A stretch of 64,000 nucleotides of DNA, taken from Adenophora triphylla var. japonica (lineage: Eukaryota > Streptophyta > Magnoliopsida > Asterales > Campanulaceae). Position 1 is the stretch's first letter; each line of letters opens with the position of its first letter. The position numbers and the translations under genes were made by a program. Of the stretch, positions 1-64,000 are shown in pieces. A model generated the notes under the pieces. It was not told the DNA's origin, searched no databases, and saw nothing but the letters and a program-made list of their open reading frames with translations. The DNA is taken from assembly GCA_022495995.1 (NCBI GenBank), contig JAFEMH010004876.1:62001-126000 (forward strand). The letters run 5' to 3'.

Positions 1-181
1 TCTCATCACACAAAAACAGTTTAAAATTATCTTTAAACTGATGCCCTTTTTCAATGTTTTGGGCTTAATAAAAACGGCGTGGCGACTCTACAAATGCGAA
101 AACAAACGGCGAGACACCTTCCAACGCGAAAGATGCCAGATGCCGGGGCCGCGAGGCCTTTCTCGGATCCGGGTAATTTCA
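1..181 (+). repeat. Element A 5' LTR, 3'-terminal part
   Basis: The sequence ends GGGTAATTTCA, like the 3' LTR at 15885 and the solo LTR at 49731 (reverse). The last ~120 bases are identical to the 3' LTR; the first 60 differ by a few bases and short indels. Confidence 0.9.
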
Positions 182-183
182 GT

Positions 184-202
184 TGGCGACTCCGCTGGGG
201 AC
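184..202 (+). other. Primer binding site (tRNA-Arg type), element A
   Basis: TGGCGACTCCGCTGGGGAC lies two bases after the LTR end. It is complementary to the 3' end of a plant tRNA-Arg as I recall it (CCA plus acceptor stem), with one or two mismatches. Element E has the same site at 44429 and element B a close variant at 29331. tRNA-Arg priming is a recognised trait of Ogre/Tat elements. Confidence 0.85.
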
Positions 203-1529
203 ATTTTGTTTTAAAAACTTTTAAACAAAACAAAAGATTTTTAAAATGATGATGAGGGTCAAACTTTCATTTTACCCCTTCCTTTAACTGTTGTGTGTGT
301 GTGCACGTGCTTTACTTTTTATTTTACAAAAAAAAAATAATAAAAATACAAAAAAATGCATCAATATACATCTGTGCATACATTTAAAATTCTTCAAAAA
401 CTTCTATTTTACTCAGAAAAAGAATTTTAGAGACCGCACACTACGCGCACTGCTGCCTCGGTTACACCGCACTCTACTCACACTGCTGCCTCGGTTACAC
501 CGCACACTATGCGCCTTCTTTGCCTCGGATACACGCACACTACAACCCTTAACCGGAGTGGTCTCGGTTGCGATCCGTGTGGTCTTCCTAGGCCTCTTGG
601 GCGCGCACGGGATCATTCCAAACAGCCCATCCTAGCCAAGCGTCAACCCGGCACGTTTGAGTCTTGAGTCACACTCTGTCCGGACTCGGTTGGTTTTACC
701 CGGTCCGTGTCATACGGCTGGATACATATACCATGCCGGCCATTTTTACGAGTCAAGGCTCGGAACTCAAGATCCCTTGCGCAAGCAAAGCGATGAAAGG
801 TCATGCTAAAATCTTGACACGATCTTGATTTCCGAAGCTACACCCAGACGATGTTCCGTCCAGGATATACATCCATGCTTGCATGACACCATGTCATCAC
901 GCCTTTGATACGTCGGCCATGACGATATGACCCGGCCAACGCCTAACGTCACGAGATCCCTTGCGCAAGCAAGGCAAAGAGAGGTCATGCCGAACTCTTG
1001 ACACGATCTTGACTCGGTGGCGGCTCGGTTCACTATTCACATGGCTAACGCATCAAAACGAACATGACAGGCTCGGTCCTTAGGTTCGATTTTTCTTTTA
1101 GGCCGGTGGAAACCGCTTGCACTATAGGACCCTCGCACAGGGGCTGTCCACCACTGGGATGTCGAAATACGGGTGCAAAACGAGGGGCTTATAGCCGCAC
1201 AGATGGTCTCCATCGACCCGGGATCTAGCATAGTTGCGAAAAGAAGAGCAATCTTTTCCAACCTACCTAGGATTACGAGAAAACATGTTTTAAGTAAATT
1301 AAAACAACAAAAAAATCAAAATCGAGAAAATAAAAGAAACGGAAACCGCATGCCACGTGAGCTTTCCCCTTTTATCCCGTTAGGCCATTCCCGTGTCTAA
1401 ACCTTGCCCATCGCCCTCCCGGCGAACCGAGAGTGGTTGAGAATACCTGGGAAGCCGCCTTTTCGGTATCGAGGTCACAGGGTCCGATAGCCCTTCCGGT
1501 TCAACGGTCCGCACCGTCCAATACTCCCC
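203..1529 (+). other. Element A untranslated leader
   Basis: No coding sequence is supported here. The leader holds three imperfect copies of a CTGCCTCGGTTACACCGCAC-like unit (about 450-545). A longer duplication, with GATCCCTTGCGCAAGCAA followed by a CTTGACACGATCTTGA block, occurs at about 770-830 and 953-1014. A related leader lies in element B near 28330-28760 on the minus strand, so the leader is conserved between the two families. Confidence 0.6.
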
Positions 1530-3400
1530 GTGACGGGATCAACAGATAACGGTGAGGGAAACGGAACCCCGCCACTAAGGAATCTCCGGACAATGGAGGA
1601 GGTGCCGCGAGCCTTCGAAACCATCAAGAAGCGCCAAGAGGAACGGCAAGCTGGATCGTCGACACCTTGCGTCTTCGAGAACGATTCTGCGGTTCCCAAC
1701 CCGACGGAACCTTTGTTCTCATAGAGGACGAAGATATACGGCTCCCCGGTTTCTCAAAGCTATCGGCGGGTCCCGCCTCCGCCAAGCTACGAGATCCCGG
1801 CAACGCAAGCGGCTCTCGCTCAAAGCTCCCCTCGGGCATCGGTCAAGCGGCTCAGGCATGCCCGCCTCGGATCGGTCGGTTTCCGGCTCTGCACATCAAG
1901 CTCGGTACCAACGGCACACATACGTGCTGCTCCGCCAGATCCCAATGCATCTCGGTATCCCCCCAGGATTCAATCCTTTGCCTCTATACGAGCCTCGCAA
2001 CCACAATCAAAAGTCCCCATTCTTACCGGGGACGGGCATCCGAGCGGATATCCAGGCATCTCAAGTTTGCCACTGCAAGTACGCGATTGGGGCTAGCAGA
2101 TCGTTTCCCAGTTCCCAAACACAACCCTTAGCGGACCGAGGCAATCACGCCTCAACTTCAACACCCCGGGGTATGGGTTGGTATACACTCAACTACCTCC
2201 CCAAGACTCCCGAATGGCGATCCCATCGGCCAATCCACCTCCATCTTCGGTGTCGGAGTCCACGAAAACGGTAACCCGCCTCGGGCAGTGATCCCACATG
2301 GCTGGCTGATTGAACAAATGAAAGACATGCAAGGCAAGCTAGCTAGTTCTCGGAAGGACTCCCTCCTGCCTCTTGATCCGAACAAAGTGGTCCCTCTCCC
2401 TCCAAAGTTCGGGATGCCGGAAATGGAAAAGTTTGACGGACGGAATGCCCAAAAACCCACATCGACACCTACGTCCTGGGTATGAGAGCGAAGGGGCAAC
2501 CCCTCAACGAGATGGCGAGATCATTTTCAGCATTCCCTCAAATCCACAGCACTAAGGTGGTTCCTCAATGTGAAGGCGAGAAAACCGCTCCACATGGGAT
2601 CGAGATCGGTGAAATCTTCTGGAGAAGTACCGCGCCAATCTTGAATGGGAAACAAACCGCCATGACCTGCAAGCCACCGAACAAAAGGATGACGAACCGG
2701 TGGGCGAATTCTACAAAAGATGGGCTGGAAGCTAAGCGAGATAATGGATCCACTTTCCAAAGAAGAGCGAGATGGACATCTTCCATTCTGCCTCAAACCA
2801 TCTTTGAGGACCTTGATCGACCCACCATTTCTATCCGGATCTCCGTGCCATGGTCAACGCCGGGACAAAGTTTGAAAAGACTACGAGGTCTTCAAAGGCA
2901 ACGGCAACCCCTGCCTCATCTTACCGCTATCGAACAAACCCGGCAACTTCAACTCCACTGCCCCAACCAAAGGAAAGGAAGCGGCCAGGAACAGTGCACT
3001 ACATTCAGAACGGAGCTCAAGTAAACCGCGATCAAGCAGCCCCAAAGAAAAGCAACCCCCCTCGCTTCCCACAGTTCCAGCATTTTGATAACCTGGAAAT
3101 GCCCTTGGGTCAAGTATTTGAAGCCTTGTTGAAGCGAAATCTTCTCAAACCACTCGAGAATTTCCAACCGAAGACTCTCAAACCCAACATGGATATGAGC
3201 AAGCACTTTGCGCCTTCCATAACTACCCCGGCCACACCACCGACAATTGCTTCGTACTCAAGCGAGGTGGTCGGGGGCTCATTGAGGAGGGAAAATTGGA
3301 ACGCCCCGTGGTCCCAATACCATCGGAAATCCATTCCACGAGGAACGACGGGGTAAACTCAATAGCCGTTGACGAAACTCCAAGCGAGAGCGGACCCTTG
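1530..3400 (+). pseudogene. Element A gag, frameshifted
   Basis: Gag forms the virus-like particle. Its pieces are recognisable in changing frames: a charged N-terminal part (1530-1724), a capsid segment from about 2288 with PKFGMPEMEKFDG, and a C-terminal part (2850-3356) with MPLGQVFEALLKRNLLKPL, a motif seen in Tat-lineage Gag just before the zinc knuckle. The knuckle near 3215-3260 reads CAFHNYPGHTTDNC, i.e. CX2HX4HX4C instead of the usual CX2CX4HX4C. At least three frame changes separate the parts, so no full Gag can be made. Limits are approximate. Confidence 0.75.
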
Positions 3401-3623
3401 CAATTTCGAAACCGTCGGCATCTTTGTCCCCGCTACGGCCAGGAGCGTGAAACCCCAGTCAAGATCTCGTGACCGAGAATTCCGACAAGAACGCCCGAGG
3501 GCAGCTGTCTCCCTACGATCTTGCCTCGGCCAAGGCATACAAATGGATGGATCGAACGTTCCCAGAAGAGAGGCGAGTCAAACGGTAGCACGGGAAGCGG
3601 TTTAGCCTTCACGAGACGATGAC

Positions 3624-4112
3624 TTGCCAATATGTGAGAATCGGCACAACGAAGCCCTCCTCATCCTCATAAAGATAGAGATGTTCTTCCTCCCGAACGT
3701 CTTGATTGATAACGGCTCTACGGTCAACATCATCGCTTTGAGCACATTGAAAGCGACTCCGCATCGACCGTTCTACGATAAGGCCTTCACCTCGGGTAAT
3801 CCGAGCCTACGACTCCACCGCACGACCAATCGTAGGAGTCATCAATTTGAGGATCCAATTCGACGTACAACTGGAGTCGGTAGAGTTCCAAGTCGTGGAA
3901 ATCAAACCCACCTTCTACCTTTGTTGGGACGGCCTTGGATACATCGGATGAAAGCGAGTATCATCTACTCTTCACCAATGCGTGAAATTCATCAATGCCA
4001 ATGGAGCGATCGAAGTGATCCGCGGAAGCGGTGCAATGGCAAGTGCTTGGCCGGCCAAGCTATGACCCGAGAAGAAGGTCCCGACATGACCGAATACTCT
4101 TCTCCGAGATGA
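3624..4112 (+). pseudogene. Element A retropepsin (protease) remnant
   Basis: An aspartic protease that would cut Gag-Pol. VLIDNGSTVNI near residues 27-37 of this frame is the D-[ST/N]-G active-site region and matches VLVDNGSGMNIL in element B. The downstream part, which in B reads LLGRPWLHQ, appears here as LLGRPWIHR in the same open frame, but the segment between them is partly out of register. It lies directly after the gag remnant, as expected. The ATG at the start of the frame is not a real initiation site, since protease is normally part of a polyprotein. Confidence 0.7.
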
Positions 4113-5249
4113 TTCTCCTACCCTGTCCCGCTACGAAGTGGATCCTTACATCCACGCTCTAAGCCGCGACGAGTGGAAATTGAAGAACTCATGGGTCGGG
4201 ATGACAACTCGATATATGCGGCGTGAAGAATGCTTGAGAGAGGATCAAGAGATGGATGCTCTAATGGAGATTGATCGAGGAGTAGACCACTTACTTCGCC
4301 GAAAACCCTCTTGCAAAGCGGCTCATCACCAATCCCCGGTACAAGACAACCCTCTGGCCGACACTCTCGGATCTTACGAGGGGGCCGGCCAATCGCACGG
4401 CTTAGTTCAATTCAACATTCCCGGGTGTCCGACTTGGGCACAGATAGGCCCGGCAACCTCCTCCAAGGCTTAATCGGGAAGGAGATATAGCATGTCCGCT
4501 CGAATCGGACATTGTAAACGTCGTCCAAGCAAAGATCCCGAGATAAAGAAGCGGATTCTATGAAAGTGATCAACATCGGCAAGAATCCACTCCGAATCGG
4601 CGAATGCTTCGCCCTCCTAGAAGTAGCCCTCGGCGACTTCTATCATCAAAAACCCCCAGGGTGGTAGCAACACTAATGGAGGGACATCATCGGGGAGCAG
4701 CCAAAAACCTCCGCGATCTGGTTTGAAATCGAACCGCATGCAAGCTACTTTCCGGGACTCGTACGAAGGGAAGATTGGCCACTGAACCGACACCACTCCC
4801 TCTAGAGCTACAGCCATCCGAGAGTAATGAAGCCTGGTCCAATCCCTCGTCGCCTATAGTCTAGCTTCGAGTCTTGTTGTCTGTGTATTCACATCTTTTG
4901 TGTCTTTTGACGGCTTTACGCCCGACGATGGTGAAACTTTGATCAACAATGTACAGTCTTCACGCTTTCAATAAAAGGTCCGACCTTCCTAAAAAACCAT
5001 TTCATTGCATCTCTAACAAATGATGACATTAACTAATCAAAACAGTTAAATTCATCTATACAAAAGGCAAACACATTAATTAAATAAATGCATCAAGCAA
5101 ACATTTAAGCATGTTATCAAACGAGAGAAAAACCGGGCCCAAGCTGCCGAGAAGGTTTTAATCACAACGATTTGCAAGATTGCTGAAGAGCCAAAGAGAC
5201 GCAAGTTCGACGCCATTTCCAGCATAAACCCAGATTTTCCAATACCTCA
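4113..5249 (+). pseudogene. Element A protease-RT linker, with RT and RNase H deleted
   Basis: This segment matches the linker between protease and RT of element B only in patches: a degenerate G-patch-like stretch near 4440-4475, and KNRAQAAE near 5125-5150, which is identical to a motif just upstream of RT in B. Within about 80 bases of that motif the sequence continues with the end of the RNase H-integrase junction (EASFKN in B, ETTFMN here, about 5255). The whole RT and RNase H region, about 2 kb in B, is therefore gone. The AT-rich stretch 4860-5110 has no coding signal and could be the intron that Ogre-type elements carry here; this is inference. Confidence 0.65.
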
Positions 5250-6536
5250 AGAGCGGGGAAACCACCTTCATGAACAAGGAAGACCCACACACAGAAGGGG
5301 TCAAAACCAAGAGCATCATGGCCCTAAAACGCCTCGCCTCTCACTTCGTCATCCTCGGGGATATGTTATACAAGAAACGCTACCATGGGCCACTCCTACG
5401 CTGCATCAGTCAAGAAGAAGCAAGCCAGTTCATGAACGAAGTCCACAATGGGGCTTGCGGTCCCCACATGAACGCCAGAGCCCTGATGCAAATCATTCTC
5501 AGGATGGGCTACTACTGGATCTCCATGGAGCGAGATTGCATCCCACTTTGTCAGAAGGCTGCGACAAGTGCCAACGGTTCTCCAACCTCAATCATCTGCC
5601 GCCCCACGATCTCTCTTGCATGACTACACCTTGGCCCTTTGCCACTTGGGGAATTGATGTCATCGGGAAAATCGCTCCGCCGGGCGGCAGCGGTCACGAG
5701 TTCATCTTAGTAGCCATCGACTACTTCACCAAATGGGTCGAAGCCAAGTCCTACAAGGTTCTCACCTCCAAGAAGGTCGCGCATTTCCTCAAGGAAAACA
5801 TCATGCCGATACGGCATCCCAAATGAGGTCATATCAGAGACAACGGCTCACACTTCGAAGGGGAATTCGACGAGGCTGGGTGAATTCAAGATCACACGTC
5901 ACAAATCTTCTCCCTACCGGCCACAAACAAACGGCGCGATGGAAGCGGCAAACAAAACCCTCGAACGGATCATCAGAAAAATGACCACCCGAGGGCGAGA
6001 TTGGCCCGAGAAGCTGCACCTTGCACTTTGGGGCTACCGCACATCAGTCGGAAACAACCACAGGAGAAACCCCATTTGCCCACGACATACGGGATGGAAG
6101 CGAGTCCTTCCCGTCGAGCTAGAAATTCCCTCACTCAGAGTCTTCTTTGGAAAATGACATCAACGAAGTTGAATGGCTCGAAGCCGACATGACGAATTGG
6201 CTCTGCTAGATGAGCGACGACTAAAGGCCATGGAACACGTCCGAGCCTATCAAAGCGGGATGGCTAGAGCTTTCGACAAGAAAGTCAAATCCGAGACATC
6301 GGGGAAGGTGACCTTGTACTCAAAGAAAAGCCTCCCACTCGAACCAACCCCCGGAAAATGGGAACCCACATGGATCGGCCCTTTCGTGGTTCAAAAGATC
6401 TTCTCCGGAGGCGCCATGAAGCTAACGGACCTAGACGGCAATCCCTTCATGAATCCGAGTCAACGGAAGCAAACTTCGCGAGATACTTCGCCTGAAGAAG
6501 AACATTTGTGCATCTCTTGGCACTCCATGTAGTGTC
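5250..6536 (+). pseudogene. Element A integrase, frameshifted
   Basis: Integrase inserts the cDNA into the genome. The zinc-binding domain is at about 5400-5590 (GPHMNARAL, then MGYYWISME), with the CDKC part in another frame. The catalytic core follows (WGIDVIGK, then DYFTKWVEAKS at about 5650-5760). The second and third acidic regions are in shifted frames around 5830-5990 (a SDNGSHFEG-like stretch, then ANKTLERIIRKM). The C-terminal domain with WIGPFVVQKIFSGGAMKL ends near 6530. Comparison with element B shows at least three frame changes and a stop. It ends directly before the conserved GAACTACG hairpin at 6540. Confidence 0.85.
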
Positions 6537-6539
6537 GAA

Positions 6540-6576
6540 CTACGCGAGACTGAAGCCCTCTAGTCCGGGAACGTAG
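6540..6576 (+). ncRNA. Motif G hairpin (CTACG...CGTAG), element A post-pol copy
   Basis: The CTACG/CGTAG outer stem encloses a CCC/GGG inner stem, immediately after the integrase frame. It is the same element as at 14093, 14270, 21999, 38207-38955, 44944 and 51756. It is interpreted as an RNA structure because stem bases covary between copies. Confidence 0.5.
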
Positions 6577-7309
6577 AGCAACCTTAATTGGTCCGGTCTA
6601 AAAATACACAAAAAAGTCAAAAGTTTGAATGTCAACCAAGACTCTCCATCAAGCTCCGCACTTTTCAAGAACACGCCCCGGCAGTCACCTTGACCAAGTC
6701 AAACGACGGCGGCAACATCAAAAAAAGGACATCGAGGGTCACTCAGGCATCAAACGACTGACTCGTGGCTTGTTTCCAAGCCGGGGGCTTGTCTTCGCCC
6801 TCACGCGCTTCAAAAAAAAAAAAAAAAAGCTCGAGCAAGGGCTCAAAAAAAAATATAAAAAAGAGCTCGAGCAAGGGCTCACAAAAAAAAAAAAAAAAAG
6901 AGCTCGAGCAAGGGCTCACAAAAAAACAAAAGAAGCTCAAGCGAAGGCTGCGAAATTGAGGTCAAGAGCCCGGACGCCAACAAGCGGCAAGGAAGCTCAC
7001 GAAAAGACCGTCGAGAATGACTTGTCGGGGAGCATTCAACCTCTCGGCCAAGCACTGAAAGCCTCGGCAAAGGAGATTGCCGTCATGGCCCGGACGCTTC
7101 GGTCCGCGGATGCAACGAGAAAAGTCCAGATGGACCTTGACAAAGTGCACAACAGAAGCAAAGGCAAACAAGAGATCTTGCGTCTTGCAAAGCTTTAAAA
7201 GTAAATCACAAATCACTAACGGTTAAAACATTTCTTGATGAGTTCAAGCACGGTCTACTCTCAAGTTCACAACATGCTAAAAAACTGACTTAATACATTT
7301 AACTAATAA
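6577..7309 (+). repeat. Spacer with A-rich tandem repeat, element A
   Basis: About three and a half copies of a ~36-bp unit (AGCTCGAGCAAGGGCTCA plus an A-tract) lie at 6829-6945. They give a lysine-rich open frame on plus and a phenylalanine-rich one on minus, neither supported as a gene. The rest is spacer between pol and the antisense DUF7745 remnant. A stretch at 7240-7300 matches 30870-30930 and is the place where element B entered element C. Confidence 0.6.
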
Positions 7310-8340
7310 TGTGTTTGCAATGCAATGAATGGATACTTAGGAGGTCATTCCGCGCCATCTGCGCTTGTCCCTCGCCATTCTTTCCTTTCTTCCCTCGTCC
7401 CGGCGAGTCTTCTTTCGCTCCACGTGAACCAACTCTGCGTCTCTCGGTCAGAGATGCAGGGTCCTCCCAGTAGAGTCAAATAATCCGGTAGCTCTCGGGG
7501 CTTCATTCGCCGTGCTTCGGCTCGGATCTCCTCCCTGCCAGTCTGTAAAGAGGACCCTCCAGTCGGTCCCGGTCAACTCTAGTCTCGTAGTCAAACAAAG
7601 TGTCTCCCGTCACATCCAAAGAGTCGGACCGGAGCTTCGGAACTCCTAAGGCAATAGTTGCTACGGCAGCTGACGGGTCCCAGAATCGCTACACGCCTTC
7701 TCTCCCAGACCACTTGGGGCTGCTTGACACTGCTGCTCATACCGGGCCGGATCTTGAGTCGTCAATACAACGCTCCCCGACGTCTAAGGAGTACCACGGG
7801 AGGAAAAGCGGAATACTTCCATACCCTCGAAAATACAAGAAGGCACACAGAAGCCGCCATACGAAGAGGAACTACCTCCGCGGTAGCAAGGTCATCCCGG
7901 CCCAACAAAGGCTCCTGCTTCATCCCAAGCTGCTTAGGAAACAAGCGACGGAATATAGAAGGAGGACCAAGACAAACCTGGAACTCGACAGCGTAGGACC
8001 CTTCCTGCCAGATCCTCCTAGTCTCGATCCTCCGGTGCACGGAACCCACCGGCGGATCGATGCGTACCAAGGCTGTGCCATCCATCTCTCCCGAGGCGGA
8101 GTGATCCATATCCAGCCACAAGAGGTCGGCGGAGCAAATGACCACGGGCTAAACGACGTCGGAGCCTCGGGCATGGCCTGAAGTCTCTCTCGCGGCCACA
8201 AGGTGAAGCAAAGCGGGGGCTTCCCCCTCTCATGAACCGATCCCCGGTCGCCGGACGGTCGATACCATGAAGAGTCTCCCCCGAGCCACCAACTGCGGAA
8301 CCCATTTCCCCGGCCAAACTTGAGTACAAAAAGCCACTTG
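7310..8340 (-). pseudogene. Element A antisense DUF7745-type gene, 5'-truncated and frameshifted
   Basis: The function of DUF7745 is unknown; it occurs in plant transposons and transposon-related genes. Fragments on the minus strand match the intact-frame copy in element C: DRFMRGGSP, IETRRIWQEGSY, RVWKYSAFPPVVLLRRR and the arginine-rich C-terminal tail. The N-terminal half, with the motif LKELVPDW, and its promoter are absent; the homology stops near 8340. Several frameshifts separate the fragments. It lies between pol and PMD, as in B and C. Confidence 0.75.
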
Positions 8341-8641
8341 TCCTCAGCAAAACCTTGCTCCAAAGCTATGCAACAACCACAGCCCGAAAGCCATTCTAGG
8401 CAAACCAAACACTACCCACAAACACACTCTCGGCTCACGTGGCATGTACAAAAATAAAAAATAATAATAGCAACAATTTCTAGGACAAATCCAGGGAATC
8501 ACAAAAATGACATTACATCTTAAAATAAAATCTTTGTTTGCCATGCAAATACATGTGTTTTATTACGAGGTACCAATAAATGTACATTTGCTAAACAAAA
8601 AAAAAAAAAAAAAAGGAGGGATATGAAAAGAGGGAAAGCAA
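8341..8641. other. Spacer between DUF7745 and PMD remnants, element A
   Basis: It contains the counterpart of 32690-32900 in element C (CTCTCGGC... to the A-tract). The promoter palindromes that C has upstream of DUF7745 (32613-32655) are not present here, having gone with the 5' end of the gene. No other signal is seen. Confidence 0.5.
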
Positions 8642-11600
8642 ATGAATACTAATCGAATCCTCGGCATCATCATCCTCGCAAGGGTCCTCCAAAGAAAAGT
8701 CGGGCATCGCCAAACTCGCCCGTCACATCCTCGTCGTCGGAATACCGAGCACCCGCGGAGGCTCCACGAAAAGTACTCGGAAGGATCAAATCCGGCGAAA
8801 GGATCAAAAGAAAGAAGGCTCACGAGGAACCCTCACCTGTGCGCCGTGCGGAGGGCATGGGCCCCGATAAAAAGAGTGCTCCTCGAAGGCCACGGCTCCG
8901 AAGACGTCCGGCATCCATGCTATGCCGCCCTCAAAGGCCCCTCTGGCTGCGGCGTCCCAGGCTCGGCTCTAGGCGGAGGAACGTCCACGAGAATGCCTCG
9001 AAGGCATAGGCTGCGTCACGCCGGCACACGACGCGAAGGCCGGCGGGACATCTTCGACGCCATCTTCTTAGCGAAAAGGAGCGCATCGCCACGTAACGAC
9101 GAGTCGGCGCTATCGTAGGCTCTCCCGGGACTGCACCAACAAGAAGACAAAGGAAACGCTCATCAAATGCGGTTATACTCAACAACAAAAGAAAAATGCG
9201 AGAAAAGATGCCAAGATGGAAAAGAGTCGACACTCGCGTCTGCCGGGATCCACTCGGTATGCGGCGGGAACTGCTCGGGCAGGTGCAGCACCTCCTCCTC
9301 GGCCGTCCCGCGGACGTACGTGAAATCCGGTCCGGCATCGGAACCTGCAGGGGAGCACTGCGGGCCGGCCCTCTCTCTCCCGCGCCGGCACTGCGGCGTC
9401 CTCGGCTTCCTCCTCACGAAGGCCCCGTACTCCTCGCCGTATAAAATGAACTCCTCGGCACCGCACCGAGGTACCTCTCGAAGTCAAGCACATCCATGTC
9501 CCGGGAATCAAGCATCCCAAAGGGAGGGTCCTCGGAGCCACGGGAAGCACACCGGGGCCATGTCTTTGCCCAGAAGACCCGCTCCCCAAGTACATGACAT
9601 CACAAGTCGAAGCCCCGCGGCATCTTCCGCCGCGGCTTTGTCGCCTCGGGAGCCCCCTCGGAACTCATCCCCCTCATACAGGAGTCCACGGGAACAAGAC
9701 AAACCCCTCACGGCTATCTCTCTCCAAACGCGCTCCTGCACATCCCGTAGGCGATGGTGAGCTTCCCATTGGTCCTCCTCTTCCTCGCCGTGCAGGCCCA
9801 TCCCGTAGCATGCTTGGTCTGCCAGCAACGACCCCGGATCTACTATCCACGGGAAGCAACTGGAAAACCTCATAAAACCACACACAGTGACAAAAACAGA
9901 GAGAAGGCTCGGTGCAAAGACAATGGAGAAATGACAGTGCTAAATCAAGAAAAAAACGACAAATAAACGCATACCTCCGAAGCAAAGTCAAAAGCGGAGC
10001 CCGACGAGCCGCCACCCAGCCTAAACCGGTCGAGGAGAAGTAGAGCTCGGCCAGCTGCCTCGCCCCCAAGCAATATCACGGACCTATCCGGGTCAATCAA
10101 GCTCTCCAAAGCGAAGGAGGCTGCAGTCGCGTGGTTCGAGAACGAGTCTCGGACGGTGCATACCACAAGAAGGAGCGCGCGGCCCTGCTCCGGGTACCCG
10201 GCCGGTCCGGATGTAGGCCCCAATCTTGGCGCGTGATCCTCATCTCCACGTCGCCGTACAACATGCCGGAGCCCCTGCGAGGGACGAGGCTCAAAGCCCG
10301 GCGGCTCGGTCGACACATCATCGGCTATCATATCCCTCCGCCTGGCTCTCCTTTGAAGGAGAGCCGTGTCATACCGGCGAAAAAATCGGTGGGCGTCACT
10401 TTGTCACCTCGCCCCCGGCTCGGGTGGAAGGTGTGGGTGGTATCCCACCAATACTCGAGATAAACCCGGGAAGACACTCTTGTTCTTCCTCGTGTCGAGC
10501 ACTCCGACGGGTTCTCAACGACACACCTGAGGCCGGAAGCATAAAGCTTGACCTCAGGGGACTCGGCCTACCGTCCACGGAAATATCGGGCATCCAGCCT
10601 GCCATAGCTCCACAATGACCTCGAGCGATCCCGAGTCTTCATCCTCTTGGCCTTCCCGGCCATAAGCCCGGCATCTGCGGGTAAACACAGCAAGGTACGT
10701 CAATCACAGTACTTAATATAAAGGCACATATAACCCGTCACAAAACACGGCACATATATTGCACATAATTTTCACATACATTATACATATAATTTTTCCA
10801 TGTAACCCGTCACAAAACACGGCACACAATGCACATAATTTTCACATACATTATACATATAATTTTTCCATGTAACCCGTCACAAAACACGGCACACAAT
10901 GCACATAATTTTCACATATATCATGCATATAATTTTTCCTATGCAGTCCGTCACAAAACACGGCACACACTGTACACATTTTCTCAAAAGAAAAAAAGGG
11001 GGGGGGGATTAAACCCTACACGACACATTTTTCAAAAGAAAATCCGTCCCAACACGGCACATATTGCACATATTTTCCCCACAGAGTCCGTCACCCAAAA
11101 ACACGGCACGACACATATGCATAACACAAAAAAAATCCGTCCCTACACGGCACACACTTTCACATATAACCCGTCACAAAACACGGCACGTGTCACATTT
11201 TTTCACAAAAATTATCACGACACGATAATTTTTCTCACAATGTACATACATAAATAGCATTAGGTACAAAACACCAAAGCATGCAATTCACTAGATAGGC
11301 ACTTTATTTTCACAAATAAGAGCTAATCTACACATTTCTGCACAAAATACACATACCCACAATTTTTACATGTCCATCAAGAATTTCACAAAAAGGCACA
11401 AAAAAATAACAAAAAAATTCAAAAATGCGAAAAACTAAAACCTAGTTCTAGCATTCAAAAATTCGAGCAGGGAATCAAAACGGAACAGATTTCTTACCTC
11501 CCCGACGTTCATGGAGCGACGATTGTGCACCTCCGGATTCGGATACAAGACATCGGGTTCTTCGAAGATGGAGCAGACGAGATCAATTCCTTTGAAGCTC

Positions 11601-11665
11601 CATCACGTTGCTCGACCACTTCTGGCTGCGTTGGCAGCGGCTCGCTTCGAGATCGCTTCGGCCAT
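8642..11665 (-). pseudogene. Element A antisense plant mobile domain (PMD) gene, degenerate
   Basis: PMD (aminotransferase-like, Pfam PF10536) is found in the host silencing and development proteins MAIN and MAIL and in plant LTR elements. Exon 1 starts at ATG 11665 (MAEAISKR) and ends at a GT donor at 11496-11497. It is 168 nt, exactly as in element C, and keeps EPDVLYPNPEVHN, matching NPDVLYPDLEVHN in C; it has an in-frame stop after RSGRAT. Exon 2 and later exons are recognisable in pieces: RKPRTPQ and DFTYVRG near 9300-9420, and an EVFQLLP stretch near 9860. All are broken by frameshifts. Intron 1 is filled with tandem repeats. Confidence 0.7.
10730..11260 (-). repeat. Tandem repeats in PMD intron 1, element A
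   Basis: A ~71-bp unit repeats at 10734, 10806, 10876 and 10948 (positions of CCCGTCA), followed by shorter degenerate units to about 11200. In the PMD sense each starts GCCGTGTTTTGTGACGG. This core recurs in the intron-1 repeats of elements B and C. Confidence 0.8.
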
Positions 11666-11785
11666 GGCAAGCAATTCAAGCAAAAAAATTTTGATTTTGG
11701 TTAACAATGGAGGAATTTTTCTCTCTCTCTCGCACAGTTCACGAAGCTGGAAAATGAGGGAAGAAGAAGTGGGGGAGCCTCGGCA

Positions 11786-11875
11786 TTTAAACACTGGTCA
11801 AAACACAGAGGAATGTAAAAAACCAAGGTGGTCCGTACGGACCTCTTTGCAACCAGAGGTTGGTCCGTACGGACC
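11786..11875 (-). promoter_or_regulatory. Antisense PMD promoter: two palindromes and a TATA-like box, element A
   Basis: Perfect 14-bp palindromes GGTCCGTACGGACC lie at 11830-11843 and 11862-11875, 32 bp apart. Downstream in the minus sense is TTTAAA (11791-11786), followed by CCGAGGCTCCCCC. The LTR promoter has TATAAATA followed by GAGGGCTCCCCC, with the same palindromes upstream. The ATG of PMD is 121 bp further on. Confidence 0.65.
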
Positions 11876-11999
11876 TCTTTACCAAGGGGTGGCCAAATTA
11901 CTTTCACTTGCCCTTATAATCTTTGCCCCAGGCTGTCCCAGGCCTTTTCCGGCCAAATCCAAGTGCGGAATGGTCCCTAACCCTTCAAATCAACCACCG

Positions 12000-12530
12000 T
12001 CGAGCGTAAGGCCAGGACCTCGCCCAACACTTTAGCGGCAATTCAACCACCGGCCGTCAAGCGTAAGACCAGGACCTCGCCCACTTCAACGGCAATTCAA
12101 CCACCGGCCGTCAAGCGTAAGACCGGACCTGCGCCAGCTTCAACGGCAAATCAACCACGGCCGTCGGCGTAAGGCCAGGACCTCGCCCACTTCTTGCGGC
12201 AATTCCACCCCAGGCCGTCAGCGTAAGACCGGACCTCGCCCACTTCAACGGCAATTCAACCGTAGCGGCCGTCGGCGTAAGACCGGTCCTGCGCCCTTCA
12301 ACGGCAATTCAACCACCGGCCATCAACGTAAGACCGGTCCTCGCCCACTCAACGGCAATTCAACCACCGGCCATCAACGTAAGACCGGTCCTCGCCCAGC
12401 TCAGCGGCAATTCAACCACCGGCCGTCGGCGTAAGACCGGTCCTCGCCACTTCAACGGCAACTCGATCCCCGGCCGTCAAGCGTAAGAGCCAGGTCCTCG
12501 CCCACTCGACGGCAATTCAGAAAGACGACA
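12000..12530 (+). repeat. Tandem repeats with CCGGCCGTC core, element A
   Basis: About ten copies of a 54-57-bp unit carry CCGGCCGTCAAGCGTAAG, GACC-GGACCTCGCCCA and ACGGCAATTCAACCA. They lie between PMD and the 3' LTR. Elements B (15921-16554) and C (36585-37060) have repeats with the same core at the same place. Confidence 0.85.
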
Positions 12531-13293
12531 CCTCCCGGCCACGAATCCCAGGCACAAGACGCCTCCAGGCGCTGAGGCAATTCGACCACCGCCCAGCTCA
12601 GCGGCAATTCGAGGAAGGAGCCAACACCTCGGCTTACGAATCCCAAGGCACGAGACGCCCCTCAAAATGCCCGACGGCCATTCGAAGAAGAGCCAACACC
12701 TCCCCACCACGAATCCCAGAGCACGAGACGCCTCCCAAGCGCGCAGGCAATTCAAGAGAAGGAGCTGACACCTCCCGGCCACGAATATCAAGGCACAAGA
12801 CGCCTCCAAACGCTCAACGACAACTCGACCCTTTGCAGCCTCAAAATTCCGAAAGTCATCTTCCCAACGAAAGGGCCCTACAAGGTCATGCATCCCCAGC
12901 GGTTCAAGCACGGCGGTCGGTGTAAGCCCGAACCTCGCCCGCCAGCGCAAGCAGGCCATGAAGTAAGCCATGTAAATGGCCAGAGCTCCTCCCCGACAAG
13001 TCGATGAAGGGAAGTCATGCAAGGCTGCATATCCCGGGCCACCGACCATCATCCTTGCCCACTCAACGGCAAAACAAGCACGCGAAGGAGCGACACCTCC
13101 GTACTGAAGTCCCCGAGGCACGAAGCGCCTCCCAAAACGCGCCAAATGGTGAAGCAATCATCGGCCGTCATCCTCGCCCACTTCAACGCGGCGCAAGCAC
13201 CTGCAAGCGGTCATCGTAAGTCCAGGCCCTTCTACATCGACATGCAAAAACACAAAGGCATCTACGCCTCTCGAGAAGCACTAGGCGGCAACC
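12531..13293 (+). repeat. Diverged repeat units, element A
   Basis: Degenerate copies are built on CACGAATCCCARGGCACRAGACGCCTCC and the GGCAATTC end of the preceding unit, becoming irregular towards 13290. A long minus-strand open frame (12477-13157) is a by-product of these GC-rich repeats. Nothing else is seen. Confidence 0.6.
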
Positions 13294-13830
13294 ATGCCTC
13301 CACTAGCGGCTAGAAGACGATTCAAAGTCCTCGCGCATTACATCAAACTGCGGCTAGAAGACGATTCAAAGTCCTCGCGCATTACATCAAACCGCCGCCA
13401 GAAGACGATTCAAAGTCCTCCAGCGTGGCACAAACTGCGGCTAGAAGACGATTCAAAGTCCTCGCGCATTACATCAACCGCCGCCAGATGACGATTCAAA
13501 GTCCTCCAGCGTGGCACCAACCGCCGCCAGATGACGATTCAAAGTCCTCCAGCGTGGCACAAACCGCGGCTAGAAGACGATTCCAAAGTCCTCGCGCATA
13601 ACATCAACCGCCGCCAGAAGACGATTCAAAGTCCTCCAGCGTGGCACCAACCGCCGCCAGATGACGATTCAAAGTCCTCCAGCGTGGCATCAACTGCGGC
13701 TAGAAGACGATTCAAAGTCCTCACGCATCACATCAACCGCCGCCAGAAGACGATTCAAAGTCCTCCGTGGCATGGCACCAGCTGCCGGATGACGATTCAA
13801 AGTCCTCGGCTGTGGCAGAATCGAAGACGA
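13294..13830 (+). repeat. Second tandem array (~42 bp), element A
   Basis: About thirteen copies alternate between two variants, GACGATTCAAAGTCCTCGCG followed by CATTACATCAAC, and the same start followed by CAGCGTGGCACCAAC, joined by CCGCCGCCAGA or TGCGGCTAGA. The alternation suggests a higher-order dimer of about 84 bp. It lies between the first array and the 3' LTR. Confidence 0.8.
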
Positions 13831-14092
13831 TTCAAGTCCTCACGCTATCTCCCGGCCGGAAGGCTTTAAACCACTCGGTCCGAAGACCGTATAAACCTCC
13901 CAAATCACTATCTCCAGGCCGGAAGGCCTTAAACCACCCGATTAGGAAAATCGTAAAATTTCCCATCCGGGACACCACCACGTCCTCACAATTTGACCTC
14001 GGCGGTCACCACATCCTTCGGCGGCCTCCGACTCCTACACGGCCTTCGAGAACACCACGCCCACCTCGCACTCACAAATTCACGACCTCGAA

Positions 14093-14305
14093 CTACGACC
14101 GGGCTTGATTCCCGCCAGGGATACGTAGGAATCCTATCACAGAGTCCAGCCATCGACCTATACGGTCACCTAGGACACCACCACGTCCTCACCACTGACC
14201 TCGGCGGTCACACAACACTCCAGGGCACCACCACGCCCGCATTCACAAAACACTCACCCCACATCCGAACTACGACCAGGCTTGATTCCCGCCAGGGATA
14301 CGTAG
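14093..14305 (+). ncRNA. Two motif G hairpins upstream of the 3' LTR, element A
   Basis: Copies lie at 14093-14128 and 14270-14305. Each has the CTACG/CGTAG outer stem and a UCCC-GCCA-GGGA inner hairpin, in sense orientation. Around them a GGACACCACCACGTCCTCA unit repeats three or four times (about 13965-14370). Confidence 0.55.
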
Positions 14306-14474
14306 GAATCCTATCATGTGGTCAGGCTGACATCAAAAACGGTCACCCGAAAGGACACCACCACGTCCTCACTTTGACCCTCACGGTCACTTCCTCTCCC
14401 AAAGACGCGATCCCATTAGGACCCTTATCTTATCGGCGACCCCACTTCTTTCATAAGTGACGTCGTCGAGGGCT

Positions 14475-15885
14475 TCGTAAGTACCCCAATCTGATCACTC
14501 CCTTTCAAACACACGGGAAACACCGTAGACTCATCCACGCGGCCTCGGAGACCTCTCTCACTCAAAACCCTCTCAAAACCCTCTCAAAACCCCAACCAAA
14601 CCAAGGGAGGAGCCTTTCTGGGACAAAAAGGGACAAAAGGACCTTTTGGGATTTTTCAGGAAATCAGAAAAGCAGTTAAGGTCCGTACGGACCTCTTTGT
14701 TTCAATGATTACTAAATCCCCTTAAAGTCCACAATATTCCCTCAAATCCGGAAGAAATGATGACTTCCTCTGCAGAGTTGGTCCGTACGGACCTCTTTGC
14801 ATGCAAGATGGTCCGCACGGACCTTCTTGCATGGGGACATCATCATTCCGTAATATTCTCCATCATTGCGCATTCCCTCAAATCGAGGAAATCCAAAATT
14901 CGGATAACCAAGAAGGTCCGTACGGACCTCTTTTTGCTCCGAAATTTTTACTATAAATAGAGGGCTCCCCCTCCTCATTTTCACACACCTCCCACTTCTC
15001 TCTTCCTCCCTAAGCCTTCTGGCTCCCCTTCTAAGACCTTTCGAGGCATTCCCGGCCCCTTCGGATCCTTCCGAGGCCTTCCGAGCTCCCTTGTGGTGCT
15101 CCGAAGCCTCTCCGAGCGCTCCCGCGACGCTCCCGCGCTGCCCCGAGGCACTCTCGAGGTACTCTGAGGCCCCTCGTGGTACTCCGAGGCCTTGCACAGT
15201 CTTTCCACGGTGTCCGGCTCTTTACGGAGTCAAAGCCGACGATCCCAAACCACGCCGAAACTCTGCCCGAGTGACTCCGCCACCACAACGCACGCCGAAC
15301 CTCCTGCCCGAGTGATCCCGACGATCCCCACGCACGCCGAACCTCCGCCCGAACGCAGCCTACAACCTCAACTCACGCCGAAACTCGTCCGCACAACCGG
15401 TCCCTCCCGAAGCAATCCCGATCCGTGCAGGAACGCTACTCCGACCTCAAACACTATGCCCCAGCGGAAGACGGACACGAACCAACATTGGTAAGGCTTC
15501 CTTCCTATACTATTTCAATACATTTCCATACATAGCATACAATGTAGACATCCGATACAGCATGCATTTTTAAAAGCACACACACACACACACAACATTT
15601 AAAGGATATTAGGGGTATCCGAAAGACTCGTTTTACGAGGCTACTCGGGTGAGCTCTAATATTCTAATATTCTCTTCCGGGAGTCATCGACCTCCGAACT
15701 CAAAATCTCATCACACAAAAACAGCTTTAAAATTATCTTTAAGCGATGCCCTTTTCAATGTTTTGGGCTTAATAAAAACGGCGTGGCGACTCTACAAATG
15801 CGAAAACAAACGGCGAGACACCTTCCAACGCGAAAGATGCCAGATGCCGGGGCCGCGAGGCCTTTCTCGGATCCGGGTAATTTCA
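14475..15885 (+). repeat. Element A 3' LTR
   Basis: The start CGTAAGTACCCCAATCTG corresponds to TGTAAGTACCCCAATCTG of the solo LTR (reverse, ending 51160) and of element C (39177). The end is GGGTAATTTCA. A purine stretch, CGAGGGCTT, precedes it. It contains GGTCCGTACGGACC palindromes, a TATA box at 14952-14959 and a CA microsatellite near 15580. The length is about 1411 bp, against 1430 for the solo copy. Confidence 0.9.
14680..14959 (+). promoter_or_regulatory. LTR promoter, element A: four palindromes and TATA box
   Basis: GGTCCGTACGGACC lies at 14680-14693, 14780-14793 and 14915-14928, with the variant GGTCCGCACGGACC at 14810-14823. TATAAATA lies at 14952-14959, 24 bp after the last palindrome. 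The palindromes are mostly followed by CTCTTTG, in most cases CTCTTTGCA. The same layout occurs in reverse in the solo LTR (50664-50944). Confidence 0.75.
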
Positions 15886-15920
15886 CGACTCTCATATTTT
15901 TTTCGGCGAGCGCTCATTCA

Positions 15921-16554
15921 CTTACGATGACGGAGGGGTTGAAAACGAGGAAGGGAATGGACTTCCATTAGGTTTTCGTTAAATGACGGGCTTACGATGA
16001 CGGCCGGGGTTGAAAACTAGGAAGGGAATGGACTTCCGTTAGGTTTTTGTTAAATGAACGGGCTTACGATGACTGTCGGGGTTGAAAACTAGGAAGGGAA
16101 TGGACTTTTGTTAGGTTTTCGTTAAATGAACGGGCTTACGTTGACGGCCGAGGTTGAAAACTAGGAAGGGAATGGACTTTCGTTAGGTTTTCGTTAAATG
16201 AACGTGCTTACGATGACGGTCGGGGTTGAAAACTAGGAAGGGAATGGACTTTCGTTAGGTTTTCGTTAAAGGACGGGCTTACGATGGCGGCCGAGGTTGA
16301 AAACTAGGAAGGGAATGGACTTCCGTTAGGTTTTCGTTAAAGGACGGGCTTACGATGACAGCCGGGGTTGAAAATGAGGAAGGGAATGGACTTCCGTTAG
16401 GTTTTCGTTAAAGGACGGGCTTATGATGACGGTCGGGGTTGAAAACTAGGAAGGAAATGGACTTCCGTTAGGTTTTCGTTAAAGGACGTGCTTACGATGA
16501 CGGCCGGGGTTGAAAACGAGGAAGGGAATGGACTTCCGTTAGGTTTTCGTTAAA
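15921..16554 (-). repeat. ~71-bp tandem repeats with CCGGCCGTC core, element B
   Basis: CTTACG-type unit starts lie at 15921, 15991, 16063, 16135, 16207, 16278, 16349, 16420 and 16491, giving nine copies of 70-72 bp. In the minus sense each contains CCCGGCCGTCATCGTAAG followed by a unique part with CCTAACGGAAGTCCATTCCC. The core matches the arrays of elements A and C although the rest of the unit does not. Confidence 0.9.
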
Positions 16555-16620
16555 CCGGGGGTCTGGGTGCAGAGGACCAGAAATTAAAGGGGCAAAACAG
16601 GAATTTTGCCCTGCAATCTT

Positions 16621-16632
16621 GTCCGCACGAAT
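16621..16632 (+). promoter_or_regulatory. Degenerate palindrome upstream of PMD, element B
   Basis: GTCCGCACGAAT, preceded by TGCAATCTT, is a decayed form of the ATCCGCGCGGAT-type palindrome, which is preceded by GCAATCTC elsewhere in B (20147 and 29774). It lies 161 bp upstream of the PMD start codon. Confidence 0.45.
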
Positions 16633-16792
16633 CAGACCAGCAGGGCGCCTGGTTCAAAAATACAGACAGTCGTGTCTGTCTTCTCCAACTTCCCAAGCAG
16701 CTAGACAGAGAGACGAGAGAAAAACGAGAGAGAGGAGATAGAAACCTCCATTGTTGTCCAATTTCTTCGCAAAATCCTTCAAAATCAAGGCT

Positions 16793-19700
16793 ATGGAGCA
16801 AAGGGGAGGAGCTCGTGGAGTCCGTCGAGGACGGGTGAGTCGGGAGGCGGCGGAGAGGAGGCTCGAGTTGGTGAGAATGCACCGCCATTACACGCTCTCG
16901 CAATCGATGAATGAGGAGTTTTATCTGGATATGTGGCAACATTGGGCCACCGACGAGGATCTCCGCATGGTATGATACTCAATTTTGGCTCTTTTGTTGA
17001 TTTTTTGTCAAAATTGGTATATGTTAGACTTAGGGCTTGAATTGTCAAAATTGGGGCTTTTGTTTATTTTGCCATGGAAAATTGAAATTGGCGATGCATG
17101 TGTTTAATTGAAATTATGGGTAGAAAGAATATGCAATTTGTTTATGAAAAACATTGGTAGTTTGCATAATGTAAAAAACAAAGTGGGTACAAATTTACCG
17201 AATTTGGGACGGACTCTTGCATAAGAGATTTTTTTTGTGGTGAAAATTTGCTTTTGTGAATGCATGCTTGATGATATGATGCACGAATGTGAGAAAAGAT
17301 GCATGCTATGTAAGGATGTACAAATTTGCCGAATTTGAAACGGACTCTTGTATAAGAGATTTTGAATGAAAATTGCATTTTGTAAAATGAACACAAATTT
17401 GCCGAATTTGGAACGGACTCTTGTATAAGAGATTTTGAATGAAAATTGCATTTTGTAAAATGAACACAAATTTGCCGAATTTGAAACGGACTCTTGTATA
17501 AGAGATTTTGATGAGAATTGAGTGTGAGAAAAGAATGTGTGTAGGAAAATGTATCCGAAAATGGGACGGAGTTTATTTTCTTTCTTTTCTGTTCTTTTGT
17601 TGTTCATATCACATTGGCAATTTTGATGACATATTTGTGTTGTGTCTATTTTCAGGAGAGAGGTGATATCATCCAACGCAAGTTGGATAAGCTGAAGACG
17701 CGGGGGTCCGTGGAGGCAGTTGTCAGGCTTTGGGATGCTTTGCCCACAGCTGGCAGGGTGGGCTATCGGAGTCCTCGTCAGCTTGTGGTGACTTCTAAGC
17801 TTTATGGCTTTGTTGAGGGCCTGAGGGGAGTGGCTGGATTACATAAGAGCAAGGGGCTCCTTTTGGCGCTGGTGGAGTACTGGTGGGATGTTACCCACAC
17901 TTTTCACTTCTTTTGGGGAGAGGCTACCGTGACCCCTACTTATTATGCCGCTATTACTGGCCTGTCCTTTAAGGGGCTCAGCTTGGAATGGCACGACGGG
18001 TATATGGACGCGGAGCTGATGAATCTGCTGGGGATTGTCATCGTGCCGCGGAAGGGGATGGGCATGGAGTATGCCATGATCAAGACTAAGTTGGCCGAGA
18101 GCATAGCTCGGTACAAGAGAGGGGACCAGACCATCACAGCTGAGCAGATCGCTCGATGCTTCTTATGGTTCTCCCTTTCTAGCACTTTGTTTGGGCATGC
18201 TGAGGGTACGGCTATGTTCTCTTTGCTGGGGTCTTTGGCAGACATAGACAGGATAGATGAGTACGCCTGGGGAGAGGCTGGCTTGGCGGAGTTATACTTC
18301 GCTTTGGACAGATACAGCAGGAAGGCATCCACCTCCCTGACCTGCTTCGTGTTCCCATTAGAGGTACACTCTCTTTCTTTTCCTTTATCCTTCGTACATA
18401 TTGTGTATGCACTTTTGGTTTTTTGATGGGTTTCCTTTGTTGGATGCAGGTTTGGGCCTTGGAGATTTTTAGCTGTGCCTTGTGGGACCATATCCAGGGG
18501 GAGGCTTTTGCATACCCGGCGATGCTTTGGTGGACGAAGGACGCCCGGGTGAAGAGGACTAGCCGGACTAGGATAATGATGCGGTACAGTGATGCGATGC
18601 CATTTTTGAGGGCGAAGACTAGTGATAGGGTTAATTTTTACCCTTAGAGCCGGTTCGAGGTGGACCAGCTAGGTGGCGCTGAGCGCTGGACGAGCTCTGC
18701 GATGTTTACTACTTGGGGGAGAGGGTGACAAGGCAGCATGGTCTAGGGTTGGCTGCTTTGACGCTGGCTGAGCCTCCGACTGACATGATGTTTCCCCGGG
18801 AAGGGTCAGAGAATTGGGACTGGTTCAGAGGTGGGCGGCCTGCCCTGGAGTACGTTACTCAGGAGCCATATCAGGCGTTCGTGGTACGTAGGCTGAGGAC
18901 GCCTCAGGTGCTGGCGAGGGAGGGGGATTCGGTAGTGAGGATCCCTCGGGCGGACTTTTCGTATACCCAGGATGGGGTTAGGATGAGGGCACAGATACCC
19001 CTCCCAGCGGTGATGCCGTGAGCTTTTTGGCCTCGACCGAATGCTCAGGTATGTGCTGATCGCGTTCTGGTTGTTTTGGCTTTGTACTTCTTTCGTCATT
19101 ATTTCAACTGTTTTTTAATGCTTCTATTTCTTCTTTGCAGTACTTGTCCCGGGTTGTGGATCGACTTTTGCGCTAGGTTATCGGAGCGAAGAAGTTCATT
19201 CGCAACCTCATGACGCGAGGGAATGCGAAGGGCTCGGAGAGGGCGGCGCGGCTGGGATCTAGTGCTTCTATGTGGGAGAGGTCCCCCATTCCTGCCAGCG
19301 AGACTATGCCAGGCAGGAGGTCAATGGAGACTCCTCGCGCTCAGCCCAGGGGGTCGAAGGACGTTTCTCCTTCTGGCTATATGGACAGGAGCGTGGAGCT
19401 CTCCCAGGATCATATCATCTTCGGAGGCATGGAGGGACCGGGCTTCATACAGGGCAGGACCGGCGAGGGTTCCTCTTCACACGGTGGTGGTTACGGCGCT
19501 TTTGAGCTGCAGGGAGATTATGGGACTCCCTTACAGACCCAGGGCACATACGGCCAGAGTTCTGGCGCCTTCTCCTTCGGGTACGACTTCTTTGCGGATA
19601 TTGGTGTGCCGTATCGGGGCGTGTCGGCTGATCCCGAGGACCGATACTCTGATGCTGAGGAGGATGACATAGAGCCGGAGATGGCTTTTTCGGAGGCAAC

Positions 19701-19803
19701 GGCTGAGGGGCCAAGTACGGCTCGACGGAATGTGCGGAGGCGCGGCAAGGAGGTTATCAGGGAGGAAGATCCCGTTCTCGATTCGGATAGCGATTCCGAC
19801 TGA
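16793..19803 (+). pseudogene. Element B plant mobile domain (PMD) gene, four exons, interrupted
   Basis: This is the best preserved PMD copy. Exon 1 is 16793-16969 (MEQRGG..., 59 codons). Exon 2 is 17656-18363 and holds most of the domain, with WDVTHTFHFFWGEATVTP, LSFKGLSLEW and AWGEAGLAELYFALDRYSR. Exon 3 starts at 18450 (VWALEIF) and exon 4 at 19141. Introns have GT donors and AG acceptors and the first two junctions are phase 0. Exon 3 has a stop at 18645 and a frame change before 18713, so the full protein is lost. The C-terminus is Gly/Ser-rich with a basic patch and an acidic DSDSDSD tail ending at 19803. PMD proteins in hosts are nuclear and linked to transposon silencing; the role in the element is unknown. 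Confidence 0.8.
17190..17520 (+). repeat. Tandem repeats in PMD intron 1, element B
   Basis: Units start with GCCGAATTTGRAACGGACTC at about 17198, 17329, 17402 and 17475; the last two steps are 73 bp. The GCCG...ACGGACT core is shared with intron-1 repeats of elements A and C. Confidence 0.8.
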
Positions 19804-20272
19804 GTGTACTTGTTAGGGCAGAAAACACATATACATTTGATGCACATTATTTTCTATTTTTGGCATGTAAAAACTAGTTAATACATTTTATTTTGCTAAG
19901 TATTTTTGTTTTGTTAATCCAATACTGAATGCAAGTTGCATGAGCCCGATTTTGTGTTTTATGGGGACAAAAGAGGGATATTTGTTGGGATTTTGAATGA
20001 AAATCATGGGGAATGGGTATATTTTCATGTTTGGCCGTTTGGGGAAGGATTTCCTCATTTGGGCCAGCAGTTTTTATTGTTGTCAAAAAAGTTTTTGGAC
20101 TAGGGAACAATCTTATCCACGTGGATGAGATTGAGGCTGCAATCTCATCCGCATGGACAAGGGCAGCACCTGGCAGGGTTATTTAAATTTCACCTCAGAG
20201 CTGGTTTTCATCACTCAACTTCATCTTCTTCTCTGTTCTTTCTGAAGCCATGACGCAAAACCATAGAAAGCC
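19804..20272 (+). promoter_or_regulatory. PMD-DUF7745 spacer with DUF7745 promoter, element B
   Basis: The perfect palindrome ATCCACGTGGAT lies at 20115-20126, with an imperfect partner ATCCGCATGGAC at 20147-20158, 32 bp apart. TTATTTAAAT, a TATA-like box, follows at 20179-20188. The start codon of DUF7745 is at 20273. The rest of the spacer is AT-rich with no coding signal. Confidence 0.65.
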
Positions 20273-21685
20273 ATGGAAAACATGAAAAATTCTCCTAAAT
20301 TGCCAAAAGAGTTGTAAATGATCTTCTTTGACAAGTTCAAGGAATGGTCTCGGGAGGTCATGAATGGGAATAGGGCTTTCTTTGAAGAAAGATACAAGAT
20401 CAAGTCTCTATGGTCTCTTAAGGAGCTCGTTCCGGATTATGACTTGATGAGGGCTTCTGCCGCGTTCTGGGACACTCGAAGGCATGTCTTTTGCTTCTCC
20501 TACAACTAAGTGGTTCCCACCATTGAGGATTTTGGGGCGTTACTTGGAGGACCTGAGGTGGAAGAGGTTGCAATTCCCTTGCTCGGAGGGATGTTTTTTG
20601 CCAACAAATTGTCTGGCCTCCTTCAAATCTCTCCGGAGGAAGCCCGAATTATGATTCGAGGACCCGACTATTTTGACATTTCTAGTCTCCCAGATAGGTT
20701 TAGGAGCTTGGGTGTTGTTGGTGATTTTTATTGGGATGCCTTTGCTCTTTGTGCAATCGGGTCCCTGTTCATGGTTTGCTCCTTTGGGATGTGCCACCGG
20801 TCTCTGTTAGACGTTGTTGTGAACTACCGATTGGGCCGGGATATAGTTCCCTTGATCTTGGGAGAGACCCTTCATGCTATTGACCGGTTGGCCACCGGGA
20901 AGCGGTACATGCACGGGGGAAGCCCGTTTCTATTGTCGATGTGGCTGATGGAGAGGCTGGGGGTCCTGCGGGAGGCTCCACTTGCATTCAGGCCATGGAC
21001 TTTTTCCAGGAGGGGAGTTACAGTTGAGATCGAGGATCAGGCCTCGTGGGAACGCTGGATGGCTCAGCGTCGTACCCAGGACATCCGATGGTGGATTCCG
21101 CACTAGCAGATAGAGACTAGGAGGATGCTCCAGGAGGGATCTCAGGTAGTCATGCTTCTGGGGCTCAGTTGGTCTGCCTTCTACATTCCAGCTTTAGTTC
21201 TCAGGCAGTTCGGGATGGAGCAGGTACCTTTGGAGGGCTGCGATGATATTGCCACCCGGGTGGTGATGTCTGTTTCTATGGATGATCCATCTGCATTTCC
21301 CTTCTTTTCCCGAGTATGGAGGTATCATGCTTTTCCTCCTATAGTCCTTCTCAGGCGTCCGGAGAGTATTTATCTGTCCACTTGGTACTTGGATTGGTAT
21401 GAGGGACACATGAGGGAGACTCAGGTGACTCTTATGAGGAGGCGTGAGGCCACGGTGGGACCAGAAGATGTCCCCGTGTCAGTATTGAGAAGAGCTGAGG
21501 CGAGGGCCAGCTCATATGACAGGAGTGGAGATGATATGTTTGACTATGAGATGAGAGTGGAACGTAAGAGAGACAGGGTTCCCATGACGCTACCCAGGAG
21601 GCAGGAAATTAGAGGCAGGCTTGATGGACCCGGCCCCTATGCCGAAGCTAGGGAGGAGGAGGACGGACATCATTCCCGTGCCTAG
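20273..21685 (+). pseudogene. Element B DUF7745-type gene, one frame with three stops
   Basis: A single reading frame of about 470 codons runs from ATG 20273 (MENMKNSPK) to TAG 21683 with no frameshift, broken by stops at 20315, 20507 and 21104. It holds the family hallmarks: LWSLKELVPDYDLM, HVFCFSYN, VVPTIEDFGALLGG, the AIDRLATGKRYMHGGSP motif, WERWMAQ, and RVWRYHAFPPIVLLRRPES. The C-terminal part is rich in Arg and Glu. The same protein in element C reads through two of the three positions. The function is unknown; no catalytic motif or membrane segment is evident. It runs antisense to B's pol and starts behind its own palindrome/TATA region. Confidence 0.8.
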
Positions 21686-21998
21686 GAGGAACACAAGGCA
21701 TGGGGAGGAGACGGAGGAGGACAGAGGGAGATGCTGGCTCTAGTGGCTAGACCCTTGAGTATCCACTGATCATCCTTGCCGACACATTAGTTTTTAGTTA
21801 TGTATTTTTTATGTCTTTTCTTTTAGCTTAGTTGTGAGTTTAAGAGTAGACCAGGCTTGAACTCATCAAGAAGCTTTTAACTGTAATGAGTAGGTGAATT
21901 GAATTAGAGTTTTTTGAGACACAGATGCGATGTGATCATTGTGTTGATGAGAAAATTTGATGTTTATTTATGTTTTAGACCGAACCATTTTTGGCTGC

Positions 21999-22045
21999 CT
22001 ACGTTCCCCTCTTACAAGTGGACTAAGGGGCTCAGGTCTCCGTAG
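21999..22045 (-). ncRNA. Motif G hairpin, element B
   Basis: The outer stem CTACG/CGTAG encloses a 5-bp inner stem of CCCCT with AGGGG. It is in pol sense and followed by GCAGCC, as in element E (51793). Confidence 0.5.
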
Positions 22046-22159
22046 TTCGACCCTATGAATTTGTTGATCTCTTTTTTTTTGTTTTTTGTTGTTTTTTTTT
22101 CTTTTTTTAGAAGGGATAGGTAGAGAGAGGGATGGGAGAAGTGCAACCCTGTTTTTTAC

Positions 22160-22189
22160 CTAGGCCGCCCTTTCGAGTTTTCAACCTAG
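22160..22189 (-). ncRNA. Motif H hairpin, element B
   Basis: In the pol sense: CTAGG, TTGAAAA, then CTC-GAAA-GGG (one U-G pair), GCGG-like linker and CCTAG. It lies 47 bases after the pol stop codon. It is one of five copies whose stems covary. Confidence 0.55.
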
Positions 22190-22235
22190 TTGGGTATTAC
22201 TCTTTTAGTACCTTTAAGGGGAAATGACTCGATCT

Positions 22236-24990
22236 TTAGGCATAGTATCTGCGGAGCTTGTCTCCATTCACTGGATGCACGAAGGGATTTCCATCTAAGT
22301 CTGCGAGCTGCATGGCTCCCCCAGAAAAGATTTTCTGAACTGCATAGGGTCCACTCCAGACGGGCTCCCATTTGCAGAATGGATTGGTGTGGGTCGGAGG
22401 CTTCTATTTACGAGGTTGCCTTCTCGAATGTCCCGATGTTTCACTTTCTTGTCAAAGGCCCTGGCCATTCTTGCTTGGTAAGCTCGGGTGTGTTCCATGG
22501 CTTTCAGACGACGTTCATCTAGCAAGGCCAACTCATCGTGGCGACTCTGGAGCCATTCAACTTCGTTGATCTGATTTTCCAACAACAAGCGGAGCGAGGG
22601 AATTTTCAATTCGATAGGAAGTACGGCCTCCATTCCGTAATTGAGGGCAAATGGCGTTTCCCCTGTGGCAGTTCTGACAGATGTCCTGTATCCCCAGAGG
22701 GCAAGGTGGAGCTTGTCTGGCCAATCTCTGTCTCGGACGGCCATCTTTCTGATGATTTTTTCTAGAGTCTTGTTTGCCGCTTCAACAACACCGTTGGTTT
22801 GGGGCCGATAAGGGGATGACTTGTGACGAGTTATTTTGAATTCTGTCAACAATCTGTCGCATTCTCCCTCGAAATGAGAACCATTGTCGGAAATCACCTC
22901 AGTAGGCAATCCGTATCTACACATGATGTTTTCTTTGATAAAGAGGGCTACCTTCTTGGAATTGAGGACTTTGTAAGACTTGGCCTCAACCCATTTGGTG
23001 AAATAGTCTATGGCTACCAGGACGAACTCGTGACCGTTGCTTCCTGGTGGTGTAACTTTGCCGATGACATCGATTCCCTAGGTAACAAAAGGTTAAGGGG
23101 TTGTCATGCAATAGAGGTCGTGCGGTGGCAAATGGTTGAGATTTGAATAGCGCTGACATTTGTCGCAGCTTCTCACGAACAAGATGCAATCCGTTTCCAT
23201 AGAGATCCAAAAATAGCCCATTCTTAGGGTGACCTGCATTAAGGCTCGAGCATTCATGTGGGGGCCACAAGTACCGCCATGTACTTCGTTCATTAGCTCG
23301 ACATCCCTTTGTTTGCTGATGCAGCGTAAGAGGGGACCTCGGTAGTGCCTTTTGTACAGCGTATCTCCCAGAAGGACGTAGTGGGAAGCCAGGCGTTTCA
23401 GAGCCATCATACCTTTTGCCTTGATCCCTTCTTTGTATTCCCCGTCTTCATTTTTGAAGGAGGCTTCACCGCTTTTTAAGTATTGGTAGATTTGAGCATA
23501 CCACGGGTCATCTACTGGTTCCCTCTCTGCTTCAATCTCAAAGCAGTAGGATGGGTTTTCTCTTCTCCCAACCCTGAAGGGTTTGACTGATTTTCCTTCG
23601 GGTATTTCGATAAGAGAGGCTAGTGTTGATAGGGCATCTGCGAACCTGTTGCGGTCTCTGGGCAGGTAGTGGAAGCTGACCTCCTTGAACTGGGCTGCGA
23701 GGTCTTCCATATAGGCGTGATACTTTTTCATACCCGGATCAATTATTTTCCGCTTGTTGGACACTTGGTTGACGATGAGAGCAGAGTCACCGTATACTTC
23801 CAACTCCTTGATGTTCCTATCCAAGACTGCCTCCAATCCAGCTATGCAGGCTTCATACTCGGCAGCATTGTTAGTGACCTCGAAGTTGATCTTTATGGCT
23901 ATGGGAGTATGTTCATCAGTGGGGTCGACCAGGAGCATTCCTATCCCATTCCCTCGTTTGTTAGCTGCCCCGTCAAAAAAGAGTTGCCAGCGATTTTCTC
24001 CTTCTAGAGCGAAAATTCCTTCATCAGGGAATTGAGGTTCAGATCCTTGGCATTCATCACTTGGAAAGTCAGCCAGTTGGTCTGCCATCACCCGCCCTTT
24101 CACGGACTTTCTCATCACATAAGTGATATCGTACTCAGCTAGAAAGAATGACCACTTTGCCAATCTCATAGAGAGGGAGGGCTTGTCGAACAGGTATTTG
24201 ATTGGATCCAATTTTGAGACCAAATGCACTGAGTGAGGCTGCATATAGTGCTTCAACTTTCCCACTACCCATACCAGACCTGCGCAGGTCTTCTCGCAAA
24301 CTGAGTAGTTGAGTTCACTGCCTTGTAGCTTTCTGCTCACAAAATAGATGGCGCTTTCAACCTTGGAGTCTTTCTTCTTCTGTGCCAGCATAGCCCCAAT
24401 TGCGGTGTCTGTGACAGTCAGGTATAGCAGTAGTGGCTTTTGCCGATGTGGGGGACAAAGGATTGGAGGGTTCACAAGGTATGCCTTGACCTTTTCAAAA
24501 GCAAATTGGCATTCTGGGTTCCATTCAATGGATTTGCTCTTCTTCATCAGCTTAAAGATAGGCTCGCAGATGGAGGTCAGTTGATTCACGAAACGGCTTA
24601 TGTACTGTAGCCTTCCCATGAAAGATTTAACTTCTGTTAGCGTTCGAGGTGGTTTCATCTCAACTATGGCTTTGATCTTCTGCGAGTCCACTTCGATTCC
24701 CCGTTCAGTTACCATGTACCCCAACACTTTACCTCGTTTGACACCAAAGGAGCATTTAGCTGGGTTCAGCCTCATGGAATGTTCTCTGAGACGGTCGAAG
24801 AATTTTCTCAAATCGATGAAGTGCTGGCCATCGAATCCTTTGGAGTGGACTATCATGTCATCCACGTAGACCTCTATTTCTTTATGAATCATGTCGTGGA
24901 ACAGGGCGGTGGCAGCCCTCTAATAGGTAGCCCCAATGTTCTTCAGACCAAACGGCATGACTGTATAGCAATATGTTCCCAGGGGGTAGT
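22236..24990 (-). pseudogene. Element B RT C-terminal part, RNase H and integrase
   Basis: The minus-strand frame carries RT motif YVDDMIVHSKG, then a tether domain, then an archaeal-type RNase H (LFFDGAANKRG, NNAAEYEA, ADALSTLASL) typical of Tat elements. Integrase follows with the HHCC domain (GPHMNARAL, CDKCQRY), GIDVIGK, SDNGSHF and ANKTLEKIIRKM. The end is ADLDGNPFVHPVNG before a TAA at 22236-22238. Defects are a one-base frameshift in RT near 24983, a TAG within ATYQRAA near 24920, two Trp-to-stop changes near 23080-23095 and a frameshift near 22385. It is continuous with the segment to the right. Confidence 0.9.
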
Positions 24991-27900
24991 GAAAGCTATC
25001 TTAGCCTGGTCCTCTTCGGCCATTTTGATCTGGTTGTAGCCGGCAAAACCGTCAACGAAAGACTTGACCTCGTAATTGGCTGTGGTATCTACCAGCATGT
25101 CAATGTTGGGCAGGGGGAAGTCATCCTTTGGGCTGGCTTTGTTGAGATCTCTGAAATCTACACAGCATCGGACTTTTCCGTTAGCCTTGGTGACTGTTAC
25201 GATGTTGGAGAGCCAAGTGGGGTACTCGATGACCCGGATGAATCCTGCCTTGAGCATCTTCTCAATTTCTTCCTTTACTTGTAATGACCACTCAGGTTTG
25301 ATCTTTCTCAGCTTTTGTTTGACTGGCTTGACTTCTGGTTCTAACGGTATCCGGTGCTCCACTATGGAGGGATCGAGGCCGGGCATATCCTTGTAAGACC
25401 ATGCAAACACGTCCACAAATTCCTTGAGTAGTTCCGTCATAGTTGCTTGTTCGGGCCCGTCGAAGAAACTGTCAATCTGCGTCTCTTTAGGCTCTTCTGC
25501 AGTTCCCAGATTCACACGAGTCAAAACCTCCTCGGCAGCTTGGGCTCGGTTTTTATCTTTCTCAACAACCTGCTTAAAGATTTCTCTAATGTATTGTTCA
25601 TTTAATGTGTCTGCATCTTTATCTAGTGAATCATTATTAACCGTTTTTAGGTTGTTAGTTAATTTATCATTAGTTAAAGTGGCGATCATGGGATACTCGG
25701 AAAGGTAGATCATTTCATTTAGAGTAAAAGGAAGTACAACATTGGCTACAATTTCATAGTCTTCTGGCGTGAGGCCATCAGACGACTCTAGGGACTCGAA
25801 TTCGACGACAAGAGACTCAGAGGACTTGAAATAGGTGGACACAAGGGGATGGGGGACCAATCCAAGCTTTGTGACCATTTCTTCTTTGCTCGCGGACGGA
25901 TCGGAGAGAGTTTCCCAATTCTTCAAGGGCATGGTAGACTGCATGACCATGGCTCGGGGATCTAGTGGCTTCTCTCCTCCTCCTTCAATTACTGCGATCA
26001 TTTCTTTCACTGAGGCCCAGTCGATCAGGTCTGGAATGTGCACTTCTTCCCCAAACATCTGCTGCATGACAGGACCATCCCATTCATCTAAGGAGAATTC
26101 TGAAGTCTTGGCCTTTGGCATGACAATTTCAAACTCAGCTATTGTGTCCTCCTTGACAGTCGGAATGAATTCGTTGAGCTTCTCAAACTGCTTTACCAGC
26201 TCTGGTACCCCTTTAAAAGTGTACTTGCTCTTCGTGGTGGTAGTAGCCCCAGGTATCTTGGGTAGATCGAGGAACATTGTTCGGATGGGGTTGGCTCCGG
26301 TTCCCCTGAACATACTGAGGTTCTCCTGTAGCTTCAGCCAGCCTTCTGTAGGAGTGGGTTCCCTGACGGCGGAATTGTCCAGCTGTGGAGCGCCCTGTAT
26401 GAAGTAGTCAGTCATGTCAAGACTGAAAGGGGGGGATTTAGGGCCGTTGAAAGGGACCTTTCTTGCAGCAGCTTCCTTTCTTTTTCGAGCAATTTCTTTC
26501 TCTTTTGCAATCCCCTCTGAAGTTGGCTCATATTCCAGGCCATGGCGAGTTTTCTGTTCCTTCACCTCAATGACCTTGTGAGTCCCTTGTAGGCATTTCC
26601 CGAGACCCAGACCAGGTAGGTAATTCATCTTTCTCATCATCCTCATAACAGGAGGGATCTTGTCCCGGGTGATAGTCCGATCCACATTGCAAACTTGGAC
26701 TTTAGGAGACTCGACTGTGAAGCCAGTCAGCATGAAACCGTCCTCATCATGTTTGATCTCCAGGATGGGTATTCCACCCGTGTCGGTGCCTTCCAAAGTG
26801 ACTAGGTCTCCATAAATGGTTGTTAGATCCCCAACTGAAACGAACTTTACACACTGATGAAGGCTCGACGCGACCCCGTTAACTTGGTGCAGCCAAGGTC
26901 TTCCCAACAGAGTATTAAAGGTGATTGGGATATCAATGACTTGGAATTCTACGGGTATCATTTTCTTGCCGAACCACAGGTTTAAAGTAGCAGCCCCAAG
27001 TACTGTACGAGACGTTGAGTCATAGGCCTTGACTGTGAGGGAGGAAGACTTCAGATCTGTGGGCTTGATGCCGAGCAGGCTCATGATCTTTGATGGGAGG
27101 ATGTTCATTCCGGACCCATTGTCAACTAAGACCCAAGGGAGATGCCATTCAACTAGCTGGACCGTGATGAAGAGAGGCTCGCTATGACCGGCTCCGAACT
27201 GGGGGAGATATAGGTCCGTGAAGGTGACTATGTTTCCGTAGTGGATGTTCCCAATTAATTGCACCACGTCGTCAGGGGTAGCATCAATAGGGACCAGTGT
27301 GCGGGCCAGACTTTCCTCCAATTTCAACTTGTGGGGATAAGAAGAAGTAAGCAAGGACCATAGAGAGATGTTGGCTTGAGTTTGTTTCAACTGAGTGAGC
27401 GCAGGATCCTCTTTATTGGGGTCAAGAGTTTCAGCTGTCTTGGAATAGGGGTTACGATTCTCCCTGGGTGCTTGATCCGCTGACTTCTTATCTATCTTGG
27501 GATTACCCTGATGGATCTGCCCGGAACTAGTCAACATGTTCACTTCTCCCTCTGGCTTATCTGTCACCACTTTACAGGACTCTTTTAATGCTGCTAGGAT
27601 CAACGGAGGAGCTTGCTTAGCAACTGGCCACCAATTCTGACTAATTTTGTTGCAAGTCTCCCGGAGCTTAGCAATGGTGAGGGGCTGAGCTTGGGGATAT
27701 TGGGTATTACTGGCTTCTGACTGGGCAGCCTTCCGAATTGTTTCCCAAGTTACGGGTTTCTGAGCTTGAGATTGCGTCGTTGTTCCTTGGATGGCCCACA
27801 GAGCTAGGGCGTCTTCCGATTCATCTTGATCAGGGTCTGCATTGTCCCATGCCTGCTTGAGCTTGCCCACGGTTAGCATACAGCAGGAACTATTGCCTCC

Positions 27901-28097
27901 CGGGCTTGGTGGCTTTCCTCTTTCGTTTTCGGCTTTATGTAGCAGTCCCGGCTCCCTTTTATAATACTCAGCGCTAGAGATAATTATGGCATTCTGTACG
28001 GGAGGTAAATCAGGTATCATACCAGGTGCTGCGGGAGGAAGATACAAAGGAGGTTCAGACTTTGGGGGTGGAAGAAAAGGGGTAGGTGTTTGGGCTC
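24943..28097 (-). pseudogene. Element B protease, G-patch and RT N-terminal part
   Basis: The frame is open for over 1030 codons on the minus strand, from just after a TGA at about 28097. The earliest residues are Pro-rich (LPPAAPG) and belong to the gag-protease linker. There is no gag upstream, so the initiating ATG is missing. VLVDNGSGMNIL at about residues 306-317 is the protease active site. LGRPWLHQ follows at about 381. A G-patch (MRKMNYLPGLGLGKCLQG) lies at about 471-488. RT begins at about 925, with VRCCVDFRDLNKASPKDDFPLP and the GYNQIKM motif. The frame breaks near 24983. G-patch between protease and RT is common in Tat elements and may bind RNA. Confidence 0.9.
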
Positions 28098-29330
28098 AGG
28101 GCTCATGCAACATGCGGTTATTTGTTTCCATTTACTTAAAACGTGTTTTATTAAAACCTAAGTGGTTGGAAAATATTGCTCTTTTTTTTAACTACTCTAA
28201 GTCCTGGATCAGTGGGACCCATCACTACGTCTGCGGACCCTCAACTTGTAACCCCGAACAAGGGCTCTGTAGGGCAAGCGGGTCCCACCTACCGAAAAGG
28301 AAAACGAACCTAAGGTCTGGCGGATCATGAAGTCTTAACGCGCACTCGATGTAAATTACCGGCAAGGCCAGCGTCGAGGGTCAAGATCAAGTCAAAGTAC
28401 CTGACGGAAAACCGGCATGACTCCGACTTATAATAGTCCGCAAGGGATCTTGACTCATCGTTGGTTAAGCAGTTATTAGATATGGACTGAGCATTAATCC
28501 TTGATGACTCGGTGTCATACCGGGAGCCAGTGTATGAGCCGTGCGGATCGAAGTCAAAGTCCGAGCCCTAGTCAAGATCGGGTCAAAGTTCATGACGGAA
28601 AATCGGCATGACTTCGACTGAGTTAGGTCCGCAGGGGATCCTGACTTGGCGCGTTGACTAGGGTTTGACCTGTGCGGGGTATACACTGACCTGGTCTGAC
28701 ACGGACCGGACCAAAAACCAACCGAGTCTCGGAAAAAGTGTGTCACGGACAAGTGCAGGGTCGACACGAGGGTAAACCAATGGCTGTTTGGGTCATCCCT
28801 GCTCGCACCGAGAGGCGTAGTAAGGCCTCCCAGGCTGCTACTGAGATTTCTCGGGTTAAGGACGTAGTGTGCAGTGTAAGGTCTACGTGCGCGTAGTGTG
28901 CAGCAGTCTATCTTCCCTTTTGAGTAAAAACAGAAATTTTCAAATGTATCTTAAAGGCATGATGCATGCAGAAAAGATTTTTTATTTATTTGAAAACATG
29001 TAAGCACATAAGCACATAAAATTTTAAACAGTTAAAAGAATCGATCCGACAGTCAAAATTTGACTTTTCCAGGATGGTTAAAACGACAACAATGCATAAC
29101 GGGAAAATACATACACACACAAAACAAAAGTCTCAAGTGTTGGGACGGAAGTTTGACCCACAAAAGCTTCTTTTTTTTTTATGAAATGACACCGGTACGT
29201 GGCATTGTTATACCATATTTTATCCCCGACTCCAATAAGGAGGCGTTAACAAGAAATTTAATGGTTTCCCGCCTATATACTCAGTATCATTTTTTATTAT
29301 TTTCTTTTAAAAAAAAAACGTATTTATTTT
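28098..29330 (-). other. Element B leader; no gag
   Basis: No Gag motif (FDGSGDP-like capsid, zinc knuckle) is found in either strand. The stretch 28330-28760 resembles the leader of element A at 640-1060, with two repeats of a GTCAAGATC... to ...GACGGAAAACCGGCATGACT block (28380-28450, 28575-28640). Gag therefore appears deleted between leader and protease. Confidence 0.6.
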
Positions 29331-29347
29331 CCCCAGTGGAGTCGCCA
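29331..29347 (-). other. Primer binding site (tRNA-Arg), element B
   Basis: The minus strand reads TGGCGACTCCACTGGGG, one base from the LTR end. It fits the recalled tRNA-Arg 3' end at all 17 positions. Confidence 0.85.
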
Positions 29348-29348
29348 C

Positions 29349-30876
29349 TGTGATGATGTGTATCTGATTTTTGGCCGCCCGACAAAACTTTTGTTTGTTT
29401 TTGGAAGTTTTGAAAAATCTTTATCGGACTTTGAAAAATCATTTCGGAGTCGCCACGCCGTTTTTAGTTTAAGGGCCAAAACTTTGAAAAATACCCAATA
29501 TTAGAGAAAGTGAGTTCGGAGGTCACGTTACACTCCGGGAAGAACGTTGGTGTTCACCCGGAATGCCTCGTACGACAAGTCTTCCTCACTTGAAACCTTT
29601 TGTGTGTGTGTGTGTGTATTTGAAAGGACTTTTCTAAAAATAACTGAATTTTGGGGACTGAACTGAAAAAAACAGTTTAAAAGCAGTGATTAAACTGAAA
29701 AAATAACAGAAAATTGAGGGACTGTTTGCAGATGACAATGTCATCTGCGTGGACAAGACTGCAGTGCAATCTCATCCGCGCGGATAGCCCTGCAGTGTCA
29801 ATATTTTTACAGTTTTCAGTTTAGTCACTGTAATTTCCAGAAAGTTAACTGGATTTGCAAGACTTAACTGGAATTGTAACTGGAAAGACAGAAAGTAAAG
29901 GGGGATTTGGATTTTGGCATCCATGCTTGTCCTCTCTTTCCCTAGACTTTGATTAGTGGTCATAAGTGATGAATCCACTTAATCAAGTCATCCTGGGGGC
30001 ATGTCAGGACTTTGTGAGCATTTCATTTGCTAGGGGAAAAGGAGAATTTGACATGAAAGTAAATTTGAACAAGGAATAGGTCAAGATGTATCAACTTTAG
30101 AGGAAGATTTCTAAGGTGGTCATAAGATGACCATCCTTGAGATCTATACTCAAGTATATCTCCTACATCTTGTGTGACCTATTTTGTAAGTCTAGATGAT
30201 GTTCATCCAAGGAAAGTGTTCCAAGGTGAGCATCTTAGACTAGGGAGGGGGATTTGCAAGGAAATAAATGATGTGAACCATTTGAAATGATCATCTATGG
30301 AGATTGACTCCAAGATGACCACATTTAGGTCAAGAAAGCAAGTAAAGAATAGAAAATGTAAAGAGGCATGAAATTAGCAAATATGGACCATTTGAAGTGG
30401 TCATCCATGAAGATTAACTCCAAGGTGACCATCTTCTAGGTCAAGCAAGCAAGTACCAAATAATGTAAAAAGGGGAGAGGGGAATAACATGAAAGTATTT
30501 AAAATGTGGATTCCATTAGAAGATCATCCATGGAAAAGGATTCCATGGAGATCCTCTTGGATCCTTGGGACAAGAGGGAAATGGGATGAGCAAGTAAGTA
30601 AGTAAACAAGGCTACATCATTTGTATATGAAATACATGGATGGATAAAGGAGATTTAAGTAAGGGAGGTGAAGGTTTACCAATTGTTTCTTGGTTTATTG
30701 TTTAGGATTTGAGAGATTTCAAGGCTTGAGAGTAGTTTGAGATGAATTTGAGGTTGGATTTGGTGTTGAATTTTGAATTTTGAAGGTGTAAATGGCTATT
30801 TGGAAGTGGATTTTGACAGCATAACAGTAGGTTTTCGTATTTTTTGGGTGTTTTCTCCCTTGTTAAACTGAGTACA
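29349..30876 (-). repeat. Element B 5' LTR
   Basis: In the minus sense it begins TGTACTCAGTTTAACAAGGG and ends CATCATCACA, about 1528 bp, with canonical TG...CA ends. AGCAC (30877-30881) would be the target duplication; the partner copy is not in the window. It contains three ~85-100-bp repeats around ATCATCCATGRAGATT and CAAGATGACCA (30110-30560) and a GT microsatellite near 29603. The second LTR is absent, so divergence cannot be measured. Confidence 0.8.
29743..29785 (-). promoter_or_regulatory. Paired palindromes in element B LTR
   Basis: ATCTGCGTGGAC (29743-29754) and the perfect ATCCGCGCGGAT (29774-29785) are 31 bp apart, each preceded by a CA- or CT-containing AATC/AATG block. The pair has the same spacing as the pair upstream of DUF7745 (20115, 20147). 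Confidence 0.65.
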
Positions 30877-30927
30877 AGCACGGTCTACTCTCAAGTTCAC
30901 AACATGCTAAAAGACAGCTTAATACAT

Positions 30928-32495
30928 TTAACAAATAATGTGTCTGAAATGCAATGAATGGATACTTAGGAGGTCATTCCGCCCCACCCGCGCTTGTCCC
31001 TCGCCATTCTTCCCTTTCTTCTCTCGTCCCCGGCGAGTCTTCTTTCGCTCCACGCGAGCCAACTCTGTCTCTCTCATTCCGAGATTAGGGGTCCTCCCCG
31101 TAGATTCAAACAATCCAGCAGCTCGCAGAGCTTCATTCGCCCGTGTCTTGGCCCGGATCTCCTCCCTGCGAGTTTGCAAAAGGGGACCTCTCTCCGTCAT
31201 TCGGTCAGCTCTAGTCTCGTAGTCAAATAAAGTGTCTCCCGTCACATTCTGAGGGTTAGACCAGGCTTCGGCACTTCTAAGGCTATAGCTAAGACGGCAA
31301 CCCTGCCCTAGAATCGCTTCACGCCTGCTTCCCAAAACCATTTGGGACTGCCCGACATGCTGCTCTTACCAATCCAGGTACTCGGTGGTCAACGCAACAC
31401 TCTCCCGACGTCGAAGGAGCACCACAGGAGGGAAAGCGAAATACTTCCATACCCTCAGAAAATACAGAAGAGCATCTGAAGCTGCCATGCAAAGAGAAGC
31501 TACCTCCACAGTGGCGATGTCATCCCAGCCCAGCAAAGGCTCCTGCCTCATCCTGAACTGTCGGGAAACGAGCGACGGAATATAGAAGGAGGACCAAGAC
31601 AAACCTGGAACTCTGACAACATAGGAACCTTCCTGAAAGGCCCTCCTAGTCTCAATCCCCCAGTGAGGGACCCACCAACGGATCTGATGCGTACCAAGCT
31701 GTGCCATCCATCTCTCCCAGGCGGACTGATCCATATCCAATACAAGAGGCCGCCGAGCAAACGTCCACGGGCTAAAAGACGTCGGAGACTCGGGCATGGC
31801 TTGAAGCCTCTCTCGCAACCACAAGGTGAGCATAACGGGGCTTCCCCCTCTCATGAACCTATCCCCAGTCGCCAGGCGATCAATGCCATGAAGGGTTTCC
31901 CCCAGCACCAGTGGAGCAATATCCTCCCCGGCTCGGCAGTGCCCTACTACATCCAACAAAGCGTCGTCAGATACCCCAAGGGAGCTGACCATGAAAAGCG
32001 TCGCTTTCACGCACAAAGCAAATGCATCCCATGAGACGTCACTCTCATCATCACTCATAAACCGCTCCGGAAGCGCAAAAATGTCAATATGACCAGAATC
32101 AAAAGTCATACCTTGCACTTCTTCCAACGAAGTCCGAAGAAAGCATGCGAGCTTCACGCTTACGGCTGCATCGCCAATCAAAGGAAGCGAGATGGCCTCC
32201 ATCTCCAGTACTCCAATCAAAGCCCGAAAATACTTAAAGGTGGGCGTGACCTCATTGTAGGAGAAGCTATACACGTGCCTCCTAACATCCCAGAACTTCG
32301 CAGCAGCCCGCAACAATTCCCAATCAGGAACTAACTCCTTAAGGGACCAAACCGAGCAGAGTCGAAATCTCACCTCGAAAGCCTGCTTATTGTGCCTCAT
32401 ATGGTGCCTCTCCACATTTTGAACCGCTCAAGGAAGAATGCTCGCCTCTCCTTCGAAAGCCTCAGCAAAACTCTTGGAACAAACGAAGAATCCAT
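30928..32495 (-). pseudogene. Element C DUF7745-type gene, near complete
   Basis: ATG at 32495 (MDSSFVPRVLLRLSKE). A one-base frame change near 32405 joins to a frame that is then open down to 31366, stopped once (TAA after EYLDW) and open again to 30928. Motifs are LWSLKELVPDW-like (VWSLKELVPDWELL), HVYSFSYNEVTPTFKYF, GIDRLATGDRFMRGGSP, WERWMAQLGTHQIRWW and RVWKYFAFPPVVLLRRRES. The tail is rich in Arg, Lys and Glu and could be a nuclear or nucleic acid-binding segment; that is inference. About 520 codons. The gene is convergent with the lost pol and its promoter has two palindromes. The function is unknown. Confidence 0.8.
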
Positions 32496-32612
32496 GGAAA
32501 AAATGGAGGTTTCTAGAGAAAATGGGGAAGAAGATTCGAAGGGATTGCAAATGGGAAATGGGAGAAAACCAAACTTTCTGTAACTCTTATTTCCTTCCCA
32601 AAAGCAAGACAA

Positions 32613-32655
32613 GTCCGCACGGACCACTTTGCATGCTGGATGTGTCCGTGCGGAC
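32613..32655 (-). promoter_or_regulatory. Paired palindromes upstream of DUF7745, element C
   Basis: GTCCGCACGGAC (32613-32624) and GTCCGTGCGGAC (32644-32655) are 31 bp apart. Both are followed by CACTTTGCA on the plus strand. The first is 118 bp from the start codon. Confidence 0.7.
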
Positions 32656-33738
32656 CACTTTGCAGCCTAGCCCCACATTTTCAGCAAACTGCAAAACAGC
32701 TACTGCTCTCGGCAGGACCTTACCCCCAACTGCTCAAAAGTCTGGCCAAAGCCATTTCCGGTCACCATACACTAACCACAAATGCATTCCCAGCTCATGC
32801 GACATGCACAAAATAAAAATAAGCTAGCAACAATTCTTAGGTCAATCCCGGGAATCACAAATACGTCATTACGTCTTAAAATAAAATACTTTGTTGTGCA
32901 AAATACAAGTGTATTATTACAAATACCAGATGTCTGTTGCTCTACAAATACAAAAAAATAACAACGGAAAGAGGGATGCAAGGACGAACCCTCACCCTGT
33001 GCGCCTGACGGAGGAAAGATTTGATAAAGGGTCTGCGGCCTCTGGGCCCCCAAAGACGTCCCCACATCAAAACTCTGTCGTTCCCGAACCGGCACCTCAG
33101 GCTGTGGCCCTGGCTCAACCCTCAAAGAAGGAGTATCCACAGACCTCCTCGAAGGCATTGGCTCGAACGCCGTCGCGCTCCGCGAAGACCTACAAGACAT
33201 CTTCCCCAAGAGCTTCTTCGTGAAAGACCTCAACCCCATGTACCGACGGGTCAGCGTGTCAAAGGATCGTCCAGAGACCTGCGCAAGCAAACAACCAAAG
33301 AAACGCTCAGCAAAAGAGATACAATCATACTCGATAAAAGAGAAAAATACAGAAAAGATGCCAAGATGGAAAAGAGTAAGCACGCTCACCGGAGCATTCG
33401 AGTCAACCCGATAAGTAGTAGGACCATGCTCAAGGACGGTCACGGTCACCCTCCTCCTCGAAGAGTCCCCGCGAACATACATGAAGTCCGGCCCAGGCAC
33501 CGGAACATCTGGAGGACGTGGCGGGCTATCCTGCCTCTCCCGCACCAACACTTGTGGCGTCCTCAGCTTCCGCCTGACAAAGGCCGCATACTCCTCTCCA
33601 TCCAGGATGAACTCCTCGGTGCTCACGCTATCTCGGTACCTCTCGTACTCCAGCACGTCCATGTCGAGAGGACTTATCATACCGAGGGGCGGATCCCTCG
33701 AAGCCATAGGGGGCACACCTGCGCCATGCTGCCAGAAG

Positions 33739-34063
33739 TAGGGATGGACAAACCGGACCGAAACCGGACCGGAAAAGCTCGGAACCGCCATGAACCGTCA
33801 CGAAAACCGGAACCGGGGTAACCGAAACCGGTTTGGAGCCGGGCCGATTAAGGGTCACCAAAATGGTGAACCGGACCGGAAAAAGCCCAGAACCGGATGA
33901 AAATTCATTGTTTTTCAATAGAACCAGACCGGAACCGGACCGAAAAAAGCCCGGAATCGAACAAACCGAGGATAAAACCGGAACCGTGAGCAATCCGGGC
34001 AGATTAAGGGTCATACATTTTCCGAACCGGAACCGGGCCTGGAACCGGTTTTCGTCATCCCTA
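33739..34063. mobile_element. Non-autonomous hAT-type element (MITE) inside PMD exon 3
   Basis: It is flanked by the 8-bp direct repeat GCCAGAAG (33731-33738 and 34064-34071). The ends are TAGGGATGGAC and, inverted, TAGGGATGACG. The inside is built of ACCGGAACCGG-like units. The 8-bp TSD and TAGGG ends fit hAT. It has no coding capacity. Confidence 0.85.
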
Positions 34064-35229
34064 GCCAGAAGACCCTCTCCCCTAGATACATGACGTCGCA
34101 AGTAAGGCCTTGCAACATCTTCCTCTGCCGTGTCACCCCGGGGGCACCCTCGAAATCCAAGGGTACAACTTAAACCCCTCCGGACTATCCCTCTCTAGGT
34201 ACTCCTGCACATCCTTATATGTGACAGTGACCTTTCCCCTGGTCGTCCTCCTCTTCCTCAAAGGGCGGGCCCAGCACAGCATGGTAAGATAGCCCACCAT
34301 GGCCTCATCTTCCCAGTCCCACGGCTGGCACCGGAAGATCTCATAGCACCACGCCTGCAACAAAAAGCAGAGTGCTTAGAACAAGAAAAAGAAAAAGAAA
34401 AAGACGGAGAAATGACAAAATGCTAAACTACAACAGCAATAAACTCATACCTCCAGTGCAAAGTCAAAACACCCCAGGGAGTTCGACGTACCCCGGCTGA
34501 ATCGATCCATGGCAAAATAGAGCTCAGCCAAGCCCGCCTCGCCCCAAGCAATCTCACCAACCCTCTCCAAGTCCACTAACTCTCCAGCAGAGGGAAAAGA
34601 GCGGAAGAGGCATGATTCGAGAACAAAGTCTCGGAGAGGGAAAATCACAGAAAAGAGTGCGCCAGCTGCTCCGCCGTCACTACTCCAGTGCCCCGGCGGT
34701 AAGCCCCGATGTTGGCCGTGATCTGCGCCTCCACATCGTGGTACACCATGCCCAAGCCCTTACGGGGATAGGGCGCAAACCCAAGCAGCTCAGCCAGCAC
34801 CCCATCGGACATCCTGTCCCGCCACTTCACCGACTCCCCCTTAAAGGAAAGCCCGTTGATCGCCGCAAAATTGGTAGAAGTCACCGTCACCTCTCCCGAG
34901 CTAAAGTGGAAGGTATGCGTGGCGTCCCACTGGTACTCATACAGAGCCAAGAAGATGCCCTTGTTCTTCTGCGTCTCCGCTATCCCGACAAGGTTCTCCA
35001 CGAACACGTTCAGCCCAGTAGCGATCACTAGCCTCCGAGGACTAGGCCTCCCATCTCGGGAAATATCGGGCAGGCTCCGCCACAACTCAACCACGGCCTC
35101 AAGGGACCCCCGTGACTTCATCTTCTTCGCCTTCCCAGACGAAGGCACCTCATCATGCAGGTAAACACAACAAAGGTACGTGAATAACAGTACTTAAGCA
35201 AATATACAAAAATATATATATATATACAA

Positions 35230-35850
35230 ATCACAAAAGTCCGTCCCAACACGCAAAGCACAAAATTCCGTCCCAACACGGAAAACTCACAAATCACAAA
35301 AGTTCGTCCCGACACGGCAATCTAACACAAGTTTCTCAAAAGAGGGTTCGTCCCTACACGACACATTTTACAACACAAAGTCCGTCACAAAACCACGGCA
35401 CACATTTTACAACACAAAGTCCGTCTCTAAACGGCAATTTTTCAAAAAGACTGTCACAAAAATACGGCACACATGACACATTTTCAAACAAAGACCGTCT
35501 CTACACGGCAACTTTCAACAAAAGTCCGTCTCTACACGACAATTTTTTAAAAGTCCGTCACAAAAACACGGCACACGTCACATTTTCAAACAAAGTCCGT
35601 CTCTACATGAAATTTTTTCAAAAGTTCGTCACAAAACACGGCACACAACACATTTTCAAACAAAGACCGTCTCTACACGGCAATTTTTCAAAAAAGTCCG
35701 TCACAAAAACACGGTGCATGACACATTTTCAACAAAGACCGTTCACAAAAACACGGCACCCACGACAAACAAAAGTCCGTCACGAAAACACGGCATCCAT
35801 TGTACATAAATTTTTACAACACAGTCCGTCCCTACACGGTAATTTTTCAT
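35230..35850 (-). repeat. Tandem repeats in PMD intron 1, element C
   Basis: Irregular units of about 35-70 bp. In the PMD sense the core is GCCGTGTAGAGACGGACTTTTG or GCCGTGTTTTTGTGACGGACT. An AT microsatellite lies at 35211-35226. Confidence 0.75.
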
Positions 35851-36455
35851 AATGTACATACGGAAATAGCATTAGGTACAAGTTACTGAAGCATGCATTT
35901 CAGGGAGAGGCACTTTATTTTCATAAATAAGAGCTAAACTCCACATTATTGCACAAAAATCACATATCCACAATTCTTACATGCTCAATTTCAACAATTC
36001 ATCGTAAATTTCACAAAGTGGGCATGGCAACAACAAAAACTCCAAATATACAAAAAACTAAAACCTAGTTCTAGCATACATCATTTCAAGCAAAAATCAA
36101 AGCAAAAAATTGACTTCTTACTTCCCTTACGGTCCTCCCCCGCAAGTTGTGCACCTCCAAATCCGGATACAACACATCCGGATTCCTTGTTGAAGGCACG
36201 AAGGAAGAACAATTCCTTTGGAGATCCAATCTCCTCTCCATGGCCTCTTGGCCCCTTTGGCGACGACCTCGTCTGATTCTTTCCGCCATGATAGCAATTC
36301 AATAACCTCGGAAGAATTCCCTAGGAAATTTTTGAACAAAATTCAAAAAAAAATCTCTCTTTCTCTCTCTCTCGTTCGAACAGAAGAAGAAAATGGAGTT
36401 GGTGTTCGTTGCTGAAGCCTGGTTTTGATTTGGGGGAAATCGAATTCCCATACCA

Positions 36456-36467
36456 ATCCGCACGGAC
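36456..36467 (-). promoter_or_regulatory. Palindrome upstream of PMD, element C
   Basis: ATCCGCACGGAC, followed by CACTTTGCAT as at 32625, lies 167 bp from the PMD start codon. Only one copy is seen. Between it and the ATG is a CT-rich stretch (36356-36372). Confidence 0.6.
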
Positions 36468-36584
36468 CACTTTGCATTTCAGGCGAGATTACCCTTTTGC
36501 CCTTATAATCTTTTTCCCTGGCCATCCAAAGGCCATTTCCAGCAGATTTAATGCAGTTTGGTCCTCAACCCAACAAAACTAACA

Positions 36585-37060
36585 TCGGTCGTCATCGTAA
36601 GTCCGGACCTCACCCACTAAACGCCAAAACAAACCCCGGCCGTCATCGTAAGTCCGGACCTCGCCCACTAAACGGTAAAACAAACACCGGTCGTCATCGT
36701 AAGTCCGGACCTCGCCCACTAAATGGTAAAACAGACACCGGCCGCCATCGTAAGCCCGAACATCGCCGACAAAAATGCAAAACAGACACCGGCCGTCATC
36801 GTAAGTTCGGACCTCGCCCACTAAACGGCAAAACAGAGACCGGCCGTCATCGTAAGCCCAAACATCGCCCACTAAACGGCAAAACAGACACCGGCCGTCA
36901 TCGTAAGCCCGAACATTGCCCACTAAATGGTAAAACAAACACCATCCGTCATCGTATGTCCGGACCTCGCCCACTAAATGGCAAAACAAACACCGGCCGT
37001 CATCGTAAGTCCGGATCTCGCCCACTAAACGACAAAACAAACCCCGTCCGTCATCGTAAG
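36585..37060 (+). repeat. 51-bp tandem repeats with CCGGCCGTCATCGTAAG core, element C
   Basis: About nine units of 51 bp, each with CCGGCCGTCATCGTAAG, TCCGGACCTCGCCCACTAAA and CGGCAAAACA. Because 51 is a multiple of three, both strands stay open for about 200 codons; neither frame resembles a protein. It lies between PMD and the 3' LTR, like the arrays of A and B. Confidence 0.85.
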
Positions 37061-37480
37061 CTCGGACCCCAAGGCACAAAATGCCTCCAAACACAAATCC
37101 CAAGGCGCAAACGCCTTCAAATGCGGATCTCAAGGCACAAAACGCCTCCAAAATACAAAACACGAAACAAAAACCGGGCATCAAAGTAAGCCCAAACCTC
37201 CTTCCCCAGCAGACAAAAGGTCAAACGGCCATCACAGTAAGACCGTACGAATGTACATATCCTCAGCAGATAAACCCCGGCCGACATCATAAGTCCAGAT
37301 CTCGCCCACTAAATGGCAAAACAAACACAAAAGGGAACAAAACACCTTTAAACACACATCCCGAGGCACAAATGCCTTCACAACAAACAAGTCATTCCCC
37401 TGACAGCCATTGTAAGCCCGAACTTTTCCCCAGCAGACAAAACACAAGGAAAGCACGCCTCCCGCAAGTCTCAAACCCAG
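37061..37480 (+). repeat. Degenerate repeat region, element C
   Basis: Decayed versions of the 51-bp unit (the core persists at about 37273 as CCGGCCGACATCATAAG), mixed with CAAGGCACAAAAYGCCTCCAAA units that match those in A at about 12640-12800. No gene is seen. Confidence 0.6.
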
Positions 37481-37800
37481 GTTCATATTCCTGAACCAAG
37501 CTTCAACTTAAGTTCATGCTCCTGAACTAAGCCTCAAACACCAGGTTCATACTCCTGAACCAAGCCTCAACTTAAGTTCATACTCCTGAACTAAGTCTCA
37601 AATACCAGGTCCATACTCCTGAACCAAGCCTCAACTTAAGTTCATACTCCTGAACTAAGTCTCAAACACCAGGTTCATACTCCTGAACTAAGTCTCAAAC
37701 ACCAGGTTCATACTCCTGAACCAAGCCTCAACTTAAGTTCATACTCCTGAACTAAGTCTCAAACATCAGGTTCATACTCCTGAACGAAACCTCAGTAAGA
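37481..37800 (+). repeat. TTCATACTCCTGAAC tandem repeats, element C
   Basis: TTCATACTCCTGAAC (once TTCATGCTCCTGAAC) recurs about ten times at intervals of about 28-37 bp, alternating between AACTAAGTCTCAAACACCAGG and AACCAAGCCTCAACTTAAG spacers. Confidence 0.8.
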
Positions 37801-39164
37801 GGACATAACACATCCTCATACACGACATCACCTCAGTCAAGAGGACATAAAACGTCCTCATGAAGACACAACCTCAGTCAGAGGACTTAACACGTCCTCA
37901 GGCACAAATCATTATCCGTGGCCCAGAAGGCTTTAAACTACCCGGTCAGGAAGACCGCATAAATTTCCCAAATCATTATCCGTAGCCCGGAAGGCTTTAA
38001 ATTACTCGGTCCGGAAGAACGCATAAATGTCCCAAAACATTATCACTTCATGGACACCGACACGTCCACTCACCATTTCACTTCATGGACACCAACACGT
38101 CCACTCACCAATTCACAACAGGACTACGACACGTCCATGCACAGATTCTTAGTCAGAGAACATCACACGTCCTCATACACGACAATGCACTCATGATATT
38201 TTTGAACTACGATCAGGCTTGATTCCCATACGGGATATGTAGGAATCCTATCAAAGGGTCCAGCCAACTGACCTAAACAGTCACCCGTAGGACATCGACA
38301 TGTCCATGCACAGAGTCTTAGTCAGAGAACATCACACGTACTCATACACAATAATGCACTCACGATATTTCTGAACTACGATCAGGCTTGATTCCCATAC
38401 GGGATACGTAGGAATCCTGTCAAAGGGTCCAGCTATCCGACCTAAACGGTTACCCCAGGACACCGACACGCTCGCATCCCCTCATGAAACCGACACGTCC
38501 ACGCACAGAGTCTTAGTCAGAGGACATCACATGTCCTCATACACGATAATGCACTCACAACTTCTGAACTACGATCAGGCTTGATTTCCATACGGGATAC
38601 GTAGGAATCCTGTCAAAGGGTCCAGCCATCCGACCTAAACGGTCACCCCAGGACAGCGACACGTCCACATTACCCCAGGACACCGACACGTCCACATCAC
38701 CTCAGGACACCACCACGTCCGCATACACGATAACCTCACGATTTCTGAACTACGATCAGGCTTGATTCCCATGCGGGATACGTAAGAATCCTGTCAAAGG
38801 GTCCAACCAACCAACCTAAATGGTCACCCACAGGACACCGACACATCCACGCACAGAGTCTTAGTCAGAGGATATAACAGGTCCTCATACACGACAACGC
38901 ACTCCCCCCACACACGAACTACAATCAGGCTTGATTCCTATGCGGGATACATAGGAATCCTATCAAAGGGTCCAGCCAACCGACCTAAACGGTCACCTTA
39001 GGACACCACCATATCCTCACAGCCGACCCAAGTGGTCACATCACAATAGGACACTACCACGTCTTCACTAATCGACCTACACGGTCACCTTCTCTCCCAG
39101 CCAGCGATCCTGATTCAGGACCCTTATCTTATTGACGACCCCACTTCCTCCGTAAGTGACATCG
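37801..39164 (+). repeat. Pre-LTR region with five motif G hairpins, element C
   Basis: CTACGATCAGGCTTGATTCCC copies with CGGGATACGTAGGAATCC recur at about 38207-38241, 38375-38411, 38568-38603, 38750-38785 and 38928-38955. The period is about 170-190 bp; between them lie ACACCGACACGTCCAC and GAGGACATCACACGTCCTCA units. The inner stem is UCCC/GGGA, with U-G pairs in decayed copies. It corresponds to the two copies in A. Confidence 0.65.
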
Positions 39165-39176
39165 TCAAGGGGTTTC
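39165..39176 (+). other. Polypurine tract region, element C
   Basis: TCAAGGGGTTTC directly precedes TGTAAGTACC. The purine core AAGGGG is short, as in element E (GAGGGGCTC). Confidence 0.5.
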
Positions 39177-39294
39177 TGTAAGTACCCCAATCTGGATCGC
39201 TCCCTTTCTAGCGCACGGGAAACACCGCAAACTCACACAAACGTGATCTTGAACACCCGTAGCCTTCAAAAACCCTAAAAATCCCTAACCAAAT
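39177..39294 (+). repeat. Element C 3' LTR, first piece
   Basis: TGTAAGTACCCCAATCTGGATC... to ...CTAACCAAAT, interrupted by element D. It is collinear with 14475-14600 of A. Confidence 0.9.
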
Positions 39295-40627
39295 TGGTAG
39301 GCTTTATCGCAACACCTACAAATTACTACAAGGACTCCTAATAATGTAGATAGTGAAAGTCCAGGATCGATCTCAGGGAACAGTATTGCTTACGAACTAG
39401 TCACACAAATGGGGGGTTTTTGTTTGTTGAATGATTAAAATCCTAAGACGGGAATTAAATTCTAAGTTATAAATTATAATGTAAAAGAACACTTTGGACA
39501 TGCAAAATAATCCCCGTCTATCAGTCAATATCATCGGAATGATTCTTTCTTTCTTTCCCCTAATTACTTGATCACGAGATATAAAATCTCTATCTCTTCT
39601 TTGATAGTAGTTAATAGCGGCGACACGCTCAACTAAAAACCCTAATTAATAAATAAAACCTAGCCGACACGATCAAGGTTCTAAATATAAATTGATGCAA
39701 TTCTAAGAGATGAAGATCAAGGAATTAATCTATTATTATTTCAAATAGATTTAAAGCCAATTTTACTTTAATCACCATTCAAGATGACACATACATGAAT
39801 AACGAAGATGCTACAACGACAACCCTAGTCCGACACGATAAAAGGGAAATCTAGCAATAATCAATTAAAAGGATTAAGGGATTGATCAATTTCTCAAAAA
39901 CCTAGAAATTGATTTGAAATAAGCACAAGTAAAATTGCAATTAGGGAAGAATAATTAAAAGGAATCAAACCTCAATTGATAATCAAGACGGTTCAAAAAT
40001 CACAAATCCAAAGCAAGAGAGATTTAGCCTTCCATGGATGTTCAAAAGCTTCAAATTTTTTTCTATGGAAAACTAGGGAAAAATCTGATTCAGGAAGGAA
40101 CCCTAAAATAATAATGTTTTGGAGTTTATATACTCCTTCCCAAATAAAACTTAAAAACTAATAAAAAATAATAATAAAGAAAAATTGAAAAAGTAATTAA
40201 AGAAACTAAATTACTCCTCTCCAGCCGTACATGCGCTGGTCATTGTTGTGCCGGCTCCACAATTTCAGTCCCACGTGCACAGCATCAGCATCAAGCAACT
40301 TTTGAAAAACAATTTCTTGACTTCTACTTTGGTCACCCATCTCTTCATACTTTCATTTTGATCACTGAAATTTCCACATTGTTGCACTTTGCCTTTCTTG
40401 TATGAAGTTGACCTGACTTGACTTGAATATTGACCTTCTAAATCGCCTCTCCAAAATACCATTGTCCCGAATTACATACAAATGCTAACAATAAAATCCA
40501 TATTACATTATTTCCTTACGAATACAAAGTATAGCAATTTTAACTCAAATAAGCACAACATAAACCAAAATTGCTATAAAATGTCAAGAAAATCGAGGAA
40601 TTACCATAGCTAAAAATTAACCTATCA
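39295..40627 (-). repeat. Element D 3' LTR (left copy)
   Basis: 1333 bp, including 41 bp missing from the other copy. The two LTRs differ at only about ten to twelve positions by eye, so the insertion is young. Confidence 0.85.
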
Positions 40628-41192
40628 AATTCCCCCACGCTTAGACCTTTTACTCGTCCCTGAGTAAATTTATAATTCCTCGCTAACTCCAGGTCTAAAA
40701 CAGATGCGCGAGGGAAAATGATTTCCCTAACTCCTCTAAACCAACCACAACAAAAGTCAACACAATCAAACGACTCAATCAACGTACTCGGAGAATGGAA
40801 CTCCGCTCCTTATCACTCCAAAAAAAATATAATGATACCAATGGCCTTAGCTCGACCCCAACTCCAAATATGCAAAAACGGGACATCCAAGCTAAGGCCC
40901 ACACATCAAAAAGCTAGGGGGAATTACAATGTCCTAATTTTCCCCCACGCTTATCTCGCACTACAATCTCCCTCGAAAATGAAGTCAATGCCCAAGCAAA
41001 GACTTACCTCGTGCAAAACACCAACACCCCTTATATCACCAAGAAGAAATACGAGGATTTTCTACCCTAACGCCTCTAACCGAGCCTCCTACATCAAATA
41101 TGAACATCCTAACCCGAGACTCCAAACCACCCTTATTACTCCAATACCGGTGATATAAATGATAGAAAGTATTTCACTCACTCACCTTTTGC

Positions 41193-41220
41193 CTAGGTGC
41201 CGTTTCCGGTTTTCACCTAG
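41193..41220 (-). ncRNA. Motif H hairpin, element D copy 1
   Basis: A 7-bp outer stem, CTAGGTG with CACCTAG, and an inner CCG-GAAA-CGG hairpin in the element's sense. The inner pair differs from CCC/GGG of the other copies on both sides. Confidence 0.6.
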
Positions 41221-41268
41221 CCTCTCGTTTTTTTTTATTGTTTTTTTTAACAGATTCTCTCCTTTTGC

Positions 41269-41296
41269 CTAAGTGCCCTCTCGGGTTTTCACTTAG
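41269..41296 (-). ncRNA. Motif H hairpin, element D copy 2
   Basis: A 7-bp outer stem, CTAAGTG with CACTTAG (compensatory to copy 1), and an inner CCC-GAGA-GGG hairpin, a GNRA-type loop. Confidence 0.6.
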
Positions 41297-41584
41297 CCTC
41301 TCATTTTTTTCATTTTTTTTTTTTTTTAAAGAAAATAAAACAGCATATACAACAACAACAATGTACCCCACCCCCCTCACTAAATCATGCATAGTCCCAT
41401 ATGCATCACAAAAGTATCAAATAAGTAAGATAGGGGTAGGGATACCTCTCGGCACTACTGTGGCGGCCTGAACTGGTAGTCCCACGGACCATGCGAACTG
41501 GAGCTGCTCGCTGGGAATGGCCACCTCTGCCATCTCCCGTCATCATACTGTGGTGCCATGCGTACCATATAATCATGAAGCTGA

Positions 41585-42876
41585 TCCTGATAATGTAGAT
41601 AGTGAAAGTCCAGGATCGACCTCAGGGAACAGTATTGCTTACGAACTAGTCACACAAATGGGGGGTTTTTGTTTGTTGAATGATTAAAATCCTAAGACGG
41701 GAATTAAATTCTAAGTTATAAATGATAATGTAAAAGAACACTTTGGACATGCAAAATAATCCCCGTCTATCAGTCAATATCATCGGAATGATTCTTTCTT
41801 TCTTTCCCCTAATTACTTGATCACGAGATATAAAATCTCTATCTCTTCTTTGATAGTAGTTAATAGCGGCGACACGCTCAACTAAAAACCCTAATTAATA
41901 AATAAAACCTAGCCGACACGATCAAGGTTCTAAATATAAATTGATGCAATTCTAAGAGATGAAGATCAAGGAATTAATCTATTATTATTTCAAATAGATT
42001 TAAAGCCAATTTTACTTTAATCACCATTCAAGATGACACATACATGAATAACGAAGATGCTACAACGACAACCCTAGTCCGACACGATAAAAGGGAAATC
42101 TAGCAATAATCAATTAAAAGGATTAAGGGATTGATCAATTTCTCAAAAACCTAGAAATTGATTTGAAATAAGCACAAGTAAAATTGCAATTAGGGAAGAA
42201 TAATTAAAAGGAATCAAACCTCAATTGATAATCAAGACGGTTCAAAAATCACAAATCCAAAGCAAGAGAGATTTAGCCTTCCATGGATGTTCAAAAGCTT
42301 CAAAATTTTTTCTATGGAAAACTAGGGAAAAATCTGATTCAGGAAGGAACCCTAAAATAATAATGTTTTGGAGTTTATATACTCCTTCCCAAATAAAACT
42401 TAAAAACTAATAAAAAATAATAATAAAGAAAAATTGAAAAAGAAATTAAAGAAACTAAATTATTCCTCTCCAGTCGTACATGCGCTGGTCATTGTTGTGC
42501 CGGCTCCACAATTTCATTCCCACGTGCACAGCATCAGCATCAAGCAACTTTTGAAAAACAATTTCTTGACTTCTACTTTGGTCACCCATCTCTTCATACT
42601 TTCATTTTGATCACTGAAATTTCCACATTGTTGCACTTTGCCTTTCTTGTATGAAGTTGACCTGACTTGACTTGAATATTGACCTTCTAAATTGCCTCTC
42701 CAAAATACCATTGTCCCGAATTACATACAAATGCTAACAATAAAATCCCTATTACATTATTTCCTCACGAATACAAAGTATAGCAATTTTAACTCAAATA
42801 AGCACAACATAAACCAAAATTGCTATAAAATGTCAAGAAAATCGAGGAATTACCATAGCTAAAAATTAACCTATCA
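41585..42876 (-). repeat. Element D 5' LTR (right copy)
   Basis: 1292 bp, equal in length to the matching part of the left LTR. It ends CCTATCA directly before the CAAAT duplication. Confidence 0.85.
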
Positions 42877-42881
42877 CAAAT

Positions 42882-43436
42882 CAAGGTGGGGCCTTTCTGG
42901 GATAAAAAAAAGGCAAACGGACTTTTTAGAAATTTTGTAAAATATTGATACTACAGACTGGGCCGTGTGGACCACTTTGCATCCAGACATCATAATTGCA
43001 AAATCCCCTTAAAGTCCACAATATTTTCTTAAATCCAGGAAAACGAAAAAAATGGTAATGGCAGATTGTCTCCCGCGACAAACCTTGCCATTTTCAGACC
43101 CCTATAAATAGAGGGCTCCCCCTCTCATTTTTCACACACCTCTATTCTATCCTCTCTTCCTCCCCCCAGCCTTCAGGTACCCTTCTAAGACCCTTTGGGG
43201 CAATCTCGGTCCCTTTCGGTTCCCTTCGGGACATTTTGAGGCCCCTCATGGTACTCTGAAGCCCTGCCGAGCGCTCTTGAGGCACTCTCGAGGCATCTTG
43301 AAGCCTTTCTGGTCTATTCTGAAGACTTTCCGGTCCATCTCGAGGCATTCCGGCCCATCCCGAGGCGTCACGGTCCATCCCGAAGCCCTGCCGGACAATC
43401 CCGGTCCATTTTGAAGCAAGCCGGACTCTGCCCGAG
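42882..43436 (+). repeat. Element C 3' LTR, second piece, with promoter
   Basis: It continues at CAAGGTGGGGCCTTTCTGGG, matching 14600-14630 of A. It has a decayed palindrome GGGCCGTGTGGACC (42960-42973) followed by CACTTTGCATCC, and TATAAATA at 43103-43110 followed by GAGGGCTCCCCC. It is cut at 43436 by element E. Confidence 0.85.
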
Positions 43437-44427
43437 TGTAGACACCCCATTCTGAACTAATAATTACATGATTACACTACTCTTCATCTCTCTTTTATGT
43501 TTTGATGAAGGCATATTAGTTTCGTCATGTTTCGTTAAGTTTCTAACTAACCTCGTTAGTTTTGGACCTAACTGACTAACGAAACGACTGAAGAGGGCAA
43601 AATAGTCATTTGACTAGTTGTCCTGCGCGGGACATCTGTGTATCGCGCGAGACAACCCCTCTGTAGGATGTGCAGAATCACTTTTCTTCTCTGTTTCAAC
43701 CTCTTTCTTGATAAATCTTATCATCATCCGGTTCTCCAATAGCAACTGAGTTCTGAAACCTTCCTAGGGTAATTTCCCTCTCCACCTTTACCTCTCAACC
43801 CTCACTTTTAGTATTTTGGAGATCCCCGATCCTTGATCAAAAACGCATAACACACACCTTTTGTTGGTTTCTCTCCCTGAAAGATTCCCACAAAATCACC
43901 CTAAAATCACCTAAAGTTTGTTTATCAACCTTGTTGATCAACAAACATCGAAGTCCGAATCAAGGATTGAGGCGAAGCTCTGTCCGCATCAAGATTAGAA
44001 TCTAGGATTGAGTCGAAACTCTGTCTGAATCTCTTCTCAAAAGGTAATCGTCCTTTAACTTTTGTTTCTCTTCTCAATTCCTCTATTGATTTTAGAGTAG
44101 TGTAATCCCATCAAAAGGATTAGCCTAGAGTCCCTTCAATTCATGGAGGCGATCTCGAAGCATACAATCCGACATTCCTAATTAATAAATTAATTAGGAT
44201 TTATTTGTTTCTTTTTATTGTTCATAGATTGATTAGATTAATAACACCCAATTAGCAAGACCAATCTTCGGATTGGGTGGAATGGATGCTCCTTGACCTA
44301 CCCATTCCATAACTTAACCCCCGAACCCATGAATCTCTTGAAATATCAAAAAGGTTTTTCTTATTATTTTCTATCAATAAATAATAAGTGGCGACTCCTA
44401 GATGTTTAAAAATTCACCATCGCTACA
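43437..44427 (+). repeat. Element E 5' LTR
   Basis: It contains the palindromes GTCCTGCGCGGGAC (43620-43633) and GTATCGCGCGAGAC (43640-43653). It lacks the TATAAATA present in the 3' LTR (52244), because of a short deletion near 43800. Confidence 0.9.
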
Positions 44428-44428
44428 G

Positions 44429-44447
44429 TGGCGACTCCGCTGGGGAC
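44429..44447 (+). other. Primer binding site (tRNA-Arg), element E
   Basis: TGGCGACTCCGCTGGGGAC, one base after the LTR, identical to the site of element A. Confidence 0.9.
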
Positions 44448-44857
44448 AATTAATTAAGAGGGTTAAACTTGCGTTACAATTGGGTGTTATTAATCTTTTC
44501 AATTTTTTGTTTAAAATTTGATTTTTCTGAATTTTTTGGAATTTTTCTGCACTATTTTCCTCAAAAAAAAAATTACTGTCTTGTCCAGCGCGGGACAAGC
44601 TTGTCCCGCGCGAGACTAATATTCCACTTTCTCTAGCTTCTCTGTTTGGCGGCGGCAAACGGCAAAACAAACAGAAACATTCAAAAAAAAAATTCCAGGA
44701 AAATCAAATAAATTATTTTTTTTATTTTGCTTGTATTAACTTTATTTTGCAGGGAAGAATTAATTATTAATTTCTTGAACTATATACTTGCATGAGATTG
44801 AATTATTTTAATTTTTACCGGTCATTGGTTGACTCGGGCTTTGTAATTAATTAATTT

Positions 44858-44935
<78 letters not shown>

Positions 44936-45946
44936 AAGTAGAACTACGATGGCCTGAGTCTTTCTGAATTGGGAGAAACGTAGACAACTACTAAGTGCGG
45001 CCATTATCTGTTTTTCTTTTATTTTTCAAAAAAAAATCTCTATTTTATCTATCACCTAGATTGACTCTCACATACGCGCACTCATGCTATATCTGTTATT
45101 GCACTACATACCTCGATTAACCCGGGACCCACACTAAGGACGGATGACGGTAACCACCTAGTCACCGGTCTCTTTGAAGTTGGATCATCCCACTCCGCGT
45201 ATTCAATCCACCTAGATTGTCATATCGCGGGGAGCCTAGCCTTTCAGCCCTGCATCGCCACCTATCATGTAGAATATTTTCTAGGATCACTCCGTGACCG
45301 GTCGGTTTTGACTCGGTAATCTTTCTTGTCTTTGACCAAAATAAAGCTAAAGTAAAATTGACTATTGAGAAAGGATTCGGAAAAGTCCCTTCAGAAAAAG
45401 AAAAAGTCTCTTCGAAAATGTCCCTTCGGAATGACCCTTTCGGAAGTCCCTTTAAAGAAAAAAAATCCTTTTTGAAAAATGATTTTACATGGCTTTATTT
45501 TACAAAGAATGGTCAATTACTGAGTCCCTAGGTTTGATTCGAATTACGTATACCTGTAAGATTTACCTAGGATACTAGATAGAAAACAGATCTTTGTCCG
45601 TCCGACCATGAATTTAGGAAATAAAAAGAAAAAAATACATCTCTCTGAATGGTTGTCTCGTGCGGGACTACCTTGTCTCGCGCGAGACTTTATTTGCAGA
45701 ATGTGTGTTTGTGATTTATAATCGATGTGCTCTCCCTCATTGAGTCAAAACTCCGTCTATAATAAAAATAAAACTTCAAAAAAAATCGCTCGTGAGGTAA
45801 TTTTAACCATCATCCTTTTCTCAACCTAGGATCGTTTGGGGCTAATATTCTAAAAGGCATTTCGTTGGGATATCTCTAGTCCATCTCTAAGGTTGTCAAG
45901 CTCCCTTACCTCTCCAACGGTGGCAACTCAATTTCTTTTCGACACG
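44448..45946 (+). other. Element E leader with palindromes, CT microsatellite and motif G
   Basis: It contains GTCCAGCGCGGGAC (44583-44596) with GTCCCGCGCGAGAC (44603-44616), a (CT)n run of about 35 units (44862-44931), a motif G hairpin (44944-44983) and a second palindrome pair, GTCTCGTGCGGGAC (45655-45668) with GTCTCGCGCGAGAC (45675-45688). Both pairs are 20 bp apart, as in the LTR. No coding region is seen. Confidence 0.65.
44944..44983 (+). ncRNA. Motif G hairpin, element E leader
   Basis: Outer stem CTACG/CGTAG and a 6-bp inner stem, TCTTTC with GGGAGA (two U-G pairs). It is preceded by GAA, as in all copies. Confidence 0.5.
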
Positions 45947-47179
45947 ATGAATCCCGAAGCACTCAAGAAGAAAATTGAGGATCAAAGGACTCTATATGAA
46001 GAAATGCTACAAGCCCAAGCCGATGAAATGAAGGCCCAATTAGAACTTGAAAGGAGAATCCAAGCCGGGGAAATGAAAGCCATGGTTGACAAACTTCGAG
46101 CCATGAAACTAAAAATGGTCGAATTAAGCTCCCAGAAGAAAGAGAATGGGACCTCTTCCGATGATGAAGTATCATATACTAAGAAGGCTAAAAGCCACCA
46201 CAAAAGCAAGAAAAAGAAGTATGAGCCTAGCTCATCATCTTCCTCCTCTGACAATGAGAGTGACACTTCCAAGAAAGAAAACAAAGGGAAAAGCAAGAAC
46301 GAACCCCTTACCATGGCAATGCTAGAAAAGAAACTCGCATCCCTCGATGTGAGCAAGGGAGCCTCGCTCTATATCGACTACGACACCCTTCGTCAATCAT
46401 AGTCAAAGCTTCCTAGAAAATACAAAACACCCAATATTGTGAAATTCAATGGCACTACTTGTCTGAAAACTCACTTGGAAACCTACTCTTGGGCTATACT
46501 ACCTATGGGTGTCGATGACAACTTTCTAGTTCAATGCTTCCCTCAAACCCTTGATGGTGCCGCTAGAGATTGGTACATGGCCCTTCCACTCTCCACAAGG
46601 CTTGATTGGTCACTCGCCAGTCGTGCCTTCCAAGAACAATTTGAGGACAACACTACCTACCGCACTACTAGGAGAGACCTTGAGCAAACTAAGCAACAAC
46701 AAAATGAGTCATTCACAGACTTCGTCAAAAGATGGAGGACCAAACTGACTAAAATCGTTGATAGGCCAAGCCTAGACGAACAAATTCATATCCTACTTCA
46801 ATGTCTTCGCGAAGAGTACCAAGAGAAGCTTGTCAGCAATTATTTCCCTAATTTCCTCTAGCTCCATAAATCGGGCATTAGAATTGATGAATTGATCCGT
46901 CTTAGAAAGAATTCAGAAAAGGAGAATTGTCCAACAAAGGGGAGCACCGGTCCTACCTATCATGATTTTGGTGGGGCTACTCTTAAGGAAATGTTCGATG
47001 ATCTAGTAGGCCAAGGAAAATTGAAGCCAATGGAAGACTATCATCCTAAGAAAATGAGAGAAGATTGGGACCACGATAAATTTTGCGATTACCATCAGTT
47101 TAGAGGTCATGACACCAACAATTGCTATAATTTGAAGGATGCCATCTAGGACTTATATGAAGCCAGCAAGATCAACTGA
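45947..47179 (+). pseudogene. Element E gag, one frame with TAG stops
   Basis: A single frame starts at ATG 45947 (MNPEALKKKIEDQ) and continues to about 47179 without frameshift. It is broken by TAG at 46400, 46859 and 47147. The N-terminal part is a coiled-coil-like, charged segment with a Lys/Ser-rich stretch. The capsid region has WYMALPLSTRLDWSLASRAF and ESFTDFVKRWRTKLTKI, matching the retrotransposon Gag family. A zinc-knuckle variant CDYHQFRGHDTNNC (CX2HX4HX4C) lies near 47084-47125. Two of the TAG codons replace Gln in related Gags (AIQDL and an AQLH-like position), which fits C-to-T decay. There is no protease or RT behind it. Confidence 0.85.
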
Positions 47180-48310
47180 AGCATCACCACCTTGGGGCTC
47201 CGATTGTCCTCTCCCTTTTTCCTTTGAAAAAAAAAATAGATTAGGACAACTTCCTAGTATGTTCTCGAAGAGTCATTCTGTCATTCTAGTACATCTCTAT
47301 CCTCTCTAGTTTGTGTCAAGTGAACTATCGAGTCTGTTTCGAATTTCCTTATCAATAAAAGTTATATCTTTATCCTAAACACTTTCCCAAGAGTTGTTTT
47401 TCTTTATGAGTATCATTTGATCCATGCTGAATAGTGGACCCTGATTCCTTAAATCATCACGAAAAATAGAAACTTCTAAACAAGTTTGAAATGAAAACTA
47501 TTATTAGAAGGCTTAAGGCTGAACATGACTCCTGTTGAAAGTCGATTGTCAACAAATGAAGGAAGCCAAAGGCGCTGCTATCAACATTCATCCCAAGAAG
47601 AGTGGGGCTACTCAATTCAAGTCTTTGAGAGTACAAAAAAAAAAGAGAGAAAAAGAGAGAAAAAAAAAAAAAAATTCTCTCAAGCCTTCATTACCCCACA
47701 ACTAAGATGGAATTTCAACAAAGGCACGAAGGAATCTCCCACAAAGAAGAAGAGTCAAGTGATACCAACGAAGAAAAGAGGATCCCTCAACATCCTCTTA
47801 CAATGAAGCCTGAATGGCAACGCAAATGAAGAAGACTTTCAGCATCAATCCATAAAGAAAAATGTTTAGCCTTAAGTCATACTAATGATTGGCTTTCTTT
47901 TCAAACTCGTTAAGAAATTTCTAGATGATGCAAGGTCCATTAATAGTAGAACAACTTTTCTAGACCTTTGAGCCATGTAGCGTTCTTTGTTGAGTCTAGG
48001 AGCTTCCTCTTAGCCATTCTCATACACACTCTTGAAATTCAAGCATCAAAACTAGGGCTTCCTAACCTTTCCTCCCAGTCAATCTCTACTTAAACTCTCA
48101 AGAGTAATCAAATCTACATAAGGAGCTTTCTCCTTTTTGCTTCTCACTCTCATTATTAGAGAGTATACTCCCCAAAAAGAGTCAATGCTTGGATCACCTT
48201 CCAAAAAAATAGAGTCCGTATCTCCTCAAGTAAACTCGAGATCTCATCTTTCTCCTTAATGAGATTCTTTTGACTGAGTCCCCTTCGAGAAAACATATTC
48301 TTCAAAAAAA
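47180..48310 (+). other. Element E post-gag region, no pol
   Basis: About 1.1 kb without recognisable protease, RT or integrase. A poly-A/Lys-rich stretch lies at 47630-47675. An AATAAA occurs near 47354. The whole pol region expected here is absent. Confidence 0.6.
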
Positions 48311-48317
48311 TGGCTCA

Positions 48318-48348
48318 CTAGGTTGAAAACTCGTAAAGAGCGTCCTAG
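48318..48348 (+). ncRNA. Motif H hairpin, element E copy 1
   Basis: CTAGG, TTGAAAA, CTC-GTAAA-GAG, CGT, CCTAG. The inner CTC/GAG pair replaces CCC/GGG of other copies on both sides. Confidence 0.6.
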
Positions 48349-48393
48349 GCAAAAGTTAGAGCACAAAAATAAAAGACGCAAAAGAGATGCCCG

Positions 48394-48423
48394 CTAGATT
48401 GAAAACCCGAAAGGGCGGTCTAG
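48394..48423 (+). ncRNA. Motif H hairpin, element E copy 2
   Basis: CTAGA, TTGAAAA, CCC-GAAA-GGG, CGG, TCTAG. The outer CTAGA/TCTAG pair replaces CTAGG/CCTAG on both sides. Confidence 0.6.
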
Positions 48424-49165
48424 GCAAAAACCAGGGTGCGTCACTAAGAAAAAAAATTCAAAGGGATAAAGGAGGGCATCCTTCTTCAATTTACACAGCC
48501 TCATAAGCCTGTTCGCGAAGTCATCTGCAACATACAAGAAGTCTTGGGGCTTAGTGTCGAGAGAAGCCTTGGAAAATGCGTGCTTTGGAGTAGGCAGCAT
48601 AAGTTCTACAAAGCAAAAGCCATTGGGGTGGTTTAGATCTTGTTCAGTCAATGATCATCACATGAAAAAAAAAACTTAGGGGGTTGACGATGGAAAATTC
48701 CTACGACAACAAAAAAATTTTGAAGTATCCTGAACCTTAGCATTGAACTTGGGTTATCTCAACGGGATCCTATTAGACGATTGTCTCATTCGATTTTTAG
48801 ATGGACCTCACGAGTTGGTCTTCTAAACAAAAATCTAAATCACACAAACGATTTTCAATTCTCACATAATAGAACTCATTCTCCCTGCTAATTCTTGGAG
48901 TCGAGGGCACATTGATCGTCTTGAACAAACAAATGCTTAAGTGAATATATGTTGTTATGCAAATGCTTTCACTAACCCTCTTACAAGAATTAAAGTGCAT
49001 AAAGCATGTCAAGTGCCTACTTTCAAGAATTAGATCAAACATGTTGAGTGTTTGGATTTCGCTTATCAATGCATCTCTTAAAACGTCAAGTATCTTTATT
49101 GTGTCAAGCGTCCATCACGTCAAGTGCCATGCGTCAAGCATATTCCAACAAAAGCCCGATTCAGC
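48424..49165 (+). other. Element E non-coding stretch before the array
   Basis: AT-rich and without recognisable genes. The last part (49000-49160) contains degenerate TCAAGTGCC and TCAAGCAT units that grade into the array. Confidence 0.5.
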
Positions 49166-51520
49166 GCCCTTACAGGTGGATCGTCATCAATTAGATGTGT
49201 CAAGCATCTACATGTAGTATGTCGAGTACTCACCAACATAAAAGCCCGGTCTTGAATCGCCAGGATCGTCACCCATTAGGTGTGTCAAGCATCTATAGGT
49301 AGTATGTCGAGTACTCACCAACAAAAAAAAGCCCGGTCTTGAATCGCCAGGATCATCACCAATTAGGTATGTCAAGCATCTACAGGTAGTATGTCGAGTA
49401 CTCACCAACAAAAACAAAAAGCTTGGTCCTGAATCGCTAGGATCGTCACCAATTAGGTGTGTCAAGCATCTATAGGTAGTATGTCGAGTACTCACCTCAA
49501 CAAAAGCTCGGTCCCAAATCGCCAGGATCGTCACCAATTAGGTGTGTCAAGCATCTACAGGTAGTATGTCGAGTACTCACTAACAAAAAAGTCCGGTCTT
49601 GAACCGCCAGGATCGCCACCAACAAAAAAGCCCGGTCTTGAATCACCAGGATCGTCAGCTCAACAAAAGCTCGGTCCTAAATTGCCAGGATCGTCACCAA
49701 TTAGGTGTTTCAAGCATCTACAGGTAGTATTGAAATTACCCGGATCCGAGAAAGGCTTCGCAGCCCCGGCATCTGGCGTCTTTCGCGTTGGGGCGACGTG
49801 TCTCGCCGTTTTTGTTTTTGTAGAGTCGCCACGCCGTTTTTATTAAGCCCAAAACATTGAAAAAGGGCATCAGTTTAAAGATAATTTTAAACTGTTTTTG
49901 TGTGATGAGATTTTGAGTTCGGAGGTCAGATGACTCCCGGGAAGAGAATATTAGAATATTAGAGCTCACCCGAGTAGCCTCGTAAAACGAGTCTTTCGGA
50001 TACCCCTAATATCCTTTAAATGTTGTGTGTGTGTGTGTGTGTGCTTTTAAAAATGCATGCTGTATCGGATGTCTACATTGTATGCTATGTATGGAAATGT
50101 ATTGAAATAGTATAGGAAGGAAGCCTTACCAATGTTGGTTCGTGTCTGTCTTCCGCTGGGGAATAGTGTTTGAGGTCGGAGTAGCGTTCCGGTACGGATC
50201 GGGATTGCTTCGGGAGGGACCAGGTTGTCCGCGGACGAGTTTCGGCGTGAGTTGAGGTTGTAGGCTGCGTTCGGGGCGAGGTTCGGCGTGCGTGGGGATC
50301 GTCGGGATCACTCGGGCAGAGGTTCTGCGCGGCGTTGTGGTGGCGGGAGTCACTCGGGCGTAGTTTCGGCGTGATTTGGGATCGTCGGTTTGACTCGGAA
50401 AGAGCCGGACACCGTGGAAAGACCAGTGCAAGGCCTCGGAGTACCACGAGGGGCCTCAGAGTACCTCGAGAGTGCCTCGGGGCAGCGCGGGAGCGTCTCG
50501 GGAGCGCTCGGGGAGGCTTCGGAGCACCACAAGGGAGCTCGGAAGGCCTCGGAAAGATCCGAAAGGGGTCGGGAGTGCCTCGAGAGGACTTAGAGGGAAG
50601 CCAGAAGGCTAAGGGAGGAAGAGAGAAGAGGGAGGTGTGTGAAAATGAGGAGGGGGAGCCCTCTATTTATAGTAAAAATTTCGGAGCAAAGAGGTCCGTA
50701 CGGACCTTCTTGGTTATCCAGAATTTTGGATTTCCTCGATTTGAGGGAATCTGCAATGATGGTGAATATTCTGGAATGATGATGTCCCCCATGCAAGAAG
50801 GTCCGTACGGACCAACTCAGCATGCAAAGAGGTCCGTACGGACCAACCATGCATTTGGGTAATCATTTCTTCTGGGATTTGAGGGAATATTGTGGACTTT
50901 AAGGGGATTCAGTAATTATGACAGCAAAGAGGTCCGTACGGATCAATATTGCTTTCCCAATTTCCTGAAAATTCCCAAAAGGTCCTTTTGTCCCTTTTTA
51001 TCCCAGGAAGGCTCCTCCCTTGGTTTGGTTGGGGGTTTGAGAGGGTTTTGAGAGGGTTTTGAGAGGGTTTTGAGTGAGAGAGGTCTCCGAGACTACGTTG
51101 ATGAGTCTGCGGTGTTTCCCGTGTGTTTGAAAGGGGGTGATCCAGATTGGGGTACTTACAAGTATGTCGAGTACTCACCAACAAAAAAAGCTCGGTTTTG
51201 AATCACTAGGATCGTCACCTCAACAAAAGCTCGGTCCTGAATCGCCAGGATCGTCATCAATTAGGTGTGTCAAGCATCTACAGGTAGTATGTTGAGTACT
51301 CACCAACAAAAAAATCTCGGTCTGAATCGCCAGGATCGTCACCTCAACAAAAGCTCGGTCCCGAATCGCCAGGATCGTCACCAATTAGGTATGTCAAGCA
51401 TCTAGGGTCAGTATGTCAAATACTTACCTCAACAAAAGCCCGATCTTGAATCGCCAGGATCGTCACCTCAACAAAAGATTGGTCCCGAATCGCCAGGATC
51501 GTCACCTCACTTCAGTCTCA
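49166..51520 (+). repeat. 85-90-bp tandem array of element E, split by a solo LTR
   Basis: Units are built of TCAAGCATCTACAGGTAGTATG, TCGAGTACTCACC, AACAAAAAAGCCCGGTC and GAATCGCCAGGATCGTCACC, with AGTATGTCGAG at 49216, 49301, 49388, 49478 and 49563. The array breaks at 49730 and resumes at 51161. A short form of about 40 bp (AACAAAAGCTCGGTC...CCAGGATCGTCACCTC) dominates the right part. Confidence 0.85.
49731..51160 (-). mobile_element. Solo LTR of the element A family
   Basis: A 1430-bp LTR in reverse orientation (minus sense TGTAAGTACCCC... to ...GGGTAATTTCA) flanked by the perfect 5-bp TSD AGTAT (49726-49730 and 51161-51165). No internal sequence remains, so it formed by LTR-LTR recombination. 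It keeps four palindromes (50693, 50800, 50831, 50931) and a TATA box (50671-50664). Confidence 0.95.
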
Positions 51521-51868
51521 AAAGAAAAATCGTTTGAATGCAAAGGACCGGACAGGTAAATCTTTATTTTCTAACATCTTTCCCTGCAGGTTCGGAGCCA
51601 AAACAGGAGAATCTTCAGACAGACAGGTATATTCAGAATTGGGTCATGATTTGATTCCTTAGTATGGATTTGCCTTTTAAAAAATAAAATCTCCTCGATT
51701 TTCAAAAATAATTTTCAAAATACCTAAAGCAGTATTTTCGTGTTTTGGGGTCGAACTACGTTTTGGTCTGATTCTCTGATAGAGATACGTAGGCAGCCGT
51801 GCGGCACGACCATCCCATTGTTCAAAATGATGTCTTTTCTATCGACAACATGACTTCTTCCATAAGTC
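51521..51868 (+). other. Element E 3' untranslated region with motif G
   Basis: Motif G at 51756-51792 has the outer stem CTACG/CGTAG and a TCTC/GAGA inner stem, followed by GCAGCC. Next comes GACTTCTTCCATAAGTCTTGTCGC, whose parts recur before the LTRs of A (CACTTCTTTCATAAGTGACGTCGTC) and C. Confidence 0.6.
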
Positions 51869-51885
51869 TTGTCGCCGAGGGGCTC
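51869..51885 (+). other. Polypurine tract region, element E
   Basis: CTTGTCGCCGAGGGGCTC with GAGGGG just before TGTAGACACC. Confidence 0.6.
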
Positions 51886-52883
51886 TGTAGACACCCCATT
51901 CTGAACAAATAATTACATGATTATACTACTCTTCGTCTCTCTTTTGTGTTTTGATGAACGCATATTAGTTTCGTTAAGTTTCTAACTAACCTCGTTAGTT
52001 TTGGACCTAACTGACTAACGGAACGACTGAAGAGGACAAAATAGTCATTTGACTAGTTATCCCACGCGGGACATACGTGTCTCGCGCGAGACAACCCCTC
52101 TGCAGGATGTGCATAATCACTTTCCTTCTCCGTTTAAACCTCTTTCTTGATAAATCTTATCTTCATCTGGTTCTCCAATAGCAGTTGAGTTCTGAAACCT
52201 TCCTAGGGTAATTTCCCTTTCCAACTTTAGCTCTCCAACCTCCTATAAATACTTGATGACTTTCAGTATTTCGAAGATTCTCGATCATTGATCAAAAACA
52301 CATAACACACACCTTTTGTTGGTTTCTCTCCCTGAAAGATTCCCACAAAATCACCCTAAAATCACCTAAAGTTTGTTTATCAACCTTGTTGATAAACAAA
52401 CATCGAAGTCCGAATCAAGGATTGAGGCGAAGCTCTGTCCGCATCAAGATTGGAATCTAGGATTGAGTCGAAATTCTGTCCGAATCTCTTCTCAAAAGGT
52501 AATCATCCTTTAACGTTTGTTTCTCTTCTCAATCCCTCTATTGATTTTAGAGTAGTGTAATCCCATCAAAAAGATTAGCCTAGAGTTCCTTCAGTTCATG
52601 GAGGCGATCTCGAAGCATACAATCCGACATTCCTAATTAATAAATTAATTAGGATTTATTTGTTTCTTTTTATTGTTCATAGACTGATTAGATTAATAAC
52701 ACTCAATTAGCAAGACCAATCTTCGGATTGGGTGAAATGGATGCTCCTTGACCTACCTATTCCATAACTTAACCCCTGAACCCATGAATCTCTTAAAAAT
52801 ATCAAAAAGATTTTTCTTATTGTTTTTCATCAATAAATAATAAGTGGCGACTCCTAGATGTTTAAAAATTCACCATCGCTACA
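51886..52883 (+). repeat. Element E 3' LTR
   Basis: Palindromes ATCCCACGCGGGAC (52059-52072) and the perfect GTCTCGCGCGAGAC (52079-52092) lie upstream of TATAAATA (52244-52251). The promoter is complete here, unlike in the 5' LTR. Confidence 0.9.
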
Positions 52884-52888
52884 TCGAG

Positions 52889-53486
52889 CATAACCGACGA
52901 TCTCGAGACATGCCGAACCTCTGCCCGAGTCCAGTCAACAATCCCGACGATCTCGACGCACGCCGAACCTCTGCCCGAGGATACACCTGACACTCCCGAG
53001 GCACGCCGAAGCTCTGTCCGCAGACACCGGTACATCCCCGAAGCAATCCCGATTCGTCCCGAAACACTATTCACACTTAAACACTATTTTCAAGCTGAAG
53101 ACAGACACGAACCAACATTGGTAAGGCTTCCTTCCAAACTATTTCCATTTATTTCAATACATAACATACAATGTAGACATCATATACATCATGCATTTTT
53201 AAAAAGCACATACACATACAAACACAACTTTTAAAGAAAGAGGGGTACCGAAAGACTCATTTTTACGAGGCGACTCGAGTGAGCTCTGCTATTTTCTTCC
53301 CAAGGCGTAACCTGACCTTCGAACTCAAAATCTCATCACACAACAACAGTTTTTAAACTAAGGCTTTTTTTTAATATTTTGGGCTAAATCAAAACGGCGT
53401 GACGACTCTACAAACAAACGCATCGACACACTCCCAACAATGCGAGATGCTGGGGCCCGCGCGCGAGCTGAATCTGAGTAATTTCA
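52889..53486 (+). repeat. Element C 3' LTR, last piece
   Basis: It resumes after element E and aligns with 15240-15885 of A (AACATTGGTAAGGCTTCCTTCC, CATGCATTTTTAAAA, GGTACCGAAAGACTC, ACGGCGTG) to the end ...AATTTCA. It is clearly more diverged from A than the solo LTR is. Confidence 0.85.
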
Positions 53487-54178
53487 AGTAGGAATCTTAA
53501 TGTATGCACAAGTCTGTACTCGTCCAGACCTTGCATTTATTGTTGGGATGATTGGTCGGTATCAAAGCAATCCGGGGAGAGAACATTGGGTTGCAGCCAA
53601 AAGAGTGATGAGATACCTACGAAATACTAAGGACTACAGCTTACATATACAAAGTCGGATCATCTTGAGATCGTTGGTTATTTCGATTCCGATTTCGCTG
53701 GATATCAAGATAGTCGAAAGTCGACGTCCGGTTATGTCTTCACATTAGCCGGTGCAGCAATATCTTGGAGAAGTGGCAAGCAAACACTTGTAACTTCCTC
53801 TATCATGGAAGCCAAGTTTGTTGCTTCTTACGAAGCATCCAATCAAGCTATATGGCTGCGTAAATTCATTGAGGGAATGCAAATTGTCAATGGTATTGAA
53901 AAATCGCTCGTTATATTGTGACAGTCGGGCAGCAGTGTTGTATTCTAACAACAAGAAGAGTTCATCTAAATATAAACATATAGATATTAAGTTTCTTGTT
54001 GTAAGAGAAAGAGTACAAAATGAACAAATGAAATACAACTTATAGGAATAAATTCCATATTAGCAGATCAATTTACTAAAGCGTTATCTCCTTTAGGGTT
54101 TCACGAGCATACCGTTCATATGGGTGTAACAACTTTTGATAACATTAAATATAGTGGGAGTTTGTGTTGTACTTTCAT
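53487..54178 (+). pseudogene. Copia RNase H domain, 3' end of pol, frameshifted
   Basis: It starts in frame right after C's LTR: MYAQVCTRPDLAF and GRYQSNPGREHWVAAKRVMR. The next frame gives SDFAGYQDSRKSTSGYVF, AISWRSGKQT and EAKFVASYEA. After another shift come LYCDSRAAV, SSSKYKHIDIKFLVVRERV and ADQFTKALSPLGFHEH. All are hallmarks of Copia RNase H and the pol C-terminus. At least two frameshifts (near 53655 and 53915) and a stop (near 54042) are present. Confidence 0.85.
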
Positions 54179-54512
54179 TTAATTGTTTTGTTTATTAATT
54201 ATTGATCTCATTTGGTTAAGTAGGACTAGTTGGAAGAATATACATACATGCTTTAATATATTCACAATTATCATGCTACACATCTGCACTTAATCTATGT
54301 CATTTAGTTGGATATATATATGTGATTATTGTGGGTTTAAATGCGAATCAATTACAACGACTGCTCATTTAATCCTTATATTTATAAAATTAATGGACGG
54401 GATTTTTGAACGGCAATAAAGTATAAATAAGGATTGTCATTTACATTATAAATATGATTTTAGAATGGTTTATTAAGTACAAACATATGTTTGGGCAATT
54501 CAAGTGATAGAT

Positions 54513-54900
54513 TGTTAGAACATGGATTGCAAAATGTGTATACTTAGTAAATTTAAATAAACATGTACACGTGCATGTATAAATTATAAATATAATGTTA
54601 ATATAAAGTGTAGAAAATTAATAAATGTGTAGAATTCCTGAAGTGTAAATTACCTATTTATGATGGGCAAAATGATAATTTCTCACTGTTTTATATGTGA
54701 AAGGGTGTGATCCCTAAATGAATTGACCATTGTTTCTATATATAGAGGCATAGCATCAGCGTAGAAACTACTAAATAATCTTATTTATACTCTCTCCATA
54801 AATCTGAATGAAAGAGAAGGCATTCATCACTTAGAAGATCTAAATCTCCCTATATTATTTCTTCTTTTTCTCTTCAATATTAAGGCAAATGGATTCAACA
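54513..54900 (+). repeat. Probable Copia 3' LTR
   Basis: It begins TGTTAGAACATGG after AAGTGATAG, a decayed form of the Copia tract AAGTGGGAG, and ends GGATTCAACA. Ends TGTT...AACA are consistent. It contains a TATATATA-like promoter near 54738. The partner LTR is not in the window, so the limits are provisional. Confidence 0.55.
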
Positions 54901-55200
54901 ATTATTTTACGCTTTCGCCTCCATTTCCTTTTCTCAAACTTTTTCAAGAAATGAGTACGCTTTGGGTTTATCGTAATAGAGATGTTTCAACAATTGATAC
55001 GCTTTCGATTCCATTTCCTTTTCTCAAACTTTTTCAAATGTTCCAACAATTGATACGCTTCCAACTCCATTTCCTTTTCTCAAACTTTTTCAAATGTTCC
55101 AACAATTGATACGCTTCCAACTCCATTTCCTTTTCTCAAACCTTTTCAAATGTTCCAACAATTGATACACTTTCGATTCCATTTCCTTTTTTCAAAAAAT
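54899..55200. repeat. 56-bp tandem repeat
   Basis: CAATTGATAC recurs at 54991, 55047, 55103 and 55159 (period 56), each with CTCCATTTCCTTTTCTCAAAC and TTTTTCAAATGTTCCAA. A longer first unit starts at 54899 at the Copia LTR end, so the Copia element probably inserted in this array. Confidence 0.85.
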
Positions 55201-57244
55201 GAGTACGCTTTGGGTTTTTTGTGTTTAACGGAATATAGATGTTCAAACAACAATATCCACACACCTTGAACAATTGACACGTACTTTTTATTTTTGCATT
55301 TTTTTCCTAATAAAAAAAAACATGTCATAACTGTTGCATTAAATGTTTTTCTGTGACATACGAAAGATTATCTAGATTACTCTGAATTCTTCTTAAAATT
55401 ATACTACATATTATCTCTGTCTCATCAGCAGTGTTGCATTAATGTGTAACTACCTACAATTATCTTTTCAATTATCTATTTTGATGAGATTTGTCCAAAT
55501 AATTGATGCAAGTAATTCCAAATTAAATATACAAATGCAAAAGTGAATTTTTCTAGCTTATTTGGCCAATGTGAAATAAGGTGAATGATGGTCAGGCAAA
55601 AGTGTTTTTCTCCTCCCGTCGTTAAAAAAATAAAAATAAAAATAAATACTTCATTCCTTTCATAACATTAAAATTGAATATGCAAAAATAAGAAAAAAAT
55701 AAGTTTGAATATGAAAAGTAAAATAAAAAATACAACCAATACACACAATGGCTCTCAACAAGGAGGGAAGACAAATACTTTCGATAAATGAGAGAATACA
55801 AAGTCTCTCGACAAATGAGAGAAAACAAATAATATCAGAAGTAAGACAAATACTATAAAATCTAAAAAGTGGTGGCTACCAATAAATTCTTATAGCAGAC
55901 GATTAACTAGGGCTTCAACGTTGCGAAAAAATACTATTTGCCTTTGTCTAAAGTTCACATAATAACATCTTTATTTTTTTTTTTCAAGTTGTGTAGTCGA
56001 GATCAAATGATCACATAATAACGCCTTTGTCTAAGTGCTGGTGGTAGTTAACAAGTGCATTTGTTGTAACGTTTCCTAAAGTTTGTTACATGTCTGTCGA
56101 AACGAAATAAATAAATGACATTGTTGCATGTCTTCCCATCCTCCACATTAATGAAATGACAGTTGAGCCCTAAATTCTCTATAAAAGGGAAACCAACCAA
56201 TCCACCAGTTCAGTCCCCCCAAAAAAAATCAATCAGTCTCTCTGTCCAAAAGATACTCTGAAAAGTTATCCTCCTTTTTCTGAAAATCAAAATTAAAAGA
56301 GATATTTTCAATTTTCATTTTGATAAAAAAAAATTATTTTTCTTATTTTTTTGAGGTTTACTTTTTCTCAAATATGTCACAAAAGTCTATGAAATAAAGT
56401 CAAATTTATTAATTAGTAGAGCTAGCATTCGTTCGTAGCGATCGATTGTGTATATTCAAGCCAGATTCAAAGTGAGTAATTTTTTCTTCCCCTTTATGCT
56501 TTACTTTTAAGTCATTTGATTCCTTGTGTAATATTGATCTTATGATTTAACTTAAACAATCAAATATTTTTTGGTTTTCGATTATTCAGTTTAGCCGGGG
56601 AGGTGGTATAGTTAAGCTTGCTTAAATACATTTGGAGTCACTTTACCTACAACCCCATTTTAGATAACTTTGTTATGTTTTATGCAATAATAATATTAAT
56701 TTAACTATTTTCTTACATGCATTAGGATTTACTCTATTTTGCCGATTTGATTTCACACAACTTGATTACTTTGGTATAGTTATGATAGTTGCTTGATCTT
56801 AAAATGGAACAACTATTTAGTTATTTAGTTTCGGTTGCGGTTGACAGTGGTTCGGGCATACGAAACATTAGGATTCGCTTTGTACTAAATTTTGAAGAGC
56901 GATTTTATCTATCCCTTCCTAATTTACTTATTCTTTTCTCACCCCATCCCTATCTCCATTTCCCTTCTCAAAGTCCACTATCTATCATTATCTTTCATAT
57001 TCTTTTTTCCTGATTATTTTTCATAAAACATTGACTTGTATTTTTTGAGACGAAAATAGTATTTTGAAAGTTGCATGGATGCACAATTAGTCTTCCGCGT
57101 TCCACATCCCATGCAACTAAGCGGTCCCTAGCCCAGTGAGAACACCTAGGTATAGTAGTTTAGGCCGGCTACCGTTTTGTGCCGTTTAAAATCGCATTAA
57201 TTCCTAAAAAGAAAGAAATAATATTAGGTGCAATTTTACGAAAA
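55201..57244. other. AT-rich intergenic DNA
   Basis: No convincing coding region. It includes a possible promoter at 56180. The stretch 56595-57200 has no recognised element. Confidence 0.5.
56180..56187 (+). promoter_or_regulatory. Possible TATA box
   Basis: TATAAAAG is followed by a C/A-rich leader-like stretch with CAATCAGTCTCTCTG (56230-56246) and a CAAAGTGAGT donor-like site at about 56467. No downstream exon was found, so a transcript is only a possibility. Confidence 0.25.
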
Positions 57245-57516
57245 CCTCCGTCCCGCTACAAATTACACAGTTACTGTTTGCACGCGAATTAAGAAGAAAG
57301 TTAGTGGAGTAAATGTTGTGAGTATGAAAAGTGAAGTAGGAGAGAGAAAGTGGGATAGGAAATAGTGAGTTGATTGGTGTTGTGATTATAAAAGTAAAGT
57401 AGGAGAGAGAATTAGTGGGTGGAATAGTAAAGATTCTTTGCCATTTTAGGAAGTTTATGATTTGTAGCGAGACGCCCAATGAGAAAAGTGTGTGATTTGT
57501 AGCGAGAAAGACGGAG
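57245..57516. mobile_element. Stowaway-like MITE
   Basis: The ends are CTCCGTCCCGCTACAAAT and the inverse ATTTGTAGCGAGAAAGACGGAG. TA follows on the right. A second inner copy of GATTTGTAGCGAGACG lies at 57461. It has no coding capacity. Confidence 0.65.
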
Positions 57517-58030
57517 TATAGTATCATTTGTTTTTGCAGCCTAACTGGGATTTTCCATTTCAGCCACAGCCTCTTCCCAATCTAATAACAGGTACTTGTG
57601 TGTGTATTTTTGTACAAGTTGTTTTGGTGTAAATACTAATGTCTCTAAATAAATAAAAACTTTGATTAAACAAAATCTATATAATCATTGTTAGATGTTG
57701 ATTTTCTTATATATGCCTTTAAATTACATATGAATATTTATTTATGAATAAAGAGTATTATCATGTACTTTCTGTGTTTATGTTTATTTGTGTTTTTTTT
57801 TTTTTGTTAATATTATATTAAATTTGTCCCAAAATATATTATTGTTAATTTTAAACTTTAGCTTTTTTTTTTTTTTTTTTTTTGAGAAAGTTGACTTAAT
57901 TTGAGCAATGTTGTTTTATGTCAAAATTTGTACAAGTAGCATTATTTATGCCTCCTTATAACTGTATACCACAAGATAATATAATTAAAAAAAGGATATT
58001 TTTATGTCAAAATTTTAGAAAAATTCAGTT
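57517..58030. other. AT-rich intergenic DNA
   Basis: T-tracts (57791-57804, 57866-57883) and no recognisable gene or transposon ends. Confidence 0.5.
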
Positions 58031-59790
58031 TTTTCTATCAATTTGGAAAAAACTAGTTTTGAAAAATGTACTGTGACATTTTCGTAATTAACTGAAACTT
58101 TAAAAAAAACGCACGGTGATATTTTTGTAAATAACTAGATCTTTTATAAAATCACGCGATGCCATATTTGTAAATAATCGGAACTCATTTACACTTCTGG
58201 CACTCTTTAAAACAAAAACTGACACGTTTTATCACTGTACATTGTATTAGAATAAAGAGAGTTAGACGAAGTCAATCAAAACATGGAAGAGAAGAATTGA
58301 ATTGAATGACTCAATTGATTATGATGCTAGAGATACATATTTATAGGATTACAATGAGAAATCTCCTAGAAGGAGAAGGTTTCTAAGATTGTGTTTCCTA
58401 ATCTAATACAAGGATTAATCTCCTAGAAGGAGAAGGTTTCTAAGATTGTGTTTCCTAATCTAATACAAGGATTATGTTTTCTAATCTATTTATTACAATA
58501 TATACTTGAATATAATATAATGATATTATATTCCTAATATGCCCCCGCAAGATGGACGATCTTTGGAAAAGTCCAATCTTGGAGAGTGGTGAGATGAACC
58601 GGGTTTGATGAAACGGTTGAAGATGGATGTGTTCCCGGACATGTACATCGTTTCTGATGAGATGTGGTTCCTCGCATCCGAGGTGGTGATAGGGGGTTTC
58701 ACCCCTCACGTGTGGGTTTGGGTTTTCACATTGAAATATGGTGAGCCAAGACAATTTTGGCAATTCCCTATAAGAAGGGTGGGGTTATGGGGTTTTGAAC
58801 TGAGGGGGTTGAATTACAAAAAATGTTTAGGGTTTCAGTCAAAAGAATTTTTGAGCCGAGGGGATTGAATAACAAAAAAAATATTTGGGGTTTTCGATTT
58901 TGCCGAGGGGGTTTTGAAGTAGGAGTTATGCACGTGGAGTCACCTTGTACAAGTAGGGGTTTTAGCCCTCACGTGTGAGACGAGCACGTGCACGTGGAGT
59001 CACCTTGTACAAGTAGGGATTTTATTCAATACAATTCTTCTCATTTATTTGGGGTTTTCAGTCAAAAGGGTTTTTGAGCCGAGGGAGTTGAATTACAAAA
59101 AAGTTTAGGGTTTCGGTCAAAAGGATTTTTGAGCCGAGGGGTTTGAAGGGGGGTGTTTAGAGTGTTTTCGGCTTGGTGGGGTTTTGCCGAGATTGATGGT
59201 TGAAGGGAGGGTGGTGGGGATTTTGGTAATTGGTGGCGGAAGCAAGGTGGCGGAAAAGTTCTTCTATGGATCTTAATGCTCTGATACCATATTAGAATAA
59301 AGAGAGTTAGACGATATCAATCAAAAAATGGAAGAGAATAATTGAATTGAATGACTCAATTGATTATGATGCTAGAGATACATATTTATAGGATTACAAT
59401 GAAAAATCTCCTAGAAAGAGAAGGTTTCTAAGATTGTGTTTCCTAATCTAATACAATGATTATGTTTTCTAATCTATTTATTACAACATATACTCCCTTG
59501 AATATAATATAATGATATTATATTCCTAATACATTGTACATGACATTTTTCTAACGATAAAAATGTTGCACTCTTTAGCACAAACGTCGACACTGAAAAA
59601 ACACCAACCGACATTTTTTAACACTAGACCTGGCACTTAAAAATACTGTCACTATTTTGAAAAAAAAAAATCTCAGTTAATTACAAAAATATCACCTCGT
59701 GGTTTAAATGAATTTCCAGATTATTATGAAACTACCCCCTCACATTTTTAAAACTAGTTTTTCTATGTGTTTGAAAAAGATAACTTTTCA
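58031..59790. mobile_element. Possible long inverted-repeat element around the TRIM
   Basis: AAAACTAGTTTTGAAAAATG near 58047 and the inverse of it near 59740-59760 flank related inner segments: a GTGATATTTTTGTAA-TAACT stretch at 58112-58130, and its inverse at 59672-59695. The arms are diverged. The TRIM element would have inserted between them. Confidence 0.4.
58245..59531 (-). mobile_element. TRIM-like non-autonomous LTR element
   Basis: LTRs at 58245-58539 and 59290-59531, termini TATTAG...CTAATA, TSD CATTG (58240-58244, 59532-59536). Next to the right LTR is GCTCTGATACCA (59278-59289), the reverse of a tRNA-iMet primer site. Next to the left LTR is TGCCCCCGCAAG, the reverse of a purine tract. 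The inside (58540-59277) repeats GAGCCGAGGGG and GGTTTCAGTCAAAAG units and has no coding capacity. The left LTR carries a 57-bp tandem duplication (58361-58474). Confidence 0.9.
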
Positions 59791-59825
59791 TAAAAACTAC
59801 TCTATGTTTATAGGCAATTGTAGTA

Positions 59826-60084
59826 CTCCATTCATCCCTAAATGTTTGTCTCATTTCTCCTTTTCCTTTGTCCCAAAAAGTTAGTCTAATTTCCAAAATT
59901 AAAGCTTCAAAATCACTAAATTTTCAAAACTTATAACATTTAGGGACGGAGTATTACATAACGTCGGTGTATATTATCAATAATTTTCAAAGCGTTCGTA
60001 AAAATAACCAAATTAAAGCTTCAAAATCACTAAATTAAAATGTTTGAAAAGTCAAATGGGACAAACATTTAGGGACGGAGGGAG
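59826..60084. mobile_element. Stowaway-like MITE
   Basis: CTCCATTCATCCCTAAATGT and, inverted, the end ACATTTAGGGACGGAGGGAG, flanked by TA (59824-59825 and 60085-60086). A partial internal duplication (TTTAGGGACGGAGTA at 59939, and AAATTAAAGCTTCAAAATCAC twice) shows rearrangement. Confidence 0.85.
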
Positions 60085-60330
60085 TAAATCTTATTGAAAG
60101 GCAACAATTATTTTGGGATGACAGGAATATAATTAAAATGGATATTTTTATGAGCCAAGGACCCTAAGACCCATAAGTGAGATCACAAACCCATAAATAC
60201 CCAATCGAGATCAGAAATTTCTCAGAAATCCGCTGTAATTAATATACCTAGAATACCCCTCCTTCTCGTTCCTAAACAGCCGTCCTTTTCTATGTTATTT
60301 TAGAAAAATTGAATCAAAATGTAGAATGTA

Positions 60331-60387
60331 GGATTCAAACTCTAGACCCTCCACTATAAACCAAGGTCTTAACCGCTTGGGCAATGC
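60331..60387 (-). ncRNA. tRNA-like polymerase III promoter boxes, SINE-like
   Basis: The minus strand reads TGCCCAAGCGGTTAAG (A box-like) and, about 30 bases later, GAGTTTGAATCC (B box-like). The spacing fits a tRNA-derived SINE head. No cloverleaf or SINE tail is clear. Confidence 0.35.
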
Positions 60388-60420
60388 TTTGTTTGCGTTT
60401 ATCTTTGCAATATATTTCAC

Positions 60421-60671
60421 ACAATCTTATACCAACGCATTAAGATCTTTGAATGGTTCTATAGCAACTGGTATAGGACTTAACAACATCATATACAAAG
60501 TTATAAGACCTTTGAATTGTCCTATATCATGTGATATAGGACCTCACACAATCTTATACCAACGCATTAAGACATTTGAATGGTCCTATAACAACTGGTA
60601 TAGGACTTAACAACATCATATACAAAGCTATAAGACCTTTGAATGGTCCTATATCAAGTGATATAGGACCT
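60421..60671. repeat. 127-bp tandem duplication with short hairpins
   Basis: Copies start at 60421 and 60548 with ACAATCTTATACCAACGCAT. Each contains the inverted repeats CCTATARCAACTGGTATAGG and CCTATATCAWGTGATATAGG. Confidence 0.85.
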
Positions 60672-61225
60672 TTGAGACAGAGAAACAATCATAAAACCCA
60701 ACTTCAGAAATAGCATAAATTAACATTGCAATCAGAAAAAATTCAAAAAATACATGGACAACCATCTTTTTCCCCCAATTCAAACTATACATATTTTTTC
60801 TGGCTTGCAACATCTTCAAAAATAAAAATAAAAATTACATGTATATATATATATATATGTATAAACATAATTCACAGATTCACAACACGAAGAAATAGAA
60901 AAATTATGACAATTTTATACTTTTGAATTTGGGATAGGTTTTTATGGGTTAAAATCTGGGCTAGAGGGGTAGGAATGAATTAATCCATCAGCAAATTAAG
61001 CTAGTGCAATTCGAGCTGGGACGAATTCCAACTCATTGACACAGGCAAAGAGTAGAAAAACCCTAAATTCTAGCAAACCAACAAAAGCTCCCATCCACTC
61101 ACGCAATTGAGCGAGAAACGGACATCAATCCATCAATTATACAAGCGCAAATCACATCTACTATACAGAAAGTCGATATACAATAATCAGGCAAAGAGGA
61201 CTAGATAGAGAAGAAAAATGTTTAC

Positions 61226-61339
61226 ATCTTTGAATTGAATGAGGCCAATATCGCCGAGGTAAGAGACGGTCAAGTGAGCGGACTCGATGGGGATGATGAG
61301 TTGAACCAGGTGCATCGACTCTGATCGGAACAGATCCAT
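61226..61339 (-). pseudogene. VHA-a: V-type ATPase subunit a, first exon only
   Basis: From ATG 61339 the minus strand encodes 38 residues beginning MDLFRSE and ending [13 protein letters not shown], followed by GTAAAC, a splice donor at 61225-61224. This is the conserved N-terminus of the plant V-ATPase a subunit, the membrane sector protein of the vacuolar proton pump. The next conserved segment, which begins with an LNSEKSPFQRTY-like sequence, is not found to the left, within or beyond the candidate element. Upstream (61340-61530) lies a C/T-rich 5' untranslated region with a GA microsatellite (61505-61525). I read it as a captured or orphaned exon rather than a working gene. Confidence 0.75.
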
Positions 61340-62289
61340 TGGTGGGCGATTGAAGGAGATGTGAGGGAGAGCTCGGTGATGAAGGGGATTGAGGTATCGG
61401 CGGAACGGGGTCTTGGCCGGAGATGGGGACGTCGAGGGTTGGCGAGGCAGAGAGAGGGCGTGAGATTAGATGGTGAATGGAGAGGAATCCATGGATTCCG
61501 TCTATAGAGAGAGAGAGAGAGAGTGCCTCCTTTGCGTTTAGAGAGAGGGAGGTGCGTTCAGAGAGAGGGAGGGGTAAAATTGATATTTAGAAATTATATT
61601 TGACCAGGTCAAATGAGTTTTGGATTTACACGGTATTTTGATCTGAATTTCTCAATTAATTTGGAATTTTGAATTTGGGATGGATTTTTATGGGATAAGA
61701 TCTGGGGGTTGTGGTTAAAAAGGAACTTTTCCTATTTTTATAGGCATATATAGATAATCAAATTTTACCTACCTCGGACTCGGACAGGTCGGTATTTTCA
61801 CTAATAACCAATTTTATATTGTTTGTTTTGTTAAATTACTATCAAATTAACTAGTATTAAATTTATAGTTTAATGGCCTTTTACGGCCGAAAAGAAAAAT
61901 TGAAGACCTCTTTTTTTTCCCAAAATGTAAAGCTTAAATTTTAAGCTACCATTCATTTGGGGACTGCTTTAAGACCATATAAGCAATTAAAAGATAATAA
62001 CTAAATCGGGCAAATGTGCAGATTGAGTTTGGTTTGGTTGGGTTGAGTTAGCGGGTTAAAACAAATCGATCCGCTATAATCAATCCGCTTAAGTTAACGA
62101 ATCAAATGAGTCGAATTGAAACGGGTTGTGTCAACGAGTTTAGATGGTCAACTCATTATTTTTCCAGGCTAGAATCATTAGATTCATTGATTATGTTTGT
62201 AGTTTTAAATGGGTCAGGTCAATCCGTTAAACTTGTCAAGTTGAGACGGGTGACCCGTTTCAACCCACTAAATTAAACAGATTGAGTTG

Positions 62290-62816
62290 CAGGGGCGGAG
62301 CCAGGAATTGCCCCGGGGGGGGGGGGGCAAGATTTCACGGGGTTCGGGCGGCGCCCCGAAAAAATTCGGGTCGGACAAGTAAAAAATGAGTCGGATCCAT
62401 GAAATACAATGTATTTTAGTTAAAAATGTAAAGAATTAAGAAATGAGAAAAGCCTAACTAATTAATTAAGATTGAAAAAATGTGAGGAAATTAGGAGAAA
62501 GAGAAAAACAAAACTGTTAAGAAAAAGAAATGGATGGAGAGAAAGAGAGAATAGCAAAGATAGAGGACAAATAAAATTAATTGAAAATGTAGGTAGCAGG
62601 GCGCGAACATGGATTTGAAAGGAAACACCAAAGAAACTAGCTTGGCACGCCTATAGTGAACCATATGTGGCTCATTTGGTGTTAATCTTGAAGTTAATTA
62701 TATATATACATATATAAAAAAAATATAGGTGGGGGGGCAAAAAAAAAATTTTTCCACTGCATTTCCGCCGCTGGGGGTGGCGAGTGCCCCCCATGCCCCC
62801 CCTGGCTCCGCCCCTG
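62290..62816. mobile_element. Non-autonomous hAT element
   Basis: CAGGGGCGGAGCCAGG and its inverse CCTGGCTCCGCCCCTG form the ends, with the perfect 8-bp TSD TTGAGTTG (62282-62289, 62817-62824). The inside is AT-rich with G- and C-runs near the ends and no transposase. Confidence 0.9.
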
Positions 62817-62824
62817 TTGAGTTG

Positions 62825-64000
62825 GGTCGAATAATTAATCATTAGTGGATTGAATTGCGTGAATTAGTGAATAAGGGATCAAAATATTGATTCCTAATAA
62901 TAATCTAATACTCCTATGTATGGACGAAAAAAGGAACAAAGTAAAACAAGAAAATGATTTATAGAAATTATTTGTCATTATTTCCGGGTAATGAAAATGA
63001 GTATCTACTGACTTTTCATCGAGATTATCTTGTCAATACAAAATTGTGTGGTTTAGGGACTTTAGGCTAAATCTCATTATCAACAATTTCTACAATGAAA
63101 TTGATGTTTATTGACTCTAATTCCATCGCCTATTAAATGCTATGAAACTGTCCGTATTAAGGTTGGAACGCAAAATCAATTGGTATTTTTTGTTGAGTAA
63201 TTTATTTTGGATAGGATGGTTATACAGTTCTAACCGAACAACAGTCCAAAATTCAACCGGACTAATTAATGGGAAATGAATTATGAAGCTGTGTTACAAA
63301 GGTCGATCACGGTAGAGAATTTCACATCCCCTAATTTTTTATAAAGCGGTCGATATTATAGCTATCGATGTGGGATCATATCGCTATAAATAGGTGTGAC
63401 CAAATCGACCGTTTAGTAGCTCCAAAAAAAAAAAAAAAAAGGAGCATGTGACCAACCTCTATTCAATTGCCAACTTTTTATTGTGCTACAGCGGTCACCG
63501 AAAAACTGTGCCACATCTCTTATTTTTGTATGGAGGGTCGATATTAGAGTTGTCAATAAATGAGTAGACTAGCAGTCGACCACAAAGTGGTATGATAAAG
63601 TTGTTCAGGATAAAGGATGTGAAATGACCAAAGTATCCTTTATCAACCACTGAGCTCGTCCTCAAATATTAAACCTTGAAAAATCTCTGATTCGGGATTG
63701 AGATAGTGTGAAATGACCAAAATACCCTTAATATCGAATTAAACAATGGCACCTAGCTGAGCCGTTTTATTAGGACATACTTGATGCGTGACAATGCTTC
63801 CAAGAAGGGAAGTATATATGTCATGACCGATATATAGGGAAAGAACTAAGAAAGAAAGAAAGATAAAAATGAGTTCCTTATTATGTCACCATCACATATC
63901 TAAGTAAATATTCCACTTTTTGATCATCTCCGACAATTTATTAAATAATATATTAATAGGTTGGTTTCAAATTAAAAGTTGCATTTTCTATTCTGGTTCA
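62825..64000. other. AT-rich intergenic DNA
   Basis: No gene found. An A18 run enclosed by CTCC/GGAG lies at 63421-63445. Two related GGTCGATATTA blocks (63347, 63537) suggest an old duplication. Confidence 0.5.

What the first reader, a model, noticed from the sequence alone, without database searches (positions are those of the whole stretch)
11786..52251. Family-specific palindromes shared by LTR promoters and antisense accessory-gene promoters
Seen: in A, GGTCCGTACGGACC occurs four times in the LTR before the TATA box (14680-14928) and twice before antisense PMD (11830, 11862). In C, GTCCGYRCGGAC lies before DUF7745 (32613, 32644), PMD (36456) and in the LTR (42960). In B, ATCCRCGYGGAT-type sites lie in the LTR (29743, 29774), before DUF7745 (20115, 20147) and before PMD (16621). 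In E, GTCYCGCGCGRGAC pairs lie in the LTR and leader. Pairs in A, B and C are 31-32 bp apart. Sequence changes between families, placement does not. Inference: they are operators for a factor that coordinates sense and antisense transcription, possibly DUF7745 or PMD itself, coevolving with its site.
Basis: partly seen in the sequence, partly recalled or inferred. Interest (0 to 1): 0.9.

Follow-up and report, generated by a model that had tools for sequence, protein, structure and literature searches.

The report
Private switch sites of plant retrotransposons
Three families of nested plant retrotransposons each carry their own version of one short DNA sign, a palindrome with a tail, in front of the element's predicted main promoter and of its backward-facing accessory genes, and the sign is likely the docking site of a protein the element encodes itself, which would let each family switch its own genes and no other's.

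Summary
The palindromes are real and are more than palindromes. In elements A, B, C and a solo LTR of A's family (F), 19 sites share one signature, [G/A]TCC-RYRY-GGA[C/T]-N4-TTG, with the tail on the element's sense strand (14 of 19 exact, 5 with one departure). The exact pattern matches nowhere else in the 64 kb, and with each promoter left out of the model in turn, no position outside the sites outscores any left-out site. Sites match across different promoters of one element (83%) better than at the same promoter of different elements (62%), while flanks match at chance. Family-specific tail bases, not used to find the palindromes, sort promoters into elements as well as any sorting can (2 of 560 permutations, both the true partition); the central four bases alone do not (52 of 560). 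Most likely these are operators for an element-encoded dimeric PMD-family protein that regulates the LTR and its own promoters. Binding is untested, no relatives' DNA could be fetched, and both structure models failed. Element E has palindrome pairs too, but another motif, 20-bp spacing and no accessory gene found, so it does not test the idea.

The parts
11829..11850 (+). site A_PMD1, upstream of antisense PMD of element A
11861..11882 (+). site A_PMD2
14679..14700 (+). site A_LTR1 in U3 of A 3' LTR
14779..14800 (+). site A_LTR2
14809..14830 (+). site A_LTR3 (GCAC centre; near-perfect longer palindrome with tails on both sides)
14914..14935 (+). site A_LTR4, centre 31 bp before TATAAATA at 14952
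16613..16634 (-). site B_PMD1, upstream of antisense PMD of element B
20107..20128 (-). site B_DUF1, upstream of antisense DUF7745 of B (TTG tail on both sides)
20139..20160 (-). site B_DUF2, centre 28 bp before TATTTAAA at 20180
29735..29756 (-). site B_LTR2 in B 5' LTR
29766..29787 (-). site B_LTR1 in B 5' LTR
32611..32632 (+). site C_DUF1, upstream of antisense DUF7745 of element C
32642..32663 (+). site C_DUF2
36454..36475 (+). site C_PMD1, upstream of antisense PMD of C
42959..42980 (+). site C_LTR1 in U3 of C 3' LTR, same position as A_LTR1 by flanking similarity
50686..50707 (-). site F_LTR4 in solo LTR F of A's family, centre 28 bp before TATAAATA at 50671
50793..50814 (-). site F_LTR3
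50824..50845 (-). site F_LTR2
50924..50945 (-). site F_LTR1
10034..10561 (-). PMD remnant of element A, antisense to gag-pol
   Evidence: tblastn
7548..8281 (-). DUF7745 remnant of A (N-terminal part and upstream region missing)
17656..18351 (+). PMD exon of element B (antisense to B, which runs on -)
   Evidence: Pfam PF10536, E 3.7e-21
20276..21698 (+). DUF7745 of B, broken by in-frame stops
   Evidence: tblastn to P0001; stops
30991..32400 (-). DUF7745 of element C
   Evidence: tblastn to P0001; Pfam 25.6 bits, just below the cut-off of 26
34448..35139 (-). PMD of element C
   Evidence: tblastn; Pfam 34.1 bits, just below the cut-off of 34.9
14475..15885 (+). A 3' LTR
   Evidence: 92% to F LTR
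49731..51160 (-). F, solo LTR of A's family, target duplication AGTAT
43620..43653 (+). E-type palindrome pair, E 5' LTR (different motif, 20-bp spacing)
44583..44616 (+). E-type pair in E leader
45655..45688 (+). E-type pair before E gag
52059..52092 (+). E-type pair, E 3' LTR

Best explanation
A 22-bp signature, a palindrome with a one-sided TTG tail, sits in the U3 part of the LTRs and upstream of the antisense PMD and DUF7745 genes of three retrotransposon families, differs between families but agrees across the promoters of each, and is likely the DNA operator of a dimeric protein encoded by the element itself (predicted to be its PMD-family protein, DUF7745 or PMD), which would switch the LTR promoter and its own antisense promoters together. 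Shown: location, shared motif, family-specific agreement, absence elsewhere in the window. Inferred: that the places are active promoters (TATA-like boxes, one of them weak, lie 28-45 bp past the nearest site in five of nine), that a dimer binds (dyad symmetry, a flexible pyrimidine-purine step at every dyad, close pairs about three helical turns apart), that the protein is the element's own, and the sign of the effect. I commit to activation or anti-silencing with autoregulation, as in VANC of VANDAL transposons, rather than repression.
For: Uniqueness: leave-one-promoter-out models find every left-out site with 0 better positions outside the sites, for 8 of 8 promoter units (A and F LTRs counted as one). 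The exact consensus matches 19 times in the window on both strands, every time at a site; the looser pattern CC-RYRY-RGA-N5-TT matches 24 times, 23 at these sites (18 of 19 sites, some on both strands), 1 elsewhere, against 0.78 in shuffles; both patterns were written after seeing the sites. Cross-family: a model of A+C ranks four of five B sites 23rd to 43rd among about 128,000 positions, the fifth, B_DUF1, 193rd. Co-divergence: core identity 0.83 within element across promoters, 0.62 for the same promoter across elements, flanks 0.24-0.35 in every class; tail-only permutation, the true partition is the best (2 of 560). Placement: the nearest site lies 167-172 bp before the predicted PMD ATG in A, B and C (positions; ATGs chosen by eye). 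DNA rather than RNA: RYRY centre 19 of 19 in 8 different sequences, where a hairpin loop would be free. Regulator: each element carries antisense PMD-family genes or remnants; DUF7745 and PMD are related (P0001 matches both Pfam families over the same region); basic C-terminal tails in three of the four DUF7745 relatives (sequences). [quoted passage not shown] PMC9899485).
Against: No binding or expression data. Only three families (two of them, A and C, fairly close) and one locus; the DNA of relatives could not be fetched, and the collections on hand are not of plants, so their silence says little. The central four bases alone do not sort by element (52 of 560), and the whole core does so modestly (6 of 560). 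One flank column (-10) also agrees within elements (0.67). The MORC1 copy of the MAIN/MAIL1 motif (CATGCAGTTT) is not enriched here (7 near-matches, 4.2 expected, none at a site). Models of PMD and DUF7745 are of low confidence, so they show nothing about DNA binding. The tail keeps the element's sense orientation even in antisense promoters, which a promoter-oriented factor would not need. A and F LTRs differ less inside sites (4 of 86) than outside (36 of 387), but not significantly (p 0.11).
Confidence: 0.55

Rival explanations
1. The sites are bound by a host transcription factor with loose specificity; the elements use it to drive all their promoters, and the family differences are inherited drift of an ancestral set of duplicated sites.
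For: LTR promoters commonly borrow host factors (established knowledge). The invariant bases at fixed spacing could be one host factor's contacts. Same-strand orientation fits descent from one duplicated site.
Against: Drift would not keep the promoters of one element in agreement at positions where the other family differs, with flanks at chance. No plant motif library was on hand, so no host motif was tested.
Confidence: 0.25
2. The sites work in RNA: on the genomic (sense) RNA they form hairpins used for packaging, dimerisation or stability.
For: Tail on the same strand at all 19 sites (TT); five stretches with sites fold better than shuffles (z -3.4 to -7.0); E has pairs in its leader.
Against: Any palindrome folds. 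The centre, which would be a loop, is RYRY at 19 of 19 sites. At the pair -6/+5, G-T and A-C mismatches are equally frequent, two each in 15 sites (columns), where RNA would favour G-U. Sites sit before TATA-like boxes of both strands.
Confidence: 0.08
3. Gene conversion or template switching during reverse transcription repeatedly copies short stretches between the LTR and internal promoters, so agreement within a family is mechanical.
For: Template switching copies the same strand, which would explain the common orientation; A_PMD1 and A_LTR2 share 23 contiguous bases.
Against: Identity between promoters of one element falls to chance within a few bases of the motif on both sides; conversion tracts of about 22 bp that end at the motif edge are implausible without selection.
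Confidence: 0.1

Closest known systems
VANC proteins and their motifs in VANDAL (MULE) transposons of Arabidopsis (PMC5735166, passages read)
   Same: Short family-specific motif in noncoding parts of the element, repeated in one orientation, co-diverging with an accessory protein of the element
   Different: VANDAL is a DNA transposon (recalled), the word palindrome does not occur in that text, the protein families differ, and the sites here lie at predicted retrotransposon promoters on both strands
Retroviral transactivators acting on U3 repeats, such as HTLV Tax, and foamy virus Tas acting on LTR and internal promoter (recalled)
   Same: Element-encoded regulator with repeated sites in U3 and, for foamy virus, in an internal promoter
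   Different: Unrelated proteins; here the accessory genes are antisense with their own upstream regions
Antisense accessory genes of Tat/Retand/Grande elements (PMC11963269 and PMC7264820, passages read)
   Same: [quoted passage not shown] a regulatory role has been suggested
   Different: The passages concern TRP28, gene23 and others, not PMD/DUF7745, and report no shared operator sites
Domesticated PMD proteins MAIN and MAIL1 and the DOWN promoter motif (PMC7156037 and PMC9899485, passages read)
   Same: PMD proteins linked to a short promoter motif; direct recognition was proposed there as one option
   Different: DOWN as given for MORC1 (CATGCAGTTT) is not this motif and shows no excess here; its full consensus was not seen

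Membership tests
Ogre/Tat-type Ty3/gypsy LTR retrotransposon with PMD | gag-pol with RT, RNase H, integrase domains | tested here: met
   B: RVT_1, RNase H and Integrase_H2C2 above cut-off, rve 29.8 bits just below its cut-off of 32.6; A matches B's pol pieces; C's 5' half is not in the window, so not tested for C
Ogre/Tat-type Ty3/gypsy LTR retrotransposon with PMD | antisense PMD gene between pol and 3' LTR | tested here: met
   A (remnant) and B by order of matches, C by PMD before the 3' LTR
Ogre/Tat-type Ty3/gypsy LTR retrotransposon with PMD | placement in the Ogre lineage by RT phylogeny | not tested
   PMD in 57% of Ogre elements (PMC6317226, passage) is only a hint
VANC-like sequence-specific anti-silencing system | family-specific repeated motif in noncoding DNA of the element | tested here: met
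VANC-like sequence-specific anti-silencing system | element-encoded protein that binds the motif | not testable with these tools
   needs DAP-seq or gel shift
VANC-like sequence-specific anti-silencing system | loss of DNA methylation at targets | not testable with these tools
   no methylation data
VANC-like sequence-specific anti-silencing system | VANC homology of the accessory protein | tested here: not met
   Pfam finds PMD (PF10536) and DUF7745 (PF24924) in the accessory proteins; VANC itself was not compared directly; so it may work like VANC but is not filed as one
MAIN/MAIL1 DOWN-motif regulation | DOWN motif at promoters | tested here: not met
   MORC1 form only: 7 near-matches, mean 4.2 in shuffles, none at the sites

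The most novel reading that the evidence does not exclude
Plant Tat/Ogre-type retrotransposons run a private transcription code: a PMD-family protein made from the antisense strand recognises its own family's palindrome-and-tail operators in the LTR and in its own promoters, so that sense and antisense transcription are wired into one autoregulatory switch, and protein and site co-diverge so that coexisting families do not cross-talk.
Probability: 0.45. Interest if true: 0.87.

Novelty: new variant of a known kind. Interest (0 to 1): 0.74.

Why it matters
Antisense accessory genes are frequent in large plant retrotransposons, and the passages read say that their function is not known. A family-specific DNA site shared by the LTR and these genes gives a concrete, cheap test of what PMD and DUF7745 proteins do, and a lead on how their domesticated relatives MAIN and MAIL1 act. 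It would extend self-specific regulation, known from VANC, to LTR retrotransposons, which make up much of many plant genomes.

Tried and rejected
LTR copying or conversion as the sole cause: rejected because flanks are at chance. Post-insertion CpG decay as the cause of the family-specific centres: considered and dropped, since A and its separate copy F have GTAC at 9 of 10 sites; not tested formally. RNA hairpin: kept as a weak rival. DOWN motif: no excess. Host motifs such as SBP (GTAC), G-box or auxin elements (TGTCTC in E), all recalled: they fit one family or site each, so they do not explain the set; no motif library was available. External relatives: genome contigs, viral contigs and phage records gave none; these are not plant collections. 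Protein search gave eight relatives (P0001-P0008) without DNA. PDB by sequence gave one weak hit, E 0.26. Structure models of P0001 (mean pLDDT 36) and P0006 (42) were too poor for a fold search, so none was run. Papers: of five palindrome strings searched, one occurs in two papers whose titles are on unrelated subjects (listing only); no listing showed by title a paper on shared sites in PMD elements.

Full report
What is there. The window is a nest of plant LTR retrotransposons. Self-comparison, boundaries and primer-binding-like sequences at 184, 29330 and 44429 give: element A on + with its 3' LTR at 14475-15885; element B on - with pol at 22295-28095 and a 5' LTR above 29347; element C on + with its 3' LTR interrupted; D with 99% identical LTRs (39336-40627 and 41585-42876) within C; E (43437-52883) within C's LTR; and F, a solo LTR of A's family (49731-51160, target duplication AGTAT), within E. 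That B sits in C and A in B is inferred from the order of the pieces; their outer ends lie beyond the window. A, B and C carry PMD and DUF7745 genes or remnants antisense to gag-pol. A's DUF7745 is a remnant whose N-terminal part and upstream region are missing (A 8285/8404 correspond to C 31903/32764; matches cover P0001 residues 198-433 only). B's DUF7745 has in-frame stops.

The signature. Over the 15 sites used (F left out as A's copy), C at -3, G at +3, A at +4 and TT at +10/+11 are invariant, and T at -5, C at -4 and G at +2 hold in 14. The centre is RYRY at 19 of 19 sites, in eight different sequences, so a pyrimidine-purine step always lies on the dyad. TTG is on the sense side in 17 of 19 and on the other side in 5 of 19; TTGC in 14 against 1. 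Four sites (A_PMD1, A_LTR3, F_LTR4, B_DUF1) carry TTG on both sides. Tail bases +7 to +9 are family-specific: TCT or TTC in A/F (10 of 10), AGA or ACA in B (5 of 5), ACT in C (4 of 4).

More than chance. With the promoter unit under test left out of the model, every site of all eight units beats every position of both strands outside the sites (12 bases either side of each site centre were masked). First-order Markov shuffles reach at most 13.6 bits (20 shuffles), below all 19 sites (lowest 17.9). A model from A and C alone ranks B_PMD1, B_LTR1, B_DUF2 and B_LTR2 at 23, 29, 31 and 43 among all positions, but B_DUF1 only at 193. The exact consensus matches 19 times on the two strands, always at a site. 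A looser pattern finds 24 matches, 23 at the sites (it misses B_PMD1), one elsewhere at 2582; shuffles average 0.78. These patterns were written after the alignment, so the leave-one-out result is the fairer one. Imperfect 14-bp palindromes in general are common here (54 found, 33 on average in local shuffles).

Placement. All nine upstream regions of A, B, C and F that survive in the window have sites: A LTR 4, F LTR 4, B LTR 2, C LTR 1, A PMD 2, B PMD 1, C PMD 1, B DUF7745 2, C DUF7745 2. The nearest site lies 31, 28, 45, 32 and 28 bp before a TATA-like box in A LTR, F LTR, A PMD, B PMD (a weak box, AAATACAG) and B DUF7745, and 137 bp before TATAAATA in C LTR; none was found for C PMD and C DUF7745, and B LTR has only a weak one 127 bp on. 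The nearest site is 171, 167 and 172 bp before the predicted PMD ATG in A, B and C (positions; in A and C the ATG was chosen by eye among several). Six close pairs are 30, 31, 31, 31, 32 and 32 bp apart, about three helical turns.

Family agreement. Core identity is 0.83 within an element across different promoters (21 pairs), 0.62 between elements at the same promoter (23 pairs) and 0.65 otherwise between elements (51 pairs). Left and right flanks give 0.24 to 0.35 in every class; a single flank column, -10, stands out (0.67 within elements). Permuting element labels over the eight promoter units, 6 of 560 reach the observed core difference, 52 of 560 for the central four bases alone, 546 and 332 of 560 for the right and left flanks. 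For the tail alone (+7 to +9, +5 to +9 and +7 to +14 tried) 2 of 560 do, which are the true partition and its mirror with B and C swapped, the smallest value possible. The tail was not used to pick the palindromes, so this is the cleanest test. C_LTR1 and A_LTR1 lie at the same place in related LTRs (shared flank AAATCCCCTTAAAGTCCACAATATT), yet each follows its own element's tail.

What it most likely is. DNA operators for a dimeric factor. The dyad with a flexible step, the paired sites in phase and the position before TATA-like boxes speak for DNA. The within-family agreement at promoters of both strands speaks for a factor that differs between families, and the simplest such factor is one the element encodes: DUF7745 or PMD, which are relatives of each other (P0001 matches PF10536 at 54-377 and PF24924 at 51-317). 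Three of four DUF7745 relatives end in a basic stretch, as nuclear proteins often do. The sign of regulation is inferred. Anti-silencing or activation fits the VANC precedent (PMC5735166, passages) and the positive role of MAIN/MAIL1 at motif-bearing genes (PMC7156037; PMC9899485; passages). The same papers also tie MAIN/MAIL1 to silencing of transposons, so repression is not excluded. Sites in the regulator's own promoters imply autoregulation. The common orientation probably records the origin of the sites by same-strand copying, as in template switching (inference).

Element E. Its four palindrome pairs (GTCYCGCGCGRGAC type) are 20 bp apart and lie in both LTRs and in the leader. E yields only gag by tblastn, so no accessory promoter is there to compare, and its motif lacks the tail. 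It may be a distant variant (half-site TTGTCC also occurs in B_DUF2 and B_LTR2) or another system.

Limits. Three families, one locus, no transcripts, no binding, no outside elements: scans of genome contigs, viral contigs and phage records found no relative, which says little because they are not plant collections, and the window's genome could not be searched because the tool did not complete. PMD and DUF7745 models are unusable. In the searched library no listing showed a paper on such sites; subscription journals are mostly not held.

Noticed in passing
43066-43081: C's LTR carries an E-like palindrome TTGTCTCCCGCGACAA 37 bp before its TATA box (start to start), about where A has its fourth site; unexplained.
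   Followed up: partly
43437-52883: E has a gag (45854-46861) but gave no pol, PMD or DUF7745 match, so it looks non-autonomous; it lies inside C's LTR and holds the solo LTR F.
   Followed up: partly
44588-44611: Two neighbouring E sites form a perfect 24-bp palindrome in E's leader, about 150 bases after the primer-binding-like sequence.
   Followed up: no
10727-10986, 17187-17520, 35346-35852: Tandem repeats lie between the first predicted exon and the PMD exon in A, B and C, probably inside a first intron.
   Followed up: no
15921-16554: Array of about 71-bp tandem repeats right after A's 3' LTR, before B's PMD promoter.
   Followed up: no
58245-58539 and 59290-59531: Direct repeat at 93-96% identity outside the named elements, possibly ends of a small element.
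   Followed up: no
proteins P0002 and P0008: A DUF7745 relative and a PMD relative both have a longest contig of 7702 bases, so they may lie on one contig, as in the window.
   Followed up: no
24943-28095 (-): B's polyprotein holds a G-patch domain before the reverse transcriptase.
   Followed up: no
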